Source: Citreicella sp. C3M06 (lineage in GTDB: Bacteria; Pseudomonadota; Alphaproteobacteria; Rhodobacterales; Rhodobacteraceae). Taken from it: a DNA stretch of 38,204 bases. Shown here piece after piece: positions 1-38,204 of this stretch. The DNA lies in contig NZ_JAHKQA010000056.1 of assembly GCF_018860705.1 (NCBI RefSeq), forward strand, positions 141,453 through 179,656, given 5' to 3'. The position numbers were made by a program, and so were the translations under genes. Positions within the stretch are counted from its first letter, which is position 1. Each line of letters opens with the position of its first letter. Under the pieces are notes generated by a model. The model was not told the DNA's origin and ran no database searches. It saw only the letters and a program-made list of their open reading frames with translations.

Positions 1-19
1 ACCCCTGAGCTACGCCCGC
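1..19 (-). tRNA. tRNA-Gly (probably GCC), 5' part only, cut by window edge
   Basis: Read on the minus strand, these bases give GCGGGCGTAGCTCAGGGGT. This is the acceptor 5' strand, the D-stem start (AGCTC) and the D-loop start (AGGGG) of the usual alphaproteobacterial tRNA-Gly. The anticodon lies outside the window, so the isoacceptor is inferred from memory of the family sequence. A stable-RNA-type promoter sits directly upstream. Confidence 0.72.
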
Positions 20-37
20 AACCGGTTGGTAGGGGGG

Positions 38-66
38 CATTTACGGATTCCCGCGCCGCTCCGCAA
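38..66 (-). promoter_or_regulatory. sigma70-type promoter of the tRNA-Gly gene with GC-rich discriminator
   Basis: On the minus strand, TTGCGG (66-61), a spacer of exactly 17 bp and TAAATG (43-38) are followed by a run of C (37-32). A GC-rich discriminator after the -10 is typical of stable-RNA promoters under stringent control. Start-site distance fits a short leader before the tRNA at position 19. Confidence 0.55.
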
Positions 67-249
67 GAGGAAATTGTCACCTTTTTGCGGAAATTCGCGG
101 CGGGGCGCTGTGCCCTTGCGTAACGATAGGGGCTGGCTCGCGCGGCCATCTGCAATGGGGCTTGGGCGCTGGCCAGATTGCCGGCATGTCACCACTGTTC
201 AAGTGCGATGCCAGCCCGTTGATTGCGGGGCAGGGCGACTGAGCGCATG

Positions 250-281
250 AAAAGGCCCGCCGCGCGGGGGCGCGGCGGGCC
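250..281 (-). terminator. Rho-independent terminator of the VPLPA-CTERM gene
   Basis: A perfect 12-bp GC stem (254-265 with 270-281) closes a GGGG loop. On the minus strand it is followed by TTTT (253-250). It lies 21 bp beyond the stop codon of the gene ending at 303. Confidence 0.8.
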
Positions 282-302
282 AGAAAATCGTCTGGGCTTG
301 GG

Positions 303-965
303 TCAGGCCGTCTTGCGACGACGCAGCAGCGCAATCCCGCCGACACCGAGCAGCAGCAGCGGTGCGCCCGCAGGCAGCGGCACCGTCGAGGTCGGGGTGT
401 AGTCATAGACCACATAGGCGGTGGCGCCGGCGCTGGTGGCGAACTGGGTGATCAGGTTGCCCGCACCGGTTCCGCTGCTGTTGCCCTGGGCTGCCAGGTC
501 AAGCGTGAAGGTGCCGGTGCCAATGAAGGCCTCGAGGGCGCTGGTGAAGGTTGCCGAGTCAGTATCGTCTGCCGTCAGGCCTTCGTAGGTGACACCGGAG
601 GTGCCGGCGAAATCGATGGTGCCGTCATACGCGCTGAGGCTCGTGACACTAGTCGCAAGCGGATTGACGGAAACGTTGAAGCCGTAACCGGTGTAGGTAC
701 CCACGATGTTCGCGCCAAGGCTGAGCGAAACGTTGGCCGACGAGGCATCGAGGCTTTCCGCCTTTGCCGTGCCGCTGGCCGTACCATAGAGGGACAGGGT
801 GACGCTATTGAGCGTGCCGAGCGTCTCGTCAAACATGGAAAGCGCAACGCTATCTTCCCAACTGGTCGTGCTGGTCGCAATAGACGCGCTGTAGCTGACG
901 GTCGCGGCATTCGCTGCGCCTGCAAAAAGCAGAACGGCTGCGGCGGATGTCGTGAAAAGATTCAT
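303..965 (-). CDS. choice-of-anchor E-type protein with VPLPA-CTERM sorting signal
   Basis: A 220-residue exported protein. It has an N-terminal signal peptide (MNLFTTSAAAVLLFAGAANA) and a Ser/Thr/Gly-rich beta-type body with elements such as LGTLNSVTLSL and DFAGTSG, which I associate with choice-of-anchor E proteins. The C-terminus is a tripartite sorting signal: VPLPAGAPLLLLG, a hydrophobic stretch, then RRRK. In Rhodobacterales, VPLPA-CTERM signals are recognised by a dedicated exosortase that removes the tail and anchors or releases the protein at the cell surface; no exosortase gene is in the window. The ATG at 965 was chosen because the signal peptide begins there and AAGGCAG lies about 7 bp upstream. 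An upstream in-frame TTG (1088) would add 41 residues with no signal-peptide character. The gene is monocistronic, with a candidate promoter upstream and a strong terminator downstream. Confidence 0.8.
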   Translation of the reverse strand: MNLFTTSAAAVLLFAGAANAATVSYSASIATSTTSWEDSVALSMFDETLGTLNSVTLSLYGTASGTAKAESLDASSANVSLSLGANIVGTYTGYGFNVSVNPLATSVTSLSAYDGTIDFAGTSGVTYEGLTADDTDSATFTSALEAFIGTGTFTLDLAAQGNSSGTGAGNLITQFATSAGATAYVVYDYTPTSTVPLPAGAPLLLLGVGGIALLRRRKTA

Positions 966-1004
966 CGGAACTGCCTTCAATCGAATTTCCTTCGTTACGC
1001 GACC

Positions 1005-1034
1005 TGCATAGATCGCCTTTCGGGGGGCTGACAA
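1005..1034 (-). promoter_or_regulatory. candidate promoter of the VPLPA-CTERM gene
   Basis: On the minus strand, TTGTCA (1034-1029), an 18-bp spacer and TATGCA (1010-1005) lie about 40 bp before the ATG at 965. The match is moderate. No other gene candidate was seen between 966 and 1267. Confidence 0.4.
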
Positions 1035-1206
1035 TACCAAGGTGCAGGTGTCGCAAGCATTTAAGCAGAATTTGTGTGTTTTCAGCAAGGATGTAACGAA
1101 GAGCTGCGAATTGCAGCCGAAAGCGTCACCCTGTGCAGGGCTTTTCTGATGGGTTTATGTGCGGTTGCGTACAGACAGGGCAGCGCCGGGCCGGGCCCTT
1201 GGAACG

Positions 1207-1236
1207 AAAGGGCGGCCCGGTGATTCCGGGCCGCCC
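1207..1236 (-). terminator. Rho-independent terminator of pyc
   Basis: A perfect 11-bp GC stem (1210-1220 with 1226-1236) closes a 5-nt loop. On the minus strand it is followed by TTTCGTT, 32 bp beyond the pyc stop. The T tract is short. Confidence 0.65.
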
Positions 1237-1267
1237 TGTCTGTCGAATCCATGCTTGTGGCGCGGGG

Positions 1268-4200
1268 TCATTCAAGCTCGATGAGCAGATCCTTGGCGTC
1301 GATCTGACCGCCGGGAACCACGTGCACCGCCTTGATCACCGCATCGCGTTCGGCGTGCAGGCCGGTTTCCATCTTCATCGCCTCGATGGTCAGCAGCAGA
1401 TCGCCGGTCTTGACCTGCGCCCCTGCCTGCACCGCGACCGAGGCCACCACGCCGGGCATCGGCGCGCCGATATGCGAGGGGTTGCCGACCTCGGCCTTGG
1501 GGCGGGCGACGCTGGTGGCCTTGGCCTTGCGGTTGGGCACGCGCACCGCGCGCGGCTGGCCGTTGAGTTCGAAGAACACCCGGACCTCGCCATCGTCCTG
1601 CGTCTCGCCCACGGTGATCAGCCGGATTTCCAGCGTCTTGCCGGGGTCGATTTCGGCGGTGATTTCTTCGCCGGGCTGCATCCCGTAGAAATAGGTCAGC
1701 GTAGGCAGCACCCGCACCGGGCCGTACTCTTCATGGCGCGCGGCGTAATCGGTGAAGACCTTGGGGTACATCAGGTAGCCGTTGAAATCCTCGTCGTCGA
1801 AATCTTCGTCGGGGAATTTCGCCGCCAACTCGGCGCGCAGCGCGTCCAGATCGGCCGGGGCAAGATGCGCGCCGGGGCGTTCCAGATTGGGGCTTTCGCC
1901 TTTCAGTACCTTGTTGACGATGGTTTCAGGGAAGCCGCCCGGCGGCTGGCCGAGATTGCCGCGCATCATGTCGATCACCGAATCGGGGAAGCTGACATCG
2001 GTGGCGGGGTCTTCGACCTGGGCGCGGGTCAGGTTCTGCGACACCATCATCAGCGCCATGTCCCCGACCACCTTGGACGAGGGCGTCACCTTGACGATAT
2101 CGCCGAACATCTTGTTCACGTCAGCATAGGTCTGCGCGACCTCGTGCCAGCGCTCTTCGAGCCCCATCGAGCGGGCTTGCGCCTTGAGGTTGGTGAATTG
2201 CCCGCCGGGCATCTCGTGCAGGTAAACCTCGGAGGCGGGCGCCTGAAGGCCGGATTCGAACGCCGCGTACTGACCGCGCACCGCTTCCCAATAGTTCGAC
2301 AGCTCGCGGATCGTGCCGACATCCAGCAGTGTGTCGCGGTCGGTGTGGCGCAGCGCCTCGACGATGCTGCCCAGCGTCGGCTGCGAGGTGTTGCCCGACA
2401 GCGCATCCATCGCCGCATCCACCGCATCGACACCCGCACGCGCGGCTTCGATCACCGTGGCAATCGATGCGCCGCTGGTGTCATGGGTGTGGAAGTGGAT
2501 CGGCAGGCCGACCTCTTCCTTGAGCGCCTTGATCAGCGCGCCGGCGGAATTGGCCTTGAGCAGCCCGGCCATGTCCTTGAGTCCCAGCACATGCGCGCCA
2601 GCGGCCTTCAGTTCCTTGCCCATGTCGACATAGTAGGCAAGGTTGTATTTCGCCCGGTCGGGATCGAGGATATCGCCGGTGTAGCAGATCGTGCCTTCGC
2701 AGATCTTGCCCGAGTCGATGACCGCATCCATCGCCACGCGCATGTTCTCGACCCAGTTGAGCGAATCGAACACCCGGAACACATCGACGCCGCTGGCCGC
2801 CGCCTGCGCGACAAAGCTTTGCACCACGTTGTCGGGATAGTTGGTATAGCCCACGCCGTTCGAGGCGCGCAGCAGCATCTGCGTCATGATGTTGGGCATC
2901 CGTGCCCGGATGTCGCGCAGCCGCTGCCACGGGCATTCCTGCAAGAAGCGGTAGGCCACATCGAAGGTCGCGCCGCCCCAGCATTCGACCGAGAACAGAT
3001 CGGACATGTTCGCGGCATAGGCGGGCGCCACCTTGATCATGTCGATAGACCGCATCCGCGTCGCCAGCAGCGACTGGTGCCCGTCGCGCATGGTGGTGTC
3101 GGTGATCAGCAGGCGTTTTTGGGCCGACATCCAGTCTGCCACCGCCTGCGCGCCCTTTTCTTCCAGTAGGGTGCGGGTGCCGGCGGGGGGCACCTCGTGC
3201 TGCAGGGCAGGGGGCCGTGCCGGTTTCAGCTCGGCGGCGGGCTTGGGGCGGTTCTGCACCTCGGGATGACCGTTCACCGTGATATCGGCGATATAGGTCA
3301 GCACCTTGGTGCCCCGGTCGCGGCGCTTCTTGAAATCGAACAGCTCGGGCGTCGTGTCGATGAATTTGGTGCTGTACTGGTTGTTCAGGAACACCGGATG
3401 TTTCAGCAGGTTGATCACGAAGTCGATGTTCGTGCTGACCCCCCGGATGCGGAATTCGCGCAGGGCGCGGTCCATCCGCTTGATCGCCTTTTCCGGGGTG
3501 GGGGCCTTGGCGGTCACCTTCACCAGCAGCGAATCGTAATAGCGGGTGATGACGCCGCCCGCATAGGCGGTGCCGCCGTCAAGGCGGATGCCCATGCCGG
3601 TGGCGCTGCGATAGGCGGTGATGCGACCGTAATCGGGGATGAAATTATTGGTCGGATCTTCGGTGGTGATGCGGGTCTGAAGCGCGTGGCCGGTCAGGCG
3701 CACATCGTATTGCGAGGCTTTGCCGGTGGCCTCTGCGAGGGATTTGCCCTCGGCGATCAGGATCTGCGCCTGCACGATGTCGATGCCGGTCACCTCTTCG
3801 GTGACGGTGTGTTCGACCTGAACGCGGGGGTTCACCTCGATGAAGTAGAACTTGCCGCTGTCCATATCCATCAGGAATTCGACGGTACCGGCGCATTCGT
3901 AATTCACATGGGCGCAGATCTTGCGGCCAAGCTCGCAGATTTCCTCGCGCTGCGCCTCGGACAGATACGGCGCGGGGGCGCGCTCGACGACCTTCTGGTT
4001 GCGGCGCTGCACCGAACAGTCGCGCTCGTACAGGTGATAGATGTTGCCCATCTTGTCGCCAAGGATCTGCACCTCGACATGGCGGGCGCGGATGATCATC
4101 TTTTCCAGATAACCTTCGCCGTTGCCGAAGGCGGCCTCGGCCTCGCGGCGCCCTTCCAGCACCTTTTCCTTGAGCTCTTCGGGGCCGTTGATTGGGCGCA

Positions 4201-4711
4201 TACCGCGCCCGCCGCCGCCCCAGGAGGCCTTGAGCATCAGCGGATAGCCGATTTCCTCGGCCTCTTTGGCGATGGCGTCCCAGTCATCGGCCAGAACCTC
4301 GGTGGCGGGGATGACCGGCACACCGGCCTCGATGGCAACCTTGCGGGCGCTCGCCTTGTCGCCAAGGGCGCGCATGGTGGCCGCCTTGGGGCCGATAAAG
4401 GTGATCCCGGCGGCATCGCAGGCATCGACGAACTCGGGGTTTTCCGACAGCAGGCCATAGCCCGGGTGGATCGCATCCGCCCCCGACAGCTTGGCCACAC
4501 GGATGATCTCGGGGATCGACAGATAGGCCGCAACGGGGCCAAGCCCCTCGCCGATCCGGTAGGCTTCGTCCGCCTTGAAGCGGTGCAAGCCAAGCTTGTC
4601 TTCCTCGGCGAAGACGGCGACCGTCTTCTTGCCCATCTCGTTCGCCGCCCGCATGATGCGAATGGCGATCTCCCCCCTGTTCGCAATGAGAATCTTGTTG
4701 AACTCGGGCAT
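1268..4711 (-). CDS. pyc: pyruvate carboxylase
   Basis: A 1147-residue single-chain pyruvate carboxylase, the normal length for the family. It converts pyruvate, bicarbonate and ATP to oxaloacetate in the cytosol (anaplerosis). The biotin carboxylase domain occupies about residues 1-455, with KILIANRGEIAIRI at the start, the ATP-grasp glycine loop GGGGRGM and EVNPRVQVEHTVTE. The carboxyltransferase domain starts around residue 530 (TDTTMRDGHQSLLATR). The C-terminal biotinyl domain carries EAMKME, with the biotinylated Lys near residue 1113. The ATG at 4711 has a strong GGAGGA about 9-10 bp upstream. The gene is monocistronic, with its own terminator. Two exact 10-bp direct repeats lie 76-115 bp upstream of the start and may bind a carbon-metabolism regulator. 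Acetyl-CoA or propionyl-CoA carboxylase is excluded because all three activities are in one chain with a pyruvate-type carboxyltransferase. Confidence 0.97.
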   Translation of the reverse strand: MPEFNKILIANRGEIAIRIMRAANEMGKKTVAVFAEEDKLGLHRFKADEAYRIGEGLGPVAAYLSIPEIIRVAKLSGADAIHPGYGLLSENPEFVDACDAAGITFIGPKAATMRALGDKASARKVAIEAGVPVIPATEVLADDWDAIAKEAEEIGYPLMLKASWGGGGRGMRPINGPEELKEKVLEGRREAEAAFGNGEGYLEKMIIRARHVEVQILGDKMGNIYHLYERDCSVQRRNQKVVERAPAPYLSEAQREEICELGRKICAHVNYECAGTVEFLMDMDSGKFYFIEVNPRVQVEHTVTEEVTGIDIVQAQILIAEGKSLAEATGKASQYDVRLTGHALQTRITTEDPTNNFIPDYGRITAYRSATGMGIRLDGGTAYAGGVITRYYDSLLVKVTAKAPTPEKAIKRMDRALREFRIRGVSTNIDFVINLLKHPVFLNNQYSTKFIDTTPELFDFKKRRDRGTKVLTYIADITVNGHPEVQNRPKPAAELKPARPPALQHEVPPAGTRTLLEEKGAQAVADWMSAQKRLLITDTTMRDGHQSLLATRMRSIDMIKVAPAYAANMSDLFSVECWGGATFDVAYRFLQECPWQRLRDIRARMPNIMTQMLLRASNGVGYTNYPDNVVQSFVAQAAASGVDVFRVFDSLNWVENMRVAMDAVIDSGKICEGTICYTGDILDPDRAKYNLAYYVDMGKELKAAGAHVLGLKDMAGLLKANSAGALIKALKEEVGLPIHFHTHDTSGASIATVIEAARAGVDAVDAAMDALSGNTSQPTLGSIVEALRHTDRDTLLDVGTIRELSNYWEAVRGQYAAFESGLQAPASEVYLHEMPGGQFTNLKAQARSMGLEERWHEVAQTYADVNKMFGDIVKVTPSSKVVGDMALMMVSQNLTRAQVEDPATDVSFPDSVIDMMRGNLGQPPGGFPETIVNKVLKGESPNLERPGAHLAPADLDALRAELAAKFPDEDFDDEDFNGYLMYPKVFTDYAARHEEYGPVRVLPTLTYFYGMQPGEEITAEIDPGKTLEIRLITVGETQDDGEVRVFFELNGQPRAVRVPNRKAKATSVARPKAEVGNPSHIGAPMPGVVASVAVQAGAQVKTGDLLLTIEAMKMETGLHAERDAVIKAVHVVPGGQIDAKDLLIELE

Positions 4712-4786
4712 TGCGTCTCTTTCCTCCGTCTATGGCCTTGTCGACCGTGACGCAGAGTGAACGCCATGCCGCGTTGCGGCGCAAGG

Positions 4787-4826
4787 CGGGTTTGCAAGTT
4801 TTGCCACGAATTGCGACGGGTTTGCA
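4787..4826. promoter_or_regulatory. paired direct repeat CGGGTTTGCA upstream of pyc
   Basis: CGGGTTTGCA occurs exactly at 4787-4796 and again at 4817-4826, a 30-bp period that places both copies on roughly one DNA face. The first continues into TTTGCAA, which resembles the TTTGCAAA half-sites of ScfR/PccR/RamB-type regulators of acyl-CoA and acetate metabolism. Binding is inferred. Confidence 0.4.
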
Positions 4827-4898
4827 TAGTCGTGCCGGACAACGGTCAGCCGTGGGCATATCCTGCGCCATGGGATGACCGCGCAGGACCCGCCGGGG

Positions 4899-4933
4899 CT
4901 TGCGGTGCCAGAGGGAAATTCCGGCACCGCAAG
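4899..4933 (-). terminator. hairpin overlapping the 3' end of the EF-hand gene
   Basis: CTTGCGGTGCC (4899-4909) and GGCACCGCAAG (4923-4933) form a perfect 11-bp stem with a 13-nt loop. Outer bases GACCCG/CGGGTC (4887-4892, 4934-4939) can extend it across a bulge and reach into the stop codon. There is no T tract on the minus strand, so it may be a weak terminator or a 3'-end stabiliser. Confidence 0.4.
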
Positions 4934-4937
4934 CGGG

Positions 4938-5390
4938 TCAGTCAAGCGCGCTGAGCGTGGTGCGCGCCTGGGTATAGGAGGCCGCCGCCGAGGCGATCTC
5001 GGCCGCCGCGTCGGCGTTGGCGTCAGCACTGGCCTCTGCGGCCTGGGCGGCCTGATAGGCGGTCAGTTCGGCGTCGGTGACAGTGCCGTCGTCATTGGTA
5101 TCGGCATCCGGGTAGGTGTCGATCAAGGTGCTATCGCTGCTGCTTTCGGTATCGGTTTCGAGCAACGAGACCACCAGAGATTCTGCATCAACCCCGCCGC
5201 TGGCTGCGGCGGATCCCCCCGGAGGCGGGCCAGAGGGCGGCGTCCCACCTCCCGGCGGCGGGCCGGAGGGCGGTTGGCCACCGGCGGCGCCCGCTTCGGC
5301 AGCGGCCTCGGTGGTGGGAGGGGTGGACAGGGACACGGCACTGGCGCTGTAAAGCCCAGCACTTGCGCTGCCCAACGCGGACATGGACAT
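4938..5390 (-). CDS. small EF-hand protein with Pro-Gly linker repeats
   Basis: A 150-residue acidic, Ala-rich protein. Residues 97-108 (DTNDDGTVTDAE) form a canonical 12-residue EF-hand calcium loop with D1, N3, D5, G6, V8 and E12 in place. Residues 39-59 contain two copies of a PPSGPPPGG linker. The C-terminal third (about 113-145) is an Ala-rich, probably helical segment. There is no clear signal peptide or membrane segment. The ATG at 5390 has GAAAGG 8 bp upstream; a second ATG two codons in (MSMS) is possible. It is transcribed divergently from uvrD. I infer calcium binding; the cellular role is unknown. A lone EF-hand is unusual, since these normally pair, so dimerisation or a degenerate second motif is possible. 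Confidence 0.65.
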   Translation of the reverse strand: MSMSALGSASAGLYSASAVSLSTPPTTEAAAEAGAAGGQPPSGPPPGGGTPPSGPPPGGSAAASGGVDAESLVVSLLETDTESSSDSTLIDTYPDADTNDDGTVTDAELTAYQAAQAAEASADANADAAAEIASAAASYTQARTTLSALD

Positions 5391-5453
5391 TTGTCATACC
5401 TTTCGCTTGTAGTGAGTATGCCCGGTTTGCGCCCAAGGTGTTATCGGGTCGTT

Positions 5454-5475
5454 AAAATCCGGGCTCAGGCCCGGA
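5454..5475 (-). terminator. orphan terminator-like hairpin upstream of the EF-hand gene
   Basis: A 7-bp stem (5458-5464 with 5469-5475) with a 4-nt loop is followed on the minus strand by TTTT (5457-5454). It lies 63 bp before the EF-hand start codon, where no minus-strand gene ends. It could be an attenuator, the end of a short RNA, or an insulator against the divergent uvrD promoter. Confidence 0.4.
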
Positions 5476-5537
5476 CCGATGCGCCGCCGTTTTTCCGCAA
5501 GTTTCACACAGCTTTGAACCGTCCACAGGTTTCTTGC

Positions 5538-5552
5538 GAACGTAAGGGGAAC
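5538..5552. promoter_or_regulatory. LexA (SOS) box upstream of uvrD
   Basis: GAAC-N7-GAAC (GAAC at 5538-5541 and 5549-5552) is the reverse complement of GTTC-N7-GTTC, the alphaproteobacterial LexA operator. It lies 42 bp before the helicase start codon, a position where LexA would block transcription. Another GAAC occurs at 5516-5519. SOS control of the helicase is inferred from this match. Confidence 0.7.
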
Positions 5553-5594
5553 AGTCTCTTCCCATCAGGGCGCCACATCGTTAGATTACCCGCC

Positions 5595-8042
5595 ATGAGC
5601 ACATTCGATGACATGGACGCCTTCGAGGGCGCATCGCTGTCCGCCCGCGCCATGGCCGCGCGGCCGATGCCCTATCTCGACGATCTCAACCCGGCGCAGC
5701 GCGAGGCGGTTGAACGGCTCGACGGGCCGGTGCTGATGCTGGCCGGGGCGGGAACCGGCAAAACCAAGGCGCTGACCGCGCGCATCGTGCACCTGCTGAT
5801 GACCGGGCGCGCCCGCCCGAACGAGATCCTGTCGGTGACCTTCACCAACAAGGCCGCGCGCGAGATGAAGAACCGGGTCGGCCGGATGCTCGGCCAGCAG
5901 ATCGAGGGCATGCCGTGGCTTGGCACCTTTCATTCGATCTGCGTCAAGCTGCTGCGGCGCCATGCCGAGCTGGTCGGGCTGAAGTCGAACTTTACAATTC
6001 TCGACACGGACGACCAGATCCGCCTGCTGAAACAGCTGATTTCGGCGGCGGGTATTGATGAAAAGCGATGGCCGGCCCGTCAGCTGGCGGGGCTGATCGA
6101 CAGTTGGAAAAACCGCGCATGGGTGCCGGCCAAGGTGCCCGCCTCCGAGGCGTCGGCCTATAACAACCGTGGCACCGAGCTGTATGACCGGTATCAGGCC
6201 CGCCTGCGCGAGCTGAACGCCTGCGACTTTGGCGACCTGCTGCTGCATATGGTGACGATCTTTCAGCAACATGCGGACGTGCTGGAACAATACCAGAAAT
6301 GGTTCCGCTATATTCTGGTCGACGAGTATCAGGATACCAACGTGGCGCAGTATCTCTGGCTTCGGCTTCTGGCGAACAAGCATCGCAACGTCTGCTGCGT
6401 GGGCGATGACGATCAGTCGATCTATGGCTGGCGCGGCGCAGAGGTCGGCAATATCCTGCGGTTCGAAAAGGACTTTCCCGGCGCACATGTGGTGCGGCTG
6501 GAACAGAACTACCGCTCGACCGAGCACATTCTTGCCGCCGCTTCCGGCGTCATTCGCGGCAACGAGGGCCGGCTGGGCAAGGAACTGTGGACAGAGGCGG
6601 CAGGCGGCGAAAAGGTCCGGCTCATCGGTCATTGGGATGGCGTCGACGAGGCCCGCTGGACCGGCGAAGAGATCGAATCGCTGCAAAAGGGCACGCGCGG
6701 CCTGCGGCCCTATTCGCTGGATGACATGGCGATTCTGGTGCGGGCCAGCCACCAGATGCGCGCCTTCGAGGATCGGTTCCTGACCATCGGTCTGCCCTAT
6801 CGGGTCATCGGCGGCCCCCGGTTCTACGAGCGGATGGAGATTCGCGATGCCATGGCCTATTTCCGGCTGGTGGTGTCGCCCGACGACGATCTGGCCTTCG
6901 AGCGCATCGTCAACACGCCCAAGCGCGGGCTTGGCGACAAGGCGCAGCAGCTGATCCAGCAGACGGCGCGCGAATTTGGCGTGTCGCTGATCGACGGCGC
7001 GCGCATCGCCGTGGATGAGGGGCGCATCAAGGGCAAGGGCGGCGGCCAGCTGCGCCATCTGTGCGAAGGGCTGGCCCGCTGGCGCGAGGCCATGCTTGGC
7101 CCGCTGCGCCGCGCTGGCGATCCGATGCCGGATGATGGGTTCGACGTGATCGAAGACGATGCGCCGATCGAGGTGAACGATGCCCTGCGCGGCAAGCCGA
7201 CCATGACCCACATGGAACTGGCGGAAATCATCCTTGACGAGTCCGGCTACACCGCGATGTGGCAAAACGACAAGACGCCCGAAGCGCCGGGGCGGCTCGA
7301 AAACCTGAAAGAGCTCGTCAAGGCGCTGGAACAGTTCGAAAATCTGCAAGGATTTCTCGAACATGTCGCCTTGATCATGGACAATGAGAATGACGAAGCG
7401 GGTGAAAAAGTATCCATCATGACCCTGCACGCCGCCAAGGGGCTGGAGTTTCCGGCGGTGTTCCTGCCCGGCTGGGAGGATGGGCTGTTCCCCTCGCAAC
7501 GCTCGATGGATGAAAGCGGCCTCAAGGGGCTCGAGGAAGAGCGGCGGCTGGCCTATGTCGGCATCACCCGCGCCGAAGAGCTGTGCACGATCTCGTTCGC
7601 GGGCAACCGGCAGGTGTTCGGGCAATGGCAATCGGCGCTGCCCTCGCGCTTCATCGACGAGCTGCCCGAAGCCCATGTCGAGGTGCTGACCCCGCCGGGC
7701 CTGTACGGGGGCACCTATGGCGCGGCCTCGCCTTATGGCGCGGGCTCGGGGCTGGAAACCAAGGCCGCCGAGGCAAATGTCTACAACTCTCCGGGCTGGA
7801 AGCGGCTGCAACAGCGCTCAACCCAGCGCCCGGTCAGCCAGCCGCGCGAAAGCAGCCATCAGGTGATCGACCTGACCGCGGTCTCGGCGTTCGAAATGGG
7901 GCAAAGAGTGTTCCACCAGAAGTTCGGCTATGGCGAGATCGTCGGGATCGAGGGCGACAAGCTGGAGATCGCGTTCGAAAAAGCCGGGACCAAGAAGGTG
8001 GTGGCGCGCTTCGTGCACGCATCGGACGACGTGCCGTTCTGA
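5595..8042 (+). CDS. uvrD: UvrD/PcrA-type ATP-dependent DNA helicase
   Basis: An 815-residue superfamily 1A 3'-5' helicase for nucleotide-excision and mismatch repair and for removing proteins from DNA. Visible motifs in order: Q-motif region LNPAQREAV, Walker A (LAGAGTGKTK, about residue 50), Walker B (VDEYQDTN, about 242), GDDDQSIYGWRGA (about 270), LEQNYRST, TLHAAKGLEF and RRLAYVGITRA. The C-terminus (about 765-815, VFHQKFGYGEIVGIEG) is the Tudor-like domain typical of PcrA/UvrD. The ATG at 5595 was chosen because conserved sequence begins within about 30 residues and the LexA box lies upstream; no strong Shine-Dalgarno is visible. The reading frame stays open far upstream into the intergenic region, but that part is not protein-like. 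The gene converges with the membrane-protein gene ending at 8059 (16-bp gap). Confidence 0.95.
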   Translation: MSTFDDMDAFEGASLSARAMAARPMPYLDDLNPAQREAVERLDGPVLMLAGAGTGKTKALTARIVHLLMTGRARPNEILSVTFTNKAAREMKNRVGRMLGQQIEGMPWLGTFHSICVKLLRRHAELVGLKSNFTILDTDDQIRLLKQLISAAGIDEKRWPARQLAGLIDSWKNRAWVPAKVPASEASAYNNRGTELYDRYQARLRELNACDFGDLLLHMVTIFQQHADVLEQYQKWFRYILVDEYQDTNVAQYLWLRLLANKHRNVCCVGDDDQSIYGWRGAEVGNILRFEKDFPGAHVVRLEQNYRSTEHILAAASGVIRGNEGRLGKELWTEAAGGEKVRLIGHWDGVDEARWTGEEIESLQKGTRGLRPYSLDDMAILVRASHQMRAFEDRFLTIGLPYRVIGGPRFYERMEIRDAMAYFRLVVSPDDDLAFERIVNTPKRGLGDKAQQLIQQTAREFGVSLIDGARIAVDEGRIKGKGGGQLRHLCEGLARWREAMLGPLRRAGDPMPDDGFDVIEDDAPIEVNDALRGKPTMTHMELAEIILDESGYTAMWQNDKTPEAPGRLENLKELVKALEQFENLQGFLEHVALIMDNENDEAGEKVSIMTLHAAKGLEFPAVFLPGWEDGLFPSQRSMDESGLKGLEEERRLAYVGITRAEELCTISFAGNRQVFGQWQSALPSRFIDELPEAHVEVLTPPGLYGGTYGAASPYGAGSGLETKAAEANVYNSPGWKRLQQRSTQRPVSQPRESSHQVIDLTAVSAFEMGQRVFHQKFGYGEIVGIEGDKLEIAFEKAGTKKVVARFVHASDDVPF

Positions 8043-8058
8043 CAGGGGGGGGCGGGTT

Positions 8059-10779
8059 TTAGCCCTTGGGCATCCGCAGCACGACATTGCGGCCGCCCTT
8101 GGACAGCTGCAATTCTGCCTCGCCGATGGCGGCGACGCGCCCGCCGTCCAGCCTGTCACCGACCTTGACGTTCTGAAGCCGTCCGTTCGACAGCCGCACC
8201 AGCGCGCGCCGGTTCGAGGACGAGCCGAAGACCCCGATCAGGCTGGTTTCGCGCAGATTCAGCTGGTTCTCTATCGTTGCCTGTCTGGCGACATTGGCGT
8301 TCTGCGGGATGTTGGGCGAGGGCTGGCGCACCGCTGCTGCCGAGGCGGTCTGAACCGGCGCAGGTTCGGCGCGGCGCACGATGCCGTCCATGTTGCCGGG
8401 GCGCAGCTTGGGCCCGACAGAGCGGTCGACCGCCAGATCGGTGCCAGTGGGTTGCTCGGGGGCGTCCGGCTCGGCAAGCGCGGCTTGCTCGGGCGCGGGC
8501 GCCGGTGTGTCCAGCGCCTCGGCGATTGCGGCGGTGACAGGGGGTTGCACGGTTTGCGGGCGCAGCACCGGGCGCTTGCCGCCCAGCTCCGCCACCGAGA
8601 ACCCGGCCTGCGTTGCCCGTTCGCTTTGCTCGACAAGATCGCCGGGGCGTGCGCTGGGGCGGCGCGCCTCAAGCTCGGGATCGGCGGCAGGGCCGTCCGT
8701 TGCATCGGGGGGCGTCGCCTCGGCCTGTTCCCCGGCTTGCGCGGGGCGCGACGGCGGCACCTGCGGCGGCGGGCCGGTAAAGACGCGCACGCCATCGGGG
8801 GACACGGCGCCTTCGGGCGTCGCCCGCACCAGCCCGCGCTCGTCGAGGTCAAAGCGCACCTGCGGCCCCGGTGGCAGCAGCATCGGCTGCGGGGTGTCTT
8901 CGGCCTGCGCTGCGGGGGGCAGGGCGACTGCGTCGGATTTCTCGACCTTTGGATCAACCGAGGTGACATAGACATCGTCGAGCGTGTCCGGCGTCGTCTC
9001 GGGCGGCGCAGAGGGCGAGCGTTGCCAGATGCCGGTGGCGGCATAGCTGGTCGCGGCCTCTTCGGGCGACGGGGCAATTCCGGCGGGCTCGGGCACGGCA
9101 ACGGCGACCACGTCGGGCTCGACCGCTGGCGCTGGTGGCAGCGGCGCGGTGATCTCGGGCGCGGCGGCGGGCTCGGGGGGTGGGGTCGCGGCAATCTCGC
9201 TCGCTTCGTCTCCGGTACCAAAGAAGCGCGACAGCTCCTCTTCGAGGAACACCGCCGCCCAAGCCGCGACGCCCAGAAGGAACAGCAGTAGCACCAAGGT
9301 CAGCATCAGCCCGAGAAAGCGAGGCTTGCCGCCGATATCCTCGCCGCGCCGCGCCCCGAAAACGGTCATGCGGCGACGTTCGTCATCAAGATCGACAGGG
9401 CCTGCCATCGCGGCCAGTAACGGCGGAGGCGCTTCACCGGGGTCTTTGATTTGCGTGGGCTTGCTCTCGCGCAGGGGCTGGCGAATGGGGAAGCCGGGTC
9501 GGGGCGCTTGGGTCTCGACCGGGGCAACCGGAGCGGCATCGACCGGCACCGCCTTCGGTCCGATCTTTGGCGGGGCCGTGCGGGCTGGCGCGCTCTGCCG
9601 CGCCGTTGGTGCGGGCTTTGGCTTGGCCGCTCCGCCGTGGCTTGGCGCGGCGCCGCCATCCTGACGCTTGGCGCGCGCAGGGGGCGAGACGCCCAGCGCC
9701 GGTGTTGGCGTTGCCGGTTCGGCAGGCTTTGGCGATGGGGCGGCAGTGGTGAATGCTGGTGGCGCACTCTGGGACTGTACGGGCTTTCTGCCCTCTGGCA
9801 AGGCGCGGCTGGCGCGCATGGTGCTGAAGCGCGCGGCGTCGGGTCCGGCATCGTCGCTGCGGGCCGGGTCGGGGCGGATGGCGCTCTGGGCGGGCTCTGG
9901 CAGGGGGGCAAGCGACGCTGCGCGGGCCTCGCCTCCGGGACCGAAGATGCCGGTCTTGAAGCTGGCCGGCGCGGGTTCCACGCCGGGTTCAGGTTCAGGT
10001 TCAGGTTCAGGTTCAGGTTCAGGTTTGGGCGCAGGCGGGGTCGGACTGGAGGTGGCCAGAAAGGCGGGAGGCGGTCCGGGGTCGGGCAGGGGCGTCGGCG
10101 CGTCCATAGCCTCGGGCTGCATCACCGGCAGCGGTGCGCCGGGCTCGGGCTCGGCGGCTTTGGGCAGCGGGTCGGCAACAGTGTCGTCGGGCTGACCGAG
10201 ATCGGGCACATCCAGGGCCGCGGGCGGCGAGGGCTCTTGAACGGGTGGGGGTGCATCGGTGATGCGCAGGGGCCAGTCCGGCCGCTGCGGCAGCGGCCCG
10301 GTCCATCCCGGCGCGCTGCCGAAAAACGGAATGCCGGCGAAATCGCGCGTCTGTGGCGCGGCGCAGAACCCGATGGGCGTGAACCCATGGGCACCGATGA
10401 AGGCCTCCGCCTCGGCGAGGGTCTCGCGCGCGACGGCGGCGGCCTGAATGCCGTTTGCGCCGATGAGCCAGTCATAGACCAGCTCGTCGACCGGATAGGG
10501 CGTCGCGCCGTCAAGCGCCGCGCTGACCGCGGCCTCGCGGGTGGCGTCGTCGCCGGGATCGGGCAGCGCGAGATAGCGCAGCTGATCGTCGGGCAGGATC
10601 AGCAGCACCTGCGTGCCGTTCGGGCCGGTGGCGCGTGCGCTCAGCGCCTGCAGCGCGCCGCCCGGATCGTCGTCGGCAAAGGACATCTCGCCCAGCCTGA
10701 GCCAGACGTCTTCGTCGCGGCGCAGCAGGGCGATGCCATCAGATGAAATAAGAAGCGCGTTGTTCGGTACCATGCGCAT
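8059..10779 (-). CDS. Pro-rich single-pass membrane protein with GspL/PilM-like N-terminus and PilP/GspC-like C-terminus
   Basis: A 906-residue protein with three parts. Residues about 1-160 (for example LLILPDDQLRYLALP, PYPVDELVYDWL) resemble the cytoplasmic actin-like region of GspL/PilM. A long Pro/Ala/Glu-rich linker follows, including a run of EP dipeptides. One transmembrane helix (about 487-510, FLGLMLTLVLLLFLLG) is followed by another long Pro-rich segment. The last ~75 residues (SLIGVFGSSSNRRALVRL, VKVGDRLDGGRVAAIGEAEL) resemble the PilP/GspC homology domain, which in type II secretion and type IV pili contacts the secretin. I infer an inner-membrane protein bridging cytoplasm and periplasm. 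Relatives in roseobacters carry vague names, and no other secretion or pilus gene is nearby. The start at 10779 is supported by the conserved N-terminus but not by a clear Shine-Dalgarno; ATG 10773 is an alternative. Confidence 0.7.
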   Translation of the reverse strand: MRMVPNNALLISSDGIALLRRDEDVWLRLGEMSFADDDPGGALQALSARATGPNGTQVLLILPDDQLRYLALPDPGDDATREAAVSAALDGATPYPVDELVYDWLIGANGIQAAAVARETLAEAEAFIGAHGFTPIGFCAAPQTRDFAGIPFFGSAPGWTGPLPQRPDWPLRITDAPPPVQEPSPPAALDVPDLGQPDDTVADPLPKAAEPEPGAPLPVMQPEAMDAPTPLPDPGPPPAFLATSSPTPPAPKPEPEPEPEPEPEPGVEPAPASFKTGIFGPGGEARAASLAPLPEPAQSAIRPDPARSDDAGPDAARFSTMRASRALPEGRKPVQSQSAPPAFTTAAPSPKPAEPATPTPALGVSPPARAKRQDGGAAPSHGGAAKPKPAPTARQSAPARTAPPKIGPKAVPVDAAPVAPVETQAPRPGFPIRQPLRESKPTQIKDPGEAPPPLLAAMAGPVDLDDERRRMTVFGARRGEDIGGKPRFLGLMLTLVLLLFLLGVAAWAAVFLEEELSRFFGTGDEASEIAATPPPEPAAAPEITAPLPPAPAVEPDVVAVAVPEPAGIAPSPEEAATSYAATGIWQRSPSAPPETTPDTLDDVYVTSVDPKVEKSDAVALPPAAQAEDTPQPMLLPPGPQVRFDLDERGLVRATPEGAVSPDGVRVFTGPPPQVPPSRPAQAGEQAEATPPDATDGPAADPELEARRPSARPGDLVEQSERATQAGFSVAELGGKRPVLRPQTVQPPVTAAIAEALDTPAPAPEQAALAEPDAPEQPTGTDLAVDRSVGPKLRPGNMDGIVRRAEPAPVQTASAAAVRQPSPNIPQNANVARQATIENQLNLRETSLIGVFGSSSNRRALVRLSNGRLQNVKVGDRLDGGRVAAIGEAELQLSKGGRNVVLRMPKG
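9986..10021. repeat. hexanucleotide microsatellite (GGTTCA)x6 encoding Glu-Pro repeats
   Basis: Six perfect tandem copies of GGTTCA run from 9986 to 10021, followed by a degenerate copy (GGTTTG). On the coding (minus) strand they encode alternating Glu and Pro within the linker of the membrane protein. A change in copy number would alter linker length by two residues per unit without shifting the frame. Confidence 0.9.
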
Positions 10780-10926
10780 TGTTTATCACTGCTCTGTCAT
10801 CATGGGGAGGCCTCGCAGATCATACAGCAGCAGCCCGCCGAGCGGAAGAAAGCAATGCCACCGGGGTTGTGCGCGGCGCAGCGCATGAACATGTTGCCCA
10901 AGGTATACGACCCATGGGAGATTGAG

Positions 10927-11625
10927 ATGATCCGCTTTGCCCCTGCTTCGCTTTGCCTTGCCGCCGCGCTGGCGCTGGCCCCGGTTTCCGCGCTTGCACA
11001 GCAGGCCCGCCTGACGGTGACGGGCGAAGGCAGCGCTTCGGCGGTGCCCGACATGGCGACGGTGTCGCTTGGCGTCTCGGCGCAGAACGCCGAAGCTGGC
11101 GTTGCGATGGATGAGGCCTCGCGCGTTGCGGCCGAGATCCTGTCCCGGCTTGATGCGCTTGGCATCGCGGCGCGCGACCGGCAGACCTCGGATATCGGTT
11201 TGCAGCCGGTCTGGGCCCGGTCCGACAATGAAGACCCGCGCATCACCGGCTATGAGGCGAGCAACCAGCTGACCGTGCGGGTGCGCGACCTTGCCACGCT
11301 GGGCGATGTGCTGGCCTCGGTGACCGAGGGCGGGGCGAACCGGTTGGCCGGGCTGAGCTTTGGCCTGCAGGAGCCGGGGCCGGTGATGGATGCCGCCCGG
11401 CGCGACGCGGTGGCCGATGCCATGGCGCGGGCGCGCGTGCTGGCCGAGGCGGCGGGCGTGACGCTTGGGCCGATCGTCACCATCGCCGAGGGTGGCAGCT
11501 ATGAGGCGCCCTCGCCCAAGATGGACATGGCGCGCGTCATGTCGGCCCCTGTGGCGGCGGGCGAGCAGAGCCTGAGCGCCAGCGTGACGGTTGTCTTTGC
11601 CCTGGGCGACGTGTCGCCCGAGTGA
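10927..11625 (+). CDS. SIMPL domain (DUF541) periplasmic protein
   Basis: A 232-residue exported protein of the SIMPL/DUF541 family (relatives include BP26/Omp28 and YggE). The signal peptide MIRFAPASLCLAAALALAPV ends at a likely ALA-QQ cleavage site. The mature part begins RLTVTGEGSASAVPDMATVS, the family hallmark (VxGxGxVxxxPDxAxxxxG). The family is periplasmic and has been linked to stress tolerance, but its biochemical role is unknown. The ATG at 10927 was chosen over an upstream in-frame start because GGGAG lies 6 bp before it and the signal peptide starts there. It is divergent from the membrane-protein gene and convergent with marR. Confidence 0.85.
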   Translation: MIRFAPASLCLAAALALAPVSALAQQARLTVTGEGSASAVPDMATVSLGVSAQNAEAGVAMDEASRVAAEILSRLDALGIAARDRQTSDIGLQPVWARSDNEDPRITGYEASNQLTVRVRDLATLGDVLASVTEGGANRLAGLSFGLQEPGPVMDAARRDAVADAMARARVLAEAAGVTLGPIVTIAEGGSYEAPSPKMDMARVMSAPVAAGEQSLSASVTVVFALGDVSPE

Positions 11626-11632
11626 GCGTTCT

Positions 11633-11662
11633 GGCACACCGCGTTTCCCAAGCCTGTGTGCC
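11633..11662. terminator. weak inverted repeat between convergent genes
   Basis: GGCACAC (11633-11639) and GTGTGCC (11656-11662) are perfect inverted arms around a 16-nt loop, placed between the SIMPL stop (11625) and the marR stop (11695). No T tract follows on either strand, so terminator function is uncertain. Confidence 0.3.
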
Positions 11663-11694
11663 TGAGCGCGGGCGAGGGAGGCGCGGCGACGGGG

Positions 11695-12141
11695 CTAGCC
11701 CAGTTTTGACAACAGGCGCAGCAGCGTTTCCTTTTCGCGCTCGCGCAGGGGGGCGAGGGTTTCGGCGCTGACCTCGATGGCCTTGAGGGTCGCCTCGTCG
11801 ATCAGCGCTATGCCCTCAAGGGTCAGAGCGACAAGGTGGCGACGGCGATCATCCGGGTCTGCCGAGGTGGTGAGCAGGCCGCGCCGGATCAGCCGGTCGA
11901 CCACGCCCTTGGTGGTCGCGCCATCCATGGCCACCGAGCGGCCAAGCCGGTTCTGCGACATCGGCCCGTCTTCGGCGAGGCGATGCATCACGGAAAACTG
12001 GGTCGGGGTCAGCTTGCCCGGCACCTTTTCGGTGAAGATGGTGGAATTGCGCTGGTAGGCCTTGCGCAGCAGGAAGCCGATCTGTTCATCTAGAAGATAG
12101 CCGTGATCGGCGGAGGTGCGGGCTTTGGGGTACTCGTTCAA
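11695..12141 (-). CDS. MarR family transcriptional regulator
   Basis: A 148-residue winged-helix repressor of the MarR family. The recognition-helix region (MSQNRLGRSVAMDGATTKGV) is followed by the wing DPDDRRRHLVALT, which carries the conserved D-x-R sequence. MarR proteins bind DNA as dimers and usually respond to small, often aromatic, ligands. The start is TTG at 12141, supported by AGGAGA 8 bp upstream; the conserved fold needs this N-terminal helix. The gene lies downstream of livF in the same direction, separated by 202 bp that contain repeat copy A, so it may be read separately. It is the only regulator gene in the window and could control the neighbouring catabolic island. However, the palindrome found there looks more like a GntR/FadR site, so the link is open. 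Confidence 0.88.
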   Translation of the reverse strand: MNEYPKARTSADHGYLLDEQIGFLLRKAYQRNSTIFTEKVPGKLTPTQFSVMHRLAEDGPMSQNRLGRSVAMDGATTKGVVDRLIRRGLLTTSADPDDRRRHLVALTLEGIALIDEATLKAIEVSAETLAPLREREKETLLRLLSKLG

Positions 12142-12241
12142 ACGGGGTGTCTCCTATGGCGCGAGCGCGGCTTAGATCTATTCGCGGCCAAGGGCAACGG
12201 TGGCGGCGCATCTGTTGTGGCGCGTGTCTGCGCGGGGGCAT

Positions 12242-12320
12242 GGGGGGGCGCTGCCCCCCGTCGCCTGAACGGCGACTCCCCCCGGAGTTTATCCGGCAAG
12301 ATGAAGACCGGGCGCGGCTT
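12242..12320. repeat. dispersed structured repeat, copy A
   Basis: The copy lies between livF and marR. In order it holds a GGGGGC/GCCCCC hairpin, a GTCGCC-TGAAC-GGCGAC hairpin (12260-12276), a run of C, the conserved core GGAGTTTAtcCGGCAAGATG (ending AAG), and a GC-rich tail GGGCGCGGC. Copies B and C share the architecture and core. On the minus strand it may also terminate the liv transcript, although no T tract follows. Confidence 0.75.
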
Positions 12321-12343
12321 TTTTGGTTGCTGGCGCTGGGGGC

Positions 12344-13045
12344 TCAGACCGACAGATAGGCATCGCGGATCTCGGGGTGGGCTTCGAGCTCGGCGAAGCT
12401 GCCGTCGAACTTCTTTTCGCCGCCTTCGATGATGATGGCGCGGTCGGCCACGGCGCGGGCGAAATGCAGGTTCTGTTCCGAGATCATCACCGTCAGCCCT
12501 TGGGCTTTCAGTTTCAGAATGGTGGCGGCCATCTGTTCGACAATCACCGGGGCGATGCCTTCGGAGGGCTCGTCGAGCAGCAGCAGCGCCGGGTTGCCCA
12601 TCAGGGTGCGGGCGATGGTCAGCATCTGCTGTTCGCCCCCCGACATGTGCTTGCCGCGGTTGGCGCGGCGCTCATCGAGGTTGGGGAAGATCTCGAACAG
12701 CTGGTCGGTGGTCCAGTGGGGGGCATCCTTGCGGGCGGGCTGGCGGCCGACTTCGAGGTTTTCCAGCACCGTGAGATCGGTGAAGATGCGCCGGTCTTCG
12801 GGCACGTAGCCGATGCCGCATTTGGCGACGCGAAAGGCGGGCTCGCCGACCAGCTCGCGGCCCTGAAAGGTCACGCCGCCCTTGCGCGGCCTGACCAGCT
12901 GCATCACCGATTTCATCGTGGTCGACTTGCCGGCGCCGTTGCGGCCCAGTAGCGCGACGACCTCGCCGCGGCGGACCTCGAAGCTGAGGTCCGACAGGAT
13001 GTGGGCCTTGCCGTAATAGCTGTGGATGCCTTCGACGCTAAGCAT
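12344..13045 (-). CDS. livF: branched-chain amino acid-type ABC transporter ATP-binding protein LivF
   Basis: A 233-residue ABC ATPase, one of the two nucleotide-binding subunits of a LivHMGF-type importer. Walker A is GRNGAGKST, the signature is MSGGEQQ, and Walker B is LLLLDEPSEGIAP. The text IGYVPEDRRIF and the ending are typical of LivF. The ATG at 13045 has AGGAGG upstream and overlaps the end of livG by 8 bp, showing translational coupling. The upstream extension of the frame lies inside livG and was discarded. It is the last gene of the minus-strand arm of the catabolic island. Substrates of this family go beyond leucine, isoleucine and valine and include aromatic acids, amides and urea, so the cargo is probably the compound degraded by the neighbouring enzymes. 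Confidence 0.92.
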   Translation of the reverse strand: MLSVEGIHSYYGKAHILSDLSFEVRRGEVVALLGRNGAGKSTTMKSVMQLVRPRKGGVTFQGRELVGEPAFRVAKCGIGYVPEDRRIFTDLTVLENLEVGRQPARKDAPHWTTDQLFEIFPNLDERRANRGKHMSGGEQQMLTIARTLMGNPALLLLDEPSEGIAPVIVEQMAATILKLKAQGLTVMISEQNLHFARAVADRAIIIEGGEKKFDGSFAELEAHPEIRDAYLSV

Positions 13046-13808
13046 GGGTTTCCTCCTTGAAGAGGGTTCCGCCGCCAAGATAGACCTCTTGCACCTGCGG
13101 GTTGTTGCGCACCTCGGTGGCGTTGCCATCGGCGATCAGCTCGCCCCGGTTCAGCACCATGATGTGATGGGAATGGGCAAAGACCACGTCCATGTCGTGT
13201 TCGGTGAACAGCACGCTGACGCCCTGATCGCGCACGATATCCGCCGTCAGCTGCATCAGCTCGATCCGGGCCGAGGGGGCCATGCCGGCGGTTGGCTCGT
13301 CCATCAGCAACAGGCGCGGTTTGTGGCACAGCGCGATGGCCAGTTCGAGCCGTTTGAGATCGCCGTAAGCCAGCACCGAGCAGGGGCGGTCGGCCTGATC
13401 CTGCATGGCGACAACGCCGAGCAGGTCCATCGCCTCGTCGCGGTAGAGTTTCCAGGCGCGCGGGCCGATGGTAAAGATCCGCCGGTGGTGCGACATCAGC
13501 GCCATCTGGACGTTTTCGATCACCGTCATCGACTGGTAGGTGCCGGTGATCTGGAAGGTGCGCCCCACGCCCTTGCGCCAGATGTCGCGGGGCTTGTGGC
13601 CAGTGATGTCCTTGCCGTCGAAGAACACCCGGCCTTCGGTGGGTTTGAGCTGGCCCATCAGCATATTGAAGCAGGTGGATTTGCCCGCGCCGTTGGGGCC
13701 GATCAGCGCCTTGAGCTCGCCCTGTTTGACGCTGAAGCTGACGCCGCCCACGGCAACGAAGCCATCGTAGCTTTTCTTGAGGTTTTCGACGCGTAGGATC
13801 TCGGTCAT
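13038..13808 (-). CDS. livG: branched-chain amino acid-type ABC transporter ATP-binding protein LivG
   Basis: A 256-residue ABC ATPase and partner of LivF. Walker A is GPNGAGKST, the signature loop is the LivG-type LAYGDLKRLE, Walker B is RLLLMDEPTAGMAP, and the switch His lies in LFTEHDMDVVF. The start ATG overlaps the stop of the permease gene in an ATGA arrangement (13805-13808), and its own end overlaps livF by 8 bp. All three are therefore translationally coupled. Confidence 0.93.
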   Translation of the reverse strand: MTEILRVENLKKSYDGFVAVGGVSFSVKQGELKALIGPNGAGKSTCFNMLMGQLKPTEGRVFFDGKDITGHKPRDIWRKGVGRTFQITGTYQSMTVIENVQMALMSHHRRIFTIGPRAWKLYRDEAMDLLGVVAMQDQADRPCSVLAYGDLKRLELAIALCHKPRLLLMDEPTAGMAPSARIELMQLTADIVRDQGVSVLFTEHDMDVVFAHSHHIMVLNRGELIADGNATEVRNNPQVQEVYLGGGTLFKEETHA

Positions 13809-15664
13809 CGGATGGTTTCCTCGTCGGTGTGGCGGATCTTGCGCCAGAGGGTCGACAGGGTGCCCACGATGCCTTCTGGCATCAGGATCACCACCGAGAT
13901 GATCACGAGACCCAGCAGCAGGCGCCAGTATTCAAGGCGGGTCAGCCAGTCTTCGACGCCGGTCATGAAGCCCGCGCCGACGACCCCGCCCGCCAGCGTT
14001 TTCACGCCGCCAAGGAAGACCACGATCAGCGCATCGAAGCTTTCGCCGATTTCCAGCACAGTCGGGAAGACCGAGCCCTTGGAGAAGACAAAGATTCCGC
14101 CTGCAAGCCCCGCCATGATGCCTGCAAGGCAGAAGGCGGCATATTGCACGCGCTTGACGTCGATGCCCATGGCCTCGGCCTGACGCGGGCTGTCGCGGCC
14201 AGCGCGCAGGGCGTAGCCAAAGGGCGAATGGATGACATGGCGCAGGAAGATGATGCCGCCGGTGCCAAGGATCAGGGTGAAGTAATAGAACGGCGCCGGG
14301 GCATTCAGCCATTCGGCGGGCCAGATGTTGACCAGCCCGTCATCGCCGCGCGTCACGTCGCGCCATTGGAAGGCGAGGCTCCAGACCAGCTGCGAGAACG
14401 CCAGCGTCAGCATGGCGAAATAGACCCCCGACAGCCGGATGCAGAACCAGCCGATGGCCAGCGCCAGCAGCCCGGCGGCGAGGGGGGCGAACAGGAAGGC
14501 CAGTTCCATCGGGGTGCCGGTATGGAACACCAGCAGGGCGGCGGCATAGGCGCCGCCTCCGAAGAAGGCGGCATGGCCGAAGCTGACAAGCCCGCCGGTG
14601 CCGAGAATGAAATGCAGGCTGGCGGCGAACAGCGCAAAGACGATCATGTCGACGATCAGCGTCAGCACGAATTGTTCGGCGAACAGCGGCACCAGCGCCA
14701 AGGCCAGCACGAAGGCAGAGGTCAGCGCGATGCCCTTGGGGCCATAGGGGCGGATCGGGCGTTCGGGGCTGCCGACCTGACCGTGCTCGCCGGCGGCCTC
14801 TTCGCGCCCGAGGATGCCCCAGGGGCGGATGATCAACACGATGGCCATGACCACATACATCAGCACCAGCGTCGATTGCGGCAGGTAGGTGACGCCAAAG
14901 ACGTTGAGCACCGAGATCAGCACGGCGGCGATGAAGGCACCGGGCAGGCTGCCCATGCCGCCGATGACGACGACCACGAAGACCTCGCCGATGATGTTGA
15001 AATCCATCAGCAGGTCGGCGCCGCCCTTGGGCAGTTGCAGCGCACCGCCAAGGCCCGCCAGCGCCGAGCCGAGGGCAAAGACGCCGGTGAACAGCCACGC
15101 CTGATTGACGCCAAGCGCGCCGACCATCTCGCGGTCTTGCGTCGCGGCGCGCACGAGGATGCCGAGCCGGGTCTTGGTGATGAGATACCACAGCGCAAAC
15201 AGGATGAAGGGGGTGATGGCGATCAGCACGATGTCGTATTTCGGCACCGGCTCGCCAAAAATGCGCCACACGCCGCGCAGGCCGGGGGCGCGGGGGCCAA
15301 GCTTGTCTTCGGCGCCCCAGATCATCAGCGCCAGATCCTGAATCACGAGGATCACACCAAAGGTGGCGACCAGCTGGAACAGCTCGGGTGCGCGGTAGAT
15401 CGGGCGCAGAACGATCATCTCGGTCAGCGCGCCGATCACCCCGACCGCAAGCCCGGTCAGCAGGATCGCGCCCCAGAAGCCGACATGGCCGGGCAGGATA
15501 TCCATCAGCGTGATGCCGATGAAGGCCCCGAGCATGTAAAAGCTGCCGTGGGCGAAGTTGACGATCCGCGTGACGCCGAAGATCAGCGACAGCCCGGAGG
15601 CGACGAGAAACAGGGCCGCCGCATTGGCGAGACCGGTCAGGAACTGGGCGAGGAAAAAGGCCAT
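13805..15664 (-). CDS. fused LivH-LivM permease of the branched-chain amino acid-type ABC transporter
   Basis: A 619-residue polytopic inner-membrane protein joining both permease subunits. Residues about 1-285 are LivH-like (GLSLIFGVTRIVNFAHGSFY near the N-terminus, ending RPWGILG). A hydrophilic linker (about 286-310) follows. The LivM-like half has HFILGTGGLVSFGHAAFFGG and the cytoplasmic loop GYALRAGRDSPRQAEAMGID, which contacts the ATPases. LivH and LivM are usually separate chains of about 300 residues each. I saw no frameshift or internal stop, so this is a true fusion, and I recall the arrangement from other Rhodobacteraceae. The ATG at 15664 has only a distant AAGGA. The 169-bp gap to livK holds repeat copy B. 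Confidence 0.9.
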   Translation of the reverse strand: MAFFLAQFLTGLANAAALFLVASGLSLIFGVTRIVNFAHGSFYMLGAFIGITLMDILPGHVGFWGAILLTGLAVGVIGALTEMIVLRPIYRAPELFQLVATFGVILVIQDLALMIWGAEDKLGPRAPGLRGVWRIFGEPVPKYDIVLIAITPFILFALWYLITKTRLGILVRAATQDREMVGALGVNQAWLFTGVFALGSALAGLGGALQLPKGGADLLMDFNIIGEVFVVVVIGGMGSLPGAFIAAVLISVLNVFGVTYLPQSTLVLMYVVMAIVLIIRPWGILGREEAAGEHGQVGSPERPIRPYGPKGIALTSAFVLALALVPLFAEQFVLTLIVDMIVFALFAASLHFILGTGGLVSFGHAAFFGGGAYAAALLVFHTGTPMELAFLFAPLAAGLLALAIGWFCIRLSGVYFAMLTLAFSQLVWSLAFQWRDVTRGDDGLVNIWPAEWLNAPAPFYYFTLILGTGGIIFLRHVIHSPFGYALRAGRDSPRQAEAMGIDVKRVQYAAFCLAGIMAGLAGGIFVFSKGSVFPTVLEIGESFDALIVVFLGGVKTLAGGVVGAGFMTGVEDWLTRLEYWRLLLGLVIISVVILMPEGIVGTLSTLWRKIRHTDEETIR

Positions 15665-15733
15665 GGTCCGGGGAAGTGTCCTTGTGCGGCGGGGTATTCG
15701 GGGGAAGGGCCGCGCGCGTGGATGGCGCAGGCC

Positions 15734-15816
15734 GGGGGCGCTGCCCCCCTTCGCGCGTGCCGCGCGAATTCCCCCCGGAGTTTAACTGGCAAGATGAAGG
15801 GGGGCGCCGCGCCTAG
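15734..15816. repeat. dispersed structured repeat, copy B
   Basis: The copy lies between livK and livHM. It holds a GGGGGC/GCCCCC hairpin (15734-15748), a TTCGCGCG-TGC-CGCGCGAA hairpin (15750-15768), a run of C, the core GGAGTTTAACTGGCAAGATG (continuing AAG), and a GC-rich tail GGGGCGCCGCGCC. The middle hairpin has entirely different bases from copy A but stays fully paired. Inside the liv operon it could lower expression of the downstream genes relative to livK. Confidence 0.75.
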
Positions 15817-15833
15817 GGCGCCCTCGGATGCGC

Positions 15834-17039
15834 TTATTCGGCGGGGCGCATCGCGGTGATGTCTTCGTCGCTGGGCATGTAGGGGGCCGGGTCCTTGTAT
15901 TCCCAGTCGACCATCACGCCCTTGCCATCTTCGACAGCCGTCGTTCCGACCCATGCGCCCAGCGTCGACTGGTTGTCGATGGCGCGATAGGTGAGCGCAC
16001 CGATGGGGGTGTCGTCGACGGTGAGGTCTTCGAAGGCCTGACGGATGGCGTCGCCGTCGGTGCTGCCGGCCGTGTTGATCGCGGCGGCGATGGATTGGGC
16101 GGTCATGTAGCCGACGAGGCTGCCGATCTTGGGGGTTTCGCCGGTGGCGGCCTCATAGGCGGCGACGAAGGTGCCGGCGGGGGTGCCCTCGTCAAAGGCA
16201 TACCAAGGGAAGCCGGTGACGTACCAACCTTCGGGGGCTTCGTCGCCCAGCGGTTCGAGGTATTCGGGCTCACCTGTCAGCAGGCCGTAGACAGAGCGCC
16301 CGTCGAACAGGCCGCGATCGCCGCCTTCGCGCACCAGCTTGGCAAGGTCGGAGCCGAAAGTGACGTTGTAGATGGCGTCGGGCTTGGCGCGTTCGATGGC
16401 CTGCACTTCGGCGCCGGCGTCGATGTTGAACAGGGCGGGCCATTGTTCAGCGACGAATTCAACCTCGGGCTTGAGCCGTTGCAGGTTTTCCTTGAACGCA
16501 TTCACCGCGTCCTGCCCATAGGCGTAGTTCGGCGCGATGGTGGCATAGGTGATGGCGTCGGTCTTGGCGGCCTCTTCGGCGAGCATCGCGGCCTGCACCC
16601 AGGTCGAGGCGCGCAGGCGGAAGGTCCAGGGGTTGCCGGAATTCCACACGAGGCTGTCGGCCAGCGGTTCGGACGCGAGGTAGAGATAGCCCTTTTCGGC
16701 AGCAAAGGACGATAGTGCGAGGCCGACGTGGCTGAGGATGGTGCCGGTGAACATCACCGCGCCTTCGCGGGTCATCAGCTCTTCGGCGATCTTCACCGCT
16801 TCGGCGGGGTCGCCCTGATCGTCGCGAAACACGAATTCCAGCGGCTTGCCCAGCACGCCGCCGTCTGCGTTGATTTCGCTCAGCGCCAGTTCGATGCCCT
16901 TTTTATAGGGTTCGGCGAAGGCGGCCATGCGCTTGTAATGGTTGATCTCGCCGACCTTGATGGTGTCTTGCGCCATGGCGGCGGGGGCGAGGGCTGTGGC
17001 GGCGATCATGCCAAGCACGGTGCGTCTGATGAGGGTCAT
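15834..17039 (-). CDS. periplasmic substrate-binding protein of the Liv-type ABC transporter
   Basis: A 401-residue type I periplasmic binding protein. The N-terminus MTLIRRTVLGMIAATALAPA has an Arg-Arg pair and a hydrophobic core with a likely AMA-QD cleavage site, so it is exported by Sec or possibly Tat. The mature part (IKVGEINHYKRMAAFAEPYK, LALSEINADGGVLGKPLEFV, DDQGDPAEAVKIAEELM) is typical of LivK-like receptors. It captures the transported compound for LivHM/GF. It lies 58 bp after the Rieske oxygenase gene and upstream of the permease. This placement suggests the ligand is the island's growth substrate rather than a branched-chain amino acid. Receptors made in excess of permease fit the repeat element that separates them. 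Confidence 0.9.
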   Translation of the reverse strand: MTLIRRTVLGMIAATALAPAAMAQDTIKVGEINHYKRMAAFAEPYKKGIELALSEINADGGVLGKPLEFVFRDDQGDPAEAVKIAEELMTREGAVMFTGTILSHVGLALSSFAAEKGYLYLASEPLADSLVWNSGNPWTFRLRASTWVQAAMLAEEAAKTDAITYATIAPNYAYGQDAVNAFKENLQRLKPEVEFVAEQWPALFNIDAGAEVQAIERAKPDAIYNVTFGSDLAKLVREGGDRGLFDGRSVYGLLTGEPEYLEPLGDEAPEGWYVTGFPWYAFDEGTPAGTFVAAYEAATGETPKIGSLVGYMTAQSIAAAINTAGSTDGDAIRQAFEDLTVDDTPIGALTYRAIDNQSTLGAWVGTTAVEDGKGVMVDWEYKDPAPYMPSDEDITAMRPAE

Positions 17040-17097
17040 GCGGTTTCTCTCTGTTGGGTGGGCGCGTTGGCCCTAGATGCCCGGTCTTTTCTGCCGG

Positions 17098-18168
17098 TTA
17101 ATCGTGGTAAACAAATGCTGGAGAAGGGTCTGAGGCGATATCCTCGGTCCTTTCCAGTTCCAGAAGGTCGTTGATCCGCTTGCGATAGACAAGTGGCCCT
17201 TTGTCGATGGCGATGCGCAGCGGGCGGCGTTTTTGCGGGCGCAGCTCTTCGGCTTGAACCGCTTCGAGGATGGCCTTGTCCTCGGCGAAGGCGGTGCGGA
17301 ACATCGCGTCCATGCGCTCAGCGGCCTCGTCATCGTCGATGGCGGCGTTGCGGATGTGCATCCAGCGGTCGATGCTGTGGGTCTCGGTGACCGGTGTGAT
17401 GAAATGCAGCGCAAAGATGCGCACGCCCTGATTGCGGTCTTCCTCGCGGCACTGCTTTTCGGTCTCGATCGAGCCGAAGTCGATGACGGCGGTGCAGGGG
17501 GTGTAAAGATAATAGTAATGCCAGCGGTCGACATTGCCGGTGAACCCGCCAAACGCCTTGAAGAACCCGATGGGCTCGCCGTCGCGGATCCAGCGCCAGG
17601 CGACGATGGCCTCGCCTTCGGTCTGCACATGCACGGGGACGTTTTCCGATGCGGCGTTGCCCAGCGTGGTCGGGTGGACAAAGCTGACATGTGCCGGATC
17701 GACAAGGTTTTCCGCGACGTTGAGGTAATGCGATTCCAGATGCAGCGCATCGCCGTGGTGCACCGCCCAGTTCGGATCGCTGAATTCGGGCATGTCGAAG
17801 ACCTTTGCCGGGTCGGCCTTGTCCGGATCGCCCATCCAGATCCAGACGATGCCGTGCTTTTCCACGATGGGGTAGGCGTCGACATAGGCGGATTTGGGCA
17901 GGTTGGTCTGCCCCGGTACCCGCACACAGGCGCCCGAGCAATCGAAGGTCAGCCCGTGGTAGCCGCATTGCACCGTATCGCCGACGCGCTTGCCTTTGGA
18001 CAGCGGCAGCAGGCGGTGCGGGCAGCGGTCGTCCAGCGCGGCCACCGTGCCATCGGATTTGCGGAACATCACGACATGATCGCCAAGGAGAGTAAATCGG
18101 CGCAGGTCGTCGTCGATTTCCGTCGACCATGCGGCGACATACCAAGCGTTTCTTACGAATTGCGTCAT
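17098..18168 (-). CDS. Rieske non-heme iron oxygenase, VanA-like
   Basis: A 356-residue oxygenase subunit. The Rieske [2Fe-2S] ligands are C49, H51 (CPH), C68 and H71 (CGYH). The mononuclear iron site shows ENLVDPAHVSFVH, with H160 and H165 as ligands and D157 as the likely electron-bridging Asp. The overall form resembles vanillate O-demethylase VanA, in which the enzyme inserts oxygen or removes O- or N-methyl groups. The ATG at 18168 has AAGGAGA 8 bp upstream. It follows the second PF06684 gene by 17 bp and precedes livK, so it is within the operon. No matching reductase or ferredoxin gene is in the window, so electrons must come from elsewhere. A demethylase or ring-hydroxylase role on the island's substrate is inferred. 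Confidence 0.88.
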   Translation of the reverse strand: MTQFVRNAWYVAAWSTEIDDDLRRFTLLGDHVVMFRKSDGTVAALDDRCPHRLLPLSKGKRVGDTVQCGYHGLTFDCSGACVRVPGQTNLPKSAYVDAYPIVEKHGIVWIWMGDPDKADPAKVFDMPEFSDPNWAVHHGDALHLESHYLNVAENLVDPAHVSFVHPTTLGNAASENVPVHVQTEGEAIVAWRWIRDGEPIGFFKAFGGFTGNVDRWHYYYLYTPCTAVIDFGSIETEKQCREEDRNQGVRIFALHFITPVTETHSIDRWMHIRNAAIDDDEAAERMDAMFRTAFAEDKAILEAVQAEELRPQKRRPLRIAIDKGPLVYRKRINDLLELERTEDIASDPSPAFVYHD

Positions 18169-18185
18169 GTGTCCGTCTCCTTGGG

Positions 18186-18758
18186 TTAGCGCAGACCGTC
18201 GGCGCCGGTGATCTGGTCCTGTGTCAGCCCGCCGACGCGGGGCAGCGGGCGGCCATGTTGTTGCAGCGCCACCGCAACGACGATTTCGCCGGGGCGCGGA
18301 GCGTCGTTGATGCGGATGCGCATGGCGTCGAAATGGCTGCGCACATAAGCGGCGTCCTTGTGGCCGAGCGGCACGTCGAGGATTTCCCCGGCGCGCCCGA
18401 TGGCTTTGGAGGAGGGCACCAGCGCCTTGCCACCGCCGATCACGGCGCGCAGCGGCGCGCCGAGTTTTGGGTGCAACAGCGCGGCGGCGTGTTCCAGTTC
18501 GCCGTTTTCACCGACCAGCGCGGCCTTGCCGTAGCCTTCGATGGGCGCGCCGCCAAGCGCGGCCAGCGCTTCGGTCCCAAGCAGTTCGCCAAGCGCCTCG
18601 CCCATCTCGATCAGCTCTGACAGGTCATCGGTGAACGCCCCGGCAAACGGGTTGGCGATCACCGCCGCCGCCAGCGCCCGGCGGGCTGGAGGCTGGACGG
18701 GGCGGCCCATCTCGCTGCGGACCTCTTCAGTCAGGGTGACGAGCTTGCGCAGCTTCAA
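18186..18758 (-). CDS. amino acid synthesis family protein (PF06684/DUF1185), second copy
   Basis: A 190-residue protein of PF06684, the family whose structures show a variant chorismate-mutase-like trimer fold with unknown activity. Conserved text shared with its neighbour includes EGYGKAALVGENGELEH, DVPLGHKDAAYVRSHFDA, NDAPRPGEIVV and the ending VGGLTQDQITGADGLR. The start is TTG at 18758, overlapping the neighbour's TGA stop as TTGA, with GAGGA about 9 bp upstream; translation is probably coupled. ATG at codon 17 would cut off the conserved N-terminal strand. Tandem paralogues suggest a hetero-oligomer or two steps on related intermediates. The function in this pathway is unknown. Confidence 0.85.
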   Translation of the reverse strand: MKLRKLVTLTEEVRSEMGRPVQPPARRALAAAVIANPFAGAFTDDLSELIEMGEALGELLGTEALAALGGAPIEGYGKAALVGENGELEHAAALLHPKLGAPLRAVIGGGKALVPSSKAIGRAGEILDVPLGHKDAAYVRSHFDAMRIRINDAPRPGEIVVAVALQQHGRPLPRVGGLTQDQITGADGLR

Positions 18759-19339
18759 CGGAGCCCGTCCTCGCCCTTGATCGCGTCCTTGGTCAGCCCG
18801 CCGATGCGGGCGTGGATACGCCCGCCGGTGGTCATCACCAGTACCAGCAGGATTTCATTGGGGCGGGGGGCATCGGGGATGCCGACCTCGATGGCGTCGT
18901 AATGGGTGCGCACGTAGGATGCGTTGGTGTGGGTCACCGGGATGTCGATCCGGGTGCCAGCCGCGCCGACCTTCTTGGTCGAGGGCACGATGGCGAGGCT
19001 TTTCTCGATGCTGTCGCGCATGGCGTAGCCGCCGGGCACGTGCCACAGCGCGCCATGTTCGATCTCGCCGTTGACGCCGGTGATCGCGCCCTTGCCGTAG
19101 CCTTCGACGACGCTTGCATCGCCGCCAAGCGCATCGATGCACATCTGCGCCATTTCAGCGCCCAGCGGTTCGAGATCCTTCATGAAGGGCGTGATGTCTT
19201 CGACGTAATCCCCGGCATAGGGGTTTTCGATCACCGCCATGGCGGCGGCGCGCTTGGCCGGGGTTTGCGGGGCGGGGCCGCCCTCGTGGAAGATGGTTTC
19301 GACCTGTACGAGGGTCTTGCGGACCTTGACCTCAGGCAT
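18755..19339 (-). CDS. amino acid synthesis family protein (PF06684/DUF1185), first copy
   Basis: A 194-residue paralogue of the next gene. Hallmarks are EGYGKGAITGVNGEIEH, HVPGGYAMRDSIEKS, VTHTNASYVRTHYDA, DAPRPNEILLVL and RIGGLTKDAIKGEDGLR. The ATG at 19339 was chosen over an upstream in-frame start because AAGGA lies 9 bp before it and the homology begins there. It overlaps the end of the UPF0280 gene by 8 bp and its stop overlaps the next start. To my knowledge a Ruegeria pomeroyi member of this family has a solved structure but no proven reaction. Position in the operon argues for a role in processing the heterocycle or its ring-opened product. Confidence 0.87.
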   Translation of the reverse strand: MPEVKVRKTLVQVETIFHEGGPAPQTPAKRAAAMAVIENPYAGDYVEDITPFMKDLEPLGAEMAQMCIDALGGDASVVEGYGKGAITGVNGEIEHGALWHVPGGYAMRDSIEKSLAIVPSTKKVGAAGTRIDIPVTHTNASYVRTHYDAIEVGIPDAPRPNEILLVLVMTTGGRIHARIGGLTKDAIKGEDGLR

Positions 19340-20195
19340 TGCGGAGTTCCTTTGTTTCAATCTGTTGCCCAAGGGCGATGCGGGTTCCGGCCAGCGCGAG
19401 GCAGGCGGCGCGGATCAGCCCGGAGGCGATGTAATCCTGCGCCAGCGCGCGCCCGGCGCCAAGGGCGGTGGTGATGTCATCCGGCGTCAGCGGGCCGACA
19501 TCGGTGGTGACAAGGCGCGGGCCAAGGTCGCTGTCGGGGGCCAGATCGCAGGCGCGTTGCCGCGTCACGGCGGGATGGCCGGGCAGATCCACCGCATTGG
19601 CGATCAGCGTCGCAGCTACATCGGCCAGCGCCGCGTCGCGGGCCAGCACGGTGACCGCGTCGGCGATGCCCAGCGAATGCGAGCGTCCGCGCCAGCCGCT
19701 GGTGGCGACGCCGCCGATGCCATCCTGCGGGCCGATCAGCGCGCGGGCGCCGGGGGCACGGGTCACCGGGTCTTCGCAGATCGCAAGGCGCAGCGGCGCG
19801 TCGCGGGTATACAGCGCGATGTCACCGCCGTTGTTGACATGGGCGCGGGTCAGCCCGTGGCCGGGCGGCAGCATTGCGGCCAGCAGATGATCGGCAACCG
19901 AGCCTGCCACCGCCGCCATGGGCGTCACAAACGCCGGGGCGAAAAGATCGGCGGCGCTTTGCATCCGGCGCGCCACGATGCCTTTCGGGGCGGGGCCGGT
20001 GGGGGCGCGCAGGCGGGGCAGTTCGGCGCTCAGCTCGGTCAGGATCGGCGCAAAGCCATCGCGGGCGCGCATCAGCGCCTTGTCCATCGCCTCTGCCGGG
20101 CCTTCTGCGGTGACGATCACGTCGATCGGCCCATGAGTCAGGCGCATCCGGCCACCGCTGGCCAATTGCATTTGGGGTCGCTCGAGAAAGCTCAT
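19332..20195 (-). CDS. UPF0280 family protein (ApbE-like superfamily)
   Basis: A 287-residue protein of the UPF0280 family, which shares the ApbE-like fold of FMN transferases. Recognisable text includes GPIDVIVTAEGP, VAGSVADHLLAAML, HVNNGGDIALYTR, the Gly-rich GIGGVATSGWRGRSHSLGIA and DAVTVLARDAALADVAATLI, where ApbE proteins bind FAD and metal. The ATG at 20195 overlaps the stop of the reductase gene as ATGA, and its own end overlaps the first PF06684 gene by 8 bp. Because the neighbouring reductase belongs to a family reported to hold covalent flavin, I infer that this protein attaches flavin to it. This is unproven. Confidence 0.85.
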   Translation of the reverse strand: MSFLERPQMQLASGGRMRLTHGPIDVIVTAEGPAEAMDKALMRARDGFAPILTELSAELPRLRAPTGPAPKGIVARRMQSAADLFAPAFVTPMAAVAGSVADHLLAAMLPPGHGLTRAHVNNGGDIALYTRDAPLRLAICEDPVTRAPGARALIGPQDGIGGVATSGWRGRSHSLGIADAVTVLARDAALADVAATLIANAVDLPGHPAVTRQRACDLAPDSDLGPRLVTTDVGPLTPDDITTALGAGRALAQDYIASGLIRAACLALAGTRIALGQQIETKELRNA

Positions 20196-21688
20196 TTCGG
20201 ACCCACGGGCCAGGGTGCGCCGGGCTTGCGCGCTTCGCCGCGGCGGCCCGACAGGCGGTGATCTGATTGCCGACCCGTCATGCCCTGCAGCGCCTCTTCG
20301 AGCGGCATGACGTAATCCATATGGCCACCAAGCGCCTGATAATCTTCGCGGGTCATGGTGAATTCGATGGGCGCGACCAGCGCCGGGGTGGGAACGTAGC
20401 CAAAGGCGTTCTTGGGCATCTGCGTCACGTCGGCCATGTAGGTGATGCCGCCGCCCGGCCACATCATCACCGGGGCGCCGCCACAGGTCACGCGGGTCAG
20501 GCGCGATTGCACCGAGCGGGTCAGCGACACCGGGTTTTCCGTCACGCCCGAGCGTAGCGAGCCGCCAGCCCCCGCCATGAACAGCACCGAGGTCAGCGAC
20601 GGCTCGCAGTTTTCCTCGATCCGCGCGACCGAGGGCAGCAGCCGCTCGGGCATGTCCTTTTGCACGGGGACAAGCGCGTCATCCAGTTCGTAGTAGGCGG
20701 CGTGCTCGCCAGTGGTCGACACCATCAGGATCGACAGCCCCGGCCACGCCTGCGGCTTGAACGTATCAAGGATGTCCAGCGGGTCGGTCAGATCGGTGCC
20801 GCCCCAGCCGGTGCCCGGCTCGGCAACCTGAAAGTAGCGGCCCGGGGTGGACCGGCGGCCCTTGATCTTGATGCCCGTCGGGGCCCAGCCGATGACCTTG
20901 CCAGCCTGATGTTCGGACATGACGCCGGTGATGTGATCGTCGACCACCACAACCTCGTCGACCAGCCCCTTCCACTGCGCCGCGAACATGCCCACCGTGG
21001 CCGACCCGCAGCCGACGCGCATGCGTTCTTCGCGCAAACCATTGACGATGGGAGCCTGCCCGGCGGCGATCAGCAGCTCGGCGCCCTGATCGATGGTCAG
21101 CGGCACCTCTTCGCCGTTGCACAGCGCCAGCAGCGCAGCGCAGGTGGCGCGCCCTTCCTTCTTGGATCCGCCAGTGAGGTGATGCACCCCCCCGAGCGAG
21201 AGCATCTGCGAGCCGTATTCCGAGGTGGTCACATGGCCGATGATCTCGCCATCGCTGCGCACCGGGGCACATTCATTGCCAAGATGGCGGTCGGTGTCGA
21301 TCTTCACCTTGGCACCGCAATAGGAAAAGATGCCTTCGGTCACCACGGTGATCATGTCGGTATCGGCCGCGGTCGAGGCGACGATGAAGGGCGCGGGCTT
21401 GTAATCGGGATAGGTCGTGCCGCTGCCCACGGCGGTGATGAAGCTGTCCTCGCCGCTGACGATCTCGCCGTCCCATTCACGATCGAGAAACGGCACAACC
21501 GGCACATCTGTGTTCGACAGGATGGTCAGCGGATCAAGCCGCACCAGCGCGCCGCCCTCGTTGGCATAGCGATCGCAAGCGCCAGCGCGACCCTCGGCGA
21601 TGTAGCACATGACCGGGCAGGCATCGCAGCGGATCTTTGCGGGCTGCTCGGGGCGGTCACGTTTCACGGGAGAGGTTTCGGCCGTCAC
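20192..21688 (-). CDS. 6-hydroxynicotinate reductase-like iron-sulfur enzyme
   Basis: A homologue of 6-hydroxynicotinate reductase (Hnr) of nicotinate-fermenting Eubacterium barkeri, where ferredoxin-driven reduction yields tetrahydro-6-oxonicotinate. Near the N-terminus is a C-x2-C-x3-C-x9-C cluster motif (IRCDACPVMC then GAC), a likely [4Fe-4S] site. Further text is EGIFSYCGAKVKIDTDRHLG, VGCGSATVGMF and FMAGAGGSLRSGVTENP. I chose GTG at 21688 (498 residues), with GGAG 8 bp upstream. The frame is open to another GTG at 21745 (517 residues), but that start would place the operator 21725-21740 inside codons 2-7. It is the first gene of the minus-strand operon. An aerobic organism with this enzyme suggests a reductive step in N-heterocycle breakdown; the true substrate is unknown. 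Confidence 0.85.
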   Translation of the reverse strand: MTAETSPVKRDRPEQPAKIRCDACPVMCYIAEGRAGACDRYANEGGALVRLDPLTILSNTDVPVVPFLDREWDGEIVSGEDSFITAVGSGTTYPDYKPAPFIVASTAADTDMITVVTEGIFSYCGAKVKIDTDRHLGNECAPVRSDGEIIGHVTTSEYGSQMLSLGGVHHLTGGSKKEGRATCAALLALCNGEEVPLTIDQGAELLIAAGQAPIVNGLREERMRVGCGSATVGMFAAQWKGLVDEVVVVDDHITGVMSEHQAGKVIGWAPTGIKIKGRRSTPGRYFQVAEPGTGWGGTDLTDPLDILDTFKPQAWPGLSILMVSTTGEHAAYYELDDALVPVQKDMPERLLPSVARIEENCEPSLTSVLFMAGAGGSLRSGVTENPVSLTRSVQSRLTRVTCGGAPVMMWPGGGITYMADVTQMPKNAFGYVPTPALVAPIEFTMTREDYQALGGHMDYVMPLEEALQGMTGRQSDHRLSGRRGEARKPGAPWPVGPK

Positions 21689-21724
21689 TTCGCGGGCTCC
21701 ATCGTTTGGGGCTGGCAGGGTCAG

Positions 21725-21740
21725 TTCGTTTGTATACGAA
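21725..21740. promoter_or_regulatory. palindromic operator, reductase-operon side
   Basis: TTCGTTTGTATACGAA, near-palindromic around TA-TA (CGTTTGTA/TACGAACG, seven of eight pairs). It differs by one base from the site at 21896-21911. It lies 37 bp before the proposed GTG start and 19 bp after a TTGACA on the minus strand (21765-21760). Confidence 0.65.
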
Positions 21741-21857
21741 CGCACAGCGGTTTGCGCGCTGTCAAGCCTGTCGTGCGTTCGGGGCTAGGCGTGCAGGGCG
21801 TATGATGCGAAATTCAGCAAAGCGCGAAATGCCATGCGGCGCGGCGGTCTTCGGCCA

Positions 21858-21887
21858 TTGACAGGTTTGATATCCTGCTCCTAGGCT
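21858..21887 (+). promoter_or_regulatory. candidate promoter of the xdh-hyu operon
   Basis: TTGACA (21858-21863), an 18-bp spacer and TAGGCT (21882-21887) predict a start near 21894, so the operator at 21896-21911 would cover positions just after +1. The -35 is a perfect consensus; the -10 is weak. Confidence 0.5.
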
Positions 21888-21895
21888 CGAATATC

Positions 21896-21911
21896 TTCGT
21901 TTGCATACGAA
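21896..21911. promoter_or_regulatory. palindromic operator, xdh-hyu operon side
   Basis: TTCGTTTGCATACGAA matches the other site at 15 of 16 positions in the same orientation. Placed at the predicted transcription start, it would let one repressor shut both arms of the island. Confidence 0.65.
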
Positions 21912-21946
21912 TGAAAATGACCCAGCTGATCGCCCGGAGAGAGACC

Positions 21947-22771
21947 ATGACCCTGCACCGACCCGAATCGCTTGAAGACGCGCTTGCGCTGAGCGGCGGG
22001 GGCGCGGCGCTGCTGGCGGGCGGAACCGATCTGTACCCGGGCCTGCGCGACGGCGCGCCGCCGCCCGAGCTGATCGACCTGACGCGAATTGCCTCGATGA
22101 AGGGCATCACGCGCAGCGACAGCGGCTGGCGCATTGGCGGTGCGACCACATGGACCGCTATCGTAAAGGCCGATCTGCCGCCGATGTTCGACGGGCTGAA
22201 GGCCGCCGCGCGCGAGGTGGGATCGGTGCAGATCCAGAACGCCGGAACGCTGGCGGGCAACCTGTGCAACGCCTCGCCGGCGGCCGACGGCGTGCCGGCG
22301 CTGCTGGCGCTGGACGCGTCGGTCGAGCTGGCCTCGGCGGGCGGCACGCGGGTGCTGCCGCTGGAGGGGTTCATCCTTGGCCCGCGCCGCACCGCGCTTG
22401 AACCGGGCGAGATCCTGTCGGCCATTCATATCCCCGATGCGCCGGGGCAGGGCGCGTTCCTCAAGCTGGGGGCGCGCAAGTATCTTGTGATCTCGATCGC
22501 CATGGTCGCGGCCACCGTCACCACCCGCGCAGGCCGTATCGAAACCGCCCGCATCGCCGTTGGCGCCTGTTCGCCCGTCGCCCGCCGCCTGAGCGCGCTC
22601 GAGACGCAGCTTGTCGGGGCGACGCAGGACGAGGTCTTTGCCCGCACCGGCGCCTATGCTTTTGACGAGCTTTCCCCCATCGACGACGTCCGCGCCAGCG
22701 CGGGCTACCGCCTTGACGCGGTGACGGCGCTGGTCGCCCGCACCGTTGCTAATGCCATGGAGACCCTCTGA
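21947..22771 (+). CDS. xanthine dehydrogenase family FAD-binding subunit
   Basis: A 274-residue medium subunit (CoxM/XdhB type) of a molybdenum hydroxylase. The FAD site is seen as LLAGGTDLYPGLR (about residues 22-34) and AGTLAGNLCNASPAAD (about 98-113). It passes electrons from the [2Fe-2S] clusters to NAD or another acceptor. The ATG at 21947 was chosen because GGAG lies 7 bp upstream; two earlier in-frame ATGs (21911, 21917) overlap the operator. Its stop shares a base with the next start (TGATG), so expression of the two subunits is coupled. First gene of the plus-strand arm. Confidence 0.92.
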   Translation: MTLHRPESLEDALALSGGGAALLAGGTDLYPGLRDGAPPPELIDLTRIASMKGITRSDSGWRIGGATTWTAIVKADLPPMFDGLKAAAREVGSVQIQNAGTLAGNLCNASPAADGVPALLALDASVELASAGGTRVLPLEGFILGPRRTALEPGEILSAIHIPDAPGQGAFLKLGARKYLVISIAMVAATVTTRAGRIETARIAVGACSPVARRLSALETQLVGATQDEVFARTGAYAFDELSPIDDVRASAGYRLDAVTALVARTVANAMETL

Positions 22772-25470
22772 TGTCGCTCGACGCCCCGCACGGCCATATC
22801 GGTTTCACCCTGAACGGCGACAGCGTCACCGTTGCCACCTCGCCCACCGCCCGCCTGTCCGAGGTGCTGCGCGAAAGCGCAGGGGCCAAGGACGTCAAGA
22901 TCGGCTGCAACGCCGGCGATTGCGGCGCCTGCACCGTGCTGCTCGACGGCGCGCCGGTCTGCGCCTGCATGATCGCGGCGGGGCAGGCACAGGGCGCGGT
23001 GATCGAAACACAGGTCGGGCTGGTGGCCGATGATCCGCACGCGGCAAGGCTGGCGCAAAGCTTTCAGCGCCATCAGGCGGCGCAATGCGGCATCTGCACG
23101 CCGGGAATGATGGTGTCGGCGGTGGCGCTGCTGCGTTCTGGCGCGCCGCTGAGTTCCGAGGCGGTCGAGGATGCGCTGGGCGGCGTGCTCTGTCGCTGCA
23201 CCGGGTATCGCAAGATCATCGACGCGGTGCTGGACGCATCGGGCACCGCGCCGCTGTCCACCGGGGGCGTTGGCGCGCCCATCGCGCGGCTGGATGGTTG
23301 GCCCAAGGTCAGCGGCACGGAGCGTTTCGGCGATGACGTCGCCCCCGAGGGCGCGCTGCTCGCCCGGCCCATCCGCGCGCCTTATCACCGCGCTGCCTTC
23401 CGCTTTGGCGATCTTGATGCCTTTCGCGATGCGCGTGGGCTCGAGGTCATTCTGACCGCCGCCGACATCCCCGGCGAGAACCGCTTTGGCGTCATCCCCG
23501 GCTTCGAGGACCAGCCGATGCTGGCCGAGGGCGAGACCCGGTTCAAGGGCGAGGCGGTTGCCTGCGTTGTCGGCACCCCCGAGGCCATCGCCGCCATGCC
23601 CGCCTTTCCGGTGACATGGGAAGAGCTGCCGTCAATCACCACGCCGAAAGGCGCGGACAAGGCGGCACTGCTGCACGCGGACCGGGCCGAAAACGTCATG
23701 TGCCGGGGTTATGTCGCGCGCGGCGACGCGGGCGCGGCGCTGGCCAGCGCGCCGCACGTCGTCAGCGGCGATTTTTCCACCGGCTTCATCGAACATGGCT
23801 ATATCGAACCCGAGGCCGCCTCGGCGGTGCGCGTTGGCGATCGGCTGGAAATCCGCTGTTGCACGCAGGCACCGTTCATGAATCGCGACGGCATCGCCGG
23901 GCTGATGGGGCTTGCGCCCGATCAGGTGCGCATCCTGCCCACGGCGGTCGGCGGCGGCTTCGGGTCGAAGCTGGACCTGACGGCGCAGCCCTTTGTGGCG
24001 CTGGCGGCGTGGATCACCGGCAAGCCGGTGCGCATCGCCTTCACCCGGACCGAAAGCCTGATGGCCTCGACCAAGCGCCACCCCTCCGAGGTGCATATGG
24101 AGATCGCCGCCGATGACGACGGCCATATCCTTGGCGCGCGCTTCGACGGGGTGTTCAACACTGGCGCCTATGCCAGCTGGGGGCCGACCGTGGCGAACCG
24201 GGTGCCGATCCATGCCTCGGGCCCGTATCGCACGCCCAATTACGAGGCCCGCAGCGCTGGCATCCACACCAACACCGCGCCTGCCGGGGCTTTCCGGGGC
24301 TTTGGCGTGCCGCAATCGGCGGTGGCACAGGAACAGCTGTACGACATGATGGCGGAAAAGCTGGGCATCGACCGGCTGGAGTTCCGCTTGCGCAACGCGC
24401 TGCGCAACGGCGAGCCCACCGTCACCGGGCAGGTGTTCGAACGCGGCATGGCCATCGACGCCTGCCTCGAAGCGCTGAAGCCCGCGTGGGAAACGGCGCT
24501 GGCCGACTGCGCGGCGTTCAACGCAGAACACTCGGGCGTCAAGCGCGGCGTCGGCGTGGCGTCGGGTTGGTATGGCTGCGGCAACACCTCGATCTCCAAC
24601 CCCTCGACCATCCGCGCCGGGATCACCGCCGCGGGCGAGCTGTTCCTGCATCAGGGCGCGGTCGATATCGGGCAGGGGTCCAACACCGTGATCACCCAGA
24701 TCTTTGCGCAGGCGCTGGGTGTGTCCGTCGCCGATGTCTCGCTGATCGGCGCCGACACGGATATCACGCCGGACGCGGGCAAGACCTCGGCCAGCCGCCA
24801 GACCTATATCTCGGGCAATGCCGCGCGACTGTGTGGCGAGGCGCTCAGGGCGCAGATCCTGCGCCTTGGCAATGTGTCGGATACGGCGGTCATCTCGTTC
24901 GACAACGGCCTGACGCTGAGCGATGGCGACGCCACGGTTCAGGTGCCGCTGTCCGGCGATGGTTACGTGCTGGAGGCGGTGGAGAGCTACGATCCGCCCA
25001 CCACGCCGCTGGACGAGAACGGGCAGGGGGACCCTTATGCGGTCTTTGGCACCGCCGCGCAGCTTTGCGTGGCCGAGGTGGATCTGGCGCTTGGCACCAC
25101 CCGGTTGATCCGCATGGTTGCGGCGCATGATGTCGGCAAAGCCATCAACCCGCTGCTGGTCGAAGGCCAGGTCGAAGGCGGCGTCGCGCAGGGCATCGGC
25201 CTTGCGTTGATGGAAGAATTCCTGCCCGGGCGCACCGAGAATCTGCACGATTACCTGATTCCCACCATTGGCGATGTTCCCCCCATCGACACGCTGATCA
25301 TCGAAAGCGGCGATGCGCATGGGCCGTACGGGGCCAAGGGGCTGGGCGAACATTGCCTGATCCCGACCGCCCCCGCCGTTCTCAACGCGATTGCCCATGC
25401 CACGGGCGCCCGCATCCACCACCTGCCCGCAACGCCCGCGCGCCTGCGGGCCGCGATCAAGGCGCTTTGA
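22771..25470 (+). CDS. fused [2Fe-2S] and molybdopterin-binding subunit of a xanthine dehydrogenase-type hydroxylase
   Basis: An 899-residue fusion of the small FeS subunit and the large Mo subunit. Residues 1-150 carry two [2Fe-2S] clusters: the plant-type site with C46, C51, C54 and C66, and the helical site with C106, C109, C141 and C143. From about residue 165 the Mo domains follow, with GFIEHGYIEPEAA, VGGGFGSK and GAFRGFGVPQ; GAKGLGE holds the catalytic base Glu860. Such enzymes hydroxylate a carbon next to a ring nitrogen using water. The CO-dehydrogenase loop AYxCSFR is absent. Domain order FeS-Mo with a separate FAD chain differs from the common three-chain layout. With an Hnr-like reductase in the regulon, an N-heterocyclic acid is a likely substrate class. 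Coupled to the FAD subunit upstream and hyuA downstream. Confidence 0.93.
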   Translation: MSLDAPHGHIGFTLNGDSVTVATSPTARLSEVLRESAGAKDVKIGCNAGDCGACTVLLDGAPVCACMIAAGQAQGAVIETQVGLVADDPHAARLAQSFQRHQAAQCGICTPGMMVSAVALLRSGAPLSSEAVEDALGGVLCRCTGYRKIIDAVLDASGTAPLSTGGVGAPIARLDGWPKVSGTERFGDDVAPEGALLARPIRAPYHRAAFRFGDLDAFRDARGLEVILTAADIPGENRFGVIPGFEDQPMLAEGETRFKGEAVACVVGTPEAIAAMPAFPVTWEELPSITTPKGADKAALLHADRAENVMCRGYVARGDAGAALASAPHVVSGDFSTGFIEHGYIEPEAASAVRVGDRLEIRCCTQAPFMNRDGIAGLMGLAPDQVRILPTAVGGGFGSKLDLTAQPFVALAAWITGKPVRIAFTRTESLMASTKRHPSEVHMEIAADDDGHILGARFDGVFNTGAYASWGPTVANRVPIHASGPYRTPNYEARSAGIHTNTAPAGAFRGFGVPQSAVAQEQLYDMMAEKLGIDRLEFRLRNALRNGEPTVTGQVFERGMAIDACLEALKPAWETALADCAAFNAEHSGVKRGVGVASGWYGCGNTSISNPSTIRAGITAAGELFLHQGAVDIGQGSNTVITQIFAQALGVSVADVSLIGADTDITPDAGKTSASRQTYISGNAARLCGEALRAQILRLGNVSDTAVISFDNGLTLSDGDATVQVPLSGDGYVLEAVESYDPPTTPLDENGQGDPYAVFGTAAQLCVAEVDLALGTTRLIRMVAAHDVGKAINPLLVEGQVEGGVAQGIGLALMEEFLPGRTENLHDYLIPTIGDVPPIDTLIIESGDAHGPYGAKGLGEHCLIPTAPAVLNAIAHATGARIHHLPATPARLRAAIKAL

Positions 25471-27558
25471 ATGCTGGATAACTCTGAAAAGGCCCCGCAG
25501 ATGACCGACAGCACCCTTACCGGCACCTTCGCGGGCATCGACGTGGGCGGCACCTTTACCGACCTTGTCTATTACGACAGTCGCGCCAGCAGCGTGAAGC
25601 TGGCCAAGGTGCCGACCACGCTCGACAACCAGTCGCGCGGTGTTCTGGATGCACTCGATGCGGCCGGTGTCGATGCCGCCGCGCTGGATCTGATCGTGCA
25701 CGGCACCACGACCACGACAAACGCCGTGCTGGAACGGCAATTGTGCAAGACCGGGCTGGTCACCACCATGGGCTTTCGCGACGTGCTGGAACTGGGCCGC
25801 CGCACCCGCCCCCATGCCTATGGCATGACCGGGCAGTTCCGCCCGCTGATCCCGCGCGATCTGCGGCTTGAAGTACCCGAGCGGATGCTGGCAGATGGCG
25901 CGGTCTACACGGCGCTGGACGAGGAGGCGCTGCGAGCGGCGCTGGCGGAGTTGGTGGACAAGGGCTGCGAGGCGCTGGTCATCCACTTCCTGCACTCTTA
26001 CGCCAATCCCGCGCATGAGCAGCGCGCCGGGCAGATCGCCCGCGAGGTCTGGCCCAATGGCAACATCACCATGGGCCATGCGCTGATTTCGGAATCGCGC
26101 GAATACGAACGCGGCGTGACGGCGGCGGTGAACGCCTCCGTGCAGCCACTGCTGCGGCGCTACGTGGAACGGCTGGCCGACAAGCTGTCGGAGCGCGGCT
26201 ATGATCGCGACCTTCTGGTGATGAACGGCAACGGCGGCATGGTCTCGGCCCGCGTGGTGGCGGATGAGGCGGCCAAGACGGTGATGTCAGGGCCAGCTTC
26301 GGGCGTGATGGCGGCGGCTTACACGGGCCGACGCGCGGGCATCCCCGATCTGCTGACCTATGACATGGGCGGAACCTCGACAGACGTGGCGATGATCCGG
26401 GGCGCCGATCCCGCCGTCAGCCACGAGATCGAGGTGGAATACGCCATGCCGATCCACGTGCCCATGGTGGATGTGCGCACCGTCGGCGCCGGCGGTGGGT
26501 CGATCGCGCGGGTTGATGCGGCAGGGCTGTTGCAGGTCGGACCGGACTCGGCAGGATCGACGCCGGGGCCGATCTGCTACGGCAAGGGCGGCACGCTGCC
26601 GACGATCTCGGATGCCAACATGCTGCTCGGGAGACTCAATCCCGACCGGCTGAACACCGGGGCCGGAGGCGTATCGCTGGACACCATCCGCGAGGCGTTT
26701 GCGACGCTGGGCGCAAAGCTGGGGCTTGGGGCCGACGAGGCCGCCGCCGCCGTGCTGCGCATCGCCAATGCCAAGATGGCGGATGCAGTGCGCATGGTGT
26801 CGATCTCGCTCGGCGAAGACCCGCGCGATTTCGCGCTGTTTGCCTTTGGCGGCGCGGGGCCGCTGCACGCCTGCGCCATCGCGCGCGAACTGGGCGTGCC
26901 GCGCGTTCTGGTGCCGGCCCGGCCCGGCATCACCAACGCGCTCGGCTGCATCGTGGCCGATCTGCGGCATGATTACGTCGCCACGGTGAACAGGCCGCTG
27001 GATGCCTGCGACATGGACGAGGTTCATGCGCTGTTCACCAAGCAGGTCGCCGATGGGCGCGCTGCCATCGCCCGCGAGCGGGTCGAGATCGCCGAGGAAA
27101 AGATCGCCTTCTCGGTCGAGATGCGCTTCATCGGCCAGACTCACCTGCTGCGCGTGCCGCTGCCCAGCGATGCGCCCACGCGGGATGAACTGCAGGCGCT
27201 GTTCGAGGAGGCGTATTTCAAACGCTTTCAGGTGCGCCTGCCAGAGATCCGCGCCGCATTGGTCAATGTCGCGACATCGGTGATCGGTCGCCGCCCCGAG
27301 ATCGACCTTGCCGCGCTGATCGATGCCGCCGGGCGCAAGGCGACGCTGGCCGAGGCGCAAAGCGGCACGCGCCGCGTTTTCTTCGATGGCTGGTGCGAGG
27401 TGCCGGTCTATTGGCGCGACCATCTACCTCTGGATGCCGCGCTGCATGGTCCGACCATCGTGGAACAGATGGATTGCACGCTGGTGCTGGAAGTGGGCGA
27501 CACCGCCACTCAGGACGCCGATGGCAATCTGATCGTCACCGTGGGAGCGCAGACATGA
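25471..27558 (+). CDS. hyuA: hydantoinase/oxoprolinase family protein, subunit A (HyuA)
   Basis: A 695-residue ATP-binding subunit of the N-methylhydantoinase/5-oxoprolinase/acetone carboxylase superfamily. FAGIDVGGTFTDLVYYD opens the actin-like ATP site, followed by VHGTTTTTNAVLE, TYDMGGTSTDVAMIRG, VGAGGGSIARVD and FGGAGPLHACAIARELG. The family uses ATP to activate and cleave cyclic amides, working with a B subunit. The start codon directly follows the stop of the Mo subunit gene and has AAGG 8 bp upstream. ATG 25501, ten codons later, also has AAGG at 8 bp and is an equally good start. I infer ATP-driven opening of the hydroxylated and reduced ring; 5-oxoproline or hydantoin are alternative substrates. 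Confidence 0.9.
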   Translation: MLDNSEKAPQMTDSTLTGTFAGIDVGGTFTDLVYYDSRASSVKLAKVPTTLDNQSRGVLDALDAAGVDAAALDLIVHGTTTTTNAVLERQLCKTGLVTTMGFRDVLELGRRTRPHAYGMTGQFRPLIPRDLRLEVPERMLADGAVYTALDEEALRAALAELVDKGCEALVIHFLHSYANPAHEQRAGQIAREVWPNGNITMGHALISESREYERGVTAAVNASVQPLLRRYVERLADKLSERGYDRDLLVMNGNGGMVSARVVADEAAKTVMSGPASGVMAAAYTGRRAGIPDLLTYDMGGTSTDVAMIRGADPAVSHEIEVEYAMPIHVPMVDVRTVGAGGGSIARVDAAGLLQVGPDSAGSTPGPICYGKGGTLPTISDANMLLGRLNPDRLNTGAGGVSLDTIREAFATLGAKLGLGADEAAAAVLRIANAKMADAVRMVSISLGEDPRDFALFAFGGAGPLHACAIARELGVPRVLVPARPGITNALGCIVADLRHDYVATVNRPLDACDMDEVHALFTKQVADGRAAIARERVEIAEEKIAFSVEMRFIGQTHLLRVPLPSDAPTRDELQALFEEAYFKRFQVRLPEIRAALVNVATSVIGRRPEIDLAALIDAAGRKATLAEAQSGTRRVFFDGWCEVPVYWRDHLPLDAALHGPTIVEQMDCTLVLEVGDTATQDADGNLIVTVGAQT

Positions 27559-27584
27559 TCGCGGTGCCTGCCCGCGCTGCCGGG

Positions 27585-27677
27585 CCGGGGGTTTCACACC
27601 CCCGGACCCCCGTGGAGTTTACCCGGCAAGATGAAGTTGGGGCGCGGCGCCTGTCTTCATCTTGCCAGATAAACTCC
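27585..27677. repeat. dispersed structured repeat, copy C, with an inverted second core
   Basis: The copy lies between hyuA and hyuB. A hairpin CCGGGGGT-TTCAC-ACCCCCGG (27585-27605) is followed by the conserved core at 27614-27636 and an inverted core at 27655-27677, matching at 21 of 23 positions around an 18-nt GC-rich loop. RNA of this region would fold into a long hairpin. The two differences would be C-A mismatches in the plus-strand RNA and G-U pairs in the minus-strand RNA. Confidence 0.78.
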
Positions 27678-27730
27678 CGCCGGAGGCTGCCCGGCCGCCG
27701 GACATCCCTTGCCAACACCGGAGTAGCGCG

Positions 27731-29407
27731 ATGAGCCTCGATCCGATTACCCTCACCGTCATCCAGTCGGGCTTGCAGCAGGTCTGCGACGAGATGGACC
27801 TGTCGTTTTCGCGCGCGGCGTTCTCGCCGGTGATCGCCGAGGCGAATGACCGCTCGGACGGGATCTATTCCGCCGAAGATGGCAGTCTGATCGCGCAAGG
27901 CTCGATGGGGCTGCCGGTGTTCGTGGGGGTGATGCAATATTCCACCGCCACGCTGATTTCGATGATGGCAGAGGGCAAGGTGGCGGCGCCCAAGCCGGGC
28001 GATATCTATATCGTCAACGATCCCTATCTTGGCGGAACGCATCTGATGGATGTGCGCTTTGCCATGCCGGTCTGGCGGGATGGCAAGATTTTTTGCTGGC
28101 TGTCGAATACCGGGCATTGGCCCGATACCGGCGGCGCGGTGCCGGGGGGCTTTTCGGCCTCGGCGACGGCGGTCGAGCAAGAGGGGCTGCGGTTGCCGCC
28201 GGTGCGGCTGTTCAAGGGCGGCGAGCTGGATCAGGAGATTTATTCCATCATCTGTTCCAACATCCGCGTGGCCGATCAGCGCATCGGCGACGTCAAGGCG
28301 CAGGCGGCAGCGCTTTATGTCGGGGAGGCGCGTCTGACGCGGCTGCTGGATCGCTATGGCGATGACACCGTCAGCGCGGCTATTGCCGAGTTGCGGGTCC
28401 GGGCGGCGGATCAGATGCGGGTGCAGATCGGGCAGATCCCCGTCGGCACCTATCGCAGCACCGCCTATATCGACAGCGACGGGGTGGTGAACGAGCCGCT
28501 CGAGATCAAGCTTGCGGTGACAAGCGACGGCGAAAGCCTGACCTTTGATTTCGACGGGACCAGCCCGCCGTGTCAGGGGCCGATGAATTCGGTGATCGCG
28601 ACGACGCTGTCTTCGGTCTATCTAGCCATGCGGCATATCTTTCCAGACGTTCCGATCAGCGCCGGGGCGTTCGAGCCGCTGAAGGTGATCCGGCCCGAGG
28701 GCACCTTTCTGGACGCGCGCTATCCGCGCCCGGTGTCGGGCTGCGCCGCCGAGGTCAGTCAGCGCATCGCCGAGGCGGTGTTTGCCGCGCTCATCCAGGC
28801 GCTGCCGGGCAAGGTCAGCGCCTCGCCCGCCGGGTCTTCGGGCAATTTTGCGCTGGGCGGCGAGGTTCCCGAAACCGGGCAGGCCTATGTGATGTATCAG
28901 ATTTCGGGCGGCGGCTATGGCGGTTATGCTGGCGGCGACGGCATTTCCAACGGCTGTTCGACCATTGGCATATCCAAGGCGCCCCCCGTCGAGATCATGG
29001 AGCAGCAGTTTCCCGTGCTCTATCACCGCTATGCCCTGCACGAGGGGTCTGGCGGCGCGGGCGAGCATCGCGGCGGCTTTGGCCTTGATTACGAGGTCGA
29101 GCTGCGCGCGGGTCATGCGCGGGCGAGTTTCGTGATGGATCACGGCCGATTTGGCCCGCAGGGGGCGCTTGGCGGCAAGGATGGCGCGAAGAACCGGGTG
29201 CTGGTGACGCGCGGCGGCGAAAGCTTTGTGCCCGAGCATCTGAGCAAGGCGCAAGACATCCAGCTGGTTGCGGGGGATCGGGTGCGGGTTTGCACGCCCG
29301 GTGGCGGCGGTTTCGGCGATCCGTCGAAACGCGATCCGGCGCTGGTGGCTGAAGACGTGCGGCTTGGGCGCTATACCCCCGAAGAGGCCAAGGCGCTGTT
29401 CGGCTAA
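27731..29407 (+). CDS. hyuB: hydantoinase B/oxoprolinase family protein (HyuB)
   Basis: A 558-residue catalytic partner of HyuA. Text typical of the family includes LDPITLTVIQSGLQQVCDEM, ANDRSDGIYSAEDGSL, DIYIVNDPYLGGTHLMDV, the HW pair in SNTGHWPDTGG, GSGGAGEHRGGFG and the ending PGGGGFGDPSKRDPALV. ATG 27731 was chosen: GGAG lies 7 bp upstream and homology starts there, while an earlier in-frame start lies in repeat copy C. It is separated from hyuA by 172 bp holding that repeat, which is unusual for subunits of one complex. The stop overlaps the end of the convergent DUF1289 gene by 4 bp, so no room exists for a separate terminator. Confidence 0.92.
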   Translation: MSLDPITLTVIQSGLQQVCDEMDLSFSRAAFSPVIAEANDRSDGIYSAEDGSLIAQGSMGLPVFVGVMQYSTATLISMMAEGKVAAPKPGDIYIVNDPYLGGTHLMDVRFAMPVWRDGKIFCWLSNTGHWPDTGGAVPGGFSASATAVEQEGLRLPPVRLFKGGELDQEIYSIICSNIRVADQRIGDVKAQAAALYVGEARLTRLLDRYGDDTVSAAIAELRVRAADQMRVQIGQIPVGTYRSTAYIDSDGVVNEPLEIKLAVTSDGESLTFDFDGTSPPCQGPMNSVIATTLSSVYLAMRHIFPDVPISAGAFEPLKVIRPEGTFLDARYPRPVSGCAAEVSQRIAEAVFAALIQALPGKVSASPAGSSGNFALGGEVPETGQAYVMYQISGGGYGGYAGGDGISNGCSTIGISKAPPVEIMEQQFPVLYHRYALHEGSGGAGEHRGGFGLDYEVELRAGHARASFVMDHGRFGPQGALGGKDGAKNRVLVTRGGESFVPEHLSKAQDIQLVAGDRVRVCTPGGGGFGDPSKRDPALVAEDVRLGRYTPEEAKALFG

Positions 29408-29574
29408 TCGGCCAGCAGCGGGCGCCGTTCGGGAAGCGTTTCCATGATGGCGCGGCGGGCGTCGTCGCCAAGGCGACTCCATGCGGTGATCTCGTCGATG
29501 CTGCGCAGGCAGCCCTTGCACAGACGGCTTTTCGGCTCGATCACGCAGATATTGGTGCAGGGGCTGAGGCTCAT
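29404..29574 (-). CDS. DUF1289 small cysteine-rich protein
   Basis: A 56-residue protein starting [20 protein letters not shown] and continuing [12 protein letters not shown]. The C-x3-C ... C-x2-C arrangement (C6, C10, C19, C22) followed by the R-x-I-x-E-I-x-x-W segment is the DUF1289 hallmark and suggests metal or FeS binding. Its ATG overlaps the stop of yqgF as ATGA, so it is the last, coupled gene of the ccmI-yqgF unit. Its TAG overlaps the hyuB stop on the other strand. The function of the family is unknown. Confidence 0.85.
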
Positions 29575-30041
29575 CGCGACAGGTTCCCCAGCCGGTCGAG
29601 CGCGCCCTGAAGGATATAAGACGCGGCCACGTGGTCGATCAGCTCGGCCCGGCGGGCGCGCGAGGTGTCAGCCTCGAGCAGGGCGCGTTCGGCGGCGACG
29701 GTCGACAGGCGTTCGTCCCAAAAGGTGACCGGGCCGTCCCAGAGCTGCGAGAAATTGCGGGCAAAGGCGCGGGTGGACTGGCACCGTGGCCCTTCGGAGC
29801 CGTCCATGTTGCGCGGCAGGCCCAGCACGATGCCGCCGACCTCGCGGTCCTTCAGGATGGCCAGAAGCTGCTGCGCGTCCAGCGTGTATTTCTTGCGCTT
29901 GACGGTTTCCTGCGGTGTCGCGACGCTGCGCAGCCGGTCAGAGATCGCAACCCCGATGGTCTTGGTGCCAAGGTCCAGCCCGGCAAGCGCGCGCATCGGG
30001 GGGAGGGCGGCGGCAAAGCTTTCCATATCATCGTGGATCAT
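29571..30041 (-). CDS. ruvX: YqgF/RuvX family RNase H-fold nuclease
   Basis: A 156-residue protein with the RNase H-like fold. Motifs: [17 protein letters not shown] (first catalytic Asp, near residue 23), [36 protein letters not shown] (catalytic Glu) and [17 protein letters not shown] (last Asp). In E. coli YqgF acts in 16S pre-rRNA 5' end processing; Holliday junction resolution has also been proposed. The ATG at 30041 was chosen over a longer frame because AAGGA lies about 10 bp upstream and homologues begin with a short tail before LAGLDLG. It lies 43 bp after ccmI and is coupled to the DUF1289 gene. Confidence 0.9.
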
Positions 30042-30084
30042 CGGGCGGTGGTCCTTTTGGGGCGGGGCTGGCAGTGGCAGAGGC

Positions 30085-31308
30085 TCATTCGACCAGCCCG
30101 CTGCGGGTGGCGGCCTCGCGCAGGGTTGCAAGTGCGCTAGGCTGCGCGGCAAAGACGGTCTGCGCCTCGTTCCAGATTTCGCTGGCGCGGGCGGTTTCTC
30201 CCAGCACGGCAAGCGCGCCGATCAGCTGCGCCCATTCCTGCGCTCCGCCCCCTTGCGTTGCAAGCCGGTCGCTCAGCCCCTCGACCATGCCGCGGATCAT
30301 CTCCTGACGATCTTCGTCCGACATTTGCGAGGCGGCCTGCATGTCTTCGGCGCTGGGGCCAGACAGCGCGGCGACAGGCGGGGTGTAATCATTGACCCCG
30401 GCCAGCATCGCCAGTTCGGCAATCTGGTTGCGGATTGCCGGCACCCAAGGCGCATCATTCGGGCTTTCGCGCAGCAGCTTGTCCCAGATGCGGAAGGCGG
30501 CGTCAGGGCGACCGGTTTGCGCCATCATCAGCCCGCCGTAATAGCGCGCGACGCCGTTTTCCGGGTCGCGGCGCATGATCTCATCCAGCACCCGTTCGGT
30601 TTCGGGCGACACATAGCCGCCCGCCGCCATCACCTGCATATCGGCCAGATCGGCGTAATCCTGCGCTTGCGCGGCGTCGCCCTGCAATTCGATCAGGCGC
30701 TGTTGCGCGCGGTAGGCGTCGGCGTAATTGCCAAGCGCCGCCTCGGAGCGGGCGAGCAGCTGAAAACCGCGCAGATCATCCGGGCGCTGCTGCACGGTGC
30801 TGCGCAGCTTTTCCACCAGCGCAAGGTACTCTTCGGAGGCATCGGGGACGGGCGCGGGCGGCAGCTGTGCTTCGGCGTCGGCCTGCGAGGGGCGGCTTTC
30901 GCGCCGTTCCTGCGCCATGGCAACGCGTGATTGCAGGCCAAGATCGCGATAGCCCGGCGCGCCGAGCCGCCAGTACAGCGCAAAGCTGCCGCCCAGCAGC
31001 AACAGGGCAATCAGCCCCGACAGCAGCAGTGTCGCGGCGCGCGACTGTTTGCGCTGCGGCGCGCCGTCCTTGCGTGCGTCGGCAGACAGGATACGGCGCG
31101 ACACTTCGGTGCGCAGGCGCTCGGCCTCTTCGGGGGGGATGGCGCCGCGCGCTGCGCCCTGCTCGATCTCGCGCAGCTGGTCGCGGTAGACCGCAAGATC
31201 GCTGGCCTGTGCATCATCCCCAGCGGATTGCCCGCGCAGCAGGGCAAGCGCAAGCACTGCCGACACCACCAGCACCGCCGCGCCCGATATGATCCAGAAA
31301 AGGGTCAT
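30085..31308 (-). CDS. ccmI: c-type cytochrome biogenesis protein CcmI
   Basis: A 407-residue inner-membrane protein with two transmembrane helices: residues about 1-23 ([20 protein letters not shown]) and about 98-117 ([20 protein letters not shown]). The loop between them contains [18 protein letters not shown], typical of CcmI. After the second helix comes [14 protein letters not shown], then TPR-like repeats ([40 protein letters not shown]). CcmI presents apocytochrome c to the haem ligation complex in the periplasm. The ATG at 31308 has GGGAG 5 bp upstream and begins the first helix; an earlier in-frame start was discarded. First gene of the operon with yqgF and the DUF1289 gene; other ccm genes are not in the window. 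Confidence 0.93.
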
Positions 31309-31520
31309 GCGTTCTCCCGTCTTCCCGCGCGCTGCGGGACTTCCGCCCATGCTTCATGTATAGATGCAAGGGCCGGGACAAAAGCCCCGAGAGGCGCGAC
31401 GGATCGCCCATTGCGCCGCAAAGTCGCGAACCCGTCAGCAAGAGACGGTTGCGGAAGGGGCGCTGACCGTGATCAAGTCTGCGGCGACAGATCGACCCAC
31501 GCATCCGGATTCGAGGCCTG

Positions 31521-32765
31521 ATGAAACGCTATTCCATGTTCGCCGTTGCCCGAGAGGCCGCCCGTTACCACAGCGGATGGGGGCGCGCATGGCGCAGCCC
31601 CGCGCCAAAGACCAAATATGACGTGGTCATCGTCGGTGCGGGCGGGCACGGGCTGGCAACGGCCTATTACCTTGGCAAGAATTTCGGCATCACCAATGTG
31701 GCGATCATCGAAAAGGGCTGGCTGGGCGGCGGCAACACCGGGCGCAACACCACCATCATCCGGTCGAACTATCTTCAGGATCCGTCGGCGGCGCTGTATG
31801 AAAAGGCCCGCTCGCTGTACGAAGGGCTGAGTCAGGATCTCAATTACAACGTGATGTTCAGCCCGCGCGGGCTGATGATGCTGGCGCAGACCGAACACGA
31901 GCTGCGCGGCTATCAGCGCACCGTTCACGCCAACCGGCTACAGGGCATCGACACCGACATGATCTCGCCCGCCGAGGTCAAGCGGCTGTGCCCGATCATG
32001 AACATCGAAGGGCCGCGCTATCCGGTGCTGGGCGCGCTGTATCAGGCGCGCGGCGGCACGGCGCGCCACGACGCGGTGGCCTGGGGCTATGCGCGGGCCT
32101 GTTCCGACATGGGCATGGACATCATCCAAAATTGCGAGGTCACCGCGGTGCGCCAGTCCAATGGCCGGGTGCGCGGCATCGAGACCACGCTGGGCCGCAT
32201 CGATTGCGACAAGCTGGGCGTCGTGGTGGCCGGGCATTCGGGGGTGGTGGCCGAGATGGCCGGTTTCCGCTTGCCGCTGGAATCGGTGGCGCTGCAGGCG
32301 CTGGTGTCAGAGCCGATCAAGCCCTGCATCGACGTGGTGGTGATGGCCAACACCGTGCACGGTTATCTGTCGCAGTCCGACAAGGGCGAGCTGGTGATCG
32401 GCGGCGGCACCGATGGCTATATCAACTACGCGCAGCGCGGCAGTTTCCAGCACATCGAGGAAACCGTTCGGGCGCTGGTAGAGACCTTCCCGATGATTTC
32501 GCGGCTCAAGATGCTGCGGCAATGGGCGGGCATCGTCGATGTGACGGGCGATCGCTCGCCGATCCTGTCGAAGACCCCGCTTGAGGGCTGCTATTTCAAC
32601 TGCGGCTGGGGCACCGGCGGGTTCAAGGCGATCCCCGGGTCTGGCTGGGGCTTTGCCGAGCTGATGGCCACCGGCGCATCCCCCCTCACGGCGGCCTTTG
32701 GCATGGACCGGTTCCGCGAAGGGCGCTTCATCGACGAATCCGTCGCCGCGGGGGTGGCGCATTGA
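31521..32765 (+). CDS. soxB: sarcosine oxidase beta subunit
   Basis: A 414-residue flavoprotein subunit of heterotetrameric sarcosine oxidase. The Rossmann motif VVIVGAGGHGLATAYYLGKN (about residues 35-54) binds FAD. GGTARHDAVAWGYAR contains H183, matching the His that carries covalent FMN in characterised enzymes. The ending CGWGTGGFKAIPGSGWGFAE is the FAD-binding C-terminal signature. The complex oxidises sarcosine to glycine and passes the one-carbon unit to tetrahydrofolate. Start ATG 31521 has a nearby GAGG. It is the first sox gene, but a convergent minus-strand gene separates it from soxD by 619 bp, whereas the order soxB-soxD-soxA-soxG is usually tight. Confidence 0.96.
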   Translation: MKRYSMFAVAREAARYHSGWGRAWRSPAPKTKYDVVIVGAGGHGLATAYYLGKNFGITNVAIIEKGWLGGGNTGRNTTIIRSNYLQDPSAALYEKARSLYEGLSQDLNYNVMFSPRGLMMLAQTEHELRGYQRTVHANRLQGIDTDMISPAEVKRLCPIMNIEGPRYPVLGALYQARGGTARHDAVAWGYARACSDMGMDIIQNCEVTAVRQSNGRVRGIETTLGRIDCDKLGVVVAGHSGVVAEMAGFRLPLESVALQALVSEPIKPCIDVVVMANTVHGYLSQSDKGELVIGGGTDGYINYAQRGSFQHIEETVRALVETFPMISRLKMLRQWAGIVDVTGDRSPILSKTPLEGCYFNCGWGTGGFKAIPGSGWGFAELMATGASPLTAAFGMDRFREGRFIDESVAAGVAH

Positions 32766-32779
32766 TGCAGCCGGATCGA

Positions 32780-33193
32780 TCAACGGCGCAGGCCGGCGAC
32801 CCGCAATTCGGGCATCGGCGCGGCAAGGCCGACAAGGCCCAGCATCGCGCCATGCCCGTCGTTGCAGGGCGGGTTCCAGCTGTGGATGAATTCGCGCGCG
32901 ATGGCGCTGCGGTCTTCGGGGCGGGCCAGCGCCAGCGCGCCGATGGTATCAAACCCCATTGCCTCGGCCCGCTGCCAGACAGCGCCTGCGCGGCGGTCGG
33001 CGATCAGTTGCCTGTGCAGCATATCGGCCTCGCCGACATACAGCACCTGCGCCTGAAGCGAGCGGCCCTGCGGCATTCTCAGGAACAGGTACACCGCACC
33101 GCTGTCGGTAAAGCTGGTATCTGGTGTGAACAGTTCGACCGGGTAATCCCGGCCACGATGGGACGTCAGCGTCAGCGTCAGCAATCTGCTCAT
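32780..33193 (-). CDS. GIY-YIG-like single-domain protein
   Basis: A 137-residue protein in which I recognise a divergent GIY-YIG nuclease fold: GAVYLFLR in place of GIY, VLYVGEADMLHRQL in place of YIG with the following helix, GFDTIGALAL, and AREFIHSWNPPCND. The last carries the Glu (in REFI) and Asn (in PPCN) expected near the active-site end. The usual helix Arg may be R42 or R47 equivalents and cannot be assigned with confidence. Start ATG 33193 has AAGGG 8 bp upstream. The gene is antisense to, and inserted between, soxB and soxD, ending 14 bp from the soxB stop. It could be an active DNA-processing enzyme or a domain reused for binding. Confidence 0.6.
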   Translation of the reverse strand: MSRLLTLTLTSHRGRDYPVELFTPDTSFTDSGAVYLFLRMPQGRSLQAQVLYVGEADMLHRQLIADRRAGAVWQRAEAMGFDTIGALALARPEDRSAIAREFIHSWNPPCNDGHGAMLGLVGLAAPMPELRVAGLRR

Positions 33194-33250
33194 GGGCTTT
33201 CCCTTCTTATGTGCCTCTCCTCCGAGGTAGGCGTGACCTTTAAACCGCCA

Positions 33251-33276
33251 CTTAACGCTGGGCAGGCCGCGTTAAG
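33251..33276. promoter_or_regulatory. inverted repeat between divergent GIY-YIG-like gene and soxD
   Basis: CTTAACGC (33251-33258) and GCGTTAAG (33269-33276) are perfect 8-bp arms around a 10-nt spacer. The site is 58 bp before the GIY-YIG-like start and 108 bp before soxD, a fitting position for an operator of either gene. Confidence 0.4.
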
Positions 33277-33384
33277 AAACTCCGAACAAATACCCGTGTG
33301 CCTGCCATTTGCGCAGGCGAGCGGACAGAATGTCATTCCTGCGGCGCCCAGCGAACGCCGCACCCCAGAAGCCGGAGGTTTCCC

Positions 33385-33690
33385 ATGCTGATCCTGCATT
33401 GTCCCTGCTGCGGCGTGGACGCCGCCGAGATCGAGCTGACGCCGGGCGGCGAGGCGCATCTGAAACGCTTTGGCCCCGGCAGCAGCGACGCGGATTTCGA
33501 AGGCTATCTGTTCCTGCGCGACAACCCCAAGGGGGTGGTGCTCGAGCGATGGCGGCACAGCTATGGCTGCGGCAAGTGGTTCCTTGCGGCGCGCGACAGC
33601 GTGACCATGCAGGTCTTTGGCACCTATTCCGCCCAGACGCAGGAGCCACCGCAAGACATCCTTGATCGCATCGAAGCCGCCCGCGCATGA
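33385..33690 (+). CDS. soxD: sarcosine oxidase delta subunit
   Basis: A 101-residue zinc-binding subunit of heterotetrameric sarcosine oxidase. The expected ligands are present: C6 and C9 in LHCPCCG, H58 in RWRHSYG and C62 in GCGKWF, matching the zinc site of characterised enzymes to within one residue. FEGYLFLRDNPKG is also family text. The start ATG has GGAGG 6 bp upstream; the longer in-frame extension is not conserved. Its TGA stop overlaps the ATG of a 30-codon micro-ORF leading to soxA. Confidence 0.93.
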   Translation: MLILHCPCCGVDAAEIELTPGGEAHLKRFGPGSSDADFEGYLFLRDNPKGVVLERWRHSYGCGKWFLAARDSVTMQVFGTYSAQTQEPPQDILDRIEAARA

Positions 33691-33779
33691 GCTTGCACCC
33701 TTTCCAGACCACTCCGGTTTTTCAGACCACTCCGGCCGGGGCGATGCCCGGCGCAATCCCGACGAGGCCCGAGGCATGA
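33687..33779 (+). CDS. 30-codon micro-ORF linking soxD and soxA
   Basis: The ORF starts with ATG overlapping the soxD stop (ATGA, 33687-33690) and ends with TGA overlapping the soxA start (ATGA, 33776-33779). It encodes MSLHPFQTTPVFQTTPAG plus twelve more residues. An 18-bp direct repeat (13 bp exact, 33705-33717 and 33723-33735) gives the repeated FQTTP. The double overlap suggests ribosomes could pass from soxD to soxA without release. Whether the peptide itself matters is unknown, and chance remains possible. Confidence 0.4.
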   Translation: MSLHPFQTTPVFQTTPAGAMPGAIPTRPEA

Positions 33780-36700
33780 GCGCGAGACTCACAACCGGCG
33801 GTCGTTTCACCGACCGCAAGAAGCAGATCGGCTTCACCTTCAACGGCAAGCATTTCACCGGATATGCCGGCGACACGCTGGCCTCGGCGCTGCTTGCCAA
33901 TGATCAGGTGCTGGTCGGGCGCAGCTACAAATTCCACCGCCCGCGCGGTATCGTTGCCTCTGGCCCCGAAGAGCCCAACGCGCTGGTGCATCTGGGGCAG
34001 GGCGCGCGGTTCGAGCCCGACCAGCGCGCCACCACGACCGAACTGTTCGACGGGCTGACAAGCAGCTCGCAGAACCATTGGCCGTCGCTGGAAACCGATG
34101 TCGGAGAGATCAGCGCCAAGCTTGCCCGGTTCCTGCCGGCGGGGTTCTATTACAAGACGTTCCTGTGGCCGCGCCCGCTGTGGAAACACCTGTATGAGCC
34201 GGTGATCCGGCAGGCGGCGGGGCTGGGGAAGGCGCCCGACCCCGAAAGCCGCGATGCCGACCGCTATGAGCATTTCCACGCCCATGTCGATCTGCTGGTG
34301 ATCGGGGGCGGCGTTGCGGGTTTGCAGGCGGCGAAATCGGCGGCAGAGGCCGGGGCAGAGGTGCTGTTGGTCGATCAGAGCGCCCATTGGGGCGGGCGCG
34401 CGCCGGTCGATGGCGGCAGCATCGATGGCATGGACCCGGACGCATGGGTTGCCAAGACCGTCGCCGAGCTGCAGGCGATGCCCAATGTAAAGATGCGCCT
34501 GCGCTTCATGGGCGCGGCGGTGCAGGATCATGGCTATATCCTTGGCTACGAGCGGCTGAGCGATCACACCCCCGGCGCGCCCGGTCCGCGTCACCGTCTG
34601 TGGCGGATGCGGGCAAAGCAGGTGATTACCGCAACAGGGGCGATCGAGCGCCCGCTCAGCTTTGCCGGAAACGATCTGCCGGGCGTGATGCTGGCCTCGG
34701 CGATGCGCGATTACGTGGTGAATTACGGGGTCATTCCCGGCGCCCGCACCGTGGTTGTCACCAACAACGACGACGGCTATCGCACCGCGATTACGCTGGT
34801 CAAGGCGGGGCTTGAGGTTCCGGCGATCCTTGATGCCCGCCCGTTTGGCGGTGGCAAGATCGCCGACGAGGCCCGCGCGCTTGGCATCCGCATCGAGCCG
34901 GGCCGGGCGGTCAGCAAGGTTCTGGGCAGCAAGCGCGTCAGCGGTGTTGCGACCTGCCTTCAGGCCAGCGAAGGCTCGGTGATCGAGGAAATCCCTTGCG
35001 ATGCGGTGGCCATGTCGGGTGGCTGGTCGCCGGTGGTGCATCTGTGGTCGCATTGCGGCGGCAAGCTGAGCTGGGACGAGGTCGAGGCGTTCTTTCGCCC
35101 CGATGCCGCCCGCGCGCCGACTGGCGCAGATGGCGAGCCGTTTGTGCTGGCCTGCGGCGCGGCGAACGGGTTCCTGAACCTGCCGGACACGCTGAGCTGC
35201 GCCGCCAAGACCGGGGTCACCGCCGCCCGCCGCCTCGGGATCGAGGCAGCGGACGCCGACGCCCCGCCAGCGCAAGGCCTTGATGAGGCGCCCCTGATGC
35301 CGGTCTGGATCATGCCTGCAAAGGCGCGGCCCGACCTGAGGATGAAGGCGTTTCTGGACTATCAGAACGACGTCAAGGTGTCGGATGTGCAACTTGCCGC
35401 CCGCGAGGGCTATGAAAGCGTCGAGCATGCCAAGCGCTATACCACGCTGGGCATGGCATCCGATCAGGGCAAGCTGAGCAACATCAACGGGCTGGCGATC
35501 CTGTCCGATGCGCTTGGCAAGCCGATCCCGCAGGTCGGCACCACCACATTCCGCCCGCCCTATACCCCGATCAGCTTTGGAGCGATTGCCGGCGAGGCGC
35601 GCGGCGAGTTGTTCCAGCCGCTGCGCCGTACCCCGATGCAGGACTGGCACGAGGCGCAGGGCGCAAAATGGGAGATCGTCGGCCAGTGGCGCCGCCCCTA
35701 TTGCTACACGAAGGCGGGGGAATCCCGCCGCGATGCGGTCAACCGGGAAATCGACGCCACGCGCGGCAGCCTTGGCATTCTTGACGCCTCGACGCTGGGC
35801 AAGATCCTTGTCAAAGGGCCGGACGCGGGCAAATTCCTCGACATGATGTACACCAACATGATGTCGACGCTGCCGGTGGGCAAATGCCGCTATGGCTTGA
35901 TGTGCAACGAGAACGGCTTTCTGATGGATGACGGCGTGGTTGTGCGCCTGTCCGAGGACAGCTGGCTGTGCCACACCACCTCGGGCGGTGCGGATCACGT
36001 TCACGCCCATATGGAAGACTGGCTGCAATGCGAATGGTGGGACTGGAAGGTCTATACCGCCAACCTGACCGAACAATATGCCCAGATTGCCGTGGTCGGC
36101 CCCAATGCCCGCAAGCTGCTGGAAAAGCTGGGCGGCATGGATCTGAGCAAAGACGCGCTGCCGTTCATGGGCTGGGCCGATGGCACGCTGGCCGATACGC
36201 CCTGCCGCGTCTATCGCATCAGCTTTTCGGGCGAGCTGTCTTATGAAATCGCCATCCCCGCCAATCGTGGCCGCGCCTTCTGGGACAGACTGATCGAGGC
36301 CGGGGCCGAGTGGAACATCACCCCCTATGGCACCGAGGCGCTGCATGTCATGCGGGCCGAGAAGGGCTTCATCATGATCGGCGACGAGACCGACGGCACG
36401 GTGATTCCGCAGGATCTGGGCCTGAACTGGGCGATCTCGAAGAAGAAGGCCGACTATCTTGGCAAGCGCGCGCAGGAACGCCCCGACATGGCGCGCGCCA
36501 ACCGCTGGCAGCTCGTGGGGCTGGAAACGCCCGATGGATCGGTGCTGCCCGATGGCGCCTATTGCGTTGCCGCTGGCAAGAACGCCAACGGGCAGCGCAA
36601 CGTGCAGGGGCGGGTCACCTCGACCTATTACTCGCCGACGTTGAAGAAGGGCATCGCCATGGGGCTGGTCGAAAACGGGCCCGAGCGCATGGGCGAGAGC

Positions 36701-36814
36701 ATCTGGTTCACCGCCGAGGAACAGGACCACACCACCCACAAGCTGAGCCTTGTCGAGGCAAGGATCGTCAGCCCGGTGTTCTACGATCCGAAAGGGGAAA
36801 AGGCCGATGTCTGA
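33776..36814 (+). CDS. soxA: sarcosine oxidase alpha subunit
   Basis: A 1012-residue alpha subunit of heterotetrameric sarcosine oxidase, of normal length. The N-terminal domain (FNGKHFTGYAGDTLASALLA, VGRSYKFHRPRGI) is the 2Fe-2S-ferredoxin-like fold without cluster ligands. The NAD-binding domain begins about residue 170 (VDLLVIGGGVAGLQAAKSA). From about residue 615 the C-terminus is a GcvT/aminomethyltransferase-like domain (PYGTEALHVMRAEKGFIMIG, IPQDLGLNWAI) that binds tetrahydrofolate and makes 5,10-methylene-THF. ATG 33776 was chosen, with GAGG 8 bp upstream; the frame continues upstream into soxD but is not conserved there. It overlaps soxG by 8 bp. Confidence 0.96.
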   Translation: MSARLTTGGRFTDRKKQIGFTFNGKHFTGYAGDTLASALLANDQVLVGRSYKFHRPRGIVASGPEEPNALVHLGQGARFEPDQRATTTELFDGLTSSSQNHWPSLETDVGEISAKLARFLPAGFYYKTFLWPRPLWKHLYEPVIRQAAGLGKAPDPESRDADRYEHFHAHVDLLVIGGGVAGLQAAKSAAEAGAEVLLVDQSAHWGGRAPVDGGSIDGMDPDAWVAKTVAELQAMPNVKMRLRFMGAAVQDHGYILGYERLSDHTPGAPGPRHRLWRMRAKQVITATGAIERPLSFAGNDLPGVMLASAMRDYVVNYGVIPGARTVVVTNNDDGYRTAITLVKAGLEVPAILDARPFGGGKIADEARALGIRIEPGRAVSKVLGSKRVSGVATCLQASEGSVIEEIPCDAVAMSGGWSPVVHLWSHCGGKLSWDEVEAFFRPDAARAPTGADGEPFVLACGAANGFLNLPDTLSCAAKTGVTAARRLGIEAADADAPPAQGLDEAPLMPVWIMPAKARPDLRMKAFLDYQNDVKVSDVQLAAREGYESVEHAKRYTTLGMASDQGKLSNINGLAILSDALGKPIPQVGTTTFRPPYTPISFGAIAGEARGELFQPLRRTPMQDWHEAQGAKWEIVGQWRRPYCYTKAGESRRDAVNREIDATRGSLGILDASTLGKILVKGPDAGKFLDMMYTNMMSTLPVGKCRYGLMCNENGFLMDDGVVVRLSEDSWLCHTTSGGADHVHAHMEDWLQCEWWDWKVYTANLTEQYAQIAVVGPNARKLLEKLGGMDLSKDALPFMGWADGTLADTPCRVYRISFSGELSYEIAIPANRGRAFWDRLIEAGAEWNITPYGTEALHVMRAEKGFIMIGDETDGTVIPQDLGLNWAISKKKADYLGKRAQERPDMARANRWQLVGLETPDGSVLPDGAYCVAAGKNANGQRNVQGRVTSTYYSPTLKKGIAMGLVENGPERMGESIWFTAEEQDHTTHKLSLVEARIVSPVFYDPKGEKADV

Positions 36815-37388
36815 TACCATCCGCATCCCGATTCAGGGCGCCCGCTCCGAGGGGCTCTGCACCGTCTGGCCGATTGGCGCGCAGGGACAAATTTCCATCC
36901 GCTGCGAGCACAGCGCCGATTTCCGTGAAAAGCTGCGCGGGGCGATCGGCCTCGAGGTGCCCGCGCCGCTGGGCTCGGCTCAGGGCGAGACGGGGGCGCT
37001 GCTCTGGATGGCGCAGGACGAGCTGCTGTTGCTGTGCCCCTATGACAAGGTCGCGAAGACCATGGCCGAGCTGACCAAGGTCTTTGATGGCTGGTTCATC
37101 GCGCTCACCGATGTGTCGGACGCGCGGGCGTTCATCGGGGTCAAAGGCCCGCAGCTGCGTGACGTGCTGGCCAAGCTGACCCCGGCCGACATGGCCGCAG
37201 ACGCCCTGAGCCCCGGCATGATCCGCCGCACGCGGCTTGCACAGGTGGCGGCGGGCATCTGGCTGCAATCGGAAACAACGGCGCAGGTGTTCTGCTTCCG
37301 CTCGGTGGCGGAGTATGCGTTCAAGGCGCTGACACTGGCGGCAGAGCCGGGCGGCGAGGTGGGCTTTCACATCGCGCAACCCGTTTGA
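36807..37388 (+). CDS. soxG: sarcosine oxidase gamma subunit
   Basis: A 193-residue gamma subunit of heterotetrameric sarcosine oxidase, a small GcvT-like protein needed for complex assembly. Family text: SIRCEHSADFREKLRGAIGL, WMAQDELLLLCPYDKV, DVSDARAFIGVKGPQLRDVL and FRSVAEYAFKAL. ATG 36807 overlaps the soxA stop by 8 bp and has AAGG close upstream. It is the last gene of the sox operon; no strong terminator is visible before sodB, only a weak CCCTG/CAGGG pair at 37411-37435. Confidence 0.92.
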   Translation: MSDTIRIPIQGARSEGLCTVWPIGAQGQISIRCEHSADFREKLRGAIGLEVPAPLGSAQGETGALLWMAQDELLLLCPYDKVAKTMAELTKVFDGWFIALTDVSDARAFIGVKGPQLRDVLAKLTPADMAADALSPGMIRRTRLAQVAAGIWLQSETTAQVFCFRSVAEYAFKALTLAAEPGGEVGFHIAQPV

Positions 37389-37440
37389 CCACCGTCGAAA
37401 AAGACTTCTGCCCTGTGCAGCCGCGCAGAGCAGGGACCGC

Positions 37441-37468
37441 TTGACCTCGCCCCCCGCTGGGTTAGGTC
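37441..37468 (+). promoter_or_regulatory. candidate promoter of the superoxide dismutase gene
   Basis: TTGACC (37441-37446), a 16-bp spacer and TAGGTC (37463-37468) lie about 38 bp before the ATG. The -10 match is poor, so this is tentative. Confidence 0.3.
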
Positions 37469-37505
37469 TTGGCGTAAAGAAACTGACACACGAGAGGATA
37501 TCAAA

Positions 37506-38105
37506 ATGGCTTTCACCCTTCCCGATCTTCCCTACGCACATGACGCGCTTGCCTCCAAGGGCATGTCCAAGGAAACGCTGGAATACCACCACGACCTGCA
37601 CCACAACGCCTATGTCACCATGCTCAACAAGCTGATCGACGGCACCGAATGGGCCGACAAGTCTCTCGAAGAGATCGTGACCGGCACCTATGACAAGGGC
37701 GCCGTGGCGCAGTCGGGCCTGTTCAACAACGCCTCGCAGCACTGGAACCACGCGCAGTTCTGGGAAATGATGGGGCCGGACGCCTCGTCCATGCCCTCCG
37801 AGCTGGAAGCGGCGATCAAGGACAGCTTCGGCACCGTCGACAAGTTCAAGGAAGACTTCAGCGCCGCCGGTGCGGGCCAGTTCGGCTCGGGCTGGGCATG
37901 GCTGGTCAAGGACACCGACGGTGGCCTCAAGATCACCAAGACCGAAAACGGCGTGAACCCGCTGTGCTTCGGCCAGACCGCGCTTCTGGGCTGCGACGTG
38001 TGGGAGCATTCCTACTACATCGACTTCCGCAACAAGCGCCCGGCCTATCTGGCCAACTTCCTCGACAACCTGGTGAACTGGGAAAACGTCGCATCGCGCA
38101 TGTGA
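37506..38105 (+). CDS. sodB: superoxide dismutase, Fe-type (Fe/Mn family)
   Basis: A 199-residue Fe/Mn-family superoxide dismutase. The four metal ligands are H28 (LEYHHD), H82 (HWNHAQFW), D164 and H168 (DVWEHSYY). Gln78 in the SQHWNH segment sits where iron enzymes such as E. coli SodB hold the active-site Gln, which favours Fe; cambialistic use cannot be excluded. No signal peptide, so it is cytosolic, removing superoxide made among others by flavoenzymes. The start is supported by AGAGGA 7-8 bp upstream. A clear terminator follows. Confidence 0.96.
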   Translation: MAFTLPDLPYAHDALASKGMSKETLEYHHDLHHNAYVTMLNKLIDGTEWADKSLEEIVTGTYDKGAVAQSGLFNNASQHWNHAQFWEMMGPDASSMPSELEAAIKDSFGTVDKFKEDFSAAGAGQFGSGWAWLVKDTDGGLKITKTENGVNPLCFGQTALLGCDVWEHSYYIDFRNKRPAYLANFLDNLVNWENVASRM

Positions 38106-38129
38106 TCTGACGCTTAGCTGAGTTTCAGG

Positions 38130-38159
38130 ACGCCCCGTGCCGAAAGGTGCGGGGCGTTT
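38130..38159 (+). terminator. Rho-independent terminator of sodB
   Basis: ACGCCCCG (38130-38137) pairs with CGGGGCGT (38150-38157). Two G-U pairs and two C-G pairs extend the stem to a GAAA tetraloop (38142-38145). TTT follows, 24 bp after the stop codon. Confidence 0.8.
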
Positions 38160-38204
38160 CCATTATTCGCAGCTTCGAAGGTCCTGTGTGGATGGCTCCC
38201 GCAT

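Follow-up and report, generated by a model that had tools for sequence, protein, structure and literature searches.

Divergent genes for the probable breakdown of an N-heterocycle

A divergent gene cluster in the probably marine bacterium Citreicella sp. C3M06 raises the question of which N-heterocycle it serves to degrade and how the ring is modified and opened. The cluster occupies positions 11695-29407 of the window, the 38,204-nucleotide stretch of DNA that we analysed. Inspection of the window sequence with Pfam and NCBIfam placed the named genes at the positions and in the orientations given in a preliminary description. The minus-strand arm encodes an Hnr-like 6-hydroxynicotinate reductase, a UPF0280 protein, two PF06684 proteins, a Rieske oxygenase and a Liv-type importer, while the plus-strand arm encodes a two-gene molybdenum hydroxylase and HyuAB. 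A MarR-family regulator gene (11695..12141, minus strand; Pfam MarR), missing from that description, is also a cluster member. We surveyed 149 Hnr loci flanked by 8 kb or more on either side; every locus used in the analysis was chosen by Hnr similarity. A ferredoxin-NADP reductase gene is present in 46 of these loci and none was found in the window cluster; neither a tRNA nor an Rfam family scoring at the gathering level was found in the window.

The cluster is one unit. Of 20 genomes from the genus, one of them the window's own, 13 have Hnr, and HyuA and the Mo subunit occurred in exactly the same 13, with identities of 82-91% for HyuA and 75-84% for the Mo subunit (100% in the window's own genome). 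Since all three share these 13 genomes, their grouping is more than chance. Among the 149 Hnr loci, UPF0280 accompanies Hnr in 147 and PF06684 in 139.

Two wider or different units were ruled out. Inclusion of the flanking soxBDAG-like genes failed because tblastn (E<=1e-15) gave no match to the right-hand neighbours (RuvX, CcmH-like, Sox and SOD genes) in any of 11 same-genus stretches reaching about 11-12 kb past HyuB. An island defined by composition was rejected as well, G+C being 66% inside, 66% to the left and 65% to the right. We read the cluster as a self-contained and probably mobile catabolic regulon.

The reductase and its companions

The hnr gene (20192..21745, start uncertain) encodes a protein without matches in Pfam, NCBIfam (E<=0.001) or PDB (E<=1). 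We named it Hnr for its sequence identity to plasmid proteins that are mostly annotated as 6-hydroxynicotinate reductase. Identity among its relatives is 83-88% within the genus and 63-86% within the family, with one decayed copy at 53%, and a CxxCxxxCx9C motif (residues 40-57) is kept in all 177 of the 178 aligned rows that reach it. The reductive pyridine-type chemistry suggested earlier has partial support from gene family and context, from which we infer the reaction itself.

The UPF0280 protein (19332..20195; NCBIfam PRK04334.1-2, 321 bits against a cut-off of 290) is proposed to be a distant relative of ApbE. At E<=10, 35 of 46 aligned members match the ApbE model of Pfam (best E 2.2e-5), the window protein scoring 13.5 bits (E 0.053), under the cut-off of 25.6. 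An HMM of local ApbE proteins recovered 18 of the 46 at E<=0.01 and 0 of 34 PF06684 proteins used as a control; the profile-profile comparison with ApbE was weak (probability 0.5%), and such comparison revealed no kinship of UPF0280 with PF06684. A search of Hnr for an ApbE flavin-attachment motif turned up no more than GSAT (residue 247) and SGVT (residue 399), neither of them a clear match. Of the two PF06684 proteins, copy 1 (18755..19372, start probably near 19339; Pfam 237 bits) matches PDB entries 3byq and 2qtp, both labelled uncharacterized, and copy 2 (18186..18758; 227 bits) has many invariant polar residues across 34 aligned rows.

A molybdenum hydroxylase with a possible link to nicotinate

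The FAD subunit (21911..22771; Pfam FAD_binding_5 and CO_deh_flav_C) is followed by a fused [2Fe-2S]-molybdopterin subunit (22771..25470; MoCoBD_1/2, Fer2 and Fer2_2), the proposed C6 hydroxylase. The best single PDB chain for the fused protein is aldehyde oxidoreductase 1sij at 368 bits, compared with at most 238 bits for a chain of nicotinate dehydrogenase 3hrd, and no NCBIfam model for it exceeded its cut-off. The three 3hrd chains (238+200+117 bits) together reach 554 bits, a rough sum of separate chain matches that is higher than for any other solved enzyme among the listed matches and slightly favours a nicotinate-type reading. NicB is present in 27 of the 149 Hnr loci and, judging from gene content, some clusters have NicAB instead of the FAD-Mo enzyme.

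HyuAB and enamidase exchange places

HyuA (25471..27558; Pfam Hydantoinase_A, 297 bits) is by family a subunit of an ATP-dependent lactam hydrolase and matches a PDB chain labelled N-methylhydantoinase at 455 bits. Together with HyuB (27662..29407, start about 27725; Hydantoinase_B, 524 bits) it provides both domains at full length. A sister cluster has in their place an enamidase orthologous to that of E. barkeri (PDB 2vun, 360 bits). Among the 149 Hnr loci, 53 have HyuAB, 64 have enamidase, none has both and 32 have neither; 11 of these 32 were resolved by whole-genome search, the other 21 being judged by locus only. Searching the whole genomes of 40 chosen Hnr-positive strains revealed the HyuA ortholog in 34 and enamidase in 6, with no genome holding both or neither. 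Enamidase was absent from all 26 Hnr-negative genomes, two of which had a HyuA relative reaching E<=1e-150, with identities of 43 and 47%.

A search of the window's genome (96% complete) recovered no enamidase at E<=1e-30. The cluster lacks enamidase and has HyuAB, and is therefore a variant rather than a plain member of the reductive nicotinate pathway. A quickly built Hnr tree with 93 rows and many weak forks shows at least eight changes between HyuAB and enamidase. The replacement of enamidase by HyuAB, put forward in the preliminary description, is borne out by this swap pattern, HyuAB occupying the place of enamidase in sister clusters. In related bacteria HyuAB seems to have taken over, time and again, from the enzyme that usually opens the ring; its reaction would be ATP-dependent opening of the lactam. 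A limited literature search, which is no proof of absence, found no published report of such a replacement.

A BpsR-like regulator and a shared operator

In PDB, the MarR-family protein matches 2nnn (124 bits) as well as 6pcp and 6pco (86 and 85 bits), the last two of which are BpsR. With the residue register taken from the HMMER range, it keeps Tyr15 and Arg26 of the 6HNA pocket of BpsR and has Phe for His23 and Asn for His32, so that the full Tyr15/His23/Arg26/His32 set is not present. Counted in cluster-linked MarR proteins only, Tyr15 is kept in 132 of 133, Arg26 in 133 of 133 and His32 in 100 of 133. We predict from these residues that the regulator works like BpsR, as a sensor of a 6-hydroxynicotinate-type compound.

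A pattern scan identified two predicted copies of a palindromic operator flanking the divergent start: TTCGTTTGTATACGAA on the hnr side (21725..21740), which overlaps the opening codons of hnr in its longest reading frame, and TTCGTTTGCATACGAA on the FAD/Mo side (21896..21911). At up to three mismatches the window contains five matches (both strands, one shifted match included), against a shuffle mean of 0.18. Across 178 loci, TTCGTn6ACGAA occurs 29 times, in all 29 cases close to where a cluster gene starts, and 315 of 351 matches at up to three mismatches fall in zones that make up 17.9% of the sequence; 55 of the 178 loci have no operator near a cluster gene. Relatives carry the operator before hnr, FAD, fpr, ena, hyuA, nicA and livK genes. 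The shared operator and the swap pattern back the earlier view that both arms form one regulon.

Which substrate enters the pathway?

The preliminary description held that nothing in the sequence fixes the substrate. That statement is now too cautious, since several features point towards a 3-carboxypyridine: the enamidase orthologs, the swaps to NicAB, a regulator pocket resembling that of BpsR, the operator shared among clusters, and the score of the Mo protein against nicotinate dehydrogenase when the chains are summed.

A more specific candidate is suggested by the entry genes. The importer comprises a LivF-type ATPase (12344..13129, true start probably near 13045; Pfam ABC_tran), a LivG-type ATPase (13038..13808; ABC_tran and BCA_ABC_TP_C), a LivH-LivM permease fused into a single 619-residue protein with two BPD_transp_2 stretches (13805..15664) and a LivK-type binding protein (15834..17039; PDB 3i45, 451 bits). 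The ligand of 3i45 is reportedly nicotinic acid, which we did not count as evidence. Adjoining livK is the gene for a VanA-type Rieske non-heme iron oxygenase (17098..18168; Pfam Rieske and VanA_C), in which the Rieske and mononuclear-iron motifs are present. The true substrate might be N-methylnicotinate (trigonelline), N-demethylated to nicotinate by the Rieske enzyme and captured by a LivK lineage tuned to the methylated form. This is a special case of the nicotinate reading, with which its odds overlap, and a serious contender even though the odds lean somewhat against it. On a quick LivK tree, with many weak forks and leaving out 25 loci whose LivK best matched another reference, one clade (SH-aLRT 100) has the Rieske gene in 29 of its 34 rows, compared with 2 of the 44 other cluster rows; by this pattern the window LivK sublineage travels with the Rieske gene. 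The fused LivHM permease likewise occurs in 31 of 32 Rieske loci. Trigonelline was found in marine samples and is described as supporting better growth of R. pomeroyi than homarine does (PMC8269262). Demethylases are among the solved relatives of the oxygenase, but the closest is dicamba O-demethylase (159 bits) rather than the N-demethylase NdmA (72 bits). Moreover, some window-type clusters (L048, L056, L058, L059 and L061) lack the Rieske gene, and the known trigonelline route is described as beginning with ring opening by TgnA/TgnB.

A 2-carboxypyridine, either homarine or picolinate, is an improbable substrate. The homarine operon is reportedly called homABCDER, and the FAD, Mo, Hnr, UPF0280, PF06684 and MarR genes make up the same count of six. 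Homarine has been described as an abundant marine metabolite (PMC8269262), its concentration having been overstated according to a correction; R. pomeroyi is reported to draw it down quickly (PMC12817926), and a conserved homarine catabolic pathway was published in 2026, as cited in PMC13390433. Against a 2-carboxypyridine stand the orthology of the enamidase to that of the nicotinate pathway, the NicAB swaps and a MarR pocket in keeping with the contacts that BpsR makes to 6-hydroxynicotinate at the carboxylate and the 6-hydroxyl. Mgd is said to act in homarine breakdown (PMC13390433), but the SoxB/Mgd-like gene of the window had no match in 40 loci, nor beside HyuB in 11 same-genus flanks.

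We give equally little credence to degradation of some other N-heterocycle, whether a different pyridine, a pyrimidine or a lactam, by a cluster whose likeness to nicotinate pathways would be merely ancestral. The FAD-Mo enzyme lacks a decisive assignment and the window MarR pocket is partly altered, as this alternative would have it, yet Hnr, UPF0280, PF06684, HyuAB and operator-like sites are common to NicAB-containing clusters, and the altered pocket with Asn32 also occurs in window-type clusters that have NicAB. Finally, HyuAB could be a passenger or act on another lactam while an unrecognised enzyme opens the ring, which is very improbable: HyuAB enzymes form broad families, and further HyuA relatives occur in most of the sampled genomes of the genus, but only this ortholog tracks Hnr, it is complementary to enamidase in 40 of 40 genomes, and hyuA is the nearest gene for 21 of the 315 operator-like matches.

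A proposed pathway

Taken together, gene content and context make it likely that the cluster encodes a reductive nicotinate-type pathway for nicotinate or a close derivative, with HyuAB in place of enamidase and the Rieske enzyme and importer as an entry module. The Liv-type importer would bring the substrate into the cell, where the molybdenum hydroxylase would oxidise the carbon beside the ring nitrogen to give a 6-hydroxynicotinate-type compound. Hnr, by analogy with E. barkeri, would reduce the ring to a 1,4,5,6-tetrahydro-6-oxo lactam, which HyuAB would open at the expense of ATP, in enamidase's stead. UPF0280 may attach flavin to Hnr, and the PF06684 pair is placed on the open-chain product because PF06684 accompanies both ring openers. 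The BpsR-like repressor, sensing the 6-hydroxy product, would control both arms through the two operators. Together with its LivK lineage, the Rieske enzyme may form an optional entry module, perhaps for N-demethylation of trigonelline. A bolder version, which we consider unlikely, is a widespread aerobic marine ring-reducing pathway for methylnicotinate that combines Rieske demethylation, Mo/Hnr, repeated exchanges of HyuAB and enamidase, and UPF0280 as a dedicated Hnr-activating flavin transferase.

The proposal offers testable functions for UPF0280, PF06684 and one subgroup of HyuAB, three families about which little is understood, and describes a clean, apparently repeated exchange of enamidase with an unrelated ATP-dependent ring opener. 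It also suggests how marine and soil bacteria may use nicotinate-type compounds from plants and phytoplankton.

Comparison with known systems

In Eubacterium barkeri, Hnr is reported to reduce the ring to a 1,4,5,6-tetrahydro-6-oxo lactam. The reductive nicotinate pathway of this bacterium reportedly consists of Ndh, Hnr and enamidase, as Alhapel et al. are said to have described in 2006. The window cluster likewise has a Mo hydroxylase, an Hnr-like reductase and a predicted lactam-opening step, and its sister clusters carry the enamidase ortholog. It differs in having HyuAB for enamidase, in the fusion of FeS and Mo domains in one protein, in the addition of UPF0280, PF06684, Rieske, Liv importer and MarR genes, and in that window-type clusters occur in probably aerobic bacteria.

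A reductive route in an aerobe had been regarded as notable in the preliminary description, but one has already been reported in aerobic Azorhizobium caulinodans and is thought likely for Bradyrhizobiaceae strain SG-6C, which degrades nicotinate with transient appearance of 6-hydroxynicotinate (PMC3511419). The SG-6C hnr cluster is described as including a putative nicotinate transporter and two conserved proteins of unknown function (PMC3511419). By published description, the nicotinate cluster of A. caulinodans and SG-6C resembles the window in Hnr, an ABC importer and the two conserved proteins, and we would guess that the latter are UPF0280 and PF06684; the FAD-Mo enzyme, HyuAB and the Rieske protein set the window apart. 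An Afipia locus (L133) holds NicAB, Hnr, UPF0280, PF06684, LivK, MarR and enamidase. The Sulfitobacter pontiacus plasmid cluster (L088) resembles the window in its FAD, Mo, Hnr, UPF0280, two PF06684, MarR, Rieske and LivK genes and in a permease matching the fused LivHM, but has enamidase and ferredoxin-NADP reductase, and no HyuAB within the stretch of plasmid covered. With the HyuAB/N-methylhydantoinase/caprolactamase family the window enzyme shares both full-length subunits; it scores 494 bits against the NCBIfam caprolactamase model, under the 1000-bit cut-off, and differs in its proposed substrate, a lactam of the nicotinate pathway.

Gene content ties the cluster family to nicotinate

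All genes named in the preliminary description were confirmed in the window, and a MarR regulator gene (11695-12141) is one further member of the module. In a genus sample, orthologs of Hnr (the 6-hydroxynicotinate reductase-like protein), HyuA and Mo (the fused FeS-Mo subunit of the molybdenum hydroxylase) are found in the identical 13 of 20 genomes. We compared 178 loci, comprising the window, 40 chosen family loci, 17 of 26 plasmid hits, 80 named sequences and 40 chosen class or phylum loci; all were selected by Hnr similarity, and the counts thus apply to Hnr-bearing clusters only. Among the 149 loci whose sequence extends 8 kb or more to either side of Hnr, UPF0280 is present in 147, at least one PF06684 gene in 139, a hydroxylase of the FAD-Mo or NicA/NicB type in 137, a MarR relative in 124, a ferredoxin-NADP reductase gene (fpr) in 46 and NicB in 27.

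The family is tied to the nicotinate pathway by an amidohydrolase of Sulfitobacter pontiacus, since this protein matches the solved enamidase 2vun with 360 bits, the next PDB match scoring 32 bits. Three Rhodobacterales loci (L126, L131 and L160) carry a divergent enamidase lineage with 50-53% identity to the references. The best single PDB chain for the FeS-Mo protein is aldehyde oxidoreductase 1sij (368 bits), while the split chains of nicotinate dehydrogenase 3hrd cover it piecewise (238, 200 and 117 bits) and give, as a rough sum, the highest score of the solved enzymes listed.

HyuAB and enamidase exclude each other

The ATP-dependent ring opener HyuAB and the enamidase never occur together near Hnr: of the 149 loci, 53 have HyuAB only, 64 enamidase only, none both and 32 neither, and the split persists among 57 representatives below 80% Hnr identity (14, 22, 0 and 21, respectively). 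Because most loci stop about 10 kb from Hnr, 40 chosen Hnr-positive genomes were searched whole, among them those of 11 of the 32 loci with neither ring opener. A HyuA ortholog (at least 66% identity to the window HyuA) was found in 34 of the 40, namely 13 genus members, 12 others with the gene in the cluster and 9 of the 11 genomes with neither gene nearby; the remaining 2 of these 11 encode an enamidase elsewhere in the genome. Enamidase was detected in 6 of the 40, all six being devoid of a HyuA ortholog (best 41% identity, or no match at 1e-150). The identical enamidase query found nothing in 26 Hnr-negative genomes, two of which hold a HyuA relative (E<=1e-150) of 43 and 47% identity. In a quick tree built from 93 Hnr sequences, there are at least eight changes of ring opener, six of first-step enzyme and five of the Rieske gene; these counts are rough, as many forks are weak.

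A palindrome shared across cluster types

The divergent start region of the window carries a palindrome at either end, TTCGTTTGTATACGAA (21725-21740) and TTCGTTTGCATACGAA (21896-21911). Across the 178 loci (3.58 Mb), 29 sites have its strict form, TTCGTn6ACGAA (mononucleotide shuffle mean 1.0); 20 are in window-type clusters (including the two copies of the window) and nine in others, and every one falls in the stretch from 400 bases upstream to 60 bases inside the matched start of a cluster gene. Allowing up to three mismatches gave 351 matches against a shuffle mean of 14.5, with some palindromes entering twice in shifted register; 315 of the matches fall inside such start zones, which make up 17.9% of the sequence. 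Such sites are present in the start zones of 123 of the 178 loci and absent from those of 55. The gene nearest to these 315 sites is hnr (90), FAD (87), fpr (43), the enamidase gene (32), hyuA (21), nicA (20), livK (14), marR (6) or the Rieske gene (2). Since enamidase, hyuA, FAD and nicA are all represented, one regulon appears to span the two alternative ring openers as well as the two types of first-step enzyme, and we infer that MarR binds the palindrome.

The window MarR matches 2NNN best in the PDB (124 bits), followed by the BpsR structures 6PCP and 6PCO (86 and 85 bits). BpsR contacts 6-hydroxynicotinate through Tyr15, His23, Arg26 and His32 (PMC6837509). Across 133 MarR proteins, the best match from each of the 133 loci having one, Arg26 is invariant, Tyr15 is retained in 132 and His32 in 100, the others having Asn (23) or Ala (10) in its place; at position 23 most have Phe or Tyr, and eight have His. 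The window protein has Tyr, Phe, Arg and Asn at these four positions. As noted in PMC6837509, P. putida NicR is without these residues, and the pocket is therefore not a given in every such regulator.

A LivK lineage goes with the Rieske gene

The window LivK matches PDB 3i45 with 451 bits. A quick tree was built from 78 cluster LivK proteins and 3i45, leaving out 25 loci that have the other LivK type and 75 that gave no LivK match. In one clade (34 rows, SH-aLRT 100), 29 clusters bear the Rieske gene, of both the HyuAB and the enamidase type, and only two of the 44 cluster rows outside it have this gene. The importer lineage therefore tracks the Rieske gene irrespective of the ring opener, an indication that the Rieske-LivK clusters would import a common substrate. 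Trigonelline is the favoured candidate, a tentative one given that the closest solved structure to the Rieske protein is dicamba O-demethylase.

Putative helper proteins

UPF0280 resembles ApbE weakly but repeatedly at the level of profiles: 35 of 46 members match Pfam ApbE at E<=10 (best 2.2e-5), any other Pfam family being matched by at most two, and an HMM of local ApbE proteins matches 18 of 46 UPF0280 versus none of 34 PF06684 proteins at E<=0.01. A narrow profile-profile comparison of UPF0280 and ApbE was weak. Since E. barkeri Hnr holds a covalent flavin, it is a natural guess, and no more, that UPF0280 might be the flavin transferase for Hnr. PF06684 accompanies all cluster variants and has many charged residues that never vary, which points to an enzyme for an acidic intermediate shared by these variants.

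Distribution and surroundings of the cluster

Sampled genomes gave Hnr matches in 103 of 295 cases at the family level, 70 of 385 at the class level and 33 of 398 at the phylum level; two of the class genomes and one of the phylum genomes are counted on very short matches alone. In named sequences, the best 80 of the 593 stretches confirmed include Rhizobium, Bradyrhizobium, Afipia, Roseovarius, Ruegeria and the gammaproteobacterium Granulosicoccus. In four loci of Granulosicoccus-type Gammaproteobacteria (L129, L146, L155 and L162), Hnr follows FAD and Mo, with the other genes upstream; this gene presence and order hints at transfer of the cluster between classes. The cluster core is also found on a Comamonadaceae plasmid. 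Plasmids of Pseudosulfitobacter and Sagittula carry close relatives of the entire cluster, from which we infer that the window organism is probably marine. On a 146-kb plasmid of Sulfitobacter sp. S190 (L096), the cluster directly adjoins the photosynthesis genes ppsR, bchF and bchB. One locus (L083, G033:C28) is a decayed copy, its Hnr match interrupted by four TAG and one TAA and its FAD, Mo and Hyu matches partial. At G339:C1:2969817-2971198 the Hnr match falls in two adjacent frames, reflecting a frameshift or sequencing error.

No border is visible in the base composition of the window, and the module is marked off by context instead. To its left lie a pyruvate carboxylase-type protein (1268-4711, minus strand), a UvrD-type helicase (4875-8042, plus), a 906-residue open frame (8059-10779, minus) with a weak, below-cut-off NCBIfam PilP match at its C-terminus (9.7e-6) and no Pfam match at E<=0.001, and a SIMPL-domain protein (10855-11625, plus). 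The genes right of HyuB are unmatched beside HyuB in all 11 same-genus flanks; they include heterotetrameric sarcosine oxidase-type genes (31521-37388; SoxB 644 and SoxA 1266 bits, both over cut-off, and SoxG 73 bits, below it) followed by an Fe/Mn superoxide dismutase (37506-38105).

Relation to known systems

An hnr cluster has been described in SG-6C and A. caulinodans (PMC3511419). The preliminary description regarded a reductive route in an aerobe as notable; it has a precedent, as the same paper sets out three routes from 6-hydroxynicotinate and gives the reductive one as reported in aerobic A. caulinodans. To this picture the present analysis adds the HyuAB/enamidase exchange, an operator apparently common to the cluster types, the Rieske-LivK module and a proposed role for UPF0280.
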